Part shown: positions 1-64,000 of the stretch, in pieces
Position numbering within the stretch: the stretch's first letter is position 1
Layout of the letters: each line of letters opens with the position of its first letter
DNA from: Longitalea luteola
GTDB lineage: Bacteria > Bacteroidota > Bacteroidia > Chitinophagales > Chitinophagaceae
Reading direction: 5' to 3'
Assembly (NCBI RefSeq): GCF_017356035.1
Contig: NZ_JAFIQX010000009.1
Location: 62,001-126,000, forward strand
Length of the DNA stretch: 64,000 nucleotides
Made by a program: the position numbers and the translations under genes
Notes under the pieces: model-generated
Databases searched by the model: none
What the model was told of the DNA's origin: nothing
What the model saw: only the letters and a program-made list of their open reading frames with translations

Positions 1-212
1 AGTGTTTTGTATTCGTATTGAAGTTCTTTCAGCTCACGGTTCAGTTTGTTGATGTTGCGCACGGTGTTATCGGCAAAGTGACCATTGTAGATGTATACAA
101 CTGCCAGGGCCGACAGGAACAGAAAGAATGGAATGTTCTTCACGATCCACCTGTACCCGAACAACGTTTTGCGTTGTCTTCTCCTGCGTGCTATTTCTTT
201 TTCTTCACTCAT
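1..212 (-). CDS. ftsL: FtsL-like cell division protein, partial (runs off the left edge)
   Basis: Reading leftward from an ATG at 212, 70 codons are visible before the window edge. The product starts with a short basic cytoplasmic tail (MSEEKEIARRRRQRK), then one hydrophobic segment at about residues 28-44, then the start of a periplasmic coiled-coil-like stretch rich in N, L, K and E. This small bitopic layout, directly after mraZ and rsmH in the same direction, is what is expected of the Bacteroidota FtsL-like protein, which joins the divisome. The sequence itself is weakly conserved in the family, so position in the cluster carries much of the call. It is separated from rsmH by an unusually long 310-bp spacer. 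Confidence 0.75.
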   Translation of the reverse strand, partial: MSEEKEIARRRRQRKTLFGYRWIVKNIPFFLFLSALAVVYIYNGHFADNTVRNINKLNRELKELQYEYKT

Positions 213-336
213 TTTTAATCGAATAGCGGTCAGACAGGTGTTATCCGTCTAACCGCTACGTAAGCTTAATTCACGAGGCGTAATTCAATAGAACATTGCA
301 ATTTTTAATACCCTTTATATTGAGAATAAGAACTCT

Positions 337-380
337 GTTAATGTGATAATGTGATAATTCGATAATTTGATAATGAGATA
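337..380. repeat. Octamer word array (GATAATNN)
   Basis: Five consecutive 8-nt words of the form GATAATNN or GTTAATNN, followed by a partial word GATA. The last two bases of each word vary (GT, TC, TT, GA) while the period stays exactly 8. Noncoding, A/T-rich. Confidence 0.8.
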
Positions 381-455
381 CATCTCCTTATTTCATCCTA
401 CATTTTCATCAAGTTCTCCAGGCTTCTTCTTTCGTTCGTTACTGCTTACATCAAA

Positions 456-487
456 CTCAATAACTAAAAAACTCAATAACTGAATAA
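456..487. repeat. Octamer word array (CTCAATAA)
   Basis: Four 8-nt words: CTCAATAA occurs twice, with variants CTAAAAAA and CTGAATAA, exactly in register. It lies about 35 bp beyond the rsmH stop codon. Confidence 0.75.
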
Positions 488-522
488 CTTATGGTACTTA
501 TAAACATTGTTAACCGGTCAAC

Positions 523-1449
523 CTATCCACTCGTCTCCACTTTCTCAGCGACTCTTAACCTGGCACTGCGAGCGCGGGAATTCCGCTTCATTTCTGCTTC
601 AGTAGGTACGATCGGTTTTTTGGTTACAGCTTTGAGTGGAGGCTGGCTGGTTTGCAACCCGAACGGGTCAACATCTACTGCTTCTTCTTCAAAATTTCCT
701 TTGCGAAAGAAATTCTTTACGATCCGGTCTTCCAGAGAATGAAAAGTAATAATGGCTACACGGCCGGCGGGTTTTAACAGGGGGGGAACCTGCTGAAGCA
801 TTTCTTTCAAAGCGCCTAATTCATCATTCACCTCAATACGCAAAGCCTGAAATACCTGGGCAAAGTACTTGTGAGGGTTTCCTTTCACCACGGAGTGAAG
901 CGCCTGTTTAAAGTTGGAGATGGTTTTTAGCGATACATTTTTCCGCAGTTGAACTATGGTCCTGGCCAGTGTTTTCGAATTGGTTACTTCACCATACTGT
1001 TCAAACAATTTGTGCAATTGCTGTTCAGTGTAAGAGTTCACCACTTCAAAAGCGGTCAGTTGCTGCCGCTGGTCCATTCGCATATCCAGGTCACCTTCGA
1101 AACGGGTGCTGAATCCGCGGTCGGCGGTATCAAACTGGTGGCTGCTTACGCCCAGATCGGCGAGAATGCCATCTACCTGGGTAATTTTATGCAACCGGCA
1201 AAACCGCTGCAGGTGCCTGAAGTTGTGCGGAACAAAAATGATACGATCATCATCGGGCACATTCTTCCGGGCATCTGCATCCTGGTCAAAAACAACCATC
1301 CGCCCTTCGGTGTTTAGGTGTTTGAGTATTTCCAGGGAATGTCCGCCACCACCAAAGGTACAATCAACATATACCCCATCGGGGCGAATGTTCAATCCGT
1401 CGATCACCTCCTGCAATAAAACCGGCACATGGTAAACAGGCTCACTCAT
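523..1449 (-). CDS. rsmH: 16S rRNA (cytosine(1402)-N(4))-methyltransferase RsmH (MraW)
   Basis: A SAM-dependent methyltransferase that N4-methylates C1402 in the decoding centre of 16S rRNA. Family hallmarks are visible: the N-terminal YHVPVLLQEV segment, the SAM loop DCTFGGGGHS near residues 30-40, ILADLGVSSHQFD, and AIITFHSLEDRIVKNFF near residue 240. The length of 308 residues is normal. The ATG at 1449 is chosen because it gives the conserved MSEPVYHVPVL start and leaves 13 bp to mraZ; an in-frame ATG at 1488 would add 13 unconserved residues and overlap mraZ. Second gene of the mraZ-rsmH-ftsL order, cotranscribed with mraZ by spacing. Confidence 0.97.
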   Translation of the reverse strand: MSEPVYHVPVLLQEVIDGLNIRPDGVYVDCTFGGGGHSLEILKHLNTEGRMVVFDQDADARKNVPDDDRIIFVPHNFRHLQRFCRLHKITQVDGILADLGVSSHQFDTADRGFSTRFEGDLDMRMDQRQQLTAFEVVNSYTEQQLHKLFEQYGEVTNSKTLARTIVQLRKNVSLKTISNFKQALHSVVKGNPHKYFAQVFQALRIEVNDELGALKEMLQQVPPLLKPAGRVAIITFHSLEDRIVKNFFRKGNFEEEAVDVDPFGLQTSQPPLKAVTKKPIVPTEAEMKRNSRARSARLRVAEKVETSG

Positions 1450-1462
1450 AACTTTTACAATA

Positions 1463-1927
1463 TTACAACTGTGTAGTATTTTGACCACCCATTACCCGCT
1501 CTGCCAGATCGCTGTACTTTTCCGGTGTAAAAGACTCAAAGAACTGTTGGTACTTAACTTTATCCCAGATCTCAATTTTATTGATAACAGAAACCAGTAC
1601 TATATCTTTTTCGAGCCCGGCGTGGGCTTTCAAATTAGGTGGTATCAGCATTCGGCCGGCAGAATCCAACTCACTCAGCGTAGCACCCATTGTGAAATAT
1701 CTCAGGAACTCCCTATTTTCGGCTTTGTATTCGCTAACTTTACTCAGATCAGCTAAAATGGGATCCCAGTTTTTTTTAGGATATAACGTCAAACATTTTT
1801 CAAAACCACGAGCTATGACAAATTGGTCACCTGCATCCTCCGGTAGCTGCTTTTTAATGCCCGCCGGTAGGAGAAAACGCCCTTTTGCGTCAAGGGTAAC
1901 TTCGTATTCTCCGAGAAATTGTATCAT
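1463..1927 (-). CDS. mraZ: Division/cell wall cluster transcriptional repressor MraZ
   Basis: 154 residues, the usual size. The product has two SpoVT/AbrB-like halves: MIQFLGEYEVTLDAKGRFLLP at the N-terminus and a second copy around TLSELDSAGRMLIPPNLKAH near residues 80-100, each with the family D-x-x-G-R-hydrophobic-P signature. In other bacteria MraZ forms a ring and represses the dcw promoter through TGGG-type repeats. Here it is the first gene of the cluster, consistent with autoregulation from the region to its right (1928-2150), which also holds DnaA-box-like repeats. No clear MraZ box series could be confirmed. Confidence 0.97.
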   Translation of the reverse strand: MIQFLGEYEVTLDAKGRFLLPAGIKKQLPEDAGDQFVIARGFEKCLTLYPKKNWDPILADLSKVSEYKAENREFLRYFTMGATLSELDSAGRMLIPPNLKAHAGLEKDIVLVSVINKIEIWDKVKYQQFFESFTPEKYSDLAERVMGGQNTTQL

Positions 1928-2093
1928 TTACAATGAGTTGCAGCTGCCTATCTAATACTTACACAAAATAACACTTTTTCCCACTTTCTTACCCGAATTG
2001 TGAAAAATTATTTTTTCCACAAGGAATTTTATTTGTATAATGGTGATCAACAATTAATTCCATCATTCTAGTGACTTTAAAAGGGCATTTTCA

Positions 2094-2145
2094 TGTGCAT
2101 AAGCATGTGGATAAATGTGCATAACCGTGTATAAGCTGTGAATTA
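2094..2145. promoter_or_regulatory. Row of five DnaA-box-like 9-mers in helical phase
   Basis: Five same-strand 9-mers begin at 2094, 2106, 2116, 2126 and 2137: TGTGCATAA, TGTGGATAA, TGTGCATAA, CGTGTATAA and TGTGAATTA. The second is the exact complement of the consensus DnaA box TTATCCACA. The others differ by one to two bases. Start-to-start spacing is 12, 10, 10 and 11 bp, close to one helical turn. A further near-match in the opposite direction, TTTTCCACA, lies at 2013-2021 next to an A/T-rich stretch (about 1950-2060). The row lies 170-220 bp upstream of mraZ. It could be a DnaA-controlled promoter of the division cluster or part of a replication origin; the sequence alone does not decide. 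Confidence 0.55.
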
Positions 2146-2330
2146 AGGCGATTTAAGCTACTTGCTGTCATTTCTCTTCTTCGAAAGACGGCGACCATTG
2201 ACAGAAAACGGCAAAAAATCTCCTGGTAAGCCCGAATTTTGAGGTGAATGAGGGGAAAATGAGGCGTATTCAGCGGTGGTAAAAAATGTCAAAACCTATT
2301 CGGTAAAACGTCGATGGTGGGAAAAAAGGG

Positions 2331-2365
2331 AAGTTTTAAGTTCTAAGTTTTAAGTGCTAAGTTTT
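2331..2365. repeat. Heptamer word array (AAGTTTT)
   Basis: Five consecutive 7-nt words, AAGTTTT three times alternating with AAGTTCT and AAGTGCT. Noncoding, between mraZ and queA, not adjacent to a stop codon. Confidence 0.8.
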
Positions 2366-2423
2366 AGGTACCGGTTCCTGGTTGCCCGTAGGTCGCGGAT
2401 AATTTCAACCCGGTTGGAATAGA

Positions 2424-2458
2424 TAAAAAAATTCGGCAACGCCTTGCTGACGTTGCCG
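2424..2458 (-). terminator. Hairpin plus T-run facing left, no gene upstream
   Basis: A perfect 8-bp stem (CGGCAACG / CGTTGCCG, arms 2434-2441 and 2451-2458) with a 9-nt loop. On the minus strand it is followed by AATTTTTTTATC, so it reads as a rho-independent terminator for leftward transcription. No coding gene lies to its right on that strand; only the candidate small RNA at about 2552-2622. Confidence 0.6.
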
Positions 2459-2551
2459 TTTGTTATTTATAGCCAGCACCCTAACCATTCATCATAATAA
2501 AACACTGATTGGACACGCACTTTAACCGGTCAGGCAGTTCCTCTATGGAAC

Positions 2552-2622
2552 AAAATAAAAAAGCCTCCCGGAGGGGAGGCTGCACTAATCAAATACCATT
2601 AACCATTAAACCTTATCCTATG
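2552..2622 (-). ncRNA. Candidate ~70-nt small RNA ending in a strong terminator
   Basis: On the minus strand a perfect 8-bp hairpin with 4-nt loop (2562-2581, arm AGCCTCCC) is followed by TTTTTTATTTTG, a strong terminator. About 45 bp upstream lies TAACTTGG (2626-2633), one mismatch from the Bacteroidota -7 motif TANNTTTG, with ATTG 20 bp further up. The predicted transcript begins at CATAGGATA (2614-2622). A second locus at 43296-43349 has the same nonamer, the same order promoter-CATAGGATA-hairpin and no coding gene. The promoter call is by eye and the transcript is unproven. It could simply be the terminator of an unseen short transcript. Confidence 0.3.
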
Positions 2623-2882
2623 CCACCAAGTTACGAAATAATTAAATACGCGTCAATATTTTATTTGAATAAATTAAAATCTAAATCGATATCAACTTTT
2701 TGCTAATTGTTTCTACTTTTTTTCAGATTTTTTAGTCATTCTAACACACTAGATTAAAGCAAAAAACGTAGCTGCCATTGCTGTTTCATTACCGGCTGTT
2801 CATACATGCCGCTTACCGGCCATCCCAGGTAATAGACAAAAGGCAATTGACAATAAGCAATTGACTGTTCATTAAACCGAGG

Positions 2883-2992
2883 CTTGAAAGTAATGGTCAG
2901 GCAAAATACCAGGATACTTGCCAAGTGCAAACTGCCAACTGATAAACGCAGGGTTTGAAAGTAATAGTTAGGTATAATACCAGGGTACTTGC
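2883..2992. repeat. Imperfect 39-bp direct repeat upstream of queA
   Basis: Two copies, 2883-2921 and 2954-2992, match at about 33 of 39 positions and are offset by 71 bp. Shared words include TTGAAAGTAAT, AATACCAGG and TACTTGC. They are embedded in word-like sequence built from CAATTGAC/TTGCCAA elements and end about 75 bp before the queA start codon. Confidence 0.7.
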
Positions 2993-3066
2993 GATATGCC
3001 TATTGCCAATTGTCAATTGATTATCTTTGCTACTCATCAAAACAGCGGCAGTTAGCCGCCTACCCG

Positions 3067-4296
3067 ATGCATCCAAAAGACTTATCAGTTCACGACTTTA
3101 CCTATGAGCTGCCGGAAGAAAAAATTGCCCGGTATCCGCTCCCCGAAAGAGACAGCTCCCGACTGCTTGTTTATAACAATGGAGCCCTGTCAGAATCTGT
3201 TTACCGCGATATTGGTAAACAGCTGTCCCCAGGTTCTTTACTCATTTTCAATAATACCAAAGTGGTGGCCGCCCGCCTGCTCTTCCAAAAACCAACCGGC
3301 GCAGTCGTAGAGATCTTTTGCCTGGAACCGCCGCCCCAATACCCCGACATGACCACCGCCATGACCCAAACCGGCCATGTTACGTGGATCTGCCTTATCG
3401 GCGGTGCCAGCAAATGGAAACCGGGTCAGATCCTGGAGAAAAAAATGCTTTTGAACGGACAGGAACTGTTACTGCAGGCCCGTTATATCGGAAAGGAAAA
3501 TGACAGCTTTGCAATTGAACTGTCGTGGACACCTGCATCGCTCACCTTTGCTGAGGTTTTGCAGGTTGCAGGCAACATTCCGCTGCCCCCCTACATTAAA
3601 CGCACTGTTGAACAAGCCGATAATGACCGGTATCAAACCATTTATGCCAATACCGAAGGGTCTGTAGCGGCCCCCACGGCCGGTTTGCATTTTACTGATG
3701 CCGTTTTTAAGGAGTTGAACAGTAAACAGATCCACCGCGAATATGTTACCCTGCACGTTGGCGCCGGCACTTTTAAACCGGTGAAAAGCGACACCATGAG
3801 TGGGCATCCCATGCATGCCGAGTTCATTGACGTTTCTATCAACACCATTGAACGCATCCTGCACTACCTCGACAAACAGATCACCGTGGTGGGAACCACC
3901 TCTTTGCGCACAGTGGAAAGCCTCTATTGGCTGGGGGTAAAAGCAACCCATCAGCCGAACCTGGCTGTGGATGAACTGGTCGTTCATCAATGGGACCCTT
4001 ATGATTTGAATGGAACGCCGGTTCCGGCGAAAACGGCGCTGGAAAGCCTGTTGCAATACATGCAATCGAGAAAGTTGGAACGACTCATTACCAAAACATC
4101 CTTACTCATCGCTCCGGGATATTCTTTTCAAATTCCCCAGGCGCTGGTAACGAATTTCCACCAGCCGCAATCAACGCTGCTGCTACTGGTAGCGGCTTTT
4201 ATTGGGAGCGACTGGCGCAAAATATATACGTATGCGCTGGAAAATAATTTCCGTTTTCTTAGTTATGGTGATGGTTGTTTACTGTTTCGGCGCTAG
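3067..4296 (+). CDS. queA: S-adenosylmethionine:tRNA ribosyltransferase-isomerase QueA
   Basis: Transfers and isomerises the ribosyl part of SAM onto 7-aminomethyl-7-deazaguanine in tRNA, giving epoxyqueuosine. Family segments are clear: FTYELPEEKIARYPL and RDSSRLLV at the N-terminus, LLIFNNTKVVAARL, VAGNIPLPPYIKR, SVAAPTAGLHFT, HVGAGTFKPVK, GTTSLRTVESLYW, and the C-terminal LVTNFHQPQSTLLLLVAAF. The start at 3067 gives 409 residues. This is longer than enteric QueA but common for the Bacteroidota form, which carries an insertion in the first half. An upstream in-frame ATG at 2989 would add 26 residues from repeat-rich sequence and was rejected. Its last 38 bp overlap the convergent histidine kinase gene. 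Confidence 0.96.
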   Translation: MHPKDLSVHDFTYELPEEKIARYPLPERDSSRLLVYNNGALSESVYRDIGKQLSPGSLLIFNNTKVVAARLLFQKPTGAVVEIFCLEPPPQYPDMTTAMTQTGHVTWICLIGGASKWKPGQILEKKMLLNGQELLLQARYIGKENDSFAIELSWTPASLTFAEVLQVAGNIPLPPYIKRTVEQADNDRYQTIYANTEGSVAAPTAGLHFTDAVFKELNSKQIHREYVTLHVGAGTFKPVKSDTMSGHPMHAEFIDVSINTIERILHYLDKQITVVGTTSLRTVESLYWLGVKATHQPNLAVDELVVHQWDPYDLNGTPVPAKTALESLLQYMQSRKLERLITKTSLLIAPGYSFQIPQALVTNFHQPQSTLLLLVAAFIGSDWRKIYTYALENNFRFLSYGDGCLLFRR

Positions 4297-5683
4297 TTTT
4301 TTCTCTCGATAAAGGGATCTCGATGGTAAAGGCCGATCCTTTGCCCAACACGCTATCTACCTTGATCTTGCCATCATGGGCATCAACCACGGTCTTAACA
4401 TAGCTTAATCCCAGTCCGAAACCTTTTACATTATGGATATTACCCGTATGGGCGCGATAGAATTTTTCGAAGATGCGCCTTACGGTTTCCTTGCTCATCC
4501 CAATACCATTATCCTCTATCCGTATGCCTATAAACTTGTTGGTATTATAGGTGGCGATTTTAATCAACAGGTTCTCTTTGGAATATTTCACCGCATTATC
4601 AACGAGGTTCGAGATCAGGTTACGGAAATGCACCGCATCGGCTTCAATATAATCGAATCGTGCATCCAGGCTTAATTCGGCCCGGGCGCCCTTTTCTTCC
4701 AGTTGAAGTTTGTAGTTATCCATGATCTCATGAATAAGCGAATGCACATGCAACGGCACCCTGTTCAGCGTTATTTCCTGGCGGTCCATAACCGCTGCCT
4801 GCAAAATGGTCTCCACATGTTTGTTCATGCGCTTGTTCTCTTCCTTAATAATACTGCTGAAGTAGTTCATTTTCTCCCGGTCCTGGGCAACTTTTTCATT
4901 GCGCAGGGCATCGACCGCCAGTGATATGGTGGCCAGCGGTGTTTTGAACTCATGCGTCATATTATTAATGAAGTCATTCTTTATTTCACTCAGTTTTTTC
5001 TGGCGCAGCAAGGCATTTACGGTAATGTAAAAAGCGGTAATGATCATAAGGGTGAAGAATATAGCGCCAACGATCATCCAGCGCATTTCACTCAATACGA
5101 TCTTTTTCACATTGGGCACTACCACTGTCATCGTTTCTTCGGGCACCAGGTTCTCGAGGTCACTGCCACTCGGCGGTTGAAACAGATAATACAACACCAG
5201 GTTGCGGTCGCTGGCGGTATCTTCTACCTGGTTCAAAAAGGCCCGCGATTTTATCTCGTAAGAAAGCAGGTTAACATTCGAGGTAATGGCAAACTCGAAC
5301 TTTATATCTTTTAACCCTTGCGCAGCAAAGGCTTTGTGTAACTTTTCAGCAACTTCCTGCTCAGTAAATTTCTGGGCAATCGTTGGCGGCTTCATCAATT
5401 CCATTTTAAATTGCTCTGAAGGCCAGCTGAAATCAGGCCGGGTACGGTAATTTTTAAGGGAAGGCAGGGAACCCTTCTGTTCCATCAGCACCATTCCCAC
5501 ATCATTAATACCCCGGATCAGTTTGTACTTAAACTCTTCGTGTTTGTCAACCAGCATAGTACGCAACCAGCTGTACTGAACGTAAATGGTGCCTATCAGC
5601 GATAAGCTGATGAGCACGATAATTACAGGAAAAATCTTCCTTAACTGCAAATTATATGGTTTTAATATCGCCGAAGTTGTCAT
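4259..5683 (-). CDS. Membrane-bound sensor histidine kinase, orphan
   Basis: 474 residues. Two membrane segments (about 17-36 and 202-222) enclose a periplasmic sensor region with no recognised domain. A HisKA dimerisation domain follows with the phosphoacceptor in NNMTHEFKTPLATIS (His244), then the ATPase domain with N box LISNLVDNAVKYS, G1 box EDNGIGMS and G2 box GFGLGLSYVK. There is no HAMP or PAS domain between the second membrane helix and HisKA. No response regulator gene lies next to it, so its partner is encoded elsewhere. The 3' end overlaps queA tail-to-tail by 38 bp, without room for a terminator. A palindrome at 5836-5856 lies in its promoter region, shared with divergent yqgE. 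Confidence 0.93.
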   Translation of the reverse strand: MTTSAILKPYNLQLRKIFPVIIVLISLSLIGTIYVQYSWLRTMLVDKHEEFKYKLIRGINDVGMVLMEQKGSLPSLKNYRTRPDFSWPSEQFKMELMKPPTIAQKFTEQEVAEKLHKAFAAQGLKDIKFEFAITSNVNLLSYEIKSRAFLNQVEDTASDRNLVLYYLFQPPSGSDLENLVPEETMTVVVPNVKKIVLSEMRWMIVGAIFFTLMIITAFYITVNALLRQKKLSEIKNDFINNMTHEFKTPLATISLAVDALRNEKVAQDREKMNYFSSIIKEENKRMNKHVETILQAAVMDRQEITLNRVPLHVHSLIHEIMDNYKLQLEEKGARAELSLDARFDYIEADAVHFRNLISNLVDNAVKYSKENLLIKIATYNTNKFIGIRIEDNGIGMSKETVRRIFEKFYRAHTGNIHNVKGFGLGLSYVKTVVDAHDGKIKVDSVLGKGSAFTIEIPLSREKTSAETVNNHHHN

Positions 5684-5835
5684 TATCTACCGGTTATCCT
5701 TTTCAACTTTCTCCTTCCAGTTTATGGGAAATTGCCACTCCCATAGCAGATAATTTTAACCGGCAAATTTAATAAACGATTTTAGTGTTAACCAGGGCAC
5801 GAAATTAGTAGCCTATGGTTTAACTTAGTTTTACC

Positions 5836-5856
5836 AAGTTAGCGCACTGCTAACTT
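5836..5856. promoter_or_regulatory. Inverted repeat AAGTTAGC-5-GCTAACTT between divergent genes
   Basis: A perfect 8-bp inverted repeat with a 5-bp spacer in the 247-bp gap between the histidine kinase and yqgE. A further related word, TTAACTTAG, precedes it at 5820-5828. It looks like an operator for a dimeric regulator; which gene it controls is not visible. Confidence 0.35.
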
Positions 5857-5930
5857 AGAAAAGTTTTATTGAATCGCTAATTTTTTTGAACAATCATTTT
5901 GGTTAGTCGTTTTAAGTGCTATATTAGAAT

Positions 5931-6482
5931 ATGGTAAATCCAGGACCAGGAATATTACTCATCGCCGAACCTTTTTTAAAGGACCCGAATTTCAGCAGAA
6001 CGGTGGTTTTCTTATGTGATCACCAGGAGGAAGGCAGCTTTGGCTTTGTAATAAACAGGGTTTTCGGCCACACCCTCAACGAGCTGATGAACGACCTGGA
6101 TGAATTAAAACTCCCCGTTTTTTATGGCGGCCCCGTGCAAATGGATACCATTCATTTCCTGCATCAATATCCCGATCTGATCCCCGGCAGCTATGAAGTG
6201 CTGGATGGCATTTACTGGGGCGGCGATTTTGAAACGGCCATTACGCTCATCAAGGCGGGTTCTATTGATACTACCAAGATAAGGTTTTTTATAGGTTACT
6301 CAGGCTGGGGCAGCGGCCAGCTGAATGATGAGTTAAAAGAAAAGTCCTGGCTTACTGCCCATGCTACCCGCAAGCTGGTCTTTCACCGCAAAGCCGACGA
6401 GATCTGGAAAGAATCGCTGAAACACCTCGGCGGCGATTATGAAATGATGGCCAATTTCCCGGTTGATCCCCAACTTAACTAA
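5931..6482 (+). CDS. YqgE/AlgH family protein
   Basis: 183 residues matching the whole YqgE/AlgH (UPF0301) family: an N-terminal GPGILLIAEPFLKDPNFSRTV-type segment, VVFLCDHQEEGSFGFVINR, VFYGGPV and FFIGYSGWGSGQL. The biochemical role of the family is not established, so none is claimed. No signal peptide or membrane segment. It starts at an ATG with a long A/T-rich leader. Its stop codon is the first triplet of a 7-nt word array (6480-6517), and the convergent barrel gene has one too. Confidence 0.93.
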   Translation: MVNPGPGILLIAEPFLKDPNFSRTVVFLCDHQEEGSFGFVINRVFGHTLNELMNDLDELKLPVFYGGPVQMDTIHFLHQYPDLIPGSYEVLDGIYWGGDFETAITLIKAGSIDTTKIRFFIGYSGWGSGQLNDELKEKSWLTAHATRKLVFHRKADEIWKESLKHLGGDYEMMANFPVDPQLN

Positions 6483-6517
6483 GTCAGGTTCCCGGTTACC
6501 AGTCGCCGGTTTCCGGG
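6480..6517 (+). repeat. Stop-anchored heptamer array after yqgE
   Basis: Words of 7 nt start exactly at the stop codon: TAAGTCA, then GGTTCCC, GGTTACC and two variants, followed by GGG. The register with the stop is exact. The convergent gene at 6749 has a matching array in inverted orientation. Confidence 0.8.
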
Positions 6518-6669
6518 CCTTTTATTCTAAGTCACTGTAACTTTTATAGCTTGCGATCGAAGAGATCAACCGCCGCAACACAAAAGAAAATCCGTTTCTG
6601 TTAATCTGTTACATGCATCCGGTAAATTAAGAGTTCCAAGCTGCAGGTAAAGCTGTAAGCAAAGTACCT

Positions 6670-6751
6670 GGAACTTGGAACATGGAACCCGGATCAAGCG
6701 CTGAAACCGTTTCCTGGTAACGGGTATCCGGTAGCCGGTAACCAATATTTA
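6670..6751 (-). repeat. Stop-anchored heptamer array after the barrel protein gene
   Basis: Reading leftward from the stop codon at 6751-6749, seven 7-nt words follow in register: TAAATAT first, then forms such as CGGCTAC and CGGATAC. Further left, 6670-6690 holds three more 7-nt words (GGAACTT type). The words are largely complementary to those behind yqgE. Confidence 0.75.
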
Positions 6752-7384
6752 CCGCAACGGAAACTTCACCCCTAAACCTGCACCCCAGTTACTGAGGTCG
6801 TCAACACCCATTTCTTTGTAAGGCATGTAATTATACGCGCCGAAAAGATGGATGCCTGCGGGGCCTTGTGGCCTGAACGGTATAAATAACCCAACCTCGG
6901 GCCGGGCAGCAAACTTGAAATCTGATTTCGAATTTTCAAACTCACCGAGGTACTGGTCAAATACGACCATATTACCACCCAGGCCTAACCCAACATAGGG
7001 TTGAATGGTCTTACCCGGTAAAAAGCGGTATTGCACCTGTGCCAGCAATGGTATGGTTTGAATAGAATTCGTCATTACTGCCGATACTTCTCCGCCTTCT
7101 TCTAATTTATATACGGCACGGGGATACTTCTGATAAAAATCCTGGAATCCCACGCCAACCCCTACCGATACGTTGTTCGTAACATTGTACATGAGGTTGG
7201 CTGTCCAGCCACGGGTCGAGGTCTTTTCAACAGCCCCTGTTTTAAAAGAACTGCCCGGCACACCTATGCTGTAATTTATATCGAGTTGTAATACCCTTTC
7301 CTGCGCCTTCCCGGCGAATGGAATAACTACCAAAAACAACAGACTGCTTACAAATAGCATAGCCGTCCTGAACTGCATTTTCAT
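6749..7384 (-). CDS. Exported outer-membrane beta-barrel protein
   Basis: 211 residues with a signal peptide (MKMQFRTAMLFVSSLLFLVVIPFAGKAQ, cleavage after AQ near residue 28). The rest alternates polar and hydrophobic residues in strands with glycine-rich turns (VSVGVGVGFQDF, QPYVGLGLGGNMVVF, IHLFGAYNYMPY) and ends in GAGLGVKFPLR, a typical barrel end. This is the small OmpA-like/OmpW-like opacity-type barrel often annotated as outer membrane beta-barrel or porin family protein. Specific function unknown. It is 35 bp downstream of a DUF4136 lipoprotein gene in the same direction, so the two may be cotranscribed envelope genes. Confidence 0.8.
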   Translation of the reverse strand: MKMQFRTAMLFVSSLLFLVVIPFAGKAQERVLQLDINYSIGVPGSSFKTGAVEKTSTRGWTANLMYNVTNNVSVGVGVGFQDFYQKYPRAVYKLEEGGEVSAVMTNSIQTIPLLAQVQYRFLPGKTIQPYVGLGLGGNMVVFDQYLGEFENSKSDFKFAARPEVGLFIPFRPQGPAGIHLFGAYNYMPYKEMGVDDLSNWGAGLGVKFPLR

Positions 7385-7419
7385 ATCTGTGATTTTTTGT
7401 GTTCGTAAAGAGAATTGCC

Positions 7420-8055
7420 TTAAGATGCCCTGAAATATGCACTCTGGTCAAAAAGCGCCTTCACGCCATTATTGGCGGCCGAAACGCCAAAAACGCCCGA
7501 ACCCCTGATCAGGCCGTTCCAGATGTTCCTGATGGTGTTGGTCTGTTTGGCATCTCTTAAGTTAAAGATGTCGATCGACATAGCCCCCTCCGTAATAGAG
7601 TAGGTGCCATAATAATACGATGGGAAATAGTACCCATATCCACCATAGCCCCAGTAATAGGGATCCCAGTAAGAACCGTAAAAAGGATCCCAGTAGGCGC
7701 CGTAATCAAACACACCGGTTGACGTATTATATACTGCACTGATATTGATACCAAGGTCAGGATCCTGGTCTTTAGCCACCTGCGTATAACCACGTTGCAC
7801 CAACTGATCCCTCACGGCATTGATGTACGCGACAGCCACGTCGGTGCGCGTTTTACCCTCAAGCTTGTTGTTACTGATAATGGCTACCGAATCGGCAATA
7901 CTGAACGTTCGAAAGGAGCCAAAGTCAACAGAGTCGGAATGTTTGGTGATATAGATCTGCCCTTCATCACCTTCGAGATTCTTAACGGGGTCTTTTCTGC
8001 AACTGGTAAATGCCAGCAACCCTCCTGCCAATAGCACATATACTATATTCTTCAT
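7420..8055 (-). CDS. DUF4136 domain lipoprotein
   Basis: 211 residues starting MKNIVYVLLAGGLLAFTSCRKDP, a lipoprotein signal with the lipidated cysteine near residue 20. The segment VDFGSFRTFSIADSVAI followed by a helix (AVAYINAVRDQLVQRGYTQV) and DPDLGINISAVYNT fits the DUF4136 family of periplasmic or outer-membrane lipoproteins. A tract of about 40 residues is very rich in Tyr, Gly, Trp and Pro (three copies of YWDP-like units, then GGYGYYFPSYYYG). A start at 8118 would put 21 polar residues ahead of the lipobox and was rejected. Role unknown; it probably shares a transcript with the barrel protein gene. Confidence 0.85.
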   Translation of the reverse strand: MKNIVYVLLAGGLLAFTSCRKDPVKNLEGDEGQIYITKHSDSVDFGSFRTFSIADSVAIISNNKLEGKTRTDVAVAYINAVRDQLVQRGYTQVAKDQDPDLGINISAVYNTSTGVFDYGAYWDPFYGSYWDPYYWGYGGYGYYFPSYYYGTYSITEGAMSIDIFNLRDAKQTNTIRNIWNGLIRGSGVFGVSAANNGVKALFDQSAYFRAS

Positions 8056-8255
8056 AACTACTGATTTTACATGTTGATATTGAAATTTCAAACAAAGCCA
8101 ATGCCTTAATGTTTGCAATTTCTATTCCTTAACAGCACACTAACATGTGTTGAAAATATCGAATACGACAATTGATTACATGCGTGTTATCGACATGAGA
8201 GATGGTCTACCGTTTAATGGTGGTTGCCTAAAGAAATGTGAAAAGGCGGAAAGCT

Positions 8256-8337
8256 GAAGGCTCAAGGCTCAAGGCTCAAGGCTAAAGGCTGAAGGCTCAA
8301 AGCTTAAGGCTCAACGCTCAAGGCTAAAGCTCAAGGC
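8256..8337. repeat. Heptamer array (CAAGGCT), twelve words
   Basis: Ten exact-length 7-nt words ending in GGCT, AGCT or CGCT follow each other (CAAGGCT most often, also GAAGGCT, TAAGGCT, CAACGCT), then one 6-nt slip and a partial word. It lies in the 531-bp gap between the DUF4136 gene and recG, away from any stop codon. Confidence 0.85.
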
Positions 8338-8364
8338 GGTGAATATGGAAAAGATCATGTAACC

Positions 8365-8575
8365 GTTACAGGTTACAGGTTGCAAGTTTCAGGGAAATAC
8401 AAAATACAAACTCATTCAACCTGGCATATTTAACCTGCAACATCCGTTACTGCAACAGCAAACTGGCAATCGGCAGCCGGAAACCCTGTTACCTGAAACC
8501 TGAAACTTTAATCCTGATACCCGGTAACTGGTAACCGGAAACCGGTAACCATATATCCTGTAACCTGAAACCTGT
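8365..8575. repeat. Inverted pair of heptamer arrays upstream of recG
   Basis: Left block 8365-8392 has GTTACAG-type words. Right blocks at about 8489-8506, 8523-8550 (GGTAACC-type) and 8558-8575 (CTGTAAC, CTGAAAC) are largely complementary to it. The arrangement could fold into a long imperfect hairpin. The right end stops only 12 bp before the likely recG start. Confidence 0.7.
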
Positions 8576-8586
8576 ATTTTTGCTGC

Positions 8587-10698
8587 ATAAACAGAACTGT
8601 AGACATATTAGCCAATCCCATTGAATACCTGAAGGGTGTAGGGCCGCAACGGGCCGACCTGCTCAAAAAAGAGCTGAACATTTACACCTTTAAAGACTTG
8701 CTCGAACTTGTTCCCTACCGCCACATAGATAAAACCAAAGTGAACCTGGTGCGCGAGATCACACCGCAAACCGATTTCATTCAAATTGCCGGTGTGCTGA
8801 AAAGCTTCGGCATCATAGGAGAAAAAAGAGCAAAACGCCTGGTGGCCGAAATAAAAGATGCCACAGGCTCGCTTGAACTCGTTTGGTTCCAGGGCATTAA
8901 CTATATACAAAAAAACTTAAGCATCGGCCAGGTGTACCTGGTATATGGCAAGGTGAGCTTTTTTCAGGGCCAGCCCCAGATCACTCACCCTGAAATGGAG
9001 ATCTTTAGCCGGGAAAAGAAAGAAGGCAAAAGCACGCTTGAGCCTGTTTACCCCAGCACCGAAAAATTAAAATCCCGGGGTATGGGAGGCCGGCAGCTGG
9101 GGCATTTTACAGAAACTTTGATTAAATTGTTACAGGAAACCAATATTCCTGAAATATTACCGGAATCAGTGCTCACATCCCTTAAACTGATGCCCCGCTT
9201 CAAAGCTTTTGTGAACATTCACTTTCCGCCCGACTTTGAAACGTGGCAGCAGGCGCTGGACCGGTTGAAATTTGAAGAGTTTTTCATTGCACAGATCCGG
9301 ATGGGCCTGTTGCGGCAGCAACGGCACCGCTATTCAAGAGGGGTTGTGTTCAGCCAGGTGGGCGAGATCTTCAACCGCTTTTATGAGCACCACCTGCCGT
9401 TTGAGTTAACCAACGCACAGAAAAGAGTTATTAAAGAAATAAGACGCGATACCGGCAGCGGCAAACAGATGAACCGGCTGCTGCAGGGCGATGTGGGCAG
9501 TGGTAAAACGATTGTGGCCCTGTTGATATTACTGCTGGCCATTGATAACGGCTACCAGGGTTGCCTGATGGCGCCCACCGAGATCCTCACCCAGCAGCAC
9601 TATAGTAACATCGCCCGCTTGTTGAAAGATTTGCCGGTAAACGTGCGGCTGCTCACCGGTTCAACCAAAACGCGGGAGCGAAAAGAGATCTTACAGCAAC
9701 TGGAAGAAGGGATTATACATTTTGTAGTAGGCACCCATGCCCTGCTGGAAGATTCTGTAAAATTCAAAAACCTGGGGCTGGCCATCGTAGATGAACAGCA
9801 CCGGTTCGGGGTAGCACAACGGGCCCGGTTATGGAACAAAGCGGCCATTCCACCACATGTACTGGTGATGACGGCCACGCCCATTCCGCGTACCCTGGCC
9901 ATGACGGCCTATGGTGATTTGGACACCAGCATAATAGACGAGCTGCCACCCAACCGCAAACCTATTTTAACCGTACATCGTTATGAGACGGTTCGCAGCC
10001 AGGTGATGGATTTTATCAAGGCAGAAATTACGAAAGGACGACAGGCATATATAGTTTTTCCGCTCATTGAAGAATCAGAAAAGCTGGACTACGAAAACCT
10101 GATGAAGGGCTACGAAAACGTGCAGGCGTATTTCCCCGAACCAAAATACTGGATCAGCATGGTGCACGGCCGCCAAACAAACGAAGTGCGTGATACCAAT
10201 ATGCAACGATTTAAGACCGGCGACACTCAGATCATGGTTGGTACCACAGTTATTGAGGTAGGGGTCGACGTTCCGAACGCCAGTGTTATGGTCATTGAAA
10301 GCGCCGAAAAATTTGGCCTTTCCCAATTGCATCAGCTACGGGGCCGCGTTGGCCGCGGAAGTGAAAAAAGCTTCTGTATATTATTATCTGGCTCAAAACT
10401 GAACAATGAAGCCCGGGAACGGTTAAAGATCATGTGTGCCACGAACGACGGTTTCAAAATAGCAGAGAAAGATCTTGAACTGCGTGGTCCCGGCGATATT
10501 GAAGGCACGCGTCAAAGCGGCGCCCTGAATTTTAAACTGGCCAGTATCGTTCAGGATAAGCAATGGCTCGAGATCGCCCGGGAAATGGCTGAACGATTGC
10601 TGGATACCGATCCCGACCTGAGCTCGGCAGCAAATTTGCAGCTTAAAAGTTACCTGCAGTCGCTTCAGGGAAAAACTGCCTGGAGCAAGATATCGTAG
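8587..10698 (+). CDS. recG: ATP-dependent DNA helicase RecG, non-canonical start
   Basis: Branch-migrating helicase for stalled forks and Holliday junctions. The wedge/OB region is at the N-terminus. The helicase core follows: LQGDVGSGKTIVAL (Walker A), AIVDEQHRFG (motif II), MTATPIPRTLAM (motif III), then IMVGTTVIEVGVDVP and HQLRGRVGRG (motifs V, VI), with a normal C-terminal tail. Homology in frame reaches upstream of 8698 (PIEYLKGVGPQRADLL, the conserved N-terminal segment), yet no ATG, GTG or TTG lies between the in-frame stop at 8566 and the TTG at 8698. The only options ahead of the motif are ATA at 8587, CTG at 8572 or ATT/ATA codons. ATA at 8587 gives 703 residues, the family length. 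It could be a rare start, a sequence error in ATG, or a true N-terminal truncation to 8698. Confidence 0.9.
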   Translation: MNRTVDILANPIEYLKGVGPQRADLLKKELNIYTFKDLLELVPYRHIDKTKVNLVREITPQTDFIQIAGVLKSFGIIGEKRAKRLVAEIKDATGSLELVWFQGINYIQKNLSIGQVYLVYGKVSFFQGQPQITHPEMEIFSREKKEGKSTLEPVYPSTEKLKSRGMGGRQLGHFTETLIKLLQETNIPEILPESVLTSLKLMPRFKAFVNIHFPPDFETWQQALDRLKFEEFFIAQIRMGLLRQQRHRYSRGVVFSQVGEIFNRFYEHHLPFELTNAQKRVIKEIRRDTGSGKQMNRLLQGDVGSGKTIVALLILLLAIDNGYQGCLMAPTEILTQQHYSNIARLLKDLPVNVRLLTGSTKTRERKEILQQLEEGIIHFVVGTHALLEDSVKFKNLGLAIVDEQHRFGVAQRARLWNKAAIPPHVLVMTATPIPRTLAMTAYGDLDTSIIDELPPNRKPILTVHRYETVRSQVMDFIKAEITKGRQAYIVFPLIEESEKLDYENLMKGYENVQAYFPEPKYWISMVHGRQTNEVRDTNMQRFKTGDTQIMVGTTVIEVGVDVPNASVMVIESAEKFGLSQLHQLRGRVGRGSEKSFCILLSGSKLNNEARERLKIMCATNDGFKIAEKDLELRGPGDIEGTRQSGALNFKLASIVQDKQWLEIAREMAERLLDTDPDLSSAANLQLKSYLQSLQGKTAWSKIS

Positions 10699-10918
10699 GT
10701 ATATTGTGACACTGGCGGTCTTATAACACCATAAACTACTTCTGCTTATAGATTTTGTTTGCAATTAAGCGCTTACCCGTAAATTGTAAACGATGAACTG
10801 CTTAATTAAGGGGCGTTAACCAGGGAGTAACGTTACTTTTAATTAGTTTCACCTCCTGCGATTTATTATACGCTGCAAGAAGATCTTGCGTTAATATTGT
10901 CTGGCAGGTAAGAATAGA

Positions 10919-13900
10919 TTGAGATTTGTTTCAAATTATATAAACGAAAACCGACAGGCATTGGGCAGAATTAGTTTGATCATACTTCTTCTTACCATCA
11001 CAGCCCTTGAAATAAAAGCTCAGGGCGGGCCATCAACATTTGAATTTACAGAGAACAAAGGCCAATGGGAAAGTAAAATTAAATTCAAAGGTGAATTGCC
11101 TGCAGGTGATTTTTACCTGCATCCGAATGGCTTTACCGTAGTGCAGCATAATACCAGCGATCTGCAGCGTTATTTTCACCGGCAGCACGGCGCCGGTGAA
11201 CAACATACCGCTGACAAAAAAAATGCCCGCACGGTTAAAGACAAAAAATTTGAACCGCAGCAACCGGGCGAAGATACCGCTACCATGCCCGGCTACAAGA
11301 TCAGGTCGCATGCTTACCAGGTTACTTTCATAGGCGCTGCTGAAAATCCGGTAATAACGCCCGATAAACCATTACCTACCTACAGCAATTATTTTATCGG
11401 TAATGATCCTTCCAAATGGCAAAGTAACGTAAAGACCTTCCAGGCGGTGCTGTATAAAAATATTTATCCCAACATCGATGTGCGCTATTACTCCGATAAC
11501 GGTCACCTGAAATACGACCTCATCGTGAATCCGGGTGGTAACGTGAACAACATCCGCATGCGCTACGAAGGAGCCGATAAATTGCTCATTAAAAATAAAG
11601 AGCTGATCATAAGAACATCGGTGGGCGATGTAAAGGAACTTTATCCATATTCCTATCAATTCGATCCGGTTAAAGGCAGGCAGGAAACCAGCTGTTCCTA
11701 TGTGCTGGCCGATAAAAATACCGTACAGTTCAAAGTAGGCAACTACGCTCCCAACAACATACTTATTATTGACCCTTCGCTGATCTTTTCCTCATTCACA
11801 GGCAGCAGAGCGGGCCAATATGGTTTTACGGCAACGCCCGGCCCGGATGGTTCTTTATACTCGGGCGGTATTGTGTTCGGGAACGGTTTCCCGGTATCGC
11901 CCGGTGCTTATCAATCTTCTTTCCAGGGCGGATCGACCAATGGTGGTGTAGACATGGGCATCTTTAAATTCAGTCCCGATGGCTCCCAGCGAATGTACGC
12001 CACTTACCTGGGCGCTGAAGGCAATGATTACCCGCATAGTCTTATCTGTGATCCGCAGGGCAACCTGGTGGTGATGGGAAGAACCTACTCGTCCCGGTAC
12101 CCCGGTACGCTGGTGGGTCCCGGCGGCGGCGCTGATATTGCCGTCACCAAATTAAATGCAAACGGTACTGCGATCATCGGTTCGCTGCGCATTGGCGGCG
12201 CGGGCGCCGATGGTGTGAACGTGAGTGATATGCAGGAAGGCGGCTCCATCAATTTAACATCAACACTACGCTTCTACGGCGATGACTCGCGCAGTGAAGT
12301 GACTTTGGATAATAGCGGAAACATTTACGTGGCCGCACAAACGCGTTCAGATAATTTCAGGATCATCGGTTCTGTATTCGGCACCGCCTCAGGCGGCGGC
12401 CAGGATGGTGTGGTAATGAAAATAGACCCTACCTGTAACAATGTGATCTGGAGCAGTTACCTCGGCGGCAGTGGTGATGATGGCGCTTTTGTCATTTCCG
12501 TTAACCCGGGCAACAATGATATTTATGTGGGCGGCGCCACCACCAGCACCAATTTTCCCGGTAACAAAAGCGGCGTATACCAGGGCGGCAGCCAGGGCGC
12601 TACCGATGGTTTTGTAGCCCAGATAGCCAATAACGGTTCTACCATCATCCGCAGCACCTATATGGGCACGGGCGCTTTTGATGCCGTATACGGCATCAAG
12701 TTCGACAGAATGAATATCCCTTACATTATGGGTATTACGGAAGGCACCTGGCCCATCGTAAATGCAGCCTATAATGGCGGTAATTCCAGGCAATTCATTG
12801 CGAAACTACAGCCAGATCTTTCCGGCTTTGTTTATTCAACAACATTCGGTAACGGTGCCGCGCGCCCGAACATTTCGCCGGTGGCTTTCCTGGTAGACCG
12901 GTGTGAGAATGTGTATATTTCCGGCTGGGGCGGCTGGATCTCGGCCAATGGCCGCGACCCCTTTAATATGTCGGGCGTAGCAGGCATGCCTATTACCCCT
13001 GATGCGTTGAAAACCGTCACTGACAATCACGATTTTTATTTCATAGTTATAAAGAAAGATGCAGCCTCCCTGTTATATGGCAGCTTCTTTGGCCAAAGCG
13101 GCGGCGAAGGCGAACACGTAGATGGCGGCACCAGCCGCTATGACGCCCAGGGCGTAATATACCAGGCCATCTGCGCCAACTGTTTCGGCAGCTCGGTAGG
13201 CAATATTTCAGCGCCCTACCCTATTACACCCGGCGTATGGGGCCCCGTGAACGGTACCGGCACTTCGAACTGTAACCTGGCGGCGGCCAAGATCGCGTTC
13301 AACTTTGCCGGGGTGGCATCGGGCCCGCAACCTTATTTCAATGGCGCGGTAGACTCGCTTGGTTGTGTGCCTTTCACTGTTACCCTGAAGGATACGGTTC
13401 TCAATGCGAAAAGTTACGTATGGTCGTTTGGCGATGGCACACCTGATGTTAGCACGACCGATGTTGAGGTAACGCATACCTTTGGCGCCGTGGGCGATTA
13501 CCGGGTACGGTTGATCGCCATTGACTCTACCACCTGTAACATCCGCGACACTGCCTATGTGAACATACATGTACGTGCCGACAAGGCCGACCTGGCTTTT
13601 CTTACCAACAAATTACAGCCTTGCGAATCGCTGAATTACCGGTTTGAAAATACCACCGGCTTCCCACCCACAAAACCCTTCCAGGCCAGCAGCTTTACCT
13701 GGGATTTTGGGGATGGTACCCGCGTAACACCCGGCGACCGCGTAGTTGAGCATTCCTATGCATCGGCCGGCACCTATAAAACGAGATTGATATTACACGA
13801 TACAGCCTATTGTAACTCGCCGGATTCCATTGAGAAAGAATTGCGCGTGTCGCCGCTGGTAGACGCCCGGTTCGAAACACCGCCGTCTGGTTGCGCACCG

Positions 13901-14623
13901 TATACGGCTGTTTTCAATAACACATCACTGGCCGGCCAGGAGTTCTATTGGGATTTTGGCGATGGCACCACTTCCAACGAAGTGAACCCGGTTCACGTAT
14001 ATAACAATATTGGAACTTACCGGGTAACACTGCGGGTTGTTGATACCAGCACCTGTAACAAAGAGGACGCTACCTATATGGACATTGGCGTGCATCCGCT
14101 GCCTACCGCCGATTTCTCGGTAGCGCCCGTTCCGCCGGTGACCAACCGGCCTACGGTATTCACTAATTTATCGACCGGGGGCACTCGATATGTATGGCTG
14201 TTTGGCGATGGCGATTCTACCATCAAAACCACGATGGATACAGTTGGCCATCAGTACAATTCAACCGGTACGTTCAATGCCTGCCTCATTACCTTCAATG
14301 AGTTCAATTGCAGTGATACGATCTGTAAACCTGTGGAAGCGCTGATAGATCCGTTATTGGATGTACCCAACGCATTTACACCGGGCCGCTTTGGCAGGAA
14401 CAGCTATATTTCTGTTGCGGGCTTTGGCATTGCCAAAATGAGCTGGAAGATCTATAACCGTTGGGGACAACTGGTATTTGAAACGAATAACCGGAAAGTG
14501 GGCTGGGATGGCACCTACAAAGGCCAGCCGCAACCCATGGATGTATATGCCTACACGCTCGACGTGGAATTTTCCGACGGAAGAAAACTAAGAAAGACAG
14601 GTGATATTACGTTAATACGCTAA
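10919..14623 (+). CDS. Type IX-secreted PKD-domain surface protein with type B sorting domain (paralogue A)
   Basis: 1234 residues. A TTG start gives a signal peptide (hydrophobic ISLIILLLTITALEI, ending near residue 35 at KAQ). Then comes the STFEFTENKGQWESK segment of a conserved N-terminal domain (DUF7948-like), a propeller-like region of SBBP-type repeats (VYATYLG/IWSSYLGGSGDD type) to about residue 790, and four PKD domains (WSFGDGTPD, WDFGDGTR, WDFGDGTT, WLFGDGDS). It ends with the C-terminal gliding-motility/type B sorting domain (VPNAFTPGRFGRN ... YNRWGQLVFET ... GWDGTYKGQ). Type IX machinery should export it to the cell surface. It is a paralogue of the gene at 16033 and lies next to a PorP/SprF partner. 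No ATG is available before the signal peptide. The stop codon begins a 7-nt word array. Confidence 0.93.
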   Translation: MRFVSNYINENRQALGRISLIILLLTITALEIKAQGGPSTFEFTENKGQWESKIKFKGELPAGDFYLHPNGFTVVQHNTSDLQRYFHRQHGAGEQHTADKKNARTVKDKKFEPQQPGEDTATMPGYKIRSHAYQVTFIGAAENPVITPDKPLPTYSNYFIGNDPSKWQSNVKTFQAVLYKNIYPNIDVRYYSDNGHLKYDLIVNPGGNVNNIRMRYEGADKLLIKNKELIIRTSVGDVKELYPYSYQFDPVKGRQETSCSYVLADKNTVQFKVGNYAPNNILIIDPSLIFSSFTGSRAGQYGFTATPGPDGSLYSGGIVFGNGFPVSPGAYQSSFQGGSTNGGVDMGIFKFSPDGSQRMYATYLGAEGNDYPHSLICDPQGNLVVMGRTYSSRYPGTLVGPGGGADIAVTKLNANGTAIIGSLRIGGAGADGVNVSDMQEGGSINLTSTLRFYGDDSRSEVTLDNSGNIYVAAQTRSDNFRIIGSVFGTASGGGQDGVVMKIDPTCNNVIWSSYLGGSGDDGAFVISVNPGNNDIYVGGATTSTNFPGNKSGVYQGGSQGATDGFVAQIANNGSTIIRSTYMGTGAFDAVYGIKFDRMNIPYIMGITEGTWPIVNAAYNGGNSRQFIAKLQPDLSGFVYSTTFGNGAARPNISPVAFLVDRCENVYISGWGGWISANGRDPFNMSGVAGMPITPDALKTVTDNHDFYFIVIKKDAASLLYGSFFGQSGGEGEHVDGGTSRYDAQGVIYQAICANCFGSSVGNISAPYPITPGVWGPVNGTGTSNCNLAAAKIAFNFAGVASGPQPYFNGAVDSLGCVPFTVTLKDTVLNAKSYVWSFGDGTPDVSTTDVEVTHTFGAVGDYRVRLIAIDSTTCNIRDTAYVNIHVRADKADLAFLTNKLQPCESLNYRFENTTGFPPTKPFQASSFTWDFGDGTRVTPGDRVVEHSYASAGTYKTRLILHDTAYCNSPDSIEKELRVSPLVDARFETPPSGCAPYTAVFNNTSLAGQEFYWDFGDGTTSNEVNPVHVYNNIGTYRVTLRVVDTSTCNKEDATYMDIGVHPLPTADFSVAPVPPVTNRPTVFTNLSTGGTRYVWLFGDGDSTIKTTMDTVGHQYNSTGTFNACLITFNEFNCSDTICKPVEALIDPLLDVPNAFTPGRFGRNSYISVAGFGIAKMSWKIYNRWGQLVFETNNRKVGWDGTYKGQPQPMDVYAYTLDVEFSDGRKLRKTGDITLIR

Positions 14624-14832
14624 ACGCGGAACGCGAAACGCCAAACGCCGAACGCTAAAGGCTGAAGGCCAAAGGCAACGCCAGCGTTTGAAATCGGGAT
14701 GCCCGCCTACAGGCGGCAGTCTGAAAATGCAGGAATAGGCCTTAAGCGTTAGGTCTTGCGCCTTAGGCTTTTGGCGTTAGGCCTTGCGCCTTAAGCTTTT
14801 GGCGTAAGCGTTAAGCCCTGAGCGTTATGCGT
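14621..14832. repeat. Composite repeat: heptamer array - core - inverted heptamer array (copy A)
   Basis: From the stop codon, eight 7-nt words ending in ACGC or AGGC (14621-14676, first word TAAACGC) run into a 62-bp core (14674-14735). After it come thirteen words of complementary type (14743-14832: TAAGCGT, TAGGCCT, TTGGCGT) with one 6-nt slip. The word before the stop, AATACGC (14614-14620), is coding but already fits the array. The core contains the near-palindrome GCCCGCCTACAGGCGGC. A related core (about 80% identical over 62-63 bp) lies behind paralogue B in the opposite orientation. Confidence 0.8.
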
Positions 14833-14907
14833 TTTGATAATAATACGTTAAAGCTCCCTGAAAGCTTGACGGTGGTACAACAAATTGTAATTTTAGAACA
14901 GGTGGTT

Positions 14908-16005
14908 ATGAAGACATTTACAGAAACTAAAACAGTGCGGCCTCCTGTGACCCGGGACATTTTAAACCGATTTCTACAAACGGCGATGCTGCCATTTTTA
15001 TGTATCGTGTGCTTTTGGTTCCCAGCAACAGCGCAGGATCTGCATTTTTCGCAATGGTTTAACTCCCCGCTCACTACCAATCCGGCCAATACCGGATTTA
15101 TTCCCGATGCCGACTACCGGGTGGGTATCAATTACCGCAATCAGTGGTCAACGATCATGAGCGTTCCCTACAAAACAATGAGCATCTGGGGCGATGCGCA
15201 GGTATTCAGAGATCGTATCGAAAGCGGCTGGCTGGGTTTGGGCGGCGTTATTCTTCGCGATGTAGCCGGTTCAGGCAGCCTCACGTCAACGAAAATATAC
15301 GCTTCGGCAGCCTATCACCAGATGCTGGGGGTAGCGCATTTGTTATCGGCCGGCTTCAATGTAGGCTGGGCCAACAAACGCATCAATACCACCGATCTTA
15401 AATTTCCCGACCAGTTCGATGGCAAGTTCTTCGACAGCAACCTGCCTACCAGTGTTGTGCTCGATCAGCCTAATGTAAATTATTTCGATATGCAGGTGGG
15501 CGTAAACTATGCCTACTTCCCTACCGACAGGCTGTATATTAACGGAGGTATCTCTGTATGGCATATTAACCAGCCACGTGAATCGTTCTTTTACAATGAT
15601 GCGGCCGACTTCGACTCCCGCATTCCCCGCCGGTACAACGCTTTTGCCAATGCCAGCATAAAACTGAACGACCAGGTGATCGTGAATCCCATGGCTTATT
15701 TCAGCAGCACGGCGAAAGCCAGTGAGCTGGTAGCCGGTGGTAATGTGCAGTACAATCTCTCAGGCGATGGCGAAACCCAATTGCTCGGCGGTTTATATTA
15801 TCGCCCGGGCGATGCAGTGATCCCCATGATAGGCTTTGAGTGGAAGACCATTAAGCTCATGTTCACTTATGATGCTACCACCTCATCGCTGAAACAATAT
15901 AACCATTCCCGCGGCGCTTTTGAATTTGCCCTGCTGCGGCACGGGTTCTATAATGAATACAACGGGGACAGAAGACAATCGATGTGTCCATCATTTAAAT
16001 ATTAG
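14908..16005 (+). CDS. PorP/SprF family type IX secretion outer-membrane protein
   Basis: 365 residues. The ATG at 14908 gives a signal region ending FWFPATAQ followed by DLHFSQWFNSPLTTNPANTG, the classical PorP/SprF opening (F-S-Q-W/Y ... NPA.TG). Strand-rich barrel sequence follows to the C-terminus (RGAFEFALLRHGFY near the end). In Flavobacterium, SprF-like proteins are encoded beside large type B cargo proteins and are needed for their secretion or anchoring. Here the gene sits between two such cargo paralogues, which supports the same pairing. An earlier in-frame ATG at 14827 lies inside the repeat array and gives 27 non-signal residues, so it was not used. Confidence 0.93.
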   Translation: MKTFTETKTVRPPVTRDILNRFLQTAMLPFLCIVCFWFPATAQDLHFSQWFNSPLTTNPANTGFIPDADYRVGINYRNQWSTIMSVPYKTMSIWGDAQVFRDRIESGWLGLGGVILRDVAGSGSLTSTKIYASAAYHQMLGVAHLLSAGFNVGWANKRINTTDLKFPDQFDGKFFDSNLPTSVVLDQPNVNYFDMQVGVNYAYFPTDRLYINGGISVWHINQPRESFFYNDAADFDSRIPRRYNAFANASIKLNDQVIVNPMAYFSSTAKASELVAGGNVQYNLSGDGETQLLGGLYYRPGDAVIPMIGFEWKTIKLMFTYDATTSSLKQYNHSRGAFEFALLRHGFYNEYNGDRRQSMCPSFKY

Positions 16006-16032
16006 AATACGGCTTCGCAGTAATTTATATTA

Positions 16033-19000
16033 TTGCAACCTTCCTATAATTACACTTTGAAAACGCAAATCTTGGTTAAACATATCCTGGTGGCAATAGC
16101 GCTTATCAGCAGCGCTGTTCGATCAGTAGCGCAAGGTCCATCCACTTTTGAGTTTACCGAAAATAAAGGACAGTGGGACAAACAGGTTACTTTCAAAAGC
16201 GATCTGCCCACCGGCAATTTCTTTCTTCAGAAGAACGGCTTTACCGTTGTACAACATAATACAGAAGACCTTCAGCAGCTGCATGATGGTCACGAGGCCA
16301 GCCTAACCGGTCGCAGCGGTACCAACAGACCAAAAACAAAGAACAGCCCTTCGTTACCTGCCCGGATTGCCGGTAACAGCTTCACCATTCGATCGCATGC
16401 CTACAAAGTGCAGTTCATAGGCGCCGCCGAAAACCCTGAAATTATTCCCGACAAAGTATTACCTGGTTACAGCAATTATCTTATCGGCAATGATCCTTCC
16501 AAATGGCGAACCAATATAAAAAGCTGCCAGGCGGTGATCTATAAAAATATTTATCCGAACATCGATGTGCGGTATTATTCAGAGAGCGGCCGGTTGAAAT
16601 ACGATATCATCGTGAATCCCGGCGGGGACCCCGGCAATATCGTCATGAAATACGATGGGGCCGATAAGCTGTCGGTAAAGAACAGTGAGCTGGTCATAAA
16701 AACAAGTGTAGGTGAAGTGAGAGAGCTTTACCCCTACTCTTATATATTCGATAAAATACATGGTAAACAGGAAACATCCTGTGCTTATAAACTGGAGGGT
16801 AAAAATATCGTTCGGTATAAAACCGCCGATTATGCGAAGACCAGTACGCTGGTGATCGATCCGGCAATCATCTTCTCTACGTTTACCGGCTCTACCACCG
16901 ATGAATATGGGTTCACCGCCACGCCCGGCCCCGATGGGTCGCTGTTCTCAGGCAGTATCGTGTTCAGTCCGGGCGGTTTTCCGGTTTCACCCGGGGCTTA
17001 TAAGACCACGCACTCGGGCGGTAGCGTCAGGGGCATCGACATAGGCATTTTCAAGTTCAGTCCCAACGGCGCCAACCGCGTGTATGCCACTTACCTGGGC
17101 GGTACCGAAGATGATGTTCCCCACAGTTTGTATTGCGATAACCAGGGTAACCTGGTGGTATTGGGCAGAAGCTATTCCTCCGATTATCCGGGTACGCTTC
17201 ACGGTCCTGGTGGCGCCTGTGATATGATCGTCACCAAGCTGAACGCCACCGGCACTGCCATTATTGGCTCCATGCGCATAGGCGGTACACAAAACGATGG
17301 TTTGAATATTGAAGATCAGCTCGTCACCCGCAGCACAACCAATCCATTCCGCAGTGTTTCCCTGCTCAGGAACTATGGCGATCACTCGCACAGTGAAGTG
17401 ATCCTGGATGATGCCGGCTTTATTTACGTGGCCGGACAATCGCAGTCAGACGATTTTCCGATGCGGGGCGGTGGTTTTCAAAATAAGAGAGCCGGCGCAC
17501 AGGATGGTGTAGTGCTCAAAATAAATCCCAATTGCAATTCGATCCTCTGGAGCTCCTTTCTCGGCGGGTCGGCCGATGATGCAGCCTTTGTACTGGCCTT
17601 ACAACCAAACACCAACGATATTTATGTAGCCGGCGGCACATCGAGCGCTAACCTGCCGGGTACCGTACCTGGTTTCCAGAACAGGTTTATCAGCGATACC
17701 CTTGTTGGTAATATTGATGGCTACGTTACTATTTTCTCCAATGACGGCACAATTATAAAACGCACCACGTATTTGGGCACTAAACAGATCGACCTGGTGT
17801 ACGGCATCCAGTTCGACCAGTTTAACTACCCGTATGTAATGGGTACCAGCCGGGGCGACTGGCCGGTTATCAATGCCGTCTACAGCAATCCGGGTACGAA
17901 ACAATTTGTCAGCAAACTGAAACCTGACCTAACGGGCATTGAATATTCCACCACTTTTGGCAGCGGCGGCAGACCCAATATATCCCCTGTAGCGTTCATG
18001 GTTGACCGTTGCGAAAATGTGTATGTATCCGGCTGGGGCGGCTGGCATTCAAATTCCAGAGACCCTTACGACCTGGGCGGCGTAGCCAATATGCCGATAA
18101 CGCGGGATGCCCTGAAATCGGTGACTGATGACCGTGACTTTTATTTCATCGTGTTGGAAAGGAACGCAGCCTCCCTGTTATATGGCACTTACTTCGGACA
18201 GAACGGCGGTTTTGGCGAACACGTGGATGGAGGCACCAGCCGCTTCGATAAACAGGGCGCCATTTACCAGGCCATTTGCGCTAACTGTTTTGGCAACACG
18301 ACCAGTTCCTCCCCCATTACCCAGCCCTACCCCACAACACCAGGCGTATGGGCGGCCAGGAACGGAACGGGCAATGTTGGTTGTAACCTCGGCGCTGTAA
18401 AGATCCTGTTCAATTTTTCCGGTGTTGGCTCTGGTCCTAAAGCATATTTCAACGGTAATTTCGATACGGTTGGCTGTGTGCCCTTCACATTGAATTTCGC
18501 CGATACCGTACTCGATGCCAAAAGTTATGAATGGAATTTCGGTGATGGAACGCCCGATGTAAAGACCACCGGATACAACGTGACGCATACATTTACTTCA
18601 GTGGGTACCTACCGGGTGCGGCTGATCGCAATAGACTCCAGTTCCTGTAATATCCGCGACACCGCTTATTTAAATATTTATGTACGTGATGATGAAGCGC
18701 ACATTAGTTATACAGTCAAAAAATTAGACCCCTGCGAATCGCTGAACTATGAGTTTGTCAATACTTCCACCTTCCCGCCCGGCAAACCTTTTAATGCCAA
18801 TAGCTTTACGTGGGAATTTGGGGATGGTACCCGCATTACACCGGGCGCGCAAACCATACAGCATTCCTATGGCTCTTCGGGCACCTATTTAACCAGGTTA
18901 ATCTTAAACGATACGGCTTACTGTAACTCGCCTGATACTGCATTGCACGAGTTGCGGGTATCGCCGCTGGTAGATGCCCGTTTCGAAACGCCACCCTCAG

Positions 19001-19734
19001 GATGCGCGCCCTATACAGCCATCTTTAACAACACGTCGCTGGCGGGGCAGCAATTCTCCTGGGATTTTGGTGATGGCACCGGTTCATCGGAAGTGAACCC
19101 TGTGTATACCTATCCGAATGTGGGCACTTACCGGGTCTCCCTGATCGTGATCGACACCAACACCTGTAATAAAACGGATACCACCATACGAGAGATTAAC
19201 GTGTATCCAAAACCTGTAGCCGATTTCGCCTTCTCGCCCGTAACGCCTGAGGTGAATAAACCTACCATCTTTACGAATTTGTCGGGCCCTGCCGTAGAGT
19301 ACCAATGGCATTTTGGCGATGGGGAACAGGTTACTAAAAGAACGGCTGATACTGTCATGCATCAGTTCAATGCTACCGGCACATTTGATGTTTGCCTGGT
19401 GGCTGTGTCTGAGAATTATTGCACCGATACGATATGTAAACCGGTACAGGCATTGATCAATCCGTTGCTTGATGTGCCCAATGCCTTTACACCCGGCCGC
19501 TTTGGCCGCAACGGCATTGTAATGGTAACCGGTTTTGGTATTGCCAAAATGAACTGGCGCATTTATAATCGCTGGGGAAAGCTGGTATTTGAAACGCAGG
19601 ATCGCCGCATCGGCTGGGATGGCACCCATAAAGGCCAGCTGCAACCAATGGATGTGTATGCCTACACGTTAGACGTAGAGTTCTTCGACGGGCAGAAGCT
19701 GCGGAAGACGGGAGATATTACATTAATACGCTAA
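16033..19734 (+). CDS. Type IX-secreted PKD-domain surface protein with type B sorting domain (paralogue B)
   Basis: 1233 residues, colinear with paralogue A over its whole length: signal peptide ending RSVAQ near residue 34, STFEFTENKGQWDKQ, SBBP-like propeller repeats, four PKD domains (WNFGDGTPD, WEFGDGTR, WDFGDGTG, WHFGDGEQ) and a type B sorting domain (VPNAFTPGRFGRNG ... YNRWGKLVFET). The start is TTG at 16033, which matches paralogue A in length; a second TTG at 16057 would also leave a good signal peptide. It begins only 27 bp after the PorP/SprF gene, so the two are likely cotranscribed. Some blocks are almost unchanged between paralogues (LRVSPLVDARFETPPSGCAP), others diverge, suggesting duplication with uneven drift or conversion. 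Ligand unknown. Confidence 0.93.
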   Translation: MQPSYNYTLKTQILVKHILVAIALISSAVRSVAQGPSTFEFTENKGQWDKQVTFKSDLPTGNFFLQKNGFTVVQHNTEDLQQLHDGHEASLTGRSGTNRPKTKNSPSLPARIAGNSFTIRSHAYKVQFIGAAENPEIIPDKVLPGYSNYLIGNDPSKWRTNIKSCQAVIYKNIYPNIDVRYYSESGRLKYDIIVNPGGDPGNIVMKYDGADKLSVKNSELVIKTSVGEVRELYPYSYIFDKIHGKQETSCAYKLEGKNIVRYKTADYAKTSTLVIDPAIIFSTFTGSTTDEYGFTATPGPDGSLFSGSIVFSPGGFPVSPGAYKTTHSGGSVRGIDIGIFKFSPNGANRVYATYLGGTEDDVPHSLYCDNQGNLVVLGRSYSSDYPGTLHGPGGACDMIVTKLNATGTAIIGSMRIGGTQNDGLNIEDQLVTRSTTNPFRSVSLLRNYGDHSHSEVILDDAGFIYVAGQSQSDDFPMRGGGFQNKRAGAQDGVVLKINPNCNSILWSSFLGGSADDAAFVLALQPNTNDIYVAGGTSSANLPGTVPGFQNRFISDTLVGNIDGYVTIFSNDGTIIKRTTYLGTKQIDLVYGIQFDQFNYPYVMGTSRGDWPVINAVYSNPGTKQFVSKLKPDLTGIEYSTTFGSGGRPNISPVAFMVDRCENVYVSGWGGWHSNSRDPYDLGGVANMPITRDALKSVTDDRDFYFIVLERNAASLLYGTYFGQNGGFGEHVDGGTSRFDKQGAIYQAICANCFGNTTSSSPITQPYPTTPGVWAARNGTGNVGCNLGAVKILFNFSGVGSGPKAYFNGNFDTVGCVPFTLNFADTVLDAKSYEWNFGDGTPDVKTTGYNVTHTFTSVGTYRVRLIAIDSSSCNIRDTAYLNIYVRDDEAHISYTVKKLDPCESLNYEFVNTSTFPPGKPFNANSFTWEFGDGTRITPGAQTIQHSYGSSGTYLTRLILNDTAYCNSPDTALHELRVSPLVDARFETPPSGCAPYTAIFNNTSLAGQQFSWDFGDGTGSSEVNPVYTYPNVGTYRVSLIVIDTNTCNKTDTTIREINVYPKPVADFAFSPVTPEVNKPTIFTNLSGPAVEYQWHFGDGEQVTKRTADTVMHQFNATGTFDVCLVAVSENYCTDTICKPVQALINPLLDVPNAFTPGRFGRNGIVMVTGFGIAKMNWRIYNRWGKLVFETQDRRIGWDGTHKGQLQPMDVYAYTLDVEFFDGQKLRKTGDITLIR

Positions 19735-19904
19735 ACGCTTAACGCCGAATGCTTAACGCTTAAGGCCTAACGCTTGTTCCGGAATTTTGAAACTGCCGCC
19801 TGCAGGCCGGCATCCTTTCATTTAAACGCTGGCTTTGCCTTTAGCTTTATGCCTTCAGCCTTTAGCCTTCAGCTTTCAGCCTTTGGCCTTTAGCCTTCAG
19901 CCTT
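19732..19904. repeat. Composite repeat, core inverted relative to copy A (copy B)
   Basis: From the stop codon, six 7-nt words (19732-19773; TAAACGC, TTAACGC and variants). Then a 63-bp core at 19777-19839, which is the reverse complement of the copy A core at about 80% identity. Then ten words of TAGCCTT/CAGCCTT type (19835-19904). As in copy A, the coding word AATACGC precedes the stop in register. The core holds GCCGCCTGCAGGCCGGC, a near-palindrome. Confidence 0.8.
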
Positions 19905-19945
19905 TTGTGGCCGAAGGTCCAGAGATGGAGCTGAAACTGTATTTC

Positions 19946-19978
19946 ATTAGCTAATTAGGTAATTAGCTAATTACCTTA
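19946..19978 (-). repeat. Stop-anchored octamer array and palindrome after the aldo/keto reductase gene
   Basis: Leftward from the stop codon (19978-19976) there are four 8-nt words in register: TAAGGTAA, TTAGCTAA, TTACCTAA, TTAGCTAA. They create a perfect 18-bp palindrome at 19958-19975 (GGTAATTAG and its complement). It may serve as a 3'-end hairpin. Confidence 0.8.
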
Positions 19979-20872
19979 CCGGTGCTGTTCATACTTATTA
20001 GCCACTACTGCATTTTGCAAGATCGCCATTTCCTCAACGGTAAGTGCGGGCGTCTGCAGCACGGCAACGGCTTCTTCCAACTGCTGCATTGTCCTGATAC
20101 CGGCCACGGCTGCTGTAAGAGCCGGATGCTGTAATACAAAGCGAATGGCTGTTTGCGCTGCATTGCGCTGCCTGTTCGAGACGGCATCGATGGCAGCAGC
20201 GGCCTGCTCCACTTCCTGCGGCGAATAATTCAGGTAAGTCTTCGATGGTTTATTCACCAGTAAGCCCTGTGCTACCGCACCTCTTGCCAGCACGCCGATG
20301 TTATTTTCCTGTAAAAGTGACAAACATGTTTCTTCGGGCCGTCGGTCTAACAAACTATACTGCATCATCACGCTCACAATGTTCGACCGTTTGATATATT
20401 CCCTGATCACATTGGGGCGAATAGATGAAATGCCATAATACCTGATCTTTCCCTGCTGCTTTAACAACTCAAAGGCTTCAATGGTCTCGCCTATGGGATC
20501 ATCGATGGTGCCGCCATGCAACTGGTACAGATCGATATAATCGGTTTGCAGCCGTTGCAGGCTCTTTTCCACCTGGTTCAGAATATATTCCTTGCGCGGA
20601 TTCCAGTCCCACCCGCTGCCATCTTCGCGCCATTGATTGCCCACCTTGGTGGCTATATACAGGTTCTGGCGATGCGGTTTAAGCGCTTTGCCAACAGATA
20701 CTTCATTCATGCCCTTTGCATACAGGTCGGCGGTATCAAAAAAGTTAATGCCGAGGTCAAATGCCCGGTGCAGGATCTTCTCATTAGCAGCATCATCGTC
20801 GCCCAATGACATACAACCAAAGCCAATGCGGCTGATATGCAGGTCTGACTTACCTAATTGTACATATTCCAT
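19976..20872 (-). CDS. Aldo/keto reductase
   Basis: 298 residues of the NADP-dependent aldo/keto reductase fold. Seen: MEYVQLGKSDLHISRIGFGCMSLG at the start, the catalytic Asp/Tyr region NFFDTADLYAKGMNE, the lysine strand YIATKVGN, LQTDYIDLYQLHG with the active-site His, and YYGISSIRPN. C-terminal NADP-binding residues near TAIRFVLQHPALTAAVAG are present. The ATG at 20872 begins the conserved first strand; 20899 would add nine residues. The substrate cannot be told from sequence. It follows a GH2 gene in the same direction but a strong terminator (20902-20936) separates them. Confidence 0.92.
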   Translation of the reverse strand: MEYVQLGKSDLHISRIGFGCMSLGDDDAANEKILHRAFDLGINFFDTADLYAKGMNEVSVGKALKPHRQNLYIATKVGNQWREDGSGWDWNPRKEYILNQVEKSLQRLQTDYIDLYQLHGGTIDDPIGETIEAFELLKQQGKIRYYGISSIRPNVIREYIKRSNIVSVMMQYSLLDRRPEETCLSLLQENNIGVLARGAVAQGLLVNKPSKTYLNYSPQEVEQAAAAIDAVSNRQRNAAQTAIRFVLQHPALTAAVAGIRTMQQLEEAVAVLQTPALTVEEMAILQNAVVANKYEQHR

Positions 20873-20891
20873 AATGGCATAAATATAAACT

Positions 20892-20936
20892 AAAAGCAAA
20901 AAAGGTGTGCCACACTTTGAAAGTGTGGCACACCTT
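20892..20936 (-). terminator. Strong rho-independent terminator of the GH2 gene
   Basis: A perfect 17-bp inverted repeat (arms 20902-20918 and 20920-20936, AAGGTGTGCCACACTTT and its complement) is followed on the minus strand by CCTTTTTTTGC. It lies 28 bp beyond the GH2 stop codon and 30 bp upstream of the next gene's ATG. Confidence 0.9.
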
Positions 20937-20964
20937 AGTTATAAGGAAATATTATAGTGCTAAA

Positions 20965-23310
20965 TTACCATCTGAAATCGAAATAGATACTGCCGCTCAG
21001 TTGCTCATTGGCGCTTTTCAGGCTTTTGGTAGCTACATTGTCAGCCGGCTTGGTGCCCAAACCGCTGATGTGGTGCATGAAGCCAATGTTCCCGTTATCA
21101 GGGAAGGGTGCGGTGCTGAACTCATTCAGCAGGGCGCCGCCCTGTTTCAACGGACTGAACATTTGCAGGAACATGTTTGGCTGATCGGTATAGAAAGTGA
21201 AGTTACCCATGTTTGTCTGGAACTGAACCCAGTAAACATCAGCGTGCCATCCTTTGAACTCGGCATTATTACCGCCGCGGTTCGATTTTTCCCATACGCC
21301 TAGCTGTTGTCCTTTCAGGCGGTTCTTCCAAACCTGGAAGGGGCCACGGCCAAACCACTTCATACCAACGATCTTTTCTTCGGGATATTTAAAAGTGATG
21401 CCAACGTATTCGCCAGGCGATTTCATGGAGTATGAATAATCCATCCGGGGCAGGTCGCCGGTGTGGAATGTCCATTTAACATTCAAGGTATTCTCTCCTT
21501 TATAAGTAACATCAACGGTATGCGTGTTGTCTTTTACCAGGTGTTTAAAATCGGCCAAAGTATAACCAGAAACGCCTGCCAGGAACGGACCATTGAAAGG
21601 AAGGTCACGTTTACCTACATATACTTTTGTAAGGTTACCATTCTTTTTATCGAAGATATAGTTGATACCATCGCATACCAGCGACAGGTGCTCAGGATCT
21701 TCCGTACGCATGATAGTAGAGATAGAAGCTACTTCAGGACTGGTCTTAACCACATCTTCCGGCTTCATGATGGGGAAGGTCCAGGTATATACTTCCTTAT
21801 CCTTGTTATCCAATACACTTAATACGAGGGCGCTGCAATGGATCCAGGGCTGGGTGAAGTTAAACTTCAACTGACCTTTCTCGCCAGGGCCGGTATAAGG
21901 TGATTCTACTTTTCCTTCTTCAACCACCAATGGCTCCAGCGTCTTCTGCGTGGCCTTGGGGAACAGCACCAGTTTCCAGTTGAATTTTAACCTGGTAAGG
22001 TTGGTATACAGGAACTTGTTCTCCACATTAATCACGCCATTGAACGAAGAGGTCAGGTTGCTGATATCAAAAGACAGTGGCGCCCAGATCTCTTTGATGG
22101 CATAATAGCTGGCCCATTTTTCTTTTGATTTGATATCATAGCCGCTGGCGGATTCAATCCCATTCTCATCACGGTAAGAAGCAAGGAAGGTACCGGAGAA
22201 TTTAGATGATTTGCTCATCTCTGTCCAGAACTCATCTAACCCAGCTGCACGACCGCCGTTATAGATACCATTCCCAATTTCTACAGGTGTAAAGGCTTCT
22301 GTGCCATAAATAATAGAGTTGGCTACCGAATTGAAATCTGAATTCTTTTTACCTTCTTTGGCTACGGGATGAATTACATACCGGTTCTGTACATCGTACA
22401 GGTCAAATTCCTTATCCAGCTCTTTATTGCTGGCATGTTCGGGACCGGTTGACCAGCATACTACAGAAGGATGGTTCAAACCGCTGAACACAACATCTTT
22501 GATCATTTTCTTTGGATCAGGACCAGTAAGCTCGCTGATCACAAATAAACCGATGGAATCGCACAGGTCGAAGAAGTGCGGGTCAACGGGATAATATGAT
22601 AACCGAACGGCGTTCATGTTCAGGTCCTTCATGGTATTGATGTCTGACAGGTAAGCTTCTTCAGATGTTCTTGCATTACCCAGTTCAGCGCTGCGGCGAT
22701 TGATACCTTTGAAGATCACTTTCACGCCGTTAACGTAAATACCATCAGGCTTTGACTCTACCGTACGGAAACCGAATTTTTTGGTAAACGTGTATAATAC
22801 TTGTTTGGATGCGTCTTTTAATGTCAATACGATCTGGTACAGGTGCGGGTTCTCGGGGTTCCATGTTCTGATCATGGAAAACTGCTTTTTGATATCCGCT
22901 TTTTCAGCAGCATTCACCGTTGAAGGTTCGCCCAGGGGTTTACCGTTGGGATCCAACACCTGGAACTCGATGGTTTGACCGGGTTGAATACCACTGCTGA
23001 ATACCTGCATCGTAAAGTCGCCGGATGCTTTGGCATCGATAGTTACCCTCTCTATATAAGAATCGAAGACCCTGTTGTGGGCTGCTGTGCTATAAAAATT
23101 ATTATTGGCAAGTCCCTGTTGTCCCAGTAAGGCAGGCAGCGGCAGCTTGGCTCTAATATTGTTATTGGCACGATCGTTGGAACCATAAAGACCTCTCAAT
23201 GCGGAATGGTCTTCAGCTGTCCCTAAACTCGGGTGGGTTGCGGTTCCCTGTGCAAGCGCCTGGGTTAAAATCCCATGCATGATCAACAAATGCAGGATAG
23301 TCTTTTTCAT
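20965..23310 (-). CDS. Exported GH2-like protein with degenerate active-site motifs
   Basis: 781 residues with a signal peptide (MKKTILHLLIMHGILTQALAQ). The order resembles a beta-galactosidase lacking most of its N-terminal jelly-roll: an Ig-like GH2 domain with WNPENPHLYQIVLTL (about 150-165), a TIM-barrel start (GIYVNGVKVIFKGINRRS, about 190-207; MKDLNMNAVRLSYYPVD), and a C-terminal beta-sandwich of the Bgal small-chain type (MKWFGRGPFQVWKNR). At the acid/base site the usual GNE reads GPE (Glu291 in CWSTGPEHAS). The usual R-H of the barrel start is R-R, and no clear counterpart of the nucleophile motif was found. It may be a GH2 with altered specificity or a non-catalytic relative. No SusC/D partner is adjacent. 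Own terminator at 20902-20936. Confidence 0.8.
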   Translation of the reverse strand: MKKTILHLLIMHGILTQALAQGTATHPSLGTAEDHSALRGLYGSNDRANNNIRAKLPLPALLGQQGLANNNFYSTAAHNRVFDSYIERVTIDAKASGDFTMQVFSSGIQPGQTIEFQVLDPNGKPLGEPSTVNAAEKADIKKQFSMIRTWNPENPHLYQIVLTLKDASKQVLYTFTKKFGFRTVESKPDGIYVNGVKVIFKGINRRSAELGNARTSEEAYLSDINTMKDLNMNAVRLSYYPVDPHFFDLCDSIGLFVISELTGPDPKKMIKDVVFSGLNHPSVVCWSTGPEHASNKELDKEFDLYDVQNRYVIHPVAKEGKKNSDFNSVANSIIYGTEAFTPVEIGNGIYNGGRAAGLDEFWTEMSKSSKFSGTFLASYRDENGIESASGYDIKSKEKWASYYAIKEIWAPLSFDISNLTSSFNGVINVENKFLYTNLTRLKFNWKLVLFPKATQKTLEPLVVEEGKVESPYTGPGEKGQLKFNFTQPWIHCSALVLSVLDNKDKEVYTWTFPIMKPEDVVKTSPEVASISTIMRTEDPEHLSLVCDGINYIFDKKNGNLTKVYVGKRDLPFNGPFLAGVSGYTLADFKHLVKDNTHTVDVTYKGENTLNVKWTFHTGDLPRMDYSYSMKSPGEYVGITFKYPEEKIVGMKWFGRGPFQVWKNRLKGQQLGVWEKSNRGGNNAEFKGWHADVYWVQFQTNMGNFTFYTDQPNMFLQMFSPLKQGGALLNEFSTAPFPDNGNIGFMHHISGLGTKPADNVATKSLKSANEQLSGSIYFDFRW

Positions 23311-23687
23311 TTCAGGTGTATGGATAAGTAGCTACTAAATAAGATATCAGACATAACCGTATAAAAACTACTGACCAGATATATAACTCGCCAGCAGTAA
23401 GAATACCTCAGCGGTTACTCTTCTCTGCGGTTTTTGTTGGCGGGGTTATACTTTATCCTATAGTTGTAGCATGTTTAGCGAAACAGTTTTTATTGAACAG
23501 AAATGGTACTTTTCCTTATTCAATTACCGCAACGCACACATGCATTACAGGAAACATCTATAGGTAGTTTCTACGACCGGTGCAATATAATACTAAATTT
23601 TGTTTTGTCTAAGCGTTTTAAATCCTTTCGATGCTTCTTATATTTTGCCTGCCGTTCTTGCTTTCTATTTTTAGAAACAACTTTATA
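23311..23687. other. Noncoding 377-bp stretch
   Basis: Between two minus-strand genes, so it should hold the GH2 promoter. No repeat array, hairpin terminator or credible gene was recognised here. A plus-strand reading frame starting at 23503 continues across the aldo/keto reductase gene and is a shadow. Confidence 0.5.
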
Positions 23688-24683
23688 TTATTGCTTCAAT
23701 ATCAATTCAATTTCATTCAGCTCTTCATGTGAGAACTGCCTGTTACCAAGACAGGCCAGGTTATTATCCAACTGTTCTGTTGAGCTTACGCCTATCAGCA
23801 CTGTTGTTATGCGTTTGTCTTTCAGCAGCCAGCTGAGCGCCATTTGCGCCAGTGACTGGTTACGCCGTTTGGCTATTGCATGGAGCTTTGTTATTTTCTC
23901 CAGCTTCTCAGGTGTAATTTCTTCCGACTTCAAAAATCCATGCGCTTTTGACGCTCTTGAATCGGCCGGTATACCTTTCAGGTATCTGTCGGTCAACAAT
24001 CCCTGCGCCAATGGCGAGAAAGGAATACACCCTACGCCATATTGTTCCAGCACGTCCAACAATCCGTCTTCCACCCACCTTTCAAACATCGAATACTTCG
24101 GTTGATGTATGAGGCATGGGGTGCCTGCCTGTTTTAATATTTCCAGCGCTCTTTTTGCTTCGGGTGCTTTATAATTCGAAATGCCTACATACAATGCCTT
24201 TCCACTTTTCACGATATCATGCAGGGCCATCATGGTTTCTTCCAGGGGCGTTTCAGGATCGGGCCGGTGCGAATAAAAGATGTCGACATAATTTAACCGC
24301 ATCCGTTTTAAACTTTGGTCGAGGCTTGCCATCAGGTATTTCCTCGAGCCCCAATTACCGTATGGGCCTTCCCACATCAGATAACCTGCCTTGGATGAAA
24401 TGATCAGCTCATCGCGCAGGTTACCGCTGAAATCCTTCTTCAACATGGCCCCGAAATTCTCTTCTGCCGAACCGGGCGGTGGCCCGTAATTGTTCGCCAG
24501 GTCGAAATGGGTGATGCCTTTGTCAAATGCATGCCGGACGATCCGGCGTGCATTCTTGAAATCGTCTACGCCGCCGAAATTATGCCATAACCCCAGGGAC
24601 AAAGCAGGCAACAATAAACCACTGTTGCCGCAACGGTTGTACGTCATGGAGTCATAACGGGGTGAAGACGGGGTATATGCCAT
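23688..24683 (-). CDS. Aldo/keto reductase, YghZ/Gpr-type (glyceraldehyde-3-phosphate reductase-like)
   Basis: 331 residues. The start resembles the YghZ/MgrA group: YNRCGNSGLLLPALSLGLWHNFG, then ITHFDLANNYGPPPGSAEENFG with the catalytic Asp/Tyr, ELIISSKAGYLMWEGPYG with the catalytic Lys, YVDIFYSHRPDPETPLEETM with the His, and YVGISNY. This group reduces L-glyceraldehyde 3-phosphate and methylglyoxal in E. coli and resembles potassium-channel beta subunits. It is not obviously in an operon with its neighbours; its 5' side faces the end of polysaccharide locus 1. Confidence 0.93.
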   Translation of the reverse strand: MAYTPSSPRYDSMTYNRCGNSGLLLPALSLGLWHNFGGVDDFKNARRIVRHAFDKGITHFDLANNYGPPPGSAEENFGAMLKKDFSGNLRDELIISSKAGYLMWEGPYGNWGSRKYLMASLDQSLKRMRLNYVDIFYSHRPDPETPLEETMMALHDIVKSGKALYVGISNYKAPEAKRALEILKQAGTPCLIHQPKYSMFERWVEDGLLDVLEQYGVGCIPFSPLAQGLLTDRYLKGIPADSRASKAHGFLKSEEITPEKLEKITKLHAIAKRRNQSLAQMALSWLLKDKRITTVLIGVSSTEQLDNNLACLGNRQFSHEELNEIELILKQ

Positions 24684-25086
24684 CTTAGTTATTGATTAAT
24701 GTAATGCTGAAAATTAGTTGAAAAGCACGATCCTGAAGCCACGGCAGCATTGAGCGCTTATACACATATCCCATATTATTCAATGCGTAATATATATAAC
24801 GCTTATTACTACTTATTAAGTACGTATAGATAAGAATAATACTTTAGCTACCGGGATCTTACTGTACTCAGACCTACACATCGGCCCTGGTTTAACCTAT
24901 ACCATTGTTAAACGCAACATCCTTTATTTAATTATGTTCAAACATAAAACTAACAACTGTTCTTTTAACAATTTATTACAGGCAGGGCCTGTGTTTCATG
25001 GGATAACTGCCTGCTGAGCAAGGACTAACGCAGGCATCGGGGGAGGCGGGGCAGTTAGCGGGATATTTTGGGGGAAAAACGAAAAA
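24684..25086. other. Noncoding stretch upstream of the YghZ-type gene
   Basis: A/T-rich, with ordinary promoter-like composition near 24750-24850 and short T and A runs. No gene, RNA or hairpin was recognised before the terminator at 25088. Confidence 0.45.
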
Positions 25087-25118
25087 ACCAGGCTGCCCGG
25101 GACCTGCGGGCAGCCTGG
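25078..25118 (-). terminator. Terminator of the GH31-susCD operon
   Basis: A perfect 12-bp stem (CCAGGCTGCCCG, arms 25088-25099 and 25107-25118) with a 7-nt loop is followed on the minus strand by TTTTTTCG. It lies about 110 bp beyond the last gene of polysaccharide locus 1. Confidence 0.9.
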
Positions 25119-25134
25119 AAAGGAAAGAGTTACC

Positions 25135-25229
25135 AGTTTATAGTTTACAGTTCAAAGTTTATAGTTCACAAAGGTTCAAAGTTAAGGTTCATGCCGGTTT
25201 CCTGTTTCCGGTTGCCGGGAATGGTATTA
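25135..25229 (-). repeat. Heptamer words between the locus 1 stop codon and its terminator
   Basis: From the stop codon at 25229-25227, degenerate 7-nt words (TAATACC, GCAACCG, GAAACCG types) run leftward. They are followed at 25135-25169 by five clean words (AGTTTAT, AGTTTAC, AGTTCAA types on the plus strand). Here an array and a classical terminator occur together. Confidence 0.65.
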
Positions 25230-26645
25230 TGGAGTTATATAATGAAAAGCAAACCATTCGTCTTTAGCGGCATCATAGCTGGTGCCCAGCCAGATGCCTT
25301 TTGTCCTGTAATCGGACGGCCATCCTTTCACTACTTTGATCGTAGTTGCTGCAGGACTCAACCCGTGACCCGGATTCTGCAACAGTACGTTACCCACCAG
25401 TTTGATCTCATTCCTTGTTTCATCGATCGTGAAGGTGCCGGTGCTCATTGTTCCATTCTGAAAGCGGGTGTAACCGCCGCTATTATCAAAACGGATCCAT
25501 GCATCTTTCACCGCTGCATCCCAGGTTTCATTCCAACCCCAATCGTATGTTGAGTTCTTGTTGACCGTCCAGCCATTGCCTTTTGCCACCCAGTCAATCG
25601 GATTTCCATTTGCGTCAATTACCCAGAAGCGGCCAGGGGCACCAGCCCCGCCGGTAAGTATATTCCTTAATTCACCGGGAGCAAAAACGGGATTGAATCC
25701 ATCGTCCGGTTTTTTTACCGCCGGCGGGGGTGGAACCCAGTTATCACTGTATTGTTTTGAGATATAGTTAAGCACCTGGTACTCCGGTTTTGTTTTATGC
25801 TTTACCGCCAGCTGCATGGTGTTCTCTGTTAGAGTAAGCACTTTCACACTAAGCAAATTGGCAGCGTCGGCCGGGGTAAACGCTACGCCAAGGACAGTAG
25901 CGTTACTGGTAGTGATGGTCAATGTGTTTATATCAAAATAGTAGGTGCCTGATTCGGTATTTACACCTGCAACTCCTTTATGATCAGTATTCAGATAAGG
26001 GCCGCCTTTAAGGCTGAAAGTCATGAAGCCGTAATCTATTTTCTCTGCCACCCAGGTATCGTTCAGGTAATTGGGCTCATATTTCCAGCATAGTGGATCA
26101 GAAACATCTGAACACTGCGGCCAGATAATACTTTGTCCATCGGGCGCTTTCGTGCTTGCCACATTGTTCTGACCGGCAAAATAGGCGGGACTGGTAAAGA
26201 ATTTCTGATCTCCGTTTTTATTGGCGTCCAGCAGCCATGTTTTTTCATTTCCCGGACCACCGGTAAGCAATATCCACAACGGATCGCTTACATAGTTCAG
26301 GTTATCTTTCGTTACATGAATGGTGACGGGATCCAACTCCACCAGGCCGCCACTGGTAACTGCAGTGCGTTTGATCACATAATCACCTTTGAACGCATAG
26401 CGTACGGTATCTATACGGCGGGTTGATGAGCCTGTTGCATAGTCCCAATAAGGTTCCACTTTATCTGAGTGATTGATCAGGTAAACCGTATTCCCGCCGT
26501 CATCAACGGTTAGGTCCTGCTTTACCTCCATGTTGATTGTTGATTTGTCGGGCGTGCCTGATAAACTGTAGTCTTTCTTTTTGCAGGAAAGTACAGTAAA
26601 TATCGCCACCAGGACAAACAGCGCAGTTTTATTATAGCGTTTCAT
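25227..26645 (-). CDS. Probable surface glycan-binding lipoprotein (SusE/F position)
   Basis: 472 residues with a lipoprotein signal (MKRYNKTALFVLVAIFTVLSC, cysteine near 21 followed by KKKD). The mature part opens with a PKD/Ig-like module (INMEVKQDLTVDDGG ... YAFKGDYVIKRTAVTSGG). Two later modules each begin with similar text (LTGGPGNEKTWLLDANKNGD and LTGGAGAPGRFWVIDANGNP), so there is an internal repeat of a beta-rich carbohydrate-binding-like unit. It is last in the operon after SusD, where outer-membrane glycan-binding proteins usually are. No catalytic motif seen. Binding specificity is unknown; it is presumably that of locus 1. Confidence 0.7.
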   Translation of the reverse strand: MKRYNKTALFVLVAIFTVLSCKKKDYSLSGTPDKSTINMEVKQDLTVDDGGNTVYLINHSDKVEPYWDYATGSSTRRIDTVRYAFKGDYVIKRTAVTSGGLVELDPVTIHVTKDNLNYVSDPLWILLTGGPGNEKTWLLDANKNGDQKFFTSPAYFAGQNNVASTKAPDGQSIIWPQCSDVSDPLCWKYEPNYLNDTWVAEKIDYGFMTFSLKGGPYLNTDHKGVAGVNTESGTYYFDINTLTITTSNATVLGVAFTPADAANLLSVKVLTLTENTMQLAVKHKTKPEYQVLNYISKQYSDNWVPPPPAVKKPDDGFNPVFAPGELRNILTGGAGAPGRFWVIDANGNPIDWVAKGNGWTVNKNSTYDWGWNETWDAAVKDAWIRFDNSGGYTRFQNGTMSTGTFTIDETRNEIKLVGNVLLQNPGHGLSPAATTIKVVKGWPSDYRTKGIWLGTSYDAAKDEWFAFHYITP

Positions 26646-26670
26646 TAGTATACTTTTAATGTGTTAATGT

Positions 26671-28254
26671 TTACCAGCCTGCATTTTGCTTGAGCACATT
26701 ATTCGATAAAGTGATCTGTGTATAAGGTATTTGCACCAGGCCCCGGGTCTCTGTGATCTTCGACGCCTGAATGGTCTTTGTGACATTTGTGCCACCATTC
26801 TGAACGGTCAACGATTCTGCAATAGTTGAAGCAGCAGTGTTCACGCCCTGGCGCAGCAAATCATAATAACGATGGCCTTCACCCGCAAACTCGAGCCTTC
26901 TCTCATTCATAATAGCGGCGTGGCTTACCGGCGTTTGGATGAAGTTGGCCCCCCAGGCTCTTTTGCGCACATCATCGAAATATTTTTGGGCATTGGCAGA
27001 TCCCAGTTCCGCAGCCATTAACAACACATCCGCATAGCGGATAGATACATAGTCCTGGTACTGACCGATCATAAAATTCAATCCGCCCATTTTTTGGGCA
27101 AGGCTCGAATCACCGGAAGACATGGGAACATATTTCTTTTGATAATACCCTGTGTATTCACGTTGGTCATTTTTATTCGGATCGAGGAACTCTTCAGCAA
27201 CTGAAATTATGGAAGCATTTCTGCGGGTATCATTTACATCGTAAGCCTGCCAAAGCTTTGGATTTACGGTTGCACCGCCCCAACCCATTCCATATGGAGC
27301 GAAGTTCTTCCCACGAATGCCATACATCACCAACCAGTGATTGCCATCTGCATTGCCATCATAATTGCTGGTAGTGGTATACTTGATAGCGAAAACGGTC
27401 TCTTTATTATCCTCCCCTACGTAATTGTTAACAGATGCAGCTGGCCATAAATTCGCAAATTTCTCAACCAGGCCAAAGCCGCCGTTGGTGATCACATCTT
27501 CCAGATAAGCAAGTGCCTGCGGTTTTGATACGGCACCTGCCAGGTCTGTTTTGTTGTAATAACCTGTATAATAAAGGAACACCCGGCCGATCAATGATTC
27601 AGCCGCCCATTTGGTCACGCGTCCGCGGGTCTGCTGTGACTGACTGCCATAACTTATTGCCGGAAGATTGGCTGCCGCAAATTTCAGGTCATCGGCAATC
27701 AGTTTATAAACGCTGTCGGCACTGGCTTGTGGCAGATTCTCAGAAGTAGGCATTGTGAGCAGCGGAATATTGCCCCATAACCTGGCCATATCAAAATAGC
27801 AGTAAGCTCTTATAAACCTTGTTTCAGCTTCATATATATTACGCAAACTGTCGCTTCCGTTCCAGTTGATCTGATCAATGCGCGACAGCAGCATGTTGGC
27901 CCGGTAAACAGCCTTGTAATAATCGCTCCAGGTGCTGCCGAATAAAGTTTGATCGGACGGCGAACGGAGTTTGTCAAACTCGTCCATCATTTGATATCCC
28001 AATCCATCTGAATTACCGGTGCCTCCAAATGCATTGTCAGACATTATTTCTGCCGCTACCGGCAATGCAATACCGTTGGCCCACACCCGTTGCAATCCAT
28101 CATATACGCCCACCAATGCTTTCCAGGCATCGGATGGTGTTTTGTAGAAGTTCTGGTCTGTACCCGTTGTAACATCCTGGGTATCGAGAAAATTTTTTTT
28201 ACACGCCATCGACAACAGCCCAATGACCGATATATATATAATTGATTTTTTCAT
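26671..28254 (-). CDS. SusD/RagB family nutrient-binding outer-membrane lipoprotein (locus 1)
   Basis: 527 residues with a lipoprotein signal (MKKSIIYISVIGLLSMAC, followed by KKNFLDTQ, the typical SusD opening). TPR-like helices follow and the C-terminal RagB domain contains the familiar MNERRLEFAGEGHRYYDLLRQG. SusD lids the SusC transporter and captures oligosaccharides at the cell surface. It lies 46 bp after susC and 25 bp before the glycan-binding lipoprotein gene, all one operon. Confidence 0.96.
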   Translation of the reverse strand: MKKSIIYISVIGLLSMACKKNFLDTQDVTTGTDQNFYKTPSDAWKALVGVYDGLQRVWANGIALPVAAEIMSDNAFGGTGNSDGLGYQMMDEFDKLRSPSDQTLFGSTWSDYYKAVYRANMLLSRIDQINWNGSDSLRNIYEAETRFIRAYCYFDMARLWGNIPLLTMPTSENLPQASADSVYKLIADDLKFAAANLPAISYGSQSQQTRGRVTKWAAESLIGRVFLYYTGYYNKTDLAGAVSKPQALAYLEDVITNGGFGLVEKFANLWPAASVNNYVGEDNKETVFAIKYTTTSNYDGNADGNHWLVMYGIRGKNFAPYGMGWGGATVNPKLWQAYDVNDTRRNASIISVAEEFLDPNKNDQREYTGYYQKKYVPMSSGDSSLAQKMGGLNFMIGQYQDYVSIRYADVLLMAAELGSANAQKYFDDVRKRAWGANFIQTPVSHAAIMNERRLEFAGEGHRYYDLLRQGVNTAASTIAESLTVQNGGTNVTKTIQASKITETRGLVQIPYTQITLSNNVLKQNAGW

Positions 28255-28300
28255 CTTGATCTTTTTTGTTTTTTCTATAAGCCTGAGCGTTCAGGTTTCA

Positions 28301-31300
28301 TTAGAAGCGAATGTTCGCACCTACCATTACCGTCCTTGGCCTGGGGTAATAGCCCAGGTCAACGCCTGATGAAAAGCTCTCGTTATAACCCACTTCAGGG
28401 TCCATGCCGTTGTATTTGGTAAATGTGAAAGCATTCAATACAGAAGCATAGAGCCGTACTTTACTCAGATAATTCTTTTTTAGCAGCGTGGAGAGATCGT
28501 ACCCAAGTGTAATGGTGCTGATGCGAAGGAAACTTCCATCGTGAATGTACAGGTCGGAAAACTGCGTCCAGTTGCGGTTGTCTTCCGTTACCCTCGGTAT
28601 TCTATTGGAAGAACCCGGGCCCGTCCAACGTTCCAGTATTTCAGCGGAATAATTTCCCTTTGAAGCCGACTGGTTCCGCCATGACTGCACAATTTGATTG
28701 CCTGCCACGCCGGAAGCCTGTACCAGGAAATCGAATCCTTTATAATCCAACGCTACATTAAAGCCAAAGGTGAAATCGGGGTTAGGATCGCCGATCTTTG
28801 TTTTATCATTGGCATTAATAACGCCGTCGTCATTCACATCTACAAAACGAACATCACCCGGTTGCGCATCCGGCTGGATCCTATTCCCTGTTTTGCTTAC
28901 ATATCCATTCACATCTGCTTCTGTCTGGAAAAGTCCATCGGTTTTCAAACCCCAGAAATATCCGACCGGGTTCCCATTGGAGGCCCGGTAAAACTCCAGC
29001 GCATTGTCGTATAAGACCCGCTCATTTCCGTGTAAGGTTTGATCAAACGTGGGAATGCGGCCGACCCTGTTCTTATTCCAGGCGCCGTTTACACCAATTG
29101 AATAATTGAAGCCCCTGCCAATGCTATTGCGATAATTAAGCGCCAGTTCAATACCGGTATTTCTTACATCACCGCCATTGATCAACATGGAATCGACCCC
29201 TGATGTTGCCAGCATGGGTATGGCGATCAACCAGTCTTTTGTATTCTTGATATAATAATCAAATGAAACGTTCAACTTTTTCATCACGGTAGCGTCAAAA
29301 CCAACGTTGGTTTGTTCGGAGGTTTCCCATTTTACATCAGGGTTGCCCAAACGGAAAGGATAAGCACCTTGTGTAGAACTGCCCTCTCCAGGCCCGAAGA
29401 TATAGCCGGCATCGCTGAAACCGATGGGCGACAAAAATTGATAAGCCGCTACATTTTGATTACCTACCCGCCCCCAGCTTCCGCGCAGCTTGAAGTAATC
29501 CAACCATTCAATGTTCCGCATAAATTCTTCAGACGAAGCAACCCAGCCTGCAGACACGGAAGGGAAATAGCCCCAGCGTTTATTGGGGGCAAATTTCGAC
29601 GATCCATCGGCCCTGAACGTAAGATTCAATAAATATTTCTCCCTGAAGTTGTATTGCAGTCTTCCGAAGTAAGAGAGCAGCGCGTTTTCTGTGGGCCCGC
29701 CCTCAATGCCCATATAGGGCAACCCCCTGCTCACATTTTGCGCAACAGACAAATAAGCATAGTTGATATCGGGCACACGAAGATCCCAATTATATCCATT
29801 TATATCGGTCATTTTAAATTTCAATGATGAGCTCCCGGCCATTACGCTGAACTGGTGATCATTGGCCACCTTAAAATCATAGCTTAGCATATTGTCCCAC
29901 TGAAGTGTGCGTCCGTTAGCCATAGCCTGCGTAACCCTGGCGGTATCATTAAACGCATAAATAGACAACCGGTACACCGGCGTATAGCCATGGCTTTGAC
30001 TTGAAAAGTAATTCAAACCCAGGCTTGTGCGGAATTTCAATCCTTTAATGGGTTCAACCTGCAGGTAGATATCGCCGATCAGTCCCTGGCTGCTGTTCCG
30101 GTTGCGGGTGGTATAATCCATAACCGCATAAGGATTCGATTCGGTATTGTTCCAGGCCTCGCCAGGTCTTCCGGGATACCAACCGGTTTTATCACTGCTG
30201 AAATAGTTACCGGTTGAATCATACATGGGCAGGAAAGGGCTTGTAGTGAATGCAGCGCGCAGGGTGTTATTATACAGGCCGTCTACAGAAATTCCCCGTC
30301 TGTTCTGATAGTTGAACGTAAGATGCTGCCCCAGTTTGACGACATTCTGGTATAAATTGTGTTCGGAGTTTGCTCTGAAAGTATAGCGTTCGAAATGAGA
30401 AATACCCGGGCCGCCAACAACACCGCCCTGGCCCGTGTATCCCAGCGATGATGAATAAACAGATCCGGCGCCACCGCCCTGCACCCCCAACACATAGTTT
30501 TGCGTTGGCACATTACTTTCAAACATTTGATCCATCCAGTTGGTATTTACCGGCAAATTATTAATAACGTCATTCGGGAAATGAGGTGATTTACCAGAAT
30601 TGATGGCAGCTTCGTTCATGATGATCGCATACTCTTTTGCATTCAACAGCTGAGCTTTACGCGCAACCGTTTGCCAGCCGTAAAAGCCATCGAGTGTGAT
30701 CTGTGCTTTTTGATTGTTGCGCCCGCTTCTTGTAGTAATGAGCACAACGCCATTGGCAGCCTGTGAACCATAAATAGCAGCTGAAGCTGCATCTTTCAGC
30801 ACATCGATGGATTCAATGTCGGCAGGATTGAGGTAAGCGATATCACCAGTTTGAACGCCATCAACGACATACAAAGGACCGAAGTTTCCAACAGTTCCCT
30901 TACCACGAATGATAACGTTCAAACCTGAGCCAGGCTGTCCGGAATAAGAGGTGATCTGCACGCCCGGCGCCTGCCCCTGTAAAGCCTGCAATGCATTGGT
31001 AGTACTTTGCTTTTGAATGTCGGCGCCTTTCACCTGCACATTGGCGCCGGTAACCAGTTTCTTCTTTTGCGTTCCGTAACCGATCACGATTACATTTTCC
31101 AGTTGATTGTCGGCTTCCTGTAACAAAATCCTCATTTCACCGGCGCCAACTTTAGTTTCCTGTGTAATAAATCCAATAGAAGTGATCACGAGCACTTCTC
31201 CGGCCGATGCGTCTATCGTAAACTTTCCCGCAGCGTCAGCTACGGCCGTGCGACTGGTGTTCTTTACCGTGATGGTTGCTCCCGCAACGGGATCGGATGT

Positions 31301-31426
31301 ACGTTGATCAATAACCGTACCGCTAACGGTACCAGTTTGTGCAAACGTATCGCTGCTTATAAGGAATGCAGACAATATTCCCCATAGCAGCCATAACCGC
31401 AGGCAAATCGTTTTGGTTGATTTCAT
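28301..31426 (-). CDS. SusC/RagA family TonB-linked outer-membrane transporter (locus 1)
   Basis: 1041 residues. Signal peptide to about residue 29 (SSDTFAQ), a carboxypeptidase-D regulatory-like domain (VSGTVIDQRTSDPVAGATITV, about 34-110), the TonB-box region VIVIGYGTQKK, the plug (GVQITSYSGQPGSG, LYVVDGVQ, IESIDVLKDAASAAIYGSQAA) and a long beta-barrel ending in RPRTVMVGANIRF. It imports oligosaccharides with SusD using TonB energy. No N-terminal FecR-interacting domain is present, which fits control by the hybrid two-component sensor upstream and not by an ECF sigma factor. Starts 19 bp after the GH31 stop. Confidence 0.97.
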   Translation of the reverse strand: MKSTKTICLRLWLLWGILSAFLISSDTFAQTGTVSGTVIDQRTSDPVAGATITVKNTSRTAVADAAGKFTIDASAGEVLVITSIGFITQETKVGAGEMRILLQEADNQLENVIVIGYGTQKKKLVTGANVQVKGADIQKQSTTNALQALQGQAPGVQITSYSGQPGSGLNVIIRGKGTVGNFGPLYVVDGVQTGDIAYLNPADIESIDVLKDAASAAIYGSQAANGVVLITTRSGRNNQKAQITLDGFYGWQTVARKAQLLNAKEYAIIMNEAAINSGKSPHFPNDVINNLPVNTNWMDQMFESNVPTQNYVLGVQGGGAGSVYSSSLGYTGQGGVVGGPGISHFERYTFRANSEHNLYQNVVKLGQHLTFNYQNRRGISVDGLYNNTLRAAFTTSPFLPMYDSTGNYFSSDKTGWYPGRPGEAWNNTESNPYAVMDYTTRNRNSSQGLIGDIYLQVEPIKGLKFRTSLGLNYFSSQSHGYTPVYRLSIYAFNDTARVTQAMANGRTLQWDNMLSYDFKVANDHQFSVMAGSSSLKFKMTDINGYNWDLRVPDINYAYLSVAQNVSRGLPYMGIEGGPTENALLSYFGRLQYNFREKYLLNLTFRADGSSKFAPNKRWGYFPSVSAGWVASSEEFMRNIEWLDYFKLRGSWGRVGNQNVAAYQFLSPIGFSDAGYIFGPGEGSSTQGAYPFRLGNPDVKWETSEQTNVGFDATVMKKLNVSFDYYIKNTKDWLIAIPMLATSGVDSMLINGGDVRNTGIELALNYRNSIGRGFNYSIGVNGAWNKNRVGRIPTFDQTLHGNERVLYDNALEFYRASNGNPVGYFWGLKTDGLFQTEADVNGYVSKTGNRIQPDAQPGDVRFVDVNDDGVINANDKTKIGDPNPDFTFGFNVALDYKGFDFLVQASGVAGNQIVQSWRNQSASKGNYSAEILERWTGPGSSNRIPRVTEDNRNWTQFSDLYIHDGSFLRISTITLGYDLSTLLKKNYLSKVRLYASVLNAFTFTKYNGMDPEVGYNESFSSGVDLGYYPRPRTVMVGANIRF

Positions 31427-31445
31427 ATATAAATATTTAACTTAT

Positions 31446-34310
31446 CTACAGTTTAATGTTCAGTTTCTTTCCTTCATACAACACCTCCTTACCAGGCGCT
31501 GCATCGAGATCCAAAGGCATTGATCTACCGGGCGTGATCATGTTGATACGGAACGTTCTTTTTGGCAGCATTCCATCGAATGATCCTTTACGGTCGCCTA
31601 TTGTAATGGTTTTTGACGTTTCATTATATTTTATTGGAATGATGCTGAATGCACCTTTCTCATAATTGTAATTGGCGCCCTCATCTTCATACAGATCGAA
31701 GGAAGCATCTGCGCCCGCATAAACGTTCAGGGTAATTGTACCGGCCGGCTTTTCTGTGGTATATTGCAGTTCAGGCCCGAAAGGAATGATAGCACCTGCT
31801 TTTACAAATACAGGCATACGTTCATAAGGCGCTTCTACAGTGATCCTTTGCCCGCCTGCATACCATTTTCCAGAATAGAGATCATACCACCCTGAACATG
31901 TTGGCAAATACAGGCTGCGTTTTGTTTGCCGGTATTCATACACAGGATTTACCAGCAAAGAGGAACCGAACATGTATTGATCGCCGATGTTTAATACGGC
32001 TGTATCTGCTGCAAAATCCATTACCAGACCCCGCATGATCGTATAGTCATCGTGGTAGGCGGCCCCAGCGAGGGAATAGATATAAGGAAGTAACCGGTAA
32101 CGGAGTTTATCGTAATAAAGAAAACTTTTGTATGCCGGGTGATCTTCGGGAGCCGTGTTAAATACTTCCCGGTAAGGGAATTGTCCATGCGAACGAAACA
32201 AAGGCACAAAAGCGCCAAATTGCGACCATCGTGTCATCAATTCCCGCCACTCTTCCAGGGTTTCCGCATTTGGCTTTTCAAATTTTTCCGGCACCACAAA
32301 ACCTCCAATGTCCATTGTCCAGTAAGGAAGCCCTGACATGGAAAAATTGACGCCGGCAGCTATTTGCACTTTCATATCATGCCAGGTGGCGCCAATATCA
32401 CCACTCCATATTGCGGCTGCATAGCGTTGTGACCCGGCAAAGCCTGAACGGGTCAAAAGGAATACGCGCTTGTTGGGATCGGTTGAACGCTGTCCTTCGT
32501 AAATCCCTTTTGCATTTAACAATGGATAGGCATTCAGGTAGGCCGCTGCAGTTCCCAATGCAGTTGGCGTCATTTGCAATTTTCTTTTTTCAGGGTCAAC
32601 ATTGGAAAGAATATCCGGTTCGCTGGCATCCATCCACCACGCATCCACTCCCTTGCTATAGATCTTTTTGTTGATCAAATTCCAGAAACCTTTTCTTGCA
32701 TGTTCATTGAACGCGTCATAAAATGTTGAAACATACCCTTTGCCGATCCAGTCTCTTTGCCGGTCGGCAATATTTCTTTTATACAACCAGCCATTTTTGT
32801 CAAACTGCTCGTAGGTAGAAATACCCTCATAAAATTTCGGCCACACGGAAATCATGATCCGTGTATTGTATTTTTTATGCAGCATATCGATCATACTGTC
32901 AGGCGACGGAAACCGTGTTTCGTCAAAATCCTGGCTTCCCCATTCGGCTTCCCGCCAATAGCTCCAGTCGAGCACAATATTATCGATAGGGATTCTTCGT
33001 TTCCTGAATTCATCAACGGTGGTCAATATTTCCTGCTGCGTTTTGTATCGCTCCCGGCTCTGCCAGAAACCCAGGGCCCATTGCGGAACAATCGGCGCCT
33101 TACCGGTCAGCATTCTATAGCCGGCGATCACAGCATCCATATTATTGCCGTAGATGAAATAATAATCAATTTGCTTACCTGCTTCAGAACGGAAAGCAAA
33201 AGAATTCAACTGAGCTGCTGAAAGTGGTTCCTGCCATTTTAACGACAGGTATGATTCTGCGCCTTCAGGAATCCATTCAATGCGCACGGGTATGCGGGCA
33301 TTGCTTTTCATGTTCACCGGCAACAAGGCCGGTGCAGGATTCCATGCTTTACGCCATCGATCCAGCACGAGCTTTCCATCGAGCCATACCTTGAGGGAGC
33401 CGCCAAAGGTAAACCGGATTTGGTGTAATCCTGACAATTCACTGGCCAGGCTGCCTTCCCAGGTAACCATACCTGTTGCCGGCGTGAATGCTGCCGGAAG
33501 CTGGATCTTTGAATCACCGAGGAACTCCATATTTATACCTGATTCAGCCCTTTCGGTAATTATTTCCTGCGGTTTGCGCTTGTCATTCGCATACCGGGCC
33601 GTTAGCCAGCCTGGTTCTCCTTTTTTTGAAAAAAGCTGAAAAGCAGCCAGTGAATGCAGTGGCCTTGTATCCCCTGCTGTCGTCAATGAATAGTTATCCC
33701 AAAGGATGCCATAATTTTTACTGGAGATCAAAAAAGGAATGGCAACTTCCGTGTTGTTTTGGAAAAAATTAACCTGTTGGCCTCTATAATTATATATACC
33801 ATCCTGGTGCTGGCCTAACCCGTACCATGCATCGTCGGCCGCCGTTTGAAATGTTTGCGAAACATTGTAGTACGGCTTGCCTTCAAAAACGGTGGGCAGG
33901 AAACTTCTTCCAGCCGGCCTGGCCTCACTCAAGATCTTTTTGCCTTTGGCATCCTGAAAAGAAACGGTGCCGGTTTTCAGGTCGACAATAGCAGTAAGGC
34001 TTTTGGTTTTTAATGTGAGCGATTCTTTGGAAGGAATTACATTCCAGGTAAGACCCTTTCTTTTCTGATAAACGGTGATCAGACTTTCGAAGGGCAGGAT
34101 ATCTTTTCCCGGAGCAGCAATCACCCTGATAATATTATCGGCGACAACCTCCAGTTTAACGGCGCCAGACCTGCCGGTAACCAGGGAATCCGTAAAAATC
34201 AGGACGCCATCGGGCGTAGTTATATACGCAGGAGGTTCTGCCAATAAGACATTAAAGAAAGAAAAATGCAGAAGGCTAAACAGCAGCAGTCGTAGTTTCA
34301 TATTAAGCAA
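31446..34310 (-). CDS. GH31 glycosidase with inserted PA14 domain (alpha-xylosidase/alpha-glucosidase type)
   Basis: 954 residues with a signal peptide. An N-terminal beta-sandwich is followed by a PA14-like insert (about residues 240-370: TWEGSLASELSGLHQIRF, LKVWLDGKLVLDRW). The GH31 barrel contains the nucleophile in VDAWWMDASEPD (Asp561) and the acid/base in IWSGDIGATW (Asp638), then C-terminal sandwich domains. GH31 enzymes with this PA14 insert include xyloglucan alpha-xylosidases such as Cellvibrio Xyl31A, so removal of alpha-xylosyl residues is plausible but not proven. The gene leads the operon GH31-susC-susD-lipoprotein. Start alternatives are ATG at 34310 or 34301 (MKLRLLLFSLL), both before the signal. 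Confidence 0.93.
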   Translation of the reverse strand: MLNMKLRLLLFSLLHFSFFNVLLAEPPAYITTPDGVLIFTDSLVTGRSGAVKLEVVADNIIRVIAAPGKDILPFESLITVYQKRKGLTWNVIPSKESLTLKTKSLTAIVDLKTGTVSFQDAKGKKILSEARPAGRSFLPTVFEGKPYYNVSQTFQTAADDAWYGLGQHQDGIYNYRGQQVNFFQNNTEVAIPFLISSKNYGILWDNYSLTTAGDTRPLHSLAAFQLFSKKGEPGWLTARYANDKRKPQEIITERAESGINMEFLGDSKIQLPAAFTPATGMVTWEGSLASELSGLHQIRFTFGGSLKVWLDGKLVLDRWRKAWNPAPALLPVNMKSNARIPVRIEWIPEGAESYLSLKWQEPLSAAQLNSFAFRSEAGKQIDYYFIYGNNMDAVIAGYRMLTGKAPIVPQWALGFWQSRERYKTQQEILTTVDEFRKRRIPIDNIVLDWSYWREAEWGSQDFDETRFPSPDSMIDMLHKKYNTRIMISVWPKFYEGISTYEQFDKNGWLYKRNIADRQRDWIGKGYVSTFYDAFNEHARKGFWNLINKKIYSKGVDAWWMDASEPDILSNVDPEKRKLQMTPTALGTAAAYLNAYPLLNAKGIYEGQRSTDPNKRVFLLTRSGFAGSQRYAAAIWSGDIGATWHDMKVQIAAGVNFSMSGLPYWTMDIGGFVVPEKFEKPNAETLEEWRELMTRWSQFGAFVPLFRSHGQFPYREVFNTAPEDHPAYKSFLYYDKLRYRLLPYIYSLAGAAYHDDYTIMRGLVMDFAADTAVLNIGDQYMFGSSLLVNPVYEYRQTKRSLYLPTCSGWYDLYSGKWYAGGQRITVEAPYERMPVFVKAGAIIPFGPELQYTTEKPAGTITLNVYAGADASFDLYEDEGANYNYEKGAFSIIPIKYNETSKTITIGDRKGSFDGMLPKRTFRINMITPGRSMPLDLDAAPGKEVLYEGKKLNIKL

Positions 34311-34596
34311 TTCACACTTTCATTGAATGCTGTAAAACTATAATGATACTCGTTGAAACAAGGGGTCCAAATGTTTCAGAATAGGGTGTAAAATGTTATA
34401 AACAACTGATAGTCACAAGTAATTTCTCCAAACAAACAAGGTTTTGCCTGGTCCCTCGCTTCCCTAATCAATAACATTGGAAGGGCAATGGGTTGTGCGC
34501 AGGAGGCAGTGCACCGTGCGCGGCTTGCAGGTATTAAAAAATTGTTTTATTATTATTTTCGCGTATACTTAACTTTACCCTTCAATACCCTATAAA

Positions 34597-34815
34597 ATGA
34601 CATATAAAGTTTTTGTACTTGTTTTGGCAGTACTCGTTGCCAGCAGCAGTTGTAGAAGTAAAAGAGCGACCGTTAAAACACCGACAAAGGTCTATTACCC
34701 CAACACCCGCCACTCTACTCACAGGCTGCCACCCGGACAGGCCAAAAAGGTAAATGGCGACAAATCCGCCAAAGCCTATGCACCGGGTCAGCAAAAGAAA
34801 AAACATAAGCATTAA
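34597..34815 (+). CDS. Small lipoprotein with LPPGQAKK motif (often misnamed quinol oxidase subunit 4)
   Basis: 72 residues. Lipoprotein signal MTYKVFVLVLAVLVASSSC with the cysteine near 19, then a basic tail carrying RLPPGQAKKVNGDKSAKAYAPGQQKKKHKH. This small conserved Bacteroidota family keeps the PPGQAKK and APGQQKK motifs; databases often label it quinol oxidase subunit 4 without evidence. It stands alone on the plus strand between the regulator and the operon of locus 1, and is probably unrelated to the locus. Confidence 0.8.
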   Translation: MTYKVFVLVLAVLVASSSCRSKRATVKTPTKVYYPNTRHSTHRLPPGQAKKVNGDKSAKAYAPGQQKKKHKH

Positions 34816-34867
34816 CCCCCTGGTCCCTTAAAGGGGGATAATACCCCCCAGGGCCTCAAAGGGGGAT
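34816..34867. repeat. Two tandem C-run/G-run hairpin units
   Basis: Two units of about 24-28 bp, each CCCCC(C) ... AAAGGGGGAT, follow the small lipoprotein stop. Each can fold as CCCCC against GGGGG. The style matches the G/C-run repeat found inserted in the coding gene at 62770-62847. Confidence 0.7.
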
Positions 34868-34949
34868 GATGGAATACAAGACCATTGGCAGCGCTCAAGC
34901 GGGAGACGCTCGACTGCTCAACTATTAATTTCTTAAGCCACCGCTTCTG

Positions 34950-37900
34950 TTATTCTAACTGCCCTTTTAACGGGCCAGGCGTGTGGGCCTTCTGCGCATA
35001 CTCAGACGGCAACAGGCCGAACTCTTTTTTAAAGGTGCGGGCAAAATATTTGGGATTGTTAAAGCCCACTTCATAGGCTATTTCAGCAATGGATAACTGG
35101 CTTTTTTCCAGCAGCTGCGCCGCCCGTTTCAACCGGATGGTCTTAATGAAATCAAGGGGCGACTTTCCAGTAAGGGCAAGTAATTTTTTATACAGGGCTA
35201 CGCGGCTCATGTGCAGGGCCCGGCTCAGGTCTTCCACCGAAAACTCGGGGTTGGAAATATTGTTTTCCACCGTCTCGATCGACTGGCGAATCAACTGTTC
35301 ATCCACTGAAGTAATACTTATTTCGGAAGGATTTACCTCCACCTGTTTCTGGAACAGTTTGCGCATTGCTTCCTGCTGGGCCAACAGATTCCGGATGCGC
35401 GACTGCAACATTTCATAACTGAAGGGCTTGGTCACATAATCATTAGCGCCCGCCTGAAATGCTTCCAGCTTCGGTTCAGCAGCCGAACGCGCTGTCAATA
35501 AGATAACCGCGATATGAGACGTTTGCTTATCGTGTTTAATAGTTCGGCATAACTCCAAACCATCCATTACCGGCATCATGACGTCGCTCACCACAAGGTC
35601 GGGCTGGTGCTTTTTGGTTTTCTCCCATCCCTCTGCTCCATTCACCGCTTCAATGACCGTATAACTCCGGCGCAAATTGTCTTTAAGATAAAAGCGGATG
35701 TCTTCATTGTCATCCACAATAAGCACAACCGGTTTCCTGCGCGATGATCTGCCGGGCACATCAACCGGTTCCTCAGCTGTTGCTGTGGCAAGCAGTTCTT
35801 TCCTGTGATCTGTCACCGCTTCCGTTGCCGGAACCTGTACCGGCAGCAATACAGTAAAGCAGGTTCCCTTACCCGGTTCGCTTTCCACGGCAATGGTTCC
35901 CTGGTGCAGGCGCACAAATTCTTTTGAAATGGCGAGCCCGATACCACTGCCCTGGTTCAAAATGCTGCCTGGTACATCATGCTGAAAGAAACGTTCGAAT
36001 ATTTTTTCCTGGTCTTCAAAAGGAATACCAATGCCACTGTCCTTCACCTTAATAGAAACATACCCTGGTTGCGGCTCGTCGTTTTTGTCGTGCTGCATAC
36101 CTACCATTACCTGGATGGTGCCAAACTCAGGCGTAAACTTGAAAGCATTGGACAGGAGGTTGAACAAGATGCGCTCTACCTTATCAGGGTCAAAGGAGAT
36201 CTGCAGCCCATCGAGATCTGTTGAAAAACTAAAATGAATGTGCCTGGCACTGGCCATATCGGTGAATGACAGCGAGATCTCTTTCACAAATGACACAATA
36301 TCGCCTACGGACGGATACAACCGCAGTTCCTGCATTTCCAGTTTCCTGAAATCGAGCAGCTGGTTCACCAGGGCCAGCAGGCGGCGCGCGTTGCGATAGA
36401 TCAACTGATACTGCTTCTTCTGTTCGGTTTCATGATCTTGTTTCAGCATTTTTTCCACTGGCGCCAAAATCAACGACAAGGGCGTTCTGAACTCGTGGCT
36501 GACGTTGGTGAAGAATTTCAACTTCATCAGGTCCAGTTCATGAATACGCTCTGCTTCTTTTTTCTGCTGCGCCAGTTGAAAACGCATATGCGCCCGTTGA
36601 ATCGTGAGCCGGCGGGCGGCAAATAAAATAGCAGCTATCAGCAAGGCATAAATGATAAAAGCCGGAATGGTCTTCCAGAACGGTGGTAATATGGTTATGG
36701 CCAGTGCCGTTCCCTGTTCATTCCATACGCCATCGCCATTACTGGCTTTTACGCGGAAAATATATGTGCCGGGGTCGAGGTTGGTATAGGTGACGGTACG
36801 ATGGGTGGCATCGGCGGTTAGCCAGTCCTTATTGAATCCTTCGAGCTTATAGGCGTATCGATTTTTTTCGGGGTTGGAATAATTCAGCGCTGCAAACTCC
36901 AGGGAGAAAATATTCTCATGATATTTCAGCGTTATTTCCTTTACTTCCGAAATAGCCGTTTGTAACAGCACGCGATTATTGATCACTTCGCCGGGTTGCG
37001 GACTTTTATCGAATACCCGCAGACCGGTGAGCACCACTTCCGGCACCACGGCATTATGGGCGATGGTTTCCGGACTGATGATATTGAATCCATTGGCGCC
37101 ACCAAAGATCAATTCGCCGCGTTTTGTTTTCAGGGCTGCATTCTCATTGAATTCCCGGCCCTGCAAACCGTCCCGTTCATCGTAATTCCTGAACTGGATG
37201 TGCAAAGCGTCATTCGCATTTTTCTGCACCCAGGCTCTTGAAATGCCATTGGTCGTTCCTAACCACAACGTATGTGCGTTATCCTCAAGCAAGGTAAGAA
37301 TATTATTCTCCGCAAGGCCATCTGCCTCAGTAAAATGCCGGAAAGTATTCGTGGCTTTGTCAAATACATTCAGGCCACCCCGGGTAGCCACCCACATATT
37401 TCCCTGGCTGTCCTTTAATAATGCGGTTACACTATTATTACCGAGGCTATTCGGGTTCTTTGCATCGTGTTCGTAATAAGTGAATTTGCCGGTGGCTTTA
37501 TTCAATACATTAATCCCTGATTCGGTACCGATCCAAAGATTTCCATCCAGGTCTTCAGCCAGCGCCGCAATGTAATTGGAGTTTACAGAACCCGGTGCTT
37601 TACGGTAGAACCGGAAGCCGTTTATGCCGGGCAGAAAACGGTTCAATCCACCACTGAGCGTGCCTACCCAAAGTTGCTGTTGGGCATCTTCATAGATCTC
37701 CCAGATGCTGTTATCTGAGATACTGGTGGCGTCATTGGGATCGTGTTTGTAATGAATGAACTGCTTACCGTCGTAGCAATCGAGTCCCCCATAGAAAGAG
37801 CCGATCCAGAGTTTCTTATTATGATCGATACACAAACTAACAATTACATCGTTGCTGATGCTGTTGGCGTTGTTGGGATCGTGTTTGAAAATGCGGTAAT

Positions 37901-39110
37901 TACCATTGCTTCGATCATAGTAGATCAGTCCGCCCCCATTGGTGCCGATCCATAGATTGCCTTTATCATCTTCTACAAACCGGTTTACATCATCGAATGG
38001 CAAACTGCGTGCATCAGTTAGCAAATGCCGGTATACGGGAAATTTGATGATGTTCTCGTGGTAATAGTTAATGCCTTTTTTATAGGTGCCTAACCAGATA
38101 ATGCCGGTATTATCTCGGTAAATGGCATTAATGCTGTTCTGGCTGATGCTCTTGAGATCCTCCGGTTTATTTTCCAGGTACGAGGTGGCGCCCGTTTGTT
38201 TGTTCAACAGGTTCACGCCCCCATGATCGGTGATGATCCAGATGGTGCCGTTATTATCCTGCTGAATACCGGTTACCAGGTTGTTGTTCAGCCGCGTTGA
38301 TCCTGCATCGCGGTGATAATGCACCAGCTTGTTGGTGCTGGTAGTATAACACCAGGCGCCCTGCGGCAATCCATGGGTATAGATCCACAGGTCATTGCCG
38401 GCATCGGCAAACACCCGGTATTGCATCGGCGCTTTTTCTTTGAAAATATCCGCTTTGCGAAAGATCATTTTTTCGGTAGCGGTATTATAACCTTCCAGCA
38501 AACCGTCACTATAAATGACCCATATCGTTCCGGTATTATCGGCCACCATATCGGCCACATCGGGCGTGGTTGATGTAACCGGTTGCCGTTGGAAGCGCTT
38601 TACCGTATGCGCCGCAGAGTTATAGCGGGTTATGCCCTGCCCGTTCTGCGCAAACCAGTAACATCCCTGTTTATCTTTTACAATATCGGTAACAACTGCA
38701 GCCGGTATTGACAGTTGCCGGCAATAAGCTGCTGCACTACCTATGTTTTTTTCTGAAACGGGATCAAAAACGCATTGCGCATTACGGGTATCGATCCAGA
38801 GTTTATTGTGCGGTCCTTCCTGGATCTTTACAATGAGGTCATCATTGATTGAAGTGGAGTCATTTTCTTTATGGCGGAAAACTTTAAAGGTATAGCCATC
38901 ATAGCGGTTCAGGCCCGAAGCGGTGCCAAACCACATAAAACCTTTTGCGTCTTTTATTATGGATGTTATCTGGTTATGCGACAAACCGTTGGAAACATCG
39001 AGGTGTGAAAACGGATATTGCAACGGTTGTGCAACCACACACAGGATATACACCAGGCAGGCAATCGTTAGTATCAGTTTCCGTTTAAACATCATAAGCA
39101 GCAATCGCAA
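34950..39110 (-). CDS. Hybrid two-component system regulator (HTCS) of locus 1
   Basis: 1386 residues in one chain. Signal or anchor at the start (KLILTIACLVYILCVVAQ). Two seven-bladed Reg_prop propellers follow (repeats such as GFMWFGTASGLNRYDG, LWIGTNGGGLIYYD), to about residue 690, then a Y_Y_Y domain (YAYKLEGFNKDWL) and a membrane helix (IPAFIIYALLIAAILFA). Next come HisKA with FFTNVSHEFRTPLSLIL, HATPase (NLLSNAFKFTP, DSGIGIP), a receiver domain (LIVDDNEDIRFYL, VVSDVMMPVMDG, VTKPF) and a C-terminal AraC-type DNA-binding domain (FSVEDLSRALHMSRVALYKKL ... EIAYEVGFNNPKYFARTFKKEFG). HTCS proteins bind an oligosaccharide in the periplasm and activate the adjacent operon, here GH31-susCD. Confidence 0.96.
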   Translation of the reverse strand: MRLLLMMFKRKLILTIACLVYILCVVAQPLQYPFSHLDVSNGLSHNQITSIIKDAKGFMWFGTASGLNRYDGYTFKVFRHKENDSTSINDDLIVKIQEGPHNKLWIDTRNAQCVFDPVSEKNIGSAAAYCRQLSIPAAVVTDIVKDKQGCYWFAQNGQGITRYNSAAHTVKRFQRQPVTSTTPDVADMVADNTGTIWVIYSDGLLEGYNTATEKMIFRKADIFKEKAPMQYRVFADAGNDLWIYTHGLPQGAWCYTTSTNKLVHYHRDAGSTRLNNNLVTGIQQDNNGTIWIITDHGGVNLLNKQTGATSYLENKPEDLKSISQNSINAIYRDNTGIIWLGTYKKGINYYHENIIKFPVYRHLLTDARSLPFDDVNRFVEDDKGNLWIGTNGGGLIYYDRSNGNYRIFKHDPNNANSISNDVIVSLCIDHNKKLWIGSFYGGLDCYDGKQFIHYKHDPNDATSISDNSIWEIYEDAQQQLWVGTLSGGLNRFLPGINGFRFYRKAPGSVNSNYIAALAEDLDGNLWIGTESGINVLNKATGKFTYYEHDAKNPNSLGNNSVTALLKDSQGNMWVATRGGLNVFDKATNTFRHFTEADGLAENNILTLLEDNAHTLWLGTTNGISRAWVQKNANDALHIQFRNYDERDGLQGREFNENAALKTKRGELIFGGANGFNIISPETIAHNAVVPEVVLTGLRVFDKSPQPGEVINNRVLLQTAISEVKEITLKYHENIFSLEFAALNYSNPEKNRYAYKLEGFNKDWLTADATHRTVTYTNLDPGTYIFRVKASNGDGVWNEQGTALAITILPPFWKTIPAFIIYALLIAAILFAARRLTIQRAHMRFQLAQQKKEAERIHELDLMKLKFFTNVSHEFRTPLSLILAPVEKMLKQDHETEQKKQYQLIYRNARRLLALVNQLLDFRKLEMQELRLYPSVGDIVSFVKEISLSFTDMASARHIHFSFSTDLDGLQISFDPDKVERILFNLLSNAFKFTPEFGTIQVMVGMQHDKNDEPQPGYVSIKVKDSGIGIPFEDQEKIFERFFQHDVPGSILNQGSGIGLAISKEFVRLHQGTIAVESEPGKGTCFTVLLPVQVPATEAVTDHRKELLATATAEEPVDVPGRSSRRKPVVLIVDDNEDIRFYLKDNLRRSYTVIEAVNGAEGWEKTKKHQPDLVVSDVMMPVMDGLELCRTIKHDKQTSHIAVILLTARSAAEPKLEAFQAGANDYVTKPFSYEMLQSRIRNLLAQQEAMRKLFQKQVEVNPSEISITSVDEQLIRQSIETVENNISNPEFSVEDLSRALHMSRVALYKKLLALTGKSPLDFIKTIRLKRAAQLLEKSQLSIAEIAYEVGFNNPKYFARTFKKEFGLLPSEYAQKAHTPGPLKGQLE

Positions 39111-39162
39111 TCAAAATGTATAATTGTTTGTATGACAATATACGCGTTATCCTGGTTAAATC

Positions 39163-39211
39163 AGGTTATTAAGTTATTTAGTTCATAAGTTCCTTTAACT
39201 AAATAACTTAA
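39163..39211. repeat. Octamer words forming a perfect 15-bp hairpin
   Basis: Six 8-nt words (AGGTTATT, AAGTTATT and so on) that reverse direction in the middle. They create a perfect 15-bp inverted repeat: arms 39169-39183 and 39197-39211, 13-nt loop. The stem is almost pure A/T. It lies between proA's 3' array and the HTCS promoter. Confidence 0.8.
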
Positions 39212-39218
39212 TATCTGC

Positions 39219-39301
39219 GAACTGTGAACCGTAACCTTTGAACTTTAAACTTTAAACTTTGAACTGTGAACTTTGAACTGTGAACTTTGAACTGTGAACT
39301 A
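39219..39301 (-). repeat. Stop-anchored heptamer array after proA, twelve words
   Basis: Leftward from the stop codon (TAG at 39301-39299) the first word is TAGTTCA, then CAGTTCA and AAGTTCA alternate in exact register for about eleven words. It is the cleanest stop-anchored array in the window. Confidence 0.9.
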
Positions 39302-40540
39302 TCTGATCTGGCCGTTACCTTGTAACAACCACTTTTCAGTGACCAGTTTTTCCAGCGCAAACGGGCCACGGGCATGTAATTTCTGGGTAGAAATGCCGAT
39401 CTCGGCGCCCAGCCCCATTTCTTCCCCATCGGTAAAACGGGTGGAAGCATTGGTGTACACAGCAGCTGCATCCACTTCCTGTAAAAAGCGTGCGCAATGC
39501 TTTTTATTGTTCGACACGATGGCTTCGGAATGTTTGGTAGAATGCTCCCGGATGTGGTCCAGGGCTTCATCGATATTCTTTACCACTTTAATGGCGCATT
39601 TCAAACTGAGAAATTCCCGGTCAAAATCTTCAGGTGTGGCTTTTTGTAAATGCGGGTATCCCTTCAATAATTTATACGCTTTGGCGTCGGCAAATACTTC
39701 TACCTGGTGCTCATTGAACAACGGTTGCAATTGTTTCAGGAACACGGGCGCAACCTGTTCATCTACCAATACCGTATCTACCGAATTGCACACCGACGGA
39801 CGGGAAACCTTCGCATTCACTACGATATTCACCGCTTTTTTGATGGCGGCTTCTTTTTCTACATACACATGGCAAACACCTGCCCCGGTCTCTATTACCG
39901 GTACCAGGCTGTTCTTTCTAACAAATTGTATCAGCGAATCGGAGCCGCGGGGGATCAGCACATCTACATATTTCGTGGCTGTAAACAGTTCCTGCACAGT
40001 CTCGCGGTCTGCTGGTAACAGCGTTACACAGTCGGGGTCAATGTCATTTGCCTTCAACACTTTTTTGATCAGCCTGATGGCGGCCTGGTTCGTATTGTCG
40101 GCTTCGCTGCTGCCTTTGAGCACACAGCCATTCTGGCTGCGCAAACAAAGGGCGGCAATATCAAAAGTTACGTTCGGTCTCGATTCATAAATAGCGCCTA
40201 CCACGCCCAGCGGCACAGTCACTTTCTGCAGCAACAAGCCATTGTGAAGGCGGCGTTTTTCGAGCGTTTTGCCGGAAGGGTTAGGCAATTTGCTGATCTT
40301 CCTGATAGCGTTGGCAATACCAGCGATGCGTTGTTTGTTCAGTAATAAACGGTCAACTTTCGGATTGGCCGGGTCCTGCTTTTCCACATCGAGCTGATTG
40401 GCTTTTATAATAACGTTGGCATTCTTCTCCAGCTCATCGGCCAGTTGTAATAATACTGCTTTCAGTTGTTTATCGGTCGCCTGCCGCAGGTTAACAGCGG
40501 CTTTCCAGGTCTTAACTATCAATGGTTGTATGGTGCTCAT
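39299..40540 (-). CDS. proA: Gamma-glutamyl phosphate reductase ProA
   Basis: 413 residues. NADPH-dependent reduction of gamma-glutamyl phosphate to glutamate semialdehyde, the second step of proline synthesis. The aldehyde-dehydrogenase-like fold is visible: GVVGAIYESRPNVTFDIAALCLRSQNG, GSSEADNTNQAAIRLI, VLIPRGSDSLIQFV, the catalytic cysteine in SRPSVCNSVDTVLV, and ASTRFTDGEEMGLGAEIGISTQKLHARGP near the end. It starts 10 bp after proB, forming a proBA operon. Confidence 0.97.
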   Translation of the reverse strand: MSTIQPLIVKTWKAAVNLRQATDKQLKAVLLQLADELEKNANVIIKANQLDVEKQDPANPKVDRLLLNKQRIAGIANAIRKISKLPNPSGKTLEKRRLHNGLLLQKVTVPLGVVGAIYESRPNVTFDIAALCLRSQNGCVLKGSSEADNTNQAAIRLIKKVLKANDIDPDCVTLLPADRETVQELFTATKYVDVLIPRGSDSLIQFVRKNSLVPVIETGAGVCHVYVEKEAAIKKAVNIVVNAKVSRPSVCNSVDTVLVDEQVAPVFLKQLQPLFNEHQVEVFADAKAYKLLKGYPHLQKATPEDFDREFLSLKCAIKVVKNIDEALDHIREHSTKHSEAIVSNNKKHCARFLQEVDAAAVYTNASTRFTDGEEMGLGAEIGISTQKLHARGPFALEKLVTEKWLLQGNGQIR

Positions 40541-40550
40541 CAGGCCTTTT

Positions 40551-41585
40551 TTAAAAAATTACAATATCATCAGCATGCGCTGCCAGTACATTGCGCTTGG
40601 AAATGCCATCGCGGATAGCATTTGCATCGAGCTTAACTTTGGCAACGCCCAGGATGTTTTCATCTTCGTCTTTTATTTGTACTACTTCCCCTGCTGCAAA
40701 TTTTCCCTGCACATGGGTTACGCCTACCGTCAATAAACTGCGGCGTTGCAGCAATGCTTTGGCTGCACCTTTGTCAACCGCAAGCGTACCCAGGGTAATG
40801 CTACCGCTCGCCAGCCATTTCTGGCGGGCTTTCAAATTCGAAGGCTGGGGTTCAAAGGTAGTTCCATTCCTGTTGGTCAGGGCTTCTGCAAATGGTTCTT
40901 TTCTGTTCAGACCACAAATGATCACCTTAATACCAAGCGATGTAGCCAGGCGGGTGAATGTGAGTTTGGAGGTCATGCCGCCCAAACCGAGACTGCTCTT
41001 GCCGGTCTGTACATAACCCATCACCTTGCTGTCGATCTTTTCAACGCGAGGCATTATGTTTCCGGCGTCATCCATAAATCCGCCCACAGAAGTACAGATA
41101 ATGAGTGTTTCTGCATCGAACCCTACTGCAATGAGGGTAGCGAGCTCATCGTTGTCGGAAAATTTCAGCTCCACATTGCTCACCAGGTCATTTTCGTTCA
41201 CAATCGGCAAAATGCCGTTCTGCCAGAATGCTTCAAATGTTTCTTTTAACTGAACAAATTGAAACCGGTTGCTGAAATGGTGCCGTTCGCACAGCGCCTG
41301 GGCCACGGGAATGTCGTATTTGGAGAAATGCTTCTGGTATAACTGGATCAACAGCGGGTTACCCACTGCTGCAGCTGCTTTACGTTCGGTAATGCTGCCT
41401 TTATAATTCTTAATATATACCTTTCCGCTGCCCACTGCTCCGCTTGAGACCAGTACCACCCGGTGGGTCTCGAATAAAGCGGCAATCCCAGCCGCCACTT
41501 TTTTTATAATGGTATGACTAATTACTCCTTCATCATTGGTGATGACCGCAGTGCCAAGCTTAATTACTAAAACCGGTTTTTGCAT
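40551..41585 (-). CDS. proB: Glutamate 5-kinase ProB
   Basis: 344 residues. Phosphorylates glutamate on its gamma-carboxylate, the feedback-controlled first step of proline synthesis. Seen: MQKPVLVIKLGTAVI at the start, VLVSSGAVGSGK, LPIVNENDLVSNVELKFSDNDELA, and GLGGMTSKLTFTRLATSLGIKVII. The C-terminal third fits a PUA-like domain (SLLTVGVTHVQGKFAAGEVVQI). The start at 41585 is the conserved one; a reading frame from 41705 would translate the upstream repeat as ISDFRLR-type repeats and is an artefact. Transcribed with proA. Confidence 0.96.
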   Translation of the reverse strand: MQKPVLVIKLGTAVITNDEGVISHTIIKKVAAGIAALFETHRVVLVSSGAVGSGKVYIKNYKGSITERKAAAAVGNPLLIQLYQKHFSKYDIPVAQALCERHHFSNRFQFVQLKETFEAFWQNGILPIVNENDLVSNVELKFSDNDELATLIAVGFDAETLIICTSVGGFMDDAGNIMPRVEKIDSKVMGYVQTGKSSLGLGGMTSKLTFTRLATSLGIKVIICGLNRKEPFAEALTNRNGTTFEPQPSNLKARQKWLASGSITLGTLAVDKGAAKALLQRRSLLTVGVTHVQGKFAAGEVVQIKDEDENILGVAKVKLDANAIRDGISKRNVLAAHADDIVIF

Positions 41586-41601
41586 GCGCAAATGTAAGAC
41601 A

Positions 41602-41661
41602 GAAGTCGGAAGTCTGAAGTCGGAAATCCGAAGTCGGAAGTCGGAAATCTGAAGTCGGAAG
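41602..41661. repeat. Heptamer array (GAAGTCG) upstream of proB
   Basis: Eight 7-nt words, GAAGTCG five times with GAAGTCT, GAAATCC and GAAATCT, start 17 bp upstream of the proB start codon. One of the few arrays at a 5' end. Confidence 0.85.
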
Positions 41662-41847
41662 GTAGTGGCACTGGCCAAACGCAGCATGCCGAATGCGAGA
41701 CCCAAGGCAAATACATGGATCCAGTCTTAAACGTTCAGCCTTGGTGTATTCGGGTAAATAACTCTACATAAAACGCCTATCAAATAAATGACAATCAGCA
41801 TATTACAGCTGGCATTTCCTTTTAAAGAATACTGTTAAACAGGTGAT

Positions 41848-42015
41848 ATGAAAAAGTATTATGGATTTGTTTTGTTGCTGATGACCGTGTTTTATGGTAG
41901 TTGCGGCGCCATTGAAACCATCTTTAAAGCGGGTATGTGGTGGGGAATAATAATGGTGGTGATCGTTATAGCGGTAATATTCTGGATTATCAGTAAGTTG
42001 TTTGGAAGACGCTAA
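41848..42015 (+). CDS. Small membrane lipoprotein (55 aa)
   Basis: ATG at 41848 opens a 55-residue product: MKKYYGFVLLLMTVFYGSC (lipobox, cysteine at 19), then GAIETIFKAGMWWG, a hydrophobic helix (IIMVVIVIAVIFWII) and the tail SKLFGRR. Small Bacteroidota proteins with this C-x-x-IxxIFKAG-helix-ISKLF pattern are common and often mislabelled phosphatidate cytidylyltransferase; at this size that activity is not credible. The A/G-rich AGGTG 4-5 bases upstream is a plausible ribosome site. The stop codon opens a 7-nt word array. Confidence 0.75.
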   Translation: MKKYYGFVLLLMTVFYGSCGAIETIFKAGMWWGIIMVVIVIAVIFWIISKLFGRR

Positions 42016-42091
42016 AACCAATGGGCAATAGACAAGAGACAATAGACAAAAGACAAAGGTAAAACCAATTGGCAATTGACAATAGGCAAAA
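42013..42091 (+). repeat. Stop-anchored heptamer array after the small lipoprotein
   Basis: In register with the stop: TAAAACC, AATGGGC, then AATAGAC, AAGAGAC, AATAGAC and AAAAGAC. A second block of GGCAATT/GACAATA words follows at 42064-42091. Confidence 0.85.
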
Positions 42092-42208
42092 AGCTATTTG
42101 CAAAGCAGAACCAATTGGCAACCTCCAAACAGTTTAAAAGGTGGTGCCTGCGAATGGTACTTGCACCCACTGACCGGCTGACCGGCGGGCGATAGCCAAT
42201 TTGATCAG

Positions 42209-43162
42209 TTAATTCCTGAATTCCTGTGAGATCATTAACCCATATTTGCCACCATCTACAATGCCGATACCCAGGCGGCCGAACTCGGGCCGAAGGATAT
42301 TGGCGCGGTGCCCCGGAGAATGCATTAATCCACTGTGTGCAATATCGAGTGTTGGCGCCAGGGCAATATTTTCTCCTGCATTTGTAAATCGTACACCATC
42401 ATTGCGCATGCGGTCGAAAGGCCCTTTGCCATCAGGGGCAACATGTGAAAAATAGCCGCGCTGGAACATATCTACCGAATGTTTGCGCGCAACTGCCGTT
42501 AATTCGGGATCGGCTTTGAGGATATTCAGTCCCCTTTTTATCCGCTCGCCATTTACCCAGCTTAACATCAGTGTTTCCAGATCGCCTCTGGGCGGCGGAG
42601 CAATTACGGTGAAAGGCAGAATGACGGTTTCATCTGAACCCGGTTTTACCGTCAACCGGTTCATCGTTCTTTCTACTTCAGTAAATACCAGCGATAATTT
42701 CGTTTCTATCCATTCAGCCGGGACCGACAGCATTACCACAAAGCGGCTTTCGCGTGTTTTATCAGTGATCTTATTACTGATAGGCAGAGCCAGCACCAGG
42801 GCAGCCACGATCACCGCATGTGCAATGCCATTTAAGGCGCCAGGTAAAATGCCCAGGAATTTATTATCCCACCGGCCATGTGCTTCAACCGGTATTGTAT
42901 GTAATGTTTTATTCGTCAGTAAATTTATTAACACCCGAACCACAACATAGGTAGCTATAAATGCAAGGGGCAATGCCCAGGAGCCGAGGGAAGGAAAGTA
43001 TTTGTTGATAAACATTGTAGGATATGGATATAATAAAAAAGTAGCGGCGATGCTGATAATCAGCCCCAGCAGATAAAGTAACTCCAGGATAAATCCTTTT
43101 TGCCAACCATCCCAAATGCCGTAGGCAACGATGATCAACAGCAATATATCAATCCAATTCAT
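42209..43162 (-). CDS. CvpA family membrane protein fused to a CAP (SCP/PR-1) domain
   Basis: 317 residues. The N-terminal half (1-170) is a CvpA-like membrane module: MNWIDILLLIIVAYGIWDGWQKGFILEL, four hydrophobic helices, and the conserved DNKFLGILPGALNG. After a short linker the C-terminal part (about 195-315) is a CAP domain, with LMLSWVNGERIKRGL, HSVDMFQRGYFSHVAPDG, AGENIAL and MHSPGHRANILRPEFGRLGIG, the usual set of conserved residues. CvpA is tied to colicin V export and envelope stress; bacterial CAP domains are extracytoplasmic and of varied function. The helices would place the CAP domain outside the membrane. The role of the fusion is unknown. Confidence 0.9.
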   Translation of the reverse strand: MNWIDILLLIIVAYGIWDGWQKGFILELLYLLGLIISIAATFLLYPYPTMFINKYFPSLGSWALPLAFIATYVVVRVLINLLTNKTLHTIPVEAHGRWDNKFLGILPGALNGIAHAVIVAALVLALPISNKITDKTRESRFVVMLSVPAEWIETKLSLVFTEVERTMNRLTVKPGSDETVILPFTVIAPPPRGDLETLMLSWVNGERIKRGLNILKADPELTAVARKHSVDMFQRGYFSHVAPDGKGPFDRMRNDGVRFTNAGENIALAPTLDIAHSGLMHSPGHRANILRPEFGRLGIGIVDGGKYGLMISQEFRN

Positions 43163-43514
43163 ACTTGCTTTGCTATTGAAAAAACCATGCTACCAGTGGC
43201 AGTTGTATTTTCCGGCCGGCAATTGCAAGATTTACATACCAGGGGATCGTATTGTTGCTAAAATTCTACATTTTTAGAATGACCGCCGGTTTGAAAATAA
43301 TAAAGGCCCGGATAGAAATCCAGGCCTGTTAAAAATCCAATATCCTATGAAAAACCGATATACTAACGGTGTTCGTGCTTTGCAAATTGTTTGCGGCTGA
43401 AAAATATTTTTTAAGGCTGAGAATGTGTTGTTTATACCTATTAAAAAACCTCAACAGCCGCTGCCTTGCATAGCCACCAACTTACATTCGTATACCGGTA
43501 TTGAAAGAACTACA
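43163..43514. other. Noncoding 352-bp stretch between the CvpA-CAP gene and an unknown gene
   Basis: Contains the hairpin and candidate RNA at 43296-43349 and otherwise A/T-rich sequence. The plus strand has only a 17-codon frame from the ATG at 43347, too short to support. Confidence 0.5.
43296..43349 (-). ncRNA. Candidate ~54-nt small RNA, second locus with CATAGGATA start
   Basis: Minus-strand layout: TTTG, 20 bp, TATATCGG (43355-43362, near the Bacteroidota -7 motif), then CATAGGATA (43341-43349), then a 9-bp hairpin with one mismatch (43304-43327, AGGCCTGGA arm) followed by TTATTATTTTC. It repeats the arrangement at 2552-2622. The T-run is weaker. Alternatively it is a plain terminator for the exported-protein gene at 43515, about 190 bp away. 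Confidence 0.25.
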
Positions 43515-44156
43515 TTATCTCATGATACCTGAATCAATAACACGTCCTACATATTTATTATCCTGCAGGATCCAGGTCACTTCATATTTACCAATGGCTT
43601 CGCTGTTCACCATGTAGATGTATAATCTCCGTTTGTCGGCAGACTGATACACCGCATTATGCGTTTTGATCGTTCCACCATCTGAATAAGTGAAATCAGG
43701 ATGGTACAGATCGGCATAGGCTGTTGGCGGAATGGCCACGGTATCTTTGTTATTAACTATAACGATAACCGAAGCAATTGCTGTTGAAGGAATGGTGCCA
43801 TAATCGCCATAATAAGGCTTACCATCTATCTTAACCACGTATTTCTTTTCTCCGTAGTAAGCCAGCTTGTGTTTCGAAGCGTCGAAGGGTGCGCTGGTGA
43901 TCACCACTTTCAAATTATTACCCTCAAAGGTTATTGACCGCATGTTGAAATCTGTTGCCGGTATTCTTTCGAGCGGTTTTTTTCCAATACGCTCATCGAT
44001 GCCGCCAATGGTAAAAGTGGCCAGGTCGTCCCGGATCTCGCCTTTGGGATATTTTGTAAAGCTTTCTCTTTTGTTGCGAAGATCGGGCAGGGATTCATCC
44101 TGGGCCATAGCGCCTACATGCAGGGCCAGCAGACACAGGCATAAAAAGGATCGCAT
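43515..44156 (-). CDS. Exported protein of unknown function
   Basis: 213 residues from the ATG at 44156, which gives a signal peptide (MRSFLCLCLLALHVGAMAQ). The mature part is beta-rich with many K, Y and D residues and two proposed halves: ITFEGNNLKVVITSAPFD and a second with IVIVNNKDTVAIPPTAYADLYHPDFTY. No known domain or catalytic motif is recognised. An upstream ATG at 44282 is rejected because it precedes the signal by 42 residues drawn from repeat-containing sequence. It stands alone between the candidate RNA and polysaccharide locus 2. Confidence 0.7.
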   Translation of the reverse strand: MRSFLCLCLLALHVGAMAQDESLPDLRNKRESFTKYPKGEIRDDLATFTIGGIDERIGKKPLERIPATDFNMRSITFEGNNLKVVITSAPFDASKHKLAYYGEKKYVVKIDGKPYYGDYGTIPSTAIASVIVIVNNKDTVAIPPTAYADLYHPDFTYSDGGTIKTHNAVYQSADKRRLYIYMVNSEAIGKYEVTWILQDNKYVGRVIDSGIMR

Positions 44157-44468
44157 AGAATAGTGTTGATGTGTTGAAATTGCGAATTGATCGCAGCGAA
44201 AATAGGGAGAAAGACAGGAATTTAAGCCATACCGAGGTTGAAAAGTTGAAATGTTAACAAGTTGATAGGTAAAAGATAGCAAAGCTAAGTCGCCGGTTAC
44301 CAGTCACCGGCTGCCAGGGCTCACATCCAAAATTTGCAATTAAAAGCTTCATACAAACACTTAAACCGCCAAAGGTAGACGGCGCTGCGCACGCTACACT
44401 CAAAAATCCCTCTATTAATAATGACTTATACAGCAACCCGGTAACTGGCGCCTGGTAACCGGCAACGA
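44157..44468. other. Noncoding stretch with 8-nt and 7-nt word arrays
   Basis: No gene. It holds an octamer array (44237-44268, GTTGAAAA type, four words), a heptamer block (44288-44315, AGTCGCC/GGTTACC type) and the GH28 stop-anchored array at its right end. Confidence 0.6.
44237..44315. repeat. Octamer array plus heptamer block
   Basis: 44237-44268: GTTGAAAA, GTTGAAAT and two variants, exact 8-nt period. 44288-44315: AGTCGCC, GGTTACC, AGTCACC, GGCTGCC, exact 7-nt period. Confidence 0.8.
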
Positions 44469-44471
44469 TTA
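44437..44471 (-). repeat. Stop-anchored heptamer array after GH28
   Basis: Leftward from the stop (44471-44469): TAATCGT, then TGCCGGT and TACCAGG, then CGCCAGT and TACCGGG, all in register. It is largely complementary to the block at 44288-44315. Confidence 0.8.
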
Positions 44472-45917
44472 TTGCGCCTTTACAGGAACCAATTTGTCAG
44501 GAAACGCAGCCATTCCCTGCAGGTTGTACACTGAAAAACTATCCACGCCGTGGGCTTCGGCCGCATGGGCAAAATATTCAGGCCGGTTCTTGCCCCATTT
44601 CACCGAACAGTTCCGCAGCCGGATATTCTGCGCCTGGTCAAAATAGAACCCAGAAGTACGGCCCTTTACAAATCCTTCCACATCGGCTGGACGGCGGTCG
44701 TACACGCCGCCGGCGATCGCCGTGGTCTTATTCAGCTGCACATCTACTTCATCGAAATAAATATTGGCAATTTTATCGGGCGATTCACCGCTTACATAAA
44801 TGCCGTTCTCACTAATACATTTGATATTAGTGAACGAAATATTGTACACCATGCCTACCCGCCCTTCTGTAGCGCCTTTGGGAAAACGCCAGTTGGCATC
44901 TTTGTGATCGATCTTTGCCCGGCGATAGGCGGTTACATAAATGGGCTCTGCCTTTCCCCACCACACGTCGGAAAATAAATGGCTTTCGATGATCATGTTC
45001 GAAAAGATCACATCATGCACCACGCCTTCGTCGCGGTTTTGTATGCCCACACCGCGGTTACTATTCCTGATGATACAATTGTTGAAAACCACCTGCCGGA
45101 TGGTATCCATGTTTTCAGACCCGATCTTAATAGCACAGCTTCGCGAGGTCATAGTGCAGTTGGTCACGGTGACATTCTCGCAGCGGCCGAACTCCTCATA
45201 TTCACGCCGGTTCTTTAAACAAATGCAATCATCCCCACTCTCGATATAACAATCGCTGATGCGTACATTTTTGCTGTGATCAAGATCGATGCCGTCGCTG
45301 TTGCGCACTTTCAGCGAATTCAATAAAGTGATGCCTGAAATGACCACATCATTACAACCGGCAAGGTGAATGGTCCAGTAAGCGGAATTCCCGATGCGAA
45401 CGTCTTTAATACGAATGTTTGTACCGCCCACGATCGTGAGCACATGCGGACGCGGATCGAGCACATTGAATGGTTTTAGTTCATAGGAATCGTCCAGTTC
45501 CTTACCCATAAACGAAATGCCATTGCCATCGATCTCGCCCAGTCCGCTGATCATGACGTTCTGAATATTTTCGCCGCCGATCCAGATCGTGCCTTCGCCG
45601 GGATTCTCGCGAAAAGCGCTTTTCGTGTACACTTTTTCATTGGGATTGGCCAGCAGCTTGGCGCCTGCTTCTAAATGGAGATCGATGTTCGATCTCAAGT
45701 TGAACGGACCCGCCATAAAAACATGTGCGCCCGGTAGCAGCACCCGGCCACCGCCTGTTTTCGAACAGGCATCGATGGCCCTTTGAATGGCCGGCGCATC
45801 ATTCGTTTTTCCATCACCTTTAGCGCCATAGGTCATTACATTGAAAACACGTTGTGCCTCCACCGAGCAGGTTAAACATAATAGTATATTTATAAAAAGC
45901 AGTTTTTTTAGCATCAT
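44469..45917 (-). CDS. GH28 family pectin-degrading glycosidase (polygalacturonase-like)
   Basis: 482 residues with a signal peptide (KLLFINILLCLTCSVEAQ). Right-handed parallel beta-helix opening VMTYGAKGDGKTNDAPAIQRAIDAC. GH28 active-site aspartates are seen in RNSDGIDLD (Asp208/Asp211) and SGDDCICLKN (Asp229, Asp230). The usual GHG histidine segment is replaced by RSCAIKIGS, and NRGVGIQNRDE takes the place of the usual RIK motif. Such changes occur in exo-acting or side-chain-specific GH28 members, so the exact substrate is open. It starts 9 bp after GH92 and ends locus 2. Confidence 0.9.
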   Translation of the reverse strand: MMLKKLLFINILLCLTCSVEAQRVFNVMTYGAKGDGKTNDAPAIQRAIDACSKTGGGRVLLPGAHVFMAGPFNLRSNIDLHLEAGAKLLANPNEKVYTKSAFRENPGEGTIWIGGENIQNVMISGLGEIDGNGISFMGKELDDSYELKPFNVLDPRPHVLTIVGGTNIRIKDVRIGNSAYWTIHLAGCNDVVISGITLLNSLKVRNSDGIDLDHSKNVRISDCYIESGDDCICLKNRREYEEFGRCENVTVTNCTMTSRSCAIKIGSENMDTIRQVVFNNCIIRNSNRGVGIQNRDEGVVHDVIFSNMIIESHLFSDVWWGKAEPIYVTAYRRAKIDHKDANWRFPKGATEGRVGMVYNISFTNIKCISENGIYVSGESPDKIANIYFDEVDVQLNKTTAIAGGVYDRRPADVEGFVKGRTSGFYFDQAQNIRLRNCSVKWGKNRPEYFAHAAEAHGVDSFSVYNLQGMAAFPDKLVPVKAQ

Positions 45918-45926
45918 GGTTATGTT

Positions 45927-48275
45927 TTATTTATCAGTGAGACTTTTAAGATCCGTCATTGGCTTTGGCCTGGCTTTTTCCTCCGCTCCCCAGGCAGATG
46001 GCTGTTGTTGCAGGTAAAGATCCAGCACCCCGCCCTTCATGAGACCGGCATAGGTGATAAAGTTCTTTTGATATAATTGTCCGTTCAACCTTACCTGTTT
46101 AATATACTTATCACCGGCAGATTGCTTGTGGCAAATGATCTGCAGTTTTTTATTGCCAGGCAATTGCAGGATCACTTTATCGAAGATGGGCGAACAAAGG
46201 AGATGCTCACCCGAAACCGGGTCAACCGGATACAAGCCGATAGCTGCAAACACATACCAGGCGCTCATTTGTCCGGCATCGTCATTGCCGCTGAGCCCGC
46301 CTGGGCCATCGCTGTATTCTTCTTCCAGGATATGCCGCACCACCTGCTGCGTTTTCCAGGGGGATGCGGTGTAGCTGTACAGGAACGGGATCTGGTGGCC
46401 CGGCTCGTTGCCATGCCAGTATTCGTTTTTAGCAAACAGGGTGTCCAGTGAATTTTCCAGGGCTTTTGTTCCGCCCATCAACCGCGCAAGACCAAACACA
46501 TCGTGCGGTACATAGAAGGTGTATTGCCGGGGTGTACCTTCGGTAATGTACGGTTCGCGTTTGTCGGCCTCAAATGGTTCGTACCAGCGGCCATCGCTGT
46601 ATTTGCCCCGCACCAGCCGCACGGCGGTATCAAACACATTTCTATAGTTACAGGCGCGTTTAACCAGTTCTTTATAATCGGCTGTTCTATTCAATCCTTT
46701 TGCCACCATCGCCAGGGCATAATCATCGTAAGCATATTCCAGGGTGCGGCTTACCTGTTCTTTTTTATGAAATGCATCCGGCACACTGTCTTCCATGGGA
46801 ATATAACCGTATTGCAAATACGAGCTCAGGGCCCGCCGCCCTTTACCGTTCACATAGTCTTCCTCGTTCGGTATATCAAAAGCATTTTGCCGCATCAGCT
46901 TATAAACGGCTTCCACGTCATAATTCCTTATCCCTTTTGTATAACAGGAAGCAATAAAAGCAGTTACATGATCGCCGATCATGGCGGCGGTGTAACTGTT
47001 CCAGCAGGGGAAGATCGGTAACCACCCACCTGTTTGTCCTTTCAGGATCATGGAAGACACAAAGTCGCTAACGCGTGCCGGCTGCAAGATTTGTAATAAA
47101 GGCAATTGGGCGCGGTAAATATCCCACATGGAAAAATCATCATAGTACTGCCCCGTAATTAATTTATTAACCTGCGGCCCCTGACCGCGAGTTGTGCGGC
47201 GGCTAGGTGATGAGGTGAGATTCTCCGCAGACGGCGATATAAGCCCTCCGGCGAAGGGTGGATAGATGCCGCTGACATCGCTGTACAACCGCGGATGCTG
47301 CAAGGCATGGTACATGGCGGTATAGAAGATCCGTTTGTCTTTCTCCCGGTTTCCGTGCACCTGTATTTGTGCAAGGGCCTGCTGCCAGGTTTGTTTGGCT
47401 GCCGCCTGCACTGAAGCAAAATCCCAGGTGGCGATCTCAGCGTGCAGGTTTTTCTTTGCTTCCGTTGCACTGCTGAAAGAAGTGCCTATGCGAACGCGCA
47501 GCTTTTCACCTTTTTTTAGCCGGAAACCGGCAAATACACCCTGCTGGCGATTGCTTGCTGTAGTGAGTGCTATATCGCTGAAGGTACCGCCCCGTACCAG
47601 CAATTTTTCAAACTGAATATGAAAATAACCACTGAAACCGGCGCTTTTACCCCAGCCCTGGTAAATGCGATGCACCGGGTTGAACCCCCACACCTCCCCT
47701 GTTACTGAATCGATAAATACCTGTCCTTGCTTTCTGTCGCTGTTGGGCATTATCAGCAGGAACAAACTATCGTCCTGTTCCAGGGTGAACTGCATCATGC
47801 CACACCGGGCCGTAGCCGTTATTTCTGTGGTGCAATGATAAGCGGGCAATTCCACTTTATAATAAGCCGGGGTGCTTGTCTCACTGGCATGGAAAAACGG
47901 CGTTGCATAATCGGAGATCCGTAAGGAGCCGGTCACCGGCATGATGGTCATACTGCCATAATCCTGCATACAGGAACCGCTGATCCAGTGGGTACCACGG
48001 AAACCGCTGATCAAACTGTCTTTATAAAAATAGGGCGGAACACATTTGGTTTCGCCTGTTCTTGTCTGCGGCGTCCATTGCGTCATCCCGAAAGGCAGCC
48101 CGACGGCCGGAATGGTATTGGCATTTTTTTCGGAACCAGCCTCACTGTGTTTTTGGGCGGCGGCCGTTGTTGAGGGGGCGGTGCCTGATAATGGTTGTAC
48201 GTATTGTAATAAATCCTGGCTATGTAAACTTACCGGTAAACAGGTTATGAGAAGTATTGTTAGTTTGAAGTTCAT
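45927..48275 (-). CDS. GH92 family alpha-mannosidase-like protein
   Basis: 782 residues with a signal peptide (LTILLITCLPVSLHSQ). GH92 features: NTIPAVGLPFGMTQWTPQT, GFRGTHWISG, the (alpha/alpha)6 catalytic part SMWDIYRAQLPLLQ with GGWLPIFPCWNSY, and the signature GGLSGNDDAGQMSAWYVFAAIGLYPVDP. Calcium-dependent exo-alpha-mannosidases have this fold. Pairing with GH28 is unusual for a plain mannan locus. Its first codons (MNFKLT) lie in a 7-nt word array that runs from the upstream spacer into the gene. A hairpin terminator separates it from susD 98 bp upstream. Confidence 0.9.
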   Translation of the reverse strand: MNFKLTILLITCLPVSLHSQDLLQYVQPLSGTAPSTTAAAQKHSEAGSEKNANTIPAVGLPFGMTQWTPQTRTGETKCVPPYFYKDSLISGFRGTHWISGSCMQDYGSMTIMPVTGSLRISDYATPFFHASETSTPAYYKVELPAYHCTTEITATARCGMMQFTLEQDDSLFLLIMPNSDRKQGQVFIDSVTGEVWGFNPVHRIYQGWGKSAGFSGYFHIQFEKLLVRGGTFSDIALTTASNRQQGVFAGFRLKKGEKLRVRIGTSFSSATEAKKNLHAEIATWDFASVQAAAKQTWQQALAQIQVHGNREKDKRIFYTAMYHALQHPRLYSDVSGIYPPFAGGLISPSAENLTSSPSRRTTRGQGPQVNKLITGQYYDDFSMWDIYRAQLPLLQILQPARVSDFVSSMILKGQTGGWLPIFPCWNSYTAAMIGDHVTAFIASCYTKGIRNYDVEAVYKLMRQNAFDIPNEEDYVNGKGRRALSSYLQYGYIPMEDSVPDAFHKKEQVSRTLEYAYDDYALAMVAKGLNRTADYKELVKRACNYRNVFDTAVRLVRGKYSDGRWYEPFEADKREPYITEGTPRQYTFYVPHDVFGLARLMGGTKALENSLDTLFAKNEYWHGNEPGHQIPFLYSYTASPWKTQQVVRHILEEEYSDGPGGLSGNDDAGQMSAWYVFAAIGLYPVDPVSGEHLLCSPIFDKVILQLPGNKKLQIICHKQSAGDKYIKQVRLNGQLYQKNFITYAGLMKGGVLDLYLQQQPSAWGAEEKARPKPMTDLKSLTDK

Positions 48276-48290
48276 GGTTCAAAGTTCACA
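48263..48290. repeat. Heptamer array overlapping the GH92 start codon
   Basis: Four 7-nt words on the plus strand (GTTTGAA, GTTCATG, GTTCAAA, GTTCACA). The second contains the complement of the GH92 ATG, so the first codons of the signal peptide are array-derived. Confidence 0.7.
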
Positions 48291-48300
48291 GTTATTCGGT

Positions 48301-48334
48301 AACAAAGAAAAACTCCAGGCTGGAAAGCCCGGAG
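48301..48334 (-). terminator. Hairpin terminator or attenuator between susD and GH92
   Basis: A 9-bp stem with one mismatch (arms 48313-48321 and 48326-48334, 4-nt loop) followed on the minus strand by TTTTTCTTTG. It lies 40 bp beyond the susD stop and 38 bp before GH92. It could lower expression of the enzymes relative to the transporter pair. Confidence 0.7.
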
Positions 48335-48373
48335 GTCAGTATTTACTGCTACATGATTATGAAAAAAAGGTTG

Positions 48374-49990
48374 TTAATATCCGGGATTGGGTGTCAACTT
48401 AGGGTTTAACATCAATGCAGTAGTAGGTATCGGAAAAATGCGACGGTATTCTTCGTTATTCGTTTTAAAGCCCCATTTACCTTCGTATTTTCCATAACGG
48501 ATCATATCGTTCCGATGCCAGCTTTCCCAGGCAAACTCCCGGCACCTTTCTGCATAAACAAATTCCAGGTCAACAGTGCTCAACGCAGGCGACGTTGTAC
48601 GATTACTGCGTAACATATTAACCAGCGACAACGGCGTGTGCGACAGGGTAGCATTTGCGCCACGCAGGATCGCTTCGGCCTTCATCAGAATGATATCTGA
48701 ATACCGGAACATCGGCACATCATTGTTCTGGTTCCTGTTGGTTGAAGTGGCATCGGGATAGAATTTGATATTTCTGTACCCCATGTTCCAGGCTATTTCA
48801 TCGTTGCCCAAATCAACCAGGGGCACACTTTGACGGAGAACAATGTCAGGGGTCAATTCAACCTGGTAAGTAAACGGTGCTGATCCATCCGATCCGGTAT
48901 AGAACTGATCGTAACCTTTTTTGGTTGTAGTAACCGTAACAGGGGTTACGCCGTCATTCATATACTGTAGCCCGGTGAGCCATTGTTTGTTGCGCACGTC
49001 ATTCGGGTCATTGAAGTTTGCATAGAATTCAGGCAGCGTGCTTCTGGCCGAACTGGGCGTAAAAGGCAGATTGAATTTCTTTGTCTGAGAACGCGGCACA
49101 TCATAACGGGCATGGTACATATATCCGTTCGTGAACAAAGCTGCGCCTGCTGCCGGATCGTAAGGAATGGCGAAAATAAACTCCTTGGTGGAAGGTCCGT
49201 TATTGGGATAGAACATTTGCAAATAAGTAGCCATTGGCTCCAGTGAATATTTTCCTGAACTGATCACACTATCGCAATAGGCGACACAGTCATTATACCG
49301 CTGTGTACCGGTATAATAAGCTGCATTCAGGTACATTTTCGCCAGCAACGCGAAGGCAGTGTATTTGTTCGCCCGGCCATAGGTTGCCTGTCCTACCACA
49401 TTGCTTAAATAAGGCAGGGAAGCTTTAACCTCATCTTCAATAAATTTAAATACTTCTTCCCGCGGGCTTTTTTCTTTGGCTTCAAACTCGCCAAAGGTGG
49501 TAGCAATGGGCACATTACCATACAGATCCATAAACATAAAATAGGTAATGGCGCGCACCATTTTCAGTTCTGCCAGTGCCTGATCTTTTTCTGTTCCTAC
49601 AGGCATGGCTTTATCGAGCACCGAAAGCGCCTGGTTGGTTGCCCCCACTGTTCGCGATAACCAGCTCCAGGTACCGTTGCTATTGCCATGGTCTTTGGTC
49701 CAGGTATGAAAATGCAGGTCGATATAGTTCCTGTTATCATACCAGTTACCGCCGCGAGCCGGCAATATCGCTTCATCGGTGCTTAAGGACTGCATAAAGT
49801 GATAATCCAGTGAATAGTTTCCGCGCAGCGCCATATATGCCGGACCGGCAGCCTGGATGAACTGGGTTGAATTCTGCGGAAAAACTTCAGGTGTCAATTG
49901 GGTAGTAACGGGCACATCTATCTTATGGCAGGCAGTCATGCTTACAACAAGCGCCCCGTAAAAACTTATATTGTTAAGTAACTTTTTCAT
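48374..49990 (-). CDS. SusD/RagB family nutrient-binding outer-membrane lipoprotein (locus 2)
   Basis: 538 residues starting MKKLLNNISFYGALVVSMTACHK, a lipoprotein signal with cysteine near 21. Helical TPR-like core (LAELKMVRAITYFMFMDLYGNVPI) and C-terminal RagB segment (FVYAERCREFAWESWHRNDMIRYGKY, IFPIPTTALMLNPKL). The start at 49990 is chosen for the signal; 50026 would overlap susC. It works with the SusC just upstream (22-bp gap). Confidence 0.96.
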   Translation of the reverse strand: MKKLLNNISFYGALVVSMTACHKIDVPVTTQLTPEVFPQNSTQFIQAAGPAYMALRGNYSLDYHFMQSLSTDEAILPARGGNWYDNRNYIDLHFHTWTKDHGNSNGTWSWLSRTVGATNQALSVLDKAMPVGTEKDQALAELKMVRAITYFMFMDLYGNVPIATTFGEFEAKEKSPREEVFKFIEDEVKASLPYLSNVVGQATYGRANKYTAFALLAKMYLNAAYYTGTQRYNDCVAYCDSVISSGKYSLEPMATYLQMFYPNNGPSTKEFIFAIPYDPAAGAALFTNGYMYHARYDVPRSQTKKFNLPFTPSSARSTLPEFYANFNDPNDVRNKQWLTGLQYMNDGVTPVTVTTTKKGYDQFYTGSDGSAPFTYQVELTPDIVLRQSVPLVDLGNDEIAWNMGYRNIKFYPDATSTNRNQNNDVPMFRYSDIILMKAEAILRGANATLSHTPLSLVNMLRSNRTTSPALSTVDLEFVYAERCREFAWESWHRNDMIRYGKYEGKWGFKTNNEEYRRIFPIPTTALMLNPKLTPNPGY

Positions 49991-50012
49991 ATTTGTAGTT
50001 TGTTCGTTAAAA

Positions 50013-53000
50013 TTATAATGACACATTCACCCCAAACAGAATAGTACGGGTCTTGGGATAGAAATTATTGGCATCAATACCGGGCGCCATACCGCCCTGG
50101 TTGATCTCGGGATCGATACCTGTATATTTTGTAATAACGAACGCGTTGTTAACAGAAGCGTAGATCCTGAGACGCTGTATACCATTGCCCAGTTTCTTTA
50201 AATTATAGCCAAGCGTTGCATTGTCAAGCCGGATATAACTTCCGCTTTCAATAAAGCGGGTAGAATACTTATAGACGTTGACATCAGCAGGCAATTCATT
50301 CTGCGCATCTACCAGGATGTTGGTGCGTTGTGCATCCGCTGGCCTGAACAGGTCGGCACGGGTAGCATTGAAGATCTTGTTACCGAACACACCGCGAAAG
50401 AAAATATTGAGATCAAAATCCCCGTATTTAAGGGTGTTGGTCCAGCCCATCAATAATTTCGGTTGTGGACTGCCGGCATATACATAATCGGCTCCAATGG
50501 CGGGTGAAATAGTAAGCCCTTTTGTGGCGCTGTTGAATTGCGTTACGCCGGCAGCGTTCTGGCCTGCATAATCAAGTGTAAAGAATTGACCTAACGGCCG
50601 GCCTGACTTTCTGATCTGCAGCGTGCTTCCCGTTTGACCGCCGCCATCAGGTTGCGTATAGCGGATAGAGTCGCCACCGGGAAACAGCGGGTTGGTTAAG
50701 CTTGTGATCTCGTTCCTGTTATGAGCCAGGTTCACGCTGGTGGTCCAGGTGAAGGCACTGCTTCGTACCGGCGTTGCAGACAGGCTTAATTCAATTCCCT
50801 TGTTGCTCATGCTGCCGCCATTGGCAACGATAAAACCTACGGGCACCAGAATGGGGTCTACGTCATACGAGTAGATCATACCGGTTGTCTTTTTATCATA
50901 TACTTCAATGGTACCGCTTAACTTACCGTTCAGGGCGGTGAAATCAAGACCGATATTCGAAGTCTTTGTTTTTTCCCATTGCAAATTCGGATTTTCCGCC
51001 TGCGTAGGACCATACGAGCCAACCTGTGCACCATTGTAATAATAGGTGCCCAATGAACCGGAAATAGATTGAGCGGTGTAGGCGCTGAACCCCGTGGCGT
51101 TACCGGTTTCGCCATAGCTGGCTCTTAGTTTAAGGTCGGTGAAGACGTTCTGATTTTTCATAAACTCTTCCTCGCCCAGGCGCCAGGCTACCCCTACAGC
51201 CGGGAAGTAACCCCATTGTTCGTTGGCGCCGAAAACCGAGCCACCATCTCTTCTTACAGAAGCCTGTAACAGGTACCGGTCGCGGAAACTATAGTTCAAT
51301 CGTGCAAAATCAGAGATGAGGCGTGTTTTGTAGTAAGCATTCGGATCGCCAAAATTCACCCGGTAAGATGTAACCGCGTACGGGTTGCTGAGCGCCAGGT
51401 TCTGGTAACTGATATTATCAACGGGGAAGTTGGTGCTTGTTGCCTGGAAGCCATCGTTCACCACGTTCTCCTGCCAGCTATACCCTAACACGGCATTGAT
51501 AGAATGATCATTGATCTTTCTGTTCCAGGTAATGAATGTTTCCAGGATCTTATTATTACTTTGATAGGTATTCCGCAAGGCCGCGCCGTTGGTACCAAAA
51601 TTCTGGATAGTATGCACCAATGGCGGATCTGGATTATTATAAAAAGTGGCTGTGTTATAATTGCGACCGTAATAACTGTCATAATATTCACCATGCAGGG
51701 AACTGTTGTTCTGGTACGACAGGTTCAGGTCATAGGTTAAACCGAAGGGCAGTTTTACGTGGGTGTTAAAACTACCGATCAGGGTATTGTATTTGGTGTT
51801 ATCCTTTGCATGATCGATAAGTGCAACCGGATTAAAATAGTTGGTTCCTGTCAGGTTCTCAAAATGCGTTCCATCTTCATTGTATACAGGAGAAACCGGC
51901 AGGTACCGCAGCGCCTGCAGCAATACTACGTTCTGTTGTGGAGTAGCATTGGCGTTGCTGTTTGAATTGGCGACATTCAGCGAGAACTTCACTTTGTCAT
52001 TCAGCACAGAATGTTCCAGGGCCAACCGGGCAATAATACGCGTGAGGTCACTGCCCTTTAGAATACCTTCCTTTTTAAAATAGTTCAAACTGGCGCTGTA
52101 TGTACCGTGGTCGCCACCACCGCTGAAAGAAAGATTGTGGTTGTGGGAAAACGCATTGTCTCTTTGCACTTCTTTCTGCCAGTCGGTATTGGCGCCTTTA
52201 TCGTCGTTCGGTGAAAAAGAAGCACCATTCTTCTCAAGGAAAGCGCGTAGCTGACCTGCATCCATTACATCAAGCGTGTTCGACACCTTTTCCAACCCAA
52301 CATAACCGCTATAGGTAACCTGGCCCGGGCCTTTTCTGCCGCGTTTGGTAGTAACCATGATGACCCCGTTGGCAGCCCGGTTACCATAGATGGCTGTAGC
52401 AGCCGCATCTTTCAATACATCTATAGAAACGATATCATCAGGAGCAACCGCTGAAATGTCGGCGCCCGGAATATTATCAATTACATAAAATGGCGATTGA
52501 GAACTGTTCAATGTGGAAGCACCGCGCAGGATCACAGCAGCCGGTCTGTTGGGGTCGCCACTGGCTGAAATATTTAAACCCGGTACCTTACCCTGCAACA
52601 ACTGGCCCACATCGCTGATGGCGCCCCTGTTCAGGTCTTCGGGCTTAACAGTGGTAATGGCGCTTGTGAGGTTCTTGCGGGAGCTTTTACCATAACCAAC
52701 CACCACTACATCGCCCATCAGCAGCGCCGATGTGCGCATGGTTATATCAAGCGCTGTACTACTTCCAACCAGTACCTCCTGGTTCTCCAGTGAAACGCCA
52801 CTGAACACCAGTGTTTCGCCTGTTTGCGCAGGGATATTGAATTGTCCATTCGACCTGGTAACTGTAACGATATTCTTTCCTTTTACTGCGACCGACACCC
52901 CTGCCATAGGGCGGCCTGTAGAATCTTTTACTGTTCCGGTAATTTCCTGGGATTGCGCCAGCATGTAGAGCGGCGTTAAGCAAAGCAGCAGCAATAAGCG

Positions 53001-53042
53001 GATACCCGCACCTTTTGGGAGCGACCGACGAAGCAATAGCAT
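50013..53042 (-). CDS. SusC/RagA family TonB-linked outer-membrane transporter (locus 2)
   Basis: 1009 residues. Signal peptide (GIRLLLLLCLTPLYMLAQ), carboxypeptidase-D-like domain (ITGTVKDSTGRPMAGVSVAVKG), TonB-box region DVVVVGYGKSSRK, plug (NISASGDPNRPAAVILRGAS, FYVIDNIPG, IVSIDVLKDAAATAIYGNRAANGV) and a barrel ending YPKTRTILFGVNVSL. First gene of the operon susC-susD-(hairpin)-GH92-GH28. No dedicated sensor or sigma/anti-sigma pair adjoins it, so regulation is not evident; a 16-bp palindrome lies 66 bp upstream. Confidence 0.97.
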   Translation of the reverse strand: MLLLRRSLPKGAGIRLLLLLCLTPLYMLAQSQEITGTVKDSTGRPMAGVSVAVKGKNIVTVTRSNGQFNIPAQTGETLVFSGVSLENQEVLVGSSTALDITMRTSALLMGDVVVVGYGKSSRKNLTSAITTVKPEDLNRGAISDVGQLLQGKVPGLNISASGDPNRPAAVILRGASTLNSSQSPFYVIDNIPGADISAVAPDDIVSIDVLKDAAATAIYGNRAANGVIMVTTKRGRKGPGQVTYSGYVGLEKVSNTLDVMDAGQLRAFLEKNGASFSPNDDKGANTDWQKEVQRDNAFSHNHNLSFSGGGDHGTYSASLNYFKKEGILKGSDLTRIIARLALEHSVLNDKVKFSLNVANSNSNANATPQQNVVLLQALRYLPVSPVYNEDGTHFENLTGTNYFNPVALIDHAKDNTKYNTLIGSFNTHVKLPFGLTYDLNLSYQNNSSLHGEYYDSYYGRNYNTATFYNNPDPPLVHTIQNFGTNGAALRNTYQSNNKILETFITWNRKINDHSINAVLGYSWQENVVNDGFQATSTNFPVDNISYQNLALSNPYAVTSYRVNFGDPNAYYKTRLISDFARLNYSFRDRYLLQASVRRDGGSVFGANEQWGYFPAVGVAWRLGEEEFMKNQNVFTDLKLRASYGETGNATGFSAYTAQSISGSLGTYYYNGAQVGSYGPTQAENPNLQWEKTKTSNIGLDFTALNGKLSGTIEVYDKKTTGMIYSYDVDPILVPVGFIVANGGSMSNKGIELSLSATPVRSSAFTWTTSVNLAHNRNEITSLTNPLFPGGDSIRYTQPDGGGQTGSTLQIRKSGRPLGQFFTLDYAGQNAAGVTQFNSATKGLTISPAIGADYVYAGSPQPKLLMGWTNTLKYGDFDLNIFFRGVFGNKIFNATRADLFRPADAQRTNILVDAQNELPADVNVYKYSTRFIESGSYIRLDNATLGYNLKKLGNGIQRLRIYASVNNAFVITKYTGIDPEINQGGMAPGIDANNFYPKTRTILFGVNVSL

Positions 53043-53107
53043 AACAAACGTTTTAGGTTAAAGTGTTAATTCTTCCTTCTGATTTTCTGGTCAAATAAAT
53101 GTATTCA

Positions 53108-53123
53108 ATACACTTAAGTGTAT
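53108..53123. promoter_or_regulatory. 16-bp perfect palindrome upstream of locus 2 susC
   Basis: ATACACTTAAGTGTAT is a perfect palindrome 66 bp upstream of the susC start codon, in the 233-bp gap after the inositol oxygenase gene. It is a plausible operator for a dimeric regulator. It does not resemble the LacI-type sites found nearby. Confidence 0.4.
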
Positions 53124-53127
53124 AGTT

Positions 53128-53159
53128 CCAAAAAAACACAACTACCTGGAGGTTGTGTT
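53128..53159 (-). terminator. Terminator of the inositol oxygenase gene
   Basis: A perfect 8-bp stem (AACACAAC, arms 53135-53142 and 53152-53159) followed on the minus strand by a T-run ending TTTTTTTGG. It lies about 115 bp beyond the stop codon. A second small inverted repeat, CTATGTG-4-CACATAG at 53199-53216, lies between. Confidence 0.75.
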
Positions 53160-53275
53160 TATAAAGTTGATCAATAATTCGCGTGCAGGTTCATTGAACT
53201 ATGTGTAACCACATAGCTGATCTTCTCATTTTTAAATAAAATAAGGAATGGATAAAGTTTCGGGTGGGACTGCTC

Positions 53276-54163
53276 CTAAAATTTTATGGTCGATGGCAGG
53301 TATTTGGCCACAAGATCTTCATAATAAGGCCGTAGTTGTTTCCAATCTGGTGGTGTGGGACATTTTGAATAGAGGTCATAAGGATTGAATAATTTGACCC
53401 ATTTCAACATTTCACGATCATGATCGTCTAACAAGTGGTCATAAGCACCTTCGCGATGCCAGGCATAAAATGAGTGGTATCGTAACATATACAATCCAGG
53501 CTCCGGCAAATAGTCCTTCAGCATCTGGTATACATACTCATCGTGGCCCCACGACATGCTTACATTGCGCAAGCCGCAGTTTTGCGTATACACCCCTAAT
53601 TTAGTGCTGAAAACAGGATCGGTGTAATCAGCATTCAGCTTAAAAAATTCAGGATATACAACTTTATCTGAATAAGCGCAGCCAACAGGGAAGGTATCAC
53701 CTACAACTGCCCATTGTGGCTCACCGAACAGGCAAAGCACTTTACCCATATCGTGCATTAGACCGGTTAACACCATCCAGTCGGGATGGCCGTCGGCACG
53801 AATGGCTTCTGAAGCCTGTAACAGGTGCTGGAACTGGTCGAGGTCAGTATCGGGGTCGGAATCATCAACCAGCTGGTTCAGGAAATTGAATGCATCCCAA
53901 ACCGTCATCTCCTTGCGGTTGAACTGTAAGAAATCTTTTCTTTTTTCCTGTACAAAGGCATAGGTCTGGTATGTATGGTTCAAACGGTAGAACTCACGAA
54001 CTGTGTCCCTGGCGGGATCGTCGTAATTGCGATATTCTTCTTTTGATTTTTCCTTGGCGATGGTATCAGGGTCAGGATAGCGTTGCAGTACATCATCTTC
54101 CCACTCATCCAAACTTCCCAGGGGATTGATTTCTTTCGCGGAGAATTTACCAGGAGCTGCCAT
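53276..54163 (-). CDS. Myo-inositol oxygenase (MIOX)
   Basis: 295 residues. Di-iron enzyme that opens myo-inositol with O2 to D-glucuronate. All six metal ligands known from the mouse enzyme have counterparts: His113 (FQHLLQASEAIR), His137-Asp138 (GLMHDMGK), His207 (SWGHDEY), His230 (YHSFYAWH) and Asp263 (NPYDLYSK). GEPQWAVVGDTFPVGC, the signature stretch, is intact at about 147-162. No signal peptide, so cytoplasmic. MIOX is best known from eukaryotes but occurs in some Bacteroidota. It is divergent from the LacI-type gene across a 177-bp gap with a LacI-type operator. Downstream steps (uronate catabolism) are not in the window. Confidence 0.95.
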   Translation of the reverse strand: MAAPGKFSAKEINPLGSLDEWEDDVLQRYPDPDTIAKEKSKEEYRNYDDPARDTVREFYRLNHTYQTYAFVQEKRKDFLQFNRKEMTVWDAFNFLNQLVDDSDPDTDLDQFQHLLQASEAIRADGHPDWMVLTGLMHDMGKVLCLFGEPQWAVVGDTFPVGCAYSDKVVYPEFFKLNADYTDPVFSTKLGVYTQNCGLRNVSMSWGHDEYVYQMLKDYLPEPGLYMLRYHSFYAWHREGAYDHLLDDHDREMLKWVKLFNPYDLYSKCPTPPDWKQLRPYYEDLVAKYLPSTIKF

Positions 54164-54257
54164 TGCAATCGTTTTTAAATTAAGACAGATGTTTGTTGGT
54201 TTCCGAAACTAAGTTCTAATTTTTTGCTAAAGATTGTTAGCCATCAATTAACTTTAT

Positions 54258-54275
54258 TTACGAAAACGGTTGCGA
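54258..54275. promoter_or_regulatory. LacI-type operator between MIOX and its regulator
   Basis: TTACGAAAACGGTTGCGA contains the 14-bp near-palindrome CGnAAnCGnTTnCG (54261-54274), the usual layout of LacI/CcpA-family operators with a central CG. It is 66 bp upstream of the regulator's ATG and about 95 bp upstream of MIOX. An inverted copy with one change lies at 55595-55612, before the symporter gene. Confidence 0.7.
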
Positions 54276-54340
54276 AACAATGCAGCAATTTGCGGCATAA
54301 AATAGTCTGTAATACAAATATTTAAGGGGTCAATCCACCA

Positions 54341-55348
54341 ATGAGCAAAGTAAACATAAAGGTTTTAGCAGATCAGTTGCAGCTGTCGGTTTCTACCATT
54401 TCAAAAGCCCTGCGCGACAGTTATGAGATCAGTGATGAAACCAAAAAAAAGGTGATGGAACTGGCTACGCAATTGAATTACATTCCTAACCCCTATGCCA
54501 GCAGCCTGCGGCGTAAGAAGAGTAAGACCATTGCAGTAGTGCTGCCCGAAGTGGCTGATAATTTTTTTTCCCTCGCTATCAATGGCATTCAATCTATTGC
54601 TGAATCAAAAGGGTATCATGTACTTATCTATCTTTCACACGAGAAATATGCCAATGAAAAGAACATTCTAGAAGATTGTCAAAGCGGCCGGGTGGATGGC
54701 GTGTTGATCTCCATTTCCAGTGAAACCAATTCGGCTGAACATATTAATAAGTTGCAGACCCGGAATATTCCCGTAGTTTTTTTCGACCGCGAACAGGAAG
54801 CTATTGAAACGGCGCGCGTAACTACCAACGATTTTGACTGTGGCCTCATGGCTGCGAAACATTTGTTGCAGAAAGGCTGCCGCCGGCCGGCATTTCTTTC
54901 TATTTCGCAAAGCCTGCCCATCTGTTTGAACCGGCTGGAAGGTTTTAAGGCAGCAGTTCAGCAGGCGGGCGTACCCGAAGAAGACAGGCAGATCGTTTAT
55001 TGCACTGATAATGATGGCATGTATGATCAAATAAAATTGTTACTGCAACAACCGAACCGGCCCGACGGACTGATCGCTTCTGTTGAAAAGATCGTTACGC
55101 CGGTGTACCTGACCTGCCATGAACTGAAGATCAATATTCCGAACGAGGTAAAAGTTATTGCATTCGCTACATTGGATACCGCCCCTATTTTGAATCCGCC
55201 GCTCACGACGATCACCCAACCGGCTTTTGAGATCGGCAAAGCCGCGGCTACGCTGCTTTTTAAAGGTATTGAGAAAAGCTCTTTTGATTTGAGAAAGGAA
55301 CGAATGATCATTCCTTCCATGTTAATTGAACGGGAGTCAACAAAGTAA
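54341..55348 (+). CDS. LacI family transcriptional regulator
   Basis: 335 residues. N-terminal helix-turn-helix and hinge (IKVLADQLQLSVSTISKALR, residues 4-23; QLNYIPNPYASSLRR). A periplasmic-binding-protein-like sensor domain follows (KTIAVVLPEVADNFFSLAINGIQSIAESKGYHVLI, GVLISISSE, VVFFDRE, AAKHLLQKGCRRPAFLSIS, TTITQPAFEIGKAAATLLF). Position between MIOX and a sugar/polyol symporter, with matching operators on both sides, suggests a local repressor or activator of inositol use and of its own gene. The inducer is inferred, not shown. The stop codon begins a ten-word 7-nt array. Confidence 0.95.
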   Translation: MSKVNIKVLADQLQLSVSTISKALRDSYEISDETKKKVMELATQLNYIPNPYASSLRRKKSKTIAVVLPEVADNFFSLAINGIQSIAESKGYHVLIYLSHEKYANEKNILEDCQSGRVDGVLISISSETNSAEHINKLQTRNIPVVFFDREQEAIETARVTTNDFDCGLMAAKHLLQKGCRRPAFLSISQSLPICLNRLEGFKAAVQQAGVPEEDRQIVYCTDNDGMYDQIKLLLQQPNRPDGLIASVEKIVTPVYLTCHELKINIPNEVKVIAFATLDTAPILNPPLTTITQPAFEIGKAAATLLFKGIEKSSFDLRKERMIIPSMLIERESTK

Positions 55349-55583
55349 GCGTTACAGGTTACAAGTTGCAGGTTACAGGGTGACAGCTGCTGTTTACCAG
55401 TTACCGGTTACCGGGCCATTATTTCAGGCCTCCGACTTCTTCCTCGTCTAACTATAATCATTGCATCCTGACTTTGCCTTGTAGCCTGAAACAGGCAACC
55501 CGCTAAGCGGGCAAGCTCTGAAACCAATAACCCTGACTTATTGGAAAGACCCTGTATGCTGGTAACCGGGAACCGGTAACCGG
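55346..55583 (+). repeat. Stop-anchored heptamer array after lacI and second block
   Basis: From the stop codon there are ten 7-nt words in register: TAAGCGT, TACAGGT, TACAAGT and so on to TACCGGG (55346-55415). After about 145 bp containing the hairpin CCCGCTAAGCGGG, a second block at 55561-55583 has GGTAACC-type words complementary to the first. The rest of the 348-bp gap carries no gene. Confidence 0.8.
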
Positions 55584-55594
55584 CACATTTTCCC

Positions 55595-55612
55595 TCGCAA
55601 CCGTATTCGTAA
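55595..55612. promoter_or_regulatory. LacI-type operator upstream of the symporter gene
   Basis: On the minus strand this reads TTACGAATACGGTTGCGA, identical to the site at 54258-54275 at 17 of 18 positions. It is about 90 bp upstream of the symporter start. A separate inverted repeat, ATTATGA-6-TCATAAT, follows at 55626-55645. Confidence 0.7.
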
Positions 55613-55702
55613 CTTTTTCATCTTAATTATGATTGTAGTCATAATAATGAAATGAAAGAAATATATTGTGCATAGAAACTATCACACCCTCAACGATTGC
55701 AC

Positions 55703-57364
55703 ATGCGCCTACAACTTGCCGATTACCTGATCATTCTGGTATATTTCATTTTTGTTATTGGTGTTGGGTTCCTTATAAAAAAGAAAATAAAATCAAGTAA
55801 CGATTTTCTCACCAGTAACCGAAGCATTCCCCTTTGGATCACCAGTCTTGCTTTTATCTCTGCCAATCTCGGTGCACAGGAAGTGATCGGGATGGTAGCC
55901 TCCGGCGCCAAATACGGTATCATGACCGTACACTTCTATTGGGTGGGCGCCATCTTCGCCATGGTATTCCTCGGTGTTTTTATGATGCCTTTTTATTATG
56001 GAAGCCGTGCGCGCAGTGTACCAGAATACCTGTCGCTCCGCTTCGACGAAAAGACACGCGGCCTCAATGCCATTTCCTTTGCCGTTATGACCGTGTTCTC
56101 CTCCGGCATTTCATTATATGCACTGGCGAAACTCATGGAAACGATCCTGCATTGGAATTTTGATATTTCCATCTGGATATCGGCCGGCATCGTCATGGTC
56201 TATACTTTTCTGGGCGGACTTACCAGCGCGGTGTACAATGAAGTATTGCAGTTCTTCCTGATCGTTCTGGGACTGTCGCCACTGGTTATCATATCACTGC
56301 ATGATGCAGGCGGCTGGAGCAACATTAAAGCATTGTTACAACCTGAAATGACCCATGCCTGGAAATATATGGGCAATGCCAATGACAACCCGATGGGACT
56401 GCATTTTATGTCGTTGATCTTCGGGTTGGGCTTCGTGATGTCTTTCGGTTACTGGTGCACCGATTTCCTGGTGGTGCAACGCGCCATGATCGCCCGCAAT
56501 ATGGGCGACGCACAACGTACACCCATCATTGCAGCGATCCCCAAAATGTTAATGCCGCTGATCGTGGTGCTGCCCGGATTAATTGCCATCACCTTAATGC
56601 AGCCCGCCCTGCAATCGAAAGGATATACCATTCCTGCAACGGCTAACGGTGAGCTGGATTATACCATGACCCTGCCATCCCTCATTGCCCATTACTACCC
56701 TACCGGCATACTGGGCGTTGGCATTACGGCCCTCATCGCTTCCTTCATGAGTGGTATGGCCGGTAACGTTACGGCATTCAACTCGGTATTTACATTCGAT
56801 ATTTATCAATCCTATTTTGTAAAGAATAAAAGCGACCGGCATTACCTGCTGGTTGGCAAGGGTATCACGGTGATAGGCATCCTTATTTCCATTGCCACGG
56901 CCTACATTGCCAAAAGCTTTAATAATATCAACGACTTCCTGCAACTGGTATTCGGATTTGTGAATGGCCCCTTGTTCGCCACTTTTCTGTTAGGGATGTT
57001 CTGGAAAAGAACCACAGGGCATGGCGCTTTCTGGGGACTTGTTGCGGGCACGCTCGCCGCGGCTGTTACGCATGGGGTAACGGTGGCTGAGGGAAAAGGC
57101 GGCTGGATCGCCGAACTATATACCATCAAAAGCGGTATGGGCCAGGCGTTCATTGTAGCAGCCATTTCCTGGATCGTAAATTTCTTCACCACCATTGCGG
57201 TAAGCCTGGTTACCAAACCCAAACCGGATGAGGAACTGAAAGGTTTAGTATATTCGTTAACAGAGAAACCGAAATACCATCAACAAAAATGGTATTTGCG
57301 CATAATACCCCTGGGCTTGTTGCTGCTGGCGGTCACCATTTTGTTGAACATTATTTTCTTTTAA
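55703..57364 (+). CDS. Sodium:solute symporter (SSS family), probable inositol transporter
   Basis: 553 residues with about 14 hydrophobic segments. SSS features: LADYLIILVYFIFVIGVGFLIKKK (TM1), SSNDFLTSNRSIPLWITSLAFISANLGAQEVIGMVASGAKYG, RSVPEYLSLRFD, VYTFLGGLTSAVYNEVLQFF, TDFLVVQRAM and ALIASFMSGMAGNVTAFNSVFTFDIYQ with sodium-site residues. Eukaryotic SGLT/SMIT and bacterial polyol carriers share this pattern. Specificity for myo-inositol is inferred from MIOX, the LacI regulator and the shared operator. The ATG at 55703 is chosen over the TTG two codons earlier. Confidence 0.9.
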   Translation: MRLQLADYLIILVYFIFVIGVGFLIKKKIKSSNDFLTSNRSIPLWITSLAFISANLGAQEVIGMVASGAKYGIMTVHFYWVGAIFAMVFLGVFMMPFYYGSRARSVPEYLSLRFDEKTRGLNAISFAVMTVFSSGISLYALAKLMETILHWNFDISIWISAGIVMVYTFLGGLTSAVYNEVLQFFLIVLGLSPLVIISLHDAGGWSNIKALLQPEMTHAWKYMGNANDNPMGLHFMSLIFGLGFVMSFGYWCTDFLVVQRAMIARNMGDAQRTPIIAAIPKMLMPLIVVLPGLIAITLMQPALQSKGYTIPATANGELDYTMTLPSLIAHYYPTGILGVGITALIASFMSGMAGNVTAFNSVFTFDIYQSYFVKNKSDRHYLLVGKGITVIGILISIATAYIAKSFNNINDFLQLVFGFVNGPLFATFLLGMFWKRTTGHGAFWGLVAGTLAAAVTHGVTVAEGKGGWIAELYTIKSGMGQAFIVAAISWIVNFFTTIAVSLVTKPKPDEELKGLVYSLTEKPKYHQQKWYLRIIPLGLLLLAVTILLNIIFF

Positions 57365-57378
57365 TAAAGCTTGCTTCC

Positions 57379-57561
57379 ATGTTGAAAAAATTAAACGATC
57401 TGCAGTTTGTCATAGGCCTATTCTTTACCATGATATCGCTTATTTTATTGCTCAGTGTATTACTCGGAAACAACAGTGCCAGTGAATTGAATACCTACAC
57501 CGGTGGTGGCTTCCTGATATTCGGGCTTGCCATGATGTTTATAAAAGGAAGGAAACAATAA
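57379..57561 (+). CDS. Small two-helix membrane protein following the symporter
   Basis: 60 residues from the ATG at 57379, 14 bp after the symporter stop. Two hydrophobic helices (FVIGLFFTMISLILLLSVLL and GGGFLIFGLAMMFI) joined by GNNSASELNTYT, with a basic end KGRKQ. Not recognised as a named family. Close spacing suggests cotranscription and perhaps an accessory subunit, as seen with some SSS carriers. The stop codon opens a 7-nt word array. Confidence 0.7.
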   Translation: MLKKLNDLQFVIGLFFTMISLILLLSVLLGNNSASELNTYTGGGFLIFGLAMMFIKGRKQ

Positions 57562-57689
57562 AGCAGGTTACAGGTTTCAAGTTACAGGTTATAAGGAAAT
57601 ACACACTTTTAAGCGGCATACATAATTCGCGAAACCGTGTAAGTTCGTAACCTGCAACCTGTAACCTGCAACCTGAAACTTGTGACTTA
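57559..57689. repeat. Facing stop-anchored heptamer arrays between convergent genes
   Basis: Left array from the plus-strand stop: TAAAGCA, GGTTACA, GGTTTCA and two more words (57559-57593). Right array from the minus-strand DinB stop at 57689: TAAGTCA, CAAGTTT, then CAGGTTG/CAGGTTA four times (57648-57689). The two are complementary and could pair as a hairpin around a ~55-bp loop. Confidence 0.85.
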
Positions 57690-58094
57690 ATACAGGTACT
57701 CCGGTGGTTCAATACCGTTGGTTCGTAAATAGAGAACGGCCTGTCCCCTATGATGCGTAATGTGGTCAATGGTCGCATGCACGCCTTTACCTGCATCTTC
57801 GGTAAGCGGCTGTTGATTAATCGTTTTTTGCAGGGTATCGTACGCTTGGGTAAGATAGGTAATTATTTCCTGCTTGTTAACCGTTGCCACGGGTGGATCC
57901 CAGTTGGTTTTCTTCCCGGTAATATAGTTATCCTGCCACCACTGTATGCCATAGGCAATATGGTGTAACAATTCGCCGAAATTCCAGCCGGCGCCTGCCG
58001 GCTTGAACTGATAGCCTTTATCGGGCATGGCATTGGCTACCTGTAATGTGTAATTCTTTGAGTTTTCAACAGTTGCTAATAGTTGTTCTTTCAT
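57687..58094 (-). CDS. DinB family putative metal-dependent hydrolase/transferase
   Basis: 135 residues forming a four-helix DinB/YfiT-like bundle. The metal-binding histidines are visible in GELLHHIAYG (His near 45) and HITHHRGQAVLYLR (two His near 113-117). The family includes bacillithiol and mycothiol S-transferases and many uncharacterised members. Substrate not predictable here. Encoded 71 bp downstream of an AraC-type gene, same direction. Confidence 0.88.
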   Translation of the reverse strand: MKEQLLATVENSKNYTLQVANAMPDKGYQFKPAGAGWNFGELLHHIAYGIQWWQDNYITGKKTNWDPPVATVNKQEIITYLTQAYDTLQKTINQQPLTEDAGKGVHATIDHITHHRGQAVLYLRTNGIEPPEYLY

Positions 58095-58165
58095 GATGCT
58101 GTATTTTCAGCAAAGCTATACAGCCATTCTGCGGCGGACTTAAGGAATCTTGCTAATTAAGATCA

Positions 58166-59041
58166 TCAACCCAAAATTGTCGGTTTTGATAGCACCTTAT
58201 CATATTGCTGCCGGTAAACAGTAGGCGGCGCATTATATTTCTGTTTGAAGGCAGCCGTGAAATGTTCAATGCTGTTAAATCCCGAAGCAAAGGCAATATC
58301 AGCTACCGGCTGGGATGTATTACGTAATAAGAGCTCGGCATTTTTCAACCGGATGGTAAGCAGGTATTGATGCGGCGATTCGCCCGTAAATGTCTTAAAC
58401 AGGCGGCTGAAATGAAATGGACTCACGAAGCAATGGGCAGCTATCTGCATCAAAGAAATATCGTCGGTAAAATGATGGGTGAGATATTCTTTAGCCAGCT
58501 CTATGGTGATCAGATGATTCTGCTTCAACCGGGCATTGATGCGATGATCAGGTTTGTAAGCTGTAATGTTCTGCAATACTTTTTCAATCACTTCCATTAC
58601 CATATTATCCAGCTGCAGTTTGCTGCCCGCACGGCTGAGAATAAGCCGGATTATCTGAAAGTGCAAAAATTCTGTTTCGGCACTGGTCTTAATCAGCGTT
58701 GAGTCCCAGTCGTTATCCTTGAAGAAAGGGATACCGCCATAATGTTCCAGCAATTCGGAAAAGAAATCCTTTTTAAATTCAAAGATGGTGCATTCGTCGG
58801 GCACTGTATGAGTATGGGTAACGGTGCGTTCATAACCGGGTTTTGTCACCAGCACACAGCCATTATAGGAATCTAACGACTGGCGGAACACATTGAACAG
58901 GAAATTACCCTTGCGCACAAAGCTGATGCAGAATGTAAGATTGTATTCCGGTTTGGAGGTTCGGCAGTCTGTACACCTGCACCTGAAATCCATGATGCGG
59001 TAAAAATCAGACTCATATAATGTATGAATATCGGCATCCAT
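58166..59041 (-). CDS. AraC family transcriptional regulator with cysteine-rich N-terminus
   Basis: 291 residues. The C-terminal AraC domain (about 190-285) has both helix-turn-helix motifs: DISLMQIAAHCFVSPFHFSRLFKTFTGESPHQYL and PVADIAFASGFNSIEHFTAAFKQKY. The N-terminal sensor region has a cysteine cluster C-x-C-x-x-C at 21-26 (RCRCTDC) and Cys38, then a cupin-like beta-rich part. The cysteines could bind a metal or sense redox state, which is an inference. It may control itself and the downstream dinB-like gene. Confidence 0.92.
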   Translation of the reverse strand: MDADIHTLYESDFYRIMDFRCRCTDCRTSKPEYNLTFCISFVRKGNFLFNVFRQSLDSYNGCVLVTKPGYERTVTHTHTVPDECTIFEFKKDFFSELLEHYGGIPFFKDNDWDSTLIKTSAETEFLHFQIIRLILSRAGSKLQLDNMVMEVIEKVLQNITAYKPDHRINARLKQNHLITIELAKEYLTHHFTDDISLMQIAAHCFVSPFHFSRLFKTFTGESPHQYLLTIRLKNAELLLRNTSQPVADIAFASGFNSIEHFTAAFKQKYNAPPTVYRQQYDKVLSKPTILG

Positions 59042-59114
59042 CTGCTAAAATTACGTTTTTTCTGCCCGCATTATGCGTTTGGCCAATGACAATCCCATAA
59101 AGGTCATAATAACG

Positions 59115-60560
59115 CTAATTCACCGGTTTTATACCTGTTGCCTTCATTTTGTCTACGATAAAAGTACCCAGTTCTTTTCCCTGTTGTTGTCCGTTAACAA
59201 TGGCGTCGCGGAAATGAATGCCGCCATACAGGCGGGAAATGGCTGCTTCAGCTGCTGCTTCCCGAAAAGAGTTGAAACTGCGGGCGGGTATTTCAAAAAT
59301 TTCTTCTGAGTTATCGGTGAACATAAAATTATCACCCATTAAATAGGTAAGCACTTCAGCCGCCGTCGTAGAGATCACGCTGTGTCCGCTCGGGTATTCG
59401 GGGAAAGGCGGTGTTTGCAGTAAAGGTTCCCATCTTTTATTGATGTAACGGTTGATATAGGTTTCCGGCCGGATGCGGTTCGAGCGGAACTTTTCATCCC
59501 AGCAACAGATAAATGCATCCATGATGGCAATGCCTGTTAGCATCTGTACGGTAATGGCGGCCGCAAAATTCAACCGTGCTTTCCGGGCTGCAATGGCGGC
59601 AATATTCATCCAGTGTCCGCCCGGACTGATCTTTTTAAAACCGATGGCCATATGACCGGAGGTGGCTACGGCAAACGGATTGCAATCCCAAAACGATGCT
59701 ATATGCAATTGTTCCTGCGTAGGTTTTAATGATGCTTCATAAACCTCCCGGGCCAACCGGTAAAAAGCGCTGTTGCTGTCTTTGCTGAATGCAACCGGTG
59801 GCATAGGCAGGAACTGGTTACATGAATCGATCATCAGCGGGCGCACTGTTTTCCAGTTAGGCTCTACCGCTTCCATATAAGCCGGTGGTGTAGGATACCA
59901 GTAGGCATCTCCCTTCACGGGGGTATAACGTAATTGCGCACTTAGTTTCCCATAGCGGTCTGCCCTCGTATAATCGACAATATGGGCAGCTATGGAATTG
60001 GCCACTTTTATTGAGCTGTCAATGACAGCCCGCGGCAGTTTTGCTTTTCGCTGTTCGGTTATGAACTGCTCCTCTTCTTCCTGCAACAGGTAACCCGAGG
60101 GCAACAACAACCTGCCTGTTTCGAGGATGCAGTAAATGGCCGCAAGGCGCGCATCATAGTGTTTCGGCCGGGTGGTTATTACCGGCCGCTTGTATTCATT
60201 CAGGAATTTGTTAAGTGAGGTCAGCGTGGTGTCGTGCTGCGATATAATTTCATAAGCGCCCAACATACAATAGGCATAATAGCGCGCTGCTGCCGGTGGA
60301 TTCACCACATCGTGCATCATGATCTTTGATAATGAAAACACTGCAGGCTGCAGGTAACGGGTGAATGCAGCTTCCTCTTTATGTAATACCCTTGTTTTAC
60401 TGGCTGTGGTTTGCGCGTCAGCCATCTGCTGTTGCGATAAGATCACGATGAACAATGCCAGCCCATAAAAAACGACGCGCCTGAAACAATGAAATAAACC
60501 GGCGCCTGTTTCCAAACGCCGGTGTGACAAATAAAACAAACAAACTGCGATAGGCTTCAT
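59115..60560 (-). CDS. Vanadium-dependent haloperoxidase/PAP2-superfamily exported protein
   Basis: 481 residues with an N-terminal membrane or signal segment (VVFYGLALFIVILSQQQMADAQ). The C-terminal part carries the vanadate/phosphate pocket of the PAP2/haloperoxidase fold: RSNRIRPETY, PFPEYPSGHSVISTTAAEVL and ISRLYGGIHFRDAIVNG. It is helix-rich throughout. Whether it acts as haloperoxidase or phosphatase cannot be told. It starts 1 bp after the stop of the CRTAC1-like gene, so the two are translationally coupled. Confidence 0.88.
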   Translation of the reverse strand: MKPIAVCLFYLSHRRLETGAGLFHCFRRVVFYGLALFIVILSQQQMADAQTTASKTRVLHKEEAAFTRYLQPAVFSLSKIMMHDVVNPPAAARYYAYCMLGAYEIISQHDTTLTSLNKFLNEYKRPVITTRPKHYDARLAAIYCILETGRLLLPSGYLLQEEEEQFITEQRKAKLPRAVIDSSIKVANSIAAHIVDYTRADRYGKLSAQLRYTPVKGDAYWYPTPPAYMEAVEPNWKTVRPLMIDSCNQFLPMPPVAFSKDSNSAFYRLAREVYEASLKPTQEQLHIASFWDCNPFAVATSGHMAIGFKKISPGGHWMNIAAIAARKARLNFAAAITVQMLTGIAIMDAFICCWDEKFRSNRIRPETYINRYINKRWEPLLQTPPFPEYPSGHSVISTTAAEVLTYLMGDNFMFTDNSEEIFEIPARSFNSFREAAAEAAISRLYGGIHFRDAIVNGQQQGKELGTFIVDKMKATGIKPVN

Positions 60561-60561
60561 A

Positions 60562-63500
60562 TTACTCTACTTTATAAAACTGCATGGCATCATTACAGAT
60601 CCCTGCTACTATATACCTCGTATTATTGACTTTTAGATCCACAGCGGCTTTTACATCGCCTTTGAGGCAAAGGCCTGAATTCGGTTGAGGCACGTATGCA
60701 AAACCACCTTTGCCGTCCCCCGTAAGCAGGCAGCCATAGCTGGCATCGATACAGCCGATCTTTAACCGGTTGTCGGAACGGTTACCCAGCAACAACAGGT
60801 CTTTTTTTCCATCCCCATCAAAGTCGTCTGCAATGATCTTTGTCACTGCCGAGAACTGCGCCTGCATCGGTAATTCGGTGGGAACGAACTTTCCATTCCT
60901 GTTCAAAAAGGCAAGTGTGCGGGTTTCAGTGACCTGTAACCGGCCTGCCTTTGCCAGTTCCTCTTTGGTAAAAATATCGTGAATGGTGGCCTGCGAGTAA
61001 GCAGCATAAGAAGTAAAACGCTTTCGCATGGGATAGATCTGCTCGTTCAGTTCGTCGCGGCTTACAAACGGGTAACTCACTCCCTGGATATAAAAATTAA
61101 AGAAGGGATCAACAGAACCATTGCTGTCAAAATCGGCATAATACAATTCACCGGGTTCTTTGGCCGAAACCTTTATGCAGGTATTCAATCCGAGGTTACC
61201 GGCAATAATATCGTCATAACCGTCATTGTCAACATCTGCAATCTGCAGGGAGAACCAGAAGCCATTAGCCGGCGCATCGAAGTATGTGCTGGTCTTGTCA
61301 ACAAAACCGGCAGCCGTATTCATAAAAACAGTTACTGGCATAAACTCACCACACAGCACGAGGTCTTTACGGCCGTCTTTGTCAAGGTCGACCCACTGAG
61401 CATCGGTAACCATGCCAATTTGTGCAAATGGTACAGCGGCAGCTGTATATTTTCCATGGCCGTCATTGACAAGCAGATAGGATGCCGGCGCTAAGGGATA
61501 ATAGCCGGGGATCACCCTGCCGCCAACGAACAGATCCTGATCGCCATCGCCATCAAAATCACATGGCCGCACACACGATTTGCTGTTGGCGCTTAAATTG
61601 GGCAAAGCGCCGGTTACTGCTTTAAATTGGCCCCGGCCATCATTTACATATAATTCGTCCTGCAATGAACTGCTGCCGGATTCATATAACGCATAACCAC
61701 CTTTGGCAACATACAGGTCCTGGTCGCCATCGCCATCTGCATCTACAAATGCGGCCGCTGCAATGGTGGAATTAGTTTCATCCCCAACAGAGAAATTCGG
61801 CTCTTCATAAAACAGTCCTTTTGCATTTTGTAAATATAGTTTTCCCGGTTTGTTTTTGTCGCCACTTATAAAAAGGTCTTCGCGCCCGTCTTTATTCACA
61901 TCTCCCTTTGCGATCACAGGCCCTGCCTTCGAATACATGAACATCATCAATAACTGCCGTTTAAAATCATTTTCGCTCAGGTCGGTATGTTTGTAGCTAA
62001 ATAATTTGTCAGCGGGCGTGAAGATGGTTTTGGCATACACGGGCTTCTCTTCCATAACCGGAGTGCCCTGTTCCCAGGTTACCGTGTGTGCCGTGTTCGT
62101 TGACACATTGGCCAGCAGCTGCACAGAACGGTCGGGCCATTCTATTTTTATAGAATCGACAGCAGTGGCATTGCCTACACCAAAATGCAGGCGGGCCGGT
62201 ACGCAGGAAAGATAACCGCGGGCCGGATTCACTTCTGCATATTGAACCGTTTTCTGCTGGTACACCCATACTTTGGCGCCAAGGGAAAACCAGTTTGGTT
62301 TTTTGTAATGCAGGGTAAGGGATAGATAGCCGGCCTTTGTGATTTCTCTCGCAGTATTCTTGTACACAAACGCATGCTCATTGATATTATTTATCACAAG
62401 TTCGAGGTCACCATCGTTATCCAGGTCTGCATATACCGCCCCTGATGAGATGGCCGATCTATCCATTCCCCATGGTTTCTGCTGGTTGGTAAAGGTGCAA
62501 TTACCATTGTTTCGAAAAATATAATTGGGTAGCGTAGTTGAGGGCATAACGCGTATAAGATCCATCAGCAATACAGGTTCCCGATCCATCGCTTTTTTAA
62601 CCTTGTAATCGCCCCAGTAGCGCAAAAAATCCTTGTTGGTATAGTCGCGCAGGTAACCGTTTGTAACAAACAGGTCTTTGAAACCATCGTTATCATAATC
62701 GGCCAGCAGCGGGCACCAGCTCCAGTCCGTATTCGATACGCCGGCCAGTTGACCGATCTCGCTAAAGGTGAGGGCCCCTTCCCGGCCTCCCCCGGTGGGG
62801 GAGGAGGAACTTACACCTCCTCCTCCGGAGGGCATTGGGCGGAGGCTTCCATTATTCAAATGCAGCATATTGCGCATATACTGCGGATTTAGTCCCTGGT
62901 TCACCATCAGGGAAAAAGATTCATAGTTCTCCTGTAACTGCAGTAATTTCTGCCGCCGGTTATCTTCGGGCAGCATATCGAGGGTAATGATATCAGGTAA
63001 GGCATCATTATTAAAATCGGCGATATCCACACCCATTGAAAATTGCGAGAGGTAACGCAGGCTTTTATCGGCTTCATTGGTAAATGTTCCGTTGCCATTG
63101 TTCATATACATGTAATCCGGTTCGTTGTAGTCATTGGTAACGTATACATCCTGCCAGCCGTCTTTATTGATATCGGAAATGGCAATGCCCAGTCCAAACG
63201 TCAAAGGATTTTGCCGGATGCCTGCTTTTTTTGAAACATCAACAAAACGGTTCAGCTGGTTTTCGTAGAGTTTGTTACCAGCCAGCTCATCCACTTCATC
63301 GCGGTAACGGGCCAGCTCCATATTATCGATCTTTTTTGTGCTATGGTTTAACAGGAAAAGATCGAGGTCACCATCATTATCATAATCAAAGAATGCGGCC
63401 TGGGTGCTGAAGCTTTTATCATTGACGCCATAGGCGGCTGCTTCTTCTTTAAAGGTGCTGTTGCCCTGGTTTATGAATAACTGGTTGCGGCGGATATCGT

Positions 63501-63921
63501 CAGGCACTTTGCCGGAATAACATACATAAATATCCAGCCAGCCATCGCCGTTTACATCGGCCATGGTAGCCCCGGTCTTCCAGCTATTAGGGCGCCCTGC
63601 GAGCTCTTTGCCGGCTTCTTTGGTGATATCTTTAAATTGTAAATTACCGGTGTTCAGGTACAGTTTGTTCTCGTTCATATTTGCTACGAGGAAAATATCT
63701 TCCAGGCCATCGTTGTTGATATCACCCACTGCCACACCGCCACCATTATAAAAGTATTCGTACGCCAGCACATTCAGGTTCTCTGTTTCGCTGATGCGGT
63801 TCTCAAATTTGATATTGGTCTGCCTGGGCGTTAAAAATTCAAACAAGGGTGCCTGCGCTACAGCAGGCACCAGTGCAGTGCAATGAAGCAGGGTAATGAT
63901 GGTGATGGCGATCCGTATCAT
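60562..63921 (-). CDS. CRTAC1/ASPIC-UnbV FG-GAP repeat protein with in-frame repeat insertion
   Basis: 1119 residues from the ATG at 63921 (signal IRIAITIITLLHCTALVPAVAQ); 63957 is a longer alternative. Many FG-GAP/VCBS calcium-binding blades with D-x-D/N-x-D-G-x-x-D loops (VGDINNDGLEDIF, ADVNGDGWLDIY, FDYDNDGDLDLF). An ASPIC/UnbV segment near residues 560-620 (LGAKVWVYQQ ... HFGVGNATAVDSIKIEWPD) separates two propellers. This is a secreted surface protein often paired with a haloperoxidase-like gene in Bacteroidota. Residues about 357-384 (SLRPMPSGGGGVSSSSPTGG and following) are low-complexity and interrupt the conserved NNG-DGT-FSEIG repeat. They are encoded by a G/C-run repeat at 62770-62847. 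Confidence 0.9.
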   Translation of the reverse strand: MIRIAITIITLLHCTALVPAVAQAPLFEFLTPRQTNIKFENRISETENLNVLAYEYFYNGGGVAVGDINNDGLEDIFLVANMNENKLYLNTGNLQFKDITKEAGKELAGRPNSWKTGATMADVNGDGWLDIYVCYSGKVPDDIRRNQLFINQGNSTFKEEAAAYGVNDKSFSTQAAFFDYDNDGDLDLFLLNHSTKKIDNMELARYRDEVDELAGNKLYENQLNRFVDVSKKAGIRQNPLTFGLGIAISDINKDGWQDVYVTNDYNEPDYMYMNNGNGTFTNEADKSLRYLSQFSMGVDIADFNNDALPDIITLDMLPEDNRRQKLLQLQENYESFSLMVNQGLNPQYMRNMLHLNNGSLRPMPSGGGGVSSSSPTGGGREGALTFSEIGQLAGVSNTDWSWCPLLADYDNDGFKDLFVTNGYLRDYTNKDFLRYWGDYKVKKAMDREPVLLMDLIRVMPSTTLPNYIFRNNGNCTFTNQQKPWGMDRSAISSGAVYADLDNDGDLELVINNINEHAFVYKNTAREITKAGYLSLTLHYKKPNWFSLGAKVWVYQQKTVQYAEVNPARGYLSCVPARLHFGVGNATAVDSIKIEWPDRSVQLLANVSTNTAHTVTWEQGTPVMEEKPVYAKTIFTPADKLFSYKHTDLSENDFKRQLLMMFMYSKAGPVIAKGDVNKDGREDLFISGDKNKPGKLYLQNAKGLFYEEPNFSVGDETNSTIAAAAFVDADGDGDQDLYVAKGGYALYESGSSSLQDELYVNDGRGQFKAVTGALPNLSANSKSCVRPCDFDGDGDQDLFVGGRVIPGYYPLAPASYLLVNDGHGKYTAAAVPFAQIGMVTDAQWVDLDKDGRKDLVLCGEFMPVTVFMNTAAGFVDKTSTYFDAPANGFWFSLQIADVDNDGYDDIIAGNLGLNTCIKVSAKEPGELYYADFDSNGSVDPFFNFYIQGVSYPFVSRDELNEQIYPMRKRFTSYAAYSQATIHDIFTKEELAKAGRLQVTETRTLAFLNRNGKFVPTELPMQAQFSAVTKIIADDFDGDGKKDLLLLGNRSDNRLKIGCIDASYGCLLTGDGKGGFAYVPQPNSGLCLKGDVKAAVDLKVNNTRYIVAGICNDAMQFYKVE
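62770..62847. repeat. G/C-run repeat inserted within a coding gene
   Basis: About 78 bp of alternating C-runs and G-runs able to fold (CCCCCGGTGGGGGAGGAGG; CCTCCTCCTCCGGAGGG). It keeps the reading frame of the CRTAC1-like gene and replaces the DGT of a conserved blade. It resembles the intergenic C-run/G-run unit at 34816-34867. Confidence 0.7.
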
Positions 63922-63963
63922 AAAACAGGCATAGAGATTAAATATGGTTTCATTCAAGGTGAA

Positions 63964-63990
63964 AGGTGCGGGGCATTCAACCCCACACCT
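63964..63990. terminator. Hairpin upstream of the CRTAC1-like gene
   Basis: A 10-bp stem with one mismatch (arms 63964-63973 and 63981-63990, 7-nt loop), 43 bp upstream of the start codon. On the minus strand it is followed only by TTTC, so it may be the terminator of a gene beyond the window edge or an attenuator. Confidence 0.4.
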
Positions 63991-64000
63991 GTTTGCTTTT

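Follow-up and report, generated by a model that had tools for sequence, protein, structure and literature searches.

Short words of 7 nt, sometimes 8 nt, are repeated in tandem behind one gene after another in the stretch of Longitalea luteola DNA analyzed here (the window, 64,000 nucleotides). What are these arrays, and why do they lie beside stop codons? The sequence-only reading listed twelve such stops, took each array to begin exactly at the stop, and offered two explanations: a functional element of gene 3' ends, or a process that copies the sequence after stops. Heptanucleotide tandem repeats occur in cyanobacteria, too, as the STRR repeats. We consider it probable that most of the arrays in the window are the arms of short, dispersed, REPIN-type palindromes, in each of which a core or loop of ~10–150 nt separates two arrays of 7- or 8-nt words, the second inverted so as to pair with the other.

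The genome under study, G000, belongs to a genus set of ten genomes (G000–G009), of which G001 is its nearest relative. We sampled 864 kb of G000—the 64-kb window, 400 kb of contig C11 and 400 kb of contig C22—and 400 kb of a second species, G003. For gene calling we used a home-made program based on hexamers, which found 36 genes in the window. Score cut-offs for arrays varied between analyses, from 9 to 12.

Periods and distribution

The arrays are real, and far more numerous than chance allows. Autocorrelation of intergenic DNA peaks at lags of 7, 14, 21, 28 and 35 and, less strongly, at 8. At one cut-off, intergenic DNA of the window plus the C11 sample yields 83 lag-7 and 34 lag-8 arrays, versus 0.8 and 0.6 in first-order Markov resamplings, and the coding DNA yields one of each. 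Lags of 5, 6, 9, 10 and 11 give 0–2 intergenic arrays there, and lag 4 gives 5. Besides periods 7 and 8, the sole one to stand out is 14, twice the first, with 66 arrays. An Rfam search of the window gave no matches at gathering scores, and 8-mer enrichment in the non-array intergenic DNA uncovered no common motif flanking the arrays; other palindromes, CTGGCGGA and TGTGGCAC, turned up instead.

Lag-7 arrays are densest in convergent regions (189 per 100 kb), followed by tandem (110) and divergent (81) regions, and the idea that they are restricted to gene 3' ends must accordingly be given up. Within a divergent region of the window, for example, AAGGCTC words (8243..8329) and an inverted pair, GTTACAG … AACCTGA (8365..8574), lie away from any stop. 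Another array, of AAGTCGG words (41596..41661), precedes the start of the minus-strand gene 40551-41585 by ~10 nt.

Position and register at stop codons

Eleven of the twelve listed stops do have an array close by, the near edge being −4 to +11 relative to the stop's first base; the GH28 stop (44471) has none at a score of 9 or more. These eleven are all of the array-bordered stops found among the 36 called genes, and 11.7% of random intergenic points have an array edge equally near. On the plus strand, GGTTCCC words, possibly a 5' arm, follow the yqgE stop (6480) at 6487..6516, offset +7, and CAATAGA and then CAATTGG words follow the small-lipoprotein stop (42013) at 42019..42094, offset +6. 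On the minus strand, the barrel-protein stop (6751) is followed by 6716..6743 (sense GGTTACC, offset +8), which is the yqgE word family read from the opposite side; the aldo/keto reductase stop (19978) by the 8-nt array ATTAGCTA at 19946..19976, offset +2; and the lipoprotein stop (25229) by a degenerate 7-nt array at 25194..25218, offset +11. The minus-strand array of proA (stop 39301; sense AGTTCAC, 39215..39300, offset +1) is succeeded by inverted 8-nt arrays, AAGTTATTT … AAATAACTT (39160..39214, minus strand). Among the 21 loci of this word family compared in the genome, several run on into an 8-nt array. The remaining stops are bordered by paired arrays, described below.

The predicted excess of arrays at stops over random intergenic positions was borne out in both species. 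When arrays are placed at random within the same intergenic region, their lengths kept, 24.9 edges are expected at −4 to +10 of stops in the 864 kb of G000, versus 60 found; the figures for G003 are 14.0 and 37. The G000 sample shows a deficit at 15–60 nt past stops (31 edges versus 61.5 expected), and its gene starts show no pile-up (17 versus 14.7).

Abutment is not register, however. Arrays do not start exactly at the stop, their offsets being spread across −4 to +10, and the full stop triplet, supposedly the first bases of word one, recurs at the array's own period in none of the twelve listed cases. Two of its three bases do recur one period on at secretion paralogue 2, proA, lacI and the dinB-like gene (+7), and at the aldo/keto reductase gene (+8). 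Scattered offsets and the lack of triplet repetition rule out phase-zero register as a general rule; what survives is a preferred phase in some word families, with 7 of 10 AGTTC words in one phase, and 8 of 16 TAATGTG words.

Such preferences would be expected if the proximity to stops were an artefact. Words such as TAACGC, TAATGTG and TAGTTC contain stops and, because successive words at a period of 7 or 8 fall in every reading frame, a gene that an array runs into must end within it—an argument made for TAACTGA repeats in MacGregor 2015. Stop-free families (GTTACAG, AAGGCAG, GTTTGTG) abut stops likewise, however, and the stop positions of orthologues look conserved regardless of the word, making this explanation highly improbable.

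Inverted partners and a dispersed element

The earlier reading lacked one feature that we find central: the order array, core, inverted array. Among 80 pairs of arrays from the same intergenic region, 35% reach a reverse-complement score of at least 10, versus 5% of pairs across regions; direct similarity is found in 29% and 6%, respectively. Downstream of stop-abutting arrays, an inverted partner is present in 29 of 63 cases in G000 (null 7%) and 18 of 41 in G003 (null 10%), and a direct partner in 12 of 63 and 3 of 41. For about half of the arrays, no partner was detected.

Four loci of the window illustrate the arrangement. ACGCTAA words (14617..14676, plus strand) overlap the stop of secretion paralogue 1 (14621, offset −4) and form a 5' arm; a core follows (14677..14735), and then the 3' arm, with the words TAGGCCT TAAGCGT (14736..14836, plus strand), which extends into the start of the next gene. 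At secretion paralogue 2 (stop 19732), the 5' arm is ACGCTTA (19728..19773, plus strand, offset −4) and the 3' arm TTTAGCC (19834..19904, plus strand). Behind lacI (stop 55346), GTTACAG and TTACCGG words (55351..55414, plus strand, offset +5) are the 5' arm and GGTAACC (55561..55583, plus strand) the 3' arm. Finally, CAGGTTA words (57564..57591, plus strand) begin at offset +5 from the small membrane-protein stop (57559), and their partner, AACCTGC (57649..57688, minus strand), adjoins the convergent dinB-like stop (57689) at offset +1, so that one element borders two genes. Searches of the genome with two of these cores revealed no dispersal: the core between the last two arms is unique, and that of paralogue 1 matches only its sister at ~19777-19836, inverted, at 80%. 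In the 864-kb sample, core sequence recurs in another region for 10% of array-bearing regions, versus 6% of array-free regions.

The situation in G003 is different. An arm-core-arm query from that genome has 69 matches there, 63 in G009, 16 in G005, 8 in G007 and 4 in G002 (both strands of the palindrome counted), one each in G000, G006 and G008, and none in G001 and G004. The matches listed place this GTGAGT element at at least 40 distinct G003 loci. The best 22 copies all align, with a common 40-nt core and with arms of 20–54 nt (mode, four words), and their consensus folds into a near-perfect hairpin of −58 kcal/mol. Of the 22, 21 have a stop no more than 15 nt away, six of them at both ends. 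Covariation of arms specific to the locus was not found in this family, complementarity being 0.773 within loci and 0.762 between.

Could the arrays simply have arisen where they are, by slippage in unconstrained DNA, with purifying selection on coding sequence halting them at stops, and nothing moving at all? Arm lengths do vary by word steps, the two own-genome cores searched are unique apart from the sister locus, divergent regions carry arrays too, and most genomes have more heptamers than any other class of long simple repeat (Mrazek et al. 2007, as given in PMC4679880). Slippage does not predict inverted partners, however, or a common core at so many G003 loci, or clean empty sites; and because growth by slippage keeps the distance to the stop, it does not create the pile-up at stops together with the deficit beyond. 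We regard this account as unlikely.

Orthologous sites across the genus

At one convergent site, G003 has a 110-nt element, G009 an AAGTAAG-type hairpin, G005 a GTGAGT-type insert, and G006—a 61%-complete MAG—just 3 nt. Between G003 and G009, eight regions are filled in G003 alone and one in G009 alone; clear filled and empty pairs measure 129 versus 0 nt, 185 versus 69, and 136 versus 12, compared with a median length difference of 6.5 nt for regions that are array-free in both genomes. Filled exceeds empty by 49–224 nt in 8 of 13 one-sided cases; the difference is −227 to +27 nt in the other 5. G000 and G001 share 11 of 11 filled slots, with none one-sided, and the words often differ, so that simple insertion is insufficient without replacement at old sites. 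Slots cluster across species (variance 2.97 versus 0.94), which we do not count as evidence because operon-internal genes leave no room for arrays.

We favor the REPIN-like reading because arrays are inverted-paired above chance; because the G003 element, with its shared core and its many G009 matches, is dispersed beside stops; and because orthologous sites are empty or hold another word family. Abutment to stops is seen in two species. The proposal that something is copied in after stops thus came closer to the evidence than its companion, insofar as something is dispersed; the copied unit is a discrete element, though, rather than post-stop sequence. Such elements would spread as DNA insertions, and may settle at gene 3' ends because the place is tolerated, or targeted. 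Their terminal word would sometimes serve as the stop codon, and their arms would grow and shrink by whole words through slippage. Cores would decay with age, leaving older copies, including most of those in the window, recognizable by their self-repeating arms only, and the families of words that expand would differ from species to species.

Terminators and gene 3' ends

The other proposal was that the arrays act at 3' ends, in transcription units that mostly lack a hairpin terminator. An inverse tendency exists, and it is no more than a tendency: terminator-like hairpins are present in 9 of 39 array-bearing convergent regions versus 23 of 47 array-free ones (pooled Fisher p = 0.015; single species, p = 0.051 and 0.14). 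Convergent regions of G000 fold with a mean z of −2.13 with arrays and −2.34 without, so arrays bring no added stability. Regions abutted by arrays at both ends average −3.94 (n = 6) and −5.27 (n = 5), and a GC-rich hairpin with a T run occurs in 0 of 6 and 0 of 5 of these. At the convergent site compared in G003, G005, G006 and G009, the elements sit between the stop and an existing terminator-like hairpin. Missing T runs, and this coexistence, rule out the arrays as ordinary intrinsic terminators.

A wider version—that the hairpin ends transcription or shields the 3' ends of mRNA, host selection keeping it behind stops—can draw on the abutment to stops, the relative scarcity of intrinsic terminators where arrays occur, the more stable folding of doubly abutted regions without terminator-like hairpins, and the filled slots common to G000 and G001. 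It fits poorly with arrays at just 11 of 36 window genes, with empty orthologous stops in relatives, with arrays in divergent regions, with terminators that coexist with elements, and with array-bearing convergent regions that are no more stable overall. We regard it as improbable as a whole, and a role in termination in particular is not supported. If the arrays are REPIN-like arms, instead, they would form 3'-UTR hairpins in mRNA, and any effect on 3'-end stability or readthrough would be a putative by-product.

A candidate transposase

Which enzyme might move such elements? G000 has one Y1_Tnp gene. It scores 54.6 bits against the IS200 model (cut-off 55) and 23.3 bits against the RAYT model, below the cut-off of 80, and so is not a RAYT by that model. 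A Y---Q--HH motif with HUH, a trait of TnpA-Y1 subclass 1.2, is encoded in all ten genus genomes by a single-copy gene, low copy number being a further trait of the subclass; other Y1 matches are of the Y..NP type. This gene lies between the same two neighbors in all ten, with arrays around it. In 9 of 10 genomes an array separates it from the gene upstream, and in 8 both arms are present; G009 has no array in the slot beside it. Word families look more constant from species to species here: pairs of words across species belong to the same family in 53 of 102 cases beside the Y1 gene and in 16 of 61 elsewhere, such pairs not being independent. Family-wide, 13 genomes with a Y1 homologue have 37 arrays in 52 kb and 12 without have 16 in 43 kb, including some called on N runs; several relatives with a homologue have no array near it.

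The single-copy Y---Q--HH HUH transposase is, then, the leading candidate for the mobilizing enzyme. A bolder idea, possible though on balance doubtful, is that subclass 1.2, which has mostly been reported in Cyanobacteria and Bacteroidetes, is the engine by which heptamer-array hairpins are copied and extended: a REPtron-like arrangement that would recognize not a fixed palindrome but a hairpin arm of periodic sequence.

Relation to known repeats

Stop anchoring itself, which the sequence-only reading did not know as a described feature, has already been published, both for REPs (PMC3733652) and for the heptamers of Xanthomonas and Nostoc (PMC4692102). In REPs, the distance to the 3' end of an ORF is <20 bp, and the element itself can provide the stop codon (PMC3733652). 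REPINs, and REP/BIME elements with their RAYTs, are short, extragenic, inverted doublets that form hairpins, occur in many copies and in species-specific families, and border the 3' ends of ORFs, in convergent as well as tandem regions, at times donating the stop (PMC3116915, PMC3733652). The arrays described here share the inverted extragenic doublet that forms a hairpin, and the location beside ORF 3' ends. They differ in that each arm repeats a 7- or 8-nt word in tandem, a variable number of times, with many word families per genome; in that G000 has no class 2 (Y..NP) Y1 protein; and in that the cores of G000 are mostly unshared. Canonical REPs have a 5' GT[AG]G foot tetranucleotide, which some Bacteroidetes classes lack (PMC6006769).

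TAACTGA direct repeats of Beggiatoaceae, Cyanobacteria and five Bacteroidetes are also intergenic heptamer arrays, some of them over stops (PMC4679880). They comprise one fixed word, however, mostly just upstream of starts and inverted in hardly any case (a single indirect repeat in the BOGUAY genome; PMC4679880), whereas ours are many-worded, inverted in pairs, and at stops; TAACTGA and its rotations are absent from the 60 commonest of our 92 array words. The GGGNATC heptamers of Xanthomonas and Nostoc are over-represented on the sense strand at distances of up to 50 bp from stops, with some inverted, but they are G-rich, quadruplex-forming, and of one word type (PMC4692102). The genus Y1 gene, with its Y---Q--HH motif and single copy, resembles TnpA-Y1 subclass 1.2 (Corneloup et al. 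2018; PMC6006769), which its describers considered to lack IS properties; in the parts covered here, that paper draws no connection to heptamer arrays. A literature search that covered few subscription journals found neither inverted heptamer arrays in Bacteroidota nor any joining of these to subclass 1.2. Unless we misjudge them, the hairpin inserts of this soil bacterium are best read as resembling REP elements, but with arms of 7- or 8-letter repeats.

Bacterial heptamer repeats have so far had no agreed origin. If many of them are arms of hairpin elements lodged at stops, their period, place, word families and turnover become one question about a population of mobile elements. On that view, such arrays should not be taken as gene-specific 3' regulatory signals, and transposase subclass 1.2 would gain a candidate partner. 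Should subclass 1.2 prove to be the engine, the unexplained 7-nt repeats of Cyanobacteria and Bacteroidetes would belong to a domesticated transposase as its non-autonomous partners.

Arrays of short words

The genome that holds the window, G000 (7.30 Mb in 43 contigs, the window being 64 kb of contig C43, positions 62001–126000), belongs to the group of ten compared here, G000–G009; one relative, G003, is a single contig of 9.03 Mb. Gene names such as proA, yqgE and lacI are those of the sequence-only reading; aroF and aroB are named from their translated proteins rather than from a family search.

Lag autocorrelation of intergenic DNA shows match peaks at 7, 14, 21, 28 and 35 nt and a lesser peak at 8; in coding DNA the codon period alone is visible. 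At a single cut-off, 83 lag-7 and 34 lag-8 arrays—tandem runs of degenerate words—lie between genes, compared with 0.8 and 0.6 in resampled sequence, and one of each lies in coding DNA. Neighboring periods give 0–2 intergenic arrays, lag 4 gives five, and lag 14, a multiple of 7, gives 66. The arrays reported by the sequence-only reading thus exist, far in excess of chance. They are densest in convergent regions (189 per 100 kb), followed by tandem (110) and divergent (81) ones. At 80 proA loci from the Chitinophagaceae there are 53 lag-7 and 17 lag-8 arrays, and eight, two and ten at lags 6, 9 and 11; at least one lag-7 or lag-8 array is present at 28 of the 80 loci, including all eight from close Niastella and Longitalea genomes. 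In another member of the family, G182 (L295, L296), 3.7 kb of intergenic DNA contains 14 lag-7 arrays, a higher density than in the genome of the window.

Position at stop codons

Arrays had been claimed to begin at the stop codons of at least twelve genes, with the stop triplet opening the first word. The position holds for eleven of the twelve listed, whose array edge lies at –4 to +11 from the first base of the stop (GH28 has no array at score 9); the exact register does not hold generally. Stop-side edges in 864 kb of this genome number 238, of which 60 fall at –4 to +10, where random placement expects 24.9; edges are depleted 15–60 nt from the stop (31 versus 61.5 expected); in 400 kb of G003 the count is 37 of 112 (14.0 expected). 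Start-side edges do not pile up in either sample (17 of 202 versus 14.7 expected, and 3 of 84 versus 7.4). Because offsets are scattered, word one does not as a rule open with the stop triplet. Some phase preference exists inside word families (AGTTC words 7/10, TAATGTG words 8/16), which resembles REPs, whose ends can supply the stop codon according to PMC3733652. The arrays, then, are real and above chance, but they are not phase-locked.

Among 21 loci of the proA-type family, picked by similarity, ten abut a stop, four follow one at another distance, five lie next to a start and two are unassigned; by eye, about nine run on into an 8-nt array. A 7-nt AGTTCAC array followed by an 8-nt AGTTATT array occurs at 39160–39300 of the window and at the family loci L340, L344, L345, L346, L351 and L355, and the longer word looks as if it were derived from the shorter. 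Another array, at 41596–41661, lies on the 5′ side of the gene at 40551–41585, some 10 nt from its start, as it does in several species; it and its orthologues stop just before a TAnnTTTG-like stretch, resembling the Bacteroidetes –7 box.

Inverted pairs and a dispersed element

Arrays that share an intergenic region are often reverse complements: 35% of 80 such pairs reach an inverted score of 10, compared with 5% when the two arrays come from different regions (29% versus 6% for direct similarity). Of the 63 arrays that abut a stop here, 29 have an inverted partner further downstream (null 7%) and 12 a direct one; for the 41 in G003 the counts are 18 (null 10%) and three. Inverted pairs in the window join 14617–14676 with 14736–14836, 19728–19773 with 19834–19904, 57564–57591 with 57649–57688, and 55394–55414 with 55561–55583.

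When an arm–core–inverted-arm unit from G003 was used as query, the matches listed numbered 69 in G003 itself, 63 in G009 (N. yeongjuensis), 16 in G005 (N. soli), eight in G007 (Niastella sp. OAS944) and four in G002 (N. caeni), with one each in G000, G006 and G008 (N. vici) and none in G001 (Longitalea arenae) or G004 (N. populi); these counts include both strands of each palindrome. By our own count among those matches, the element occupies at least 40 distinct loci in G003. The 22 G003 copies read (20 among the best matches and two from the G003 sample) share a 40-nt core with a mean pairwise identity of 0.73, flanked by arms of 20–54 nt, four words being commonest; their consensus folds at –58 kcal/mol. 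A stop lies within 15 nt of at least one side in 21 of the 22, and of both sides in six. Two cores from the window were searched against their own genome: one matches its sister locus alone, inverted, at 80%, and the other is unique. The case for such elements is therefore best in G003, and for this genome it is indirect. The best reading, and probably the right one, is that these are REPIN-like elements with arms made of tandem words.

Other repeats occur nearby. Within 43162–43514, about 68 nt has 84–85% identity to intergenic stretches of contig C22 (ending TCCAATATCCTATGAAAAACC), a repeated sequence that is not an array; a small palindrome, GGTGTGCCACACTTTAAAAGTGGCACACC, at 20872–20964 also has relatives on C22; and 8-mers of the TGTGGCAC type are over-represented in intergenic DNA.

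Empty sites and turnover

A 110-nt element lies in one convergent region of G003; the corresponding place in G006, a metagenome-assembled Niastella, is 3 nt long, in G009 it is occupied by an AAGTAAG-type hairpin and in G005 by a GTGAGT-type insert, and all four continue into a terminator-like hairpin. Of 28 regions orthologous between G003 and G009, seven hold arrays in both genomes, eight in G003 alone, one in G009 alone and 12 in neither; for G003 and G005 (17 regions) the numbers are four, two, two and nine. Filled sites exceed empty ones by 49–224 nt in eight of the 13 one-sided cases, and differ by –227 to +27 nt in five; the median difference for regions without arrays is 6.5 nt (G003/G009) and 4 nt (G003/G005). 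Between this genome and Longitalea arenae, 11 of 25 slots are filled, all in both and none one-sided, yet their words often differ; slots therefore persist while words are replaced. Ortholog pairs with arrays in both share a word family in 16 of 61 cases (random pairs, 17%). Insertion with replacement at old sites would account for this, and is where the model is weakest. An AACTTTG-type array recurs every 42 nt in a long block of N. vici (G008:C46:174124–174808) and every 56 nt in one of N. populi (G004:C156:114532–114927), which suggests larger tandem amplification.

Transcript ends

Arrays had also been proposed to end transcription units that for the most part have no hairpin terminator. 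Terminator-like hairpins are indeed fewer in convergent regions with arrays (9 of 39) than in those without (23 of 47; pooled p = 0.015), but at one convergent site the two coexist. In this genome, the folds of convergent regions are no more stable with arrays (mean z –2.13) than without (–2.34), and in G003 they are somewhat more stable with them (–4.17 versus –3.43); the sole stand-outs are regions abutted at both ends (–3.94, n = 6; –5.27, n = 5). We provisionally take putative 3′-UTR effects of the elements to be by-products.

A candidate enzyme

This genome encodes one Y1_Tnp protein. Its Y---Q--HH type is single copy in all ten genomes of the group, between aroF-like and aroB-like genes (in G006, aroB lies beyond the fetched piece). 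Arrays precede aroF in all ten, separate aroF from the Y1 gene in nine (both arms in eight), and follow aroB in seven of nine. TnpA-Y1 subclass 1.2 has this motif; PMC6006769 describes the subclass as mostly from Cyanobacteria and Bacteroidetes, low in copy number and without IS properties. The gene scores 23.3 with the RAYT model, far under the cut-off of 80, and 54.6 with the IS200 model, just under 55. A Y..NP Y1 protein is additionally present in seven of the ten genomes, this one not among them, and no arrays were found at its loci. In 13 other Chitinophagaceae genomes with a Y1 homologue, 52.4 kb of intergenic DNA holds 37 arrays, and four of these genomes have two or more; in 12 without one, 42.8 kb holds 16, two of the genomes having two or more, partly on N runs. 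Close to the Y1 homologue of one family relative (L272:3087–3364), 9-nt repeats lie inside a 41-nt higher-order repeat.

A position beside stops is already known for REPs. New here are arms built of word arrays, the large number of word families, and a possible tie to transposases of subclass 1.2.
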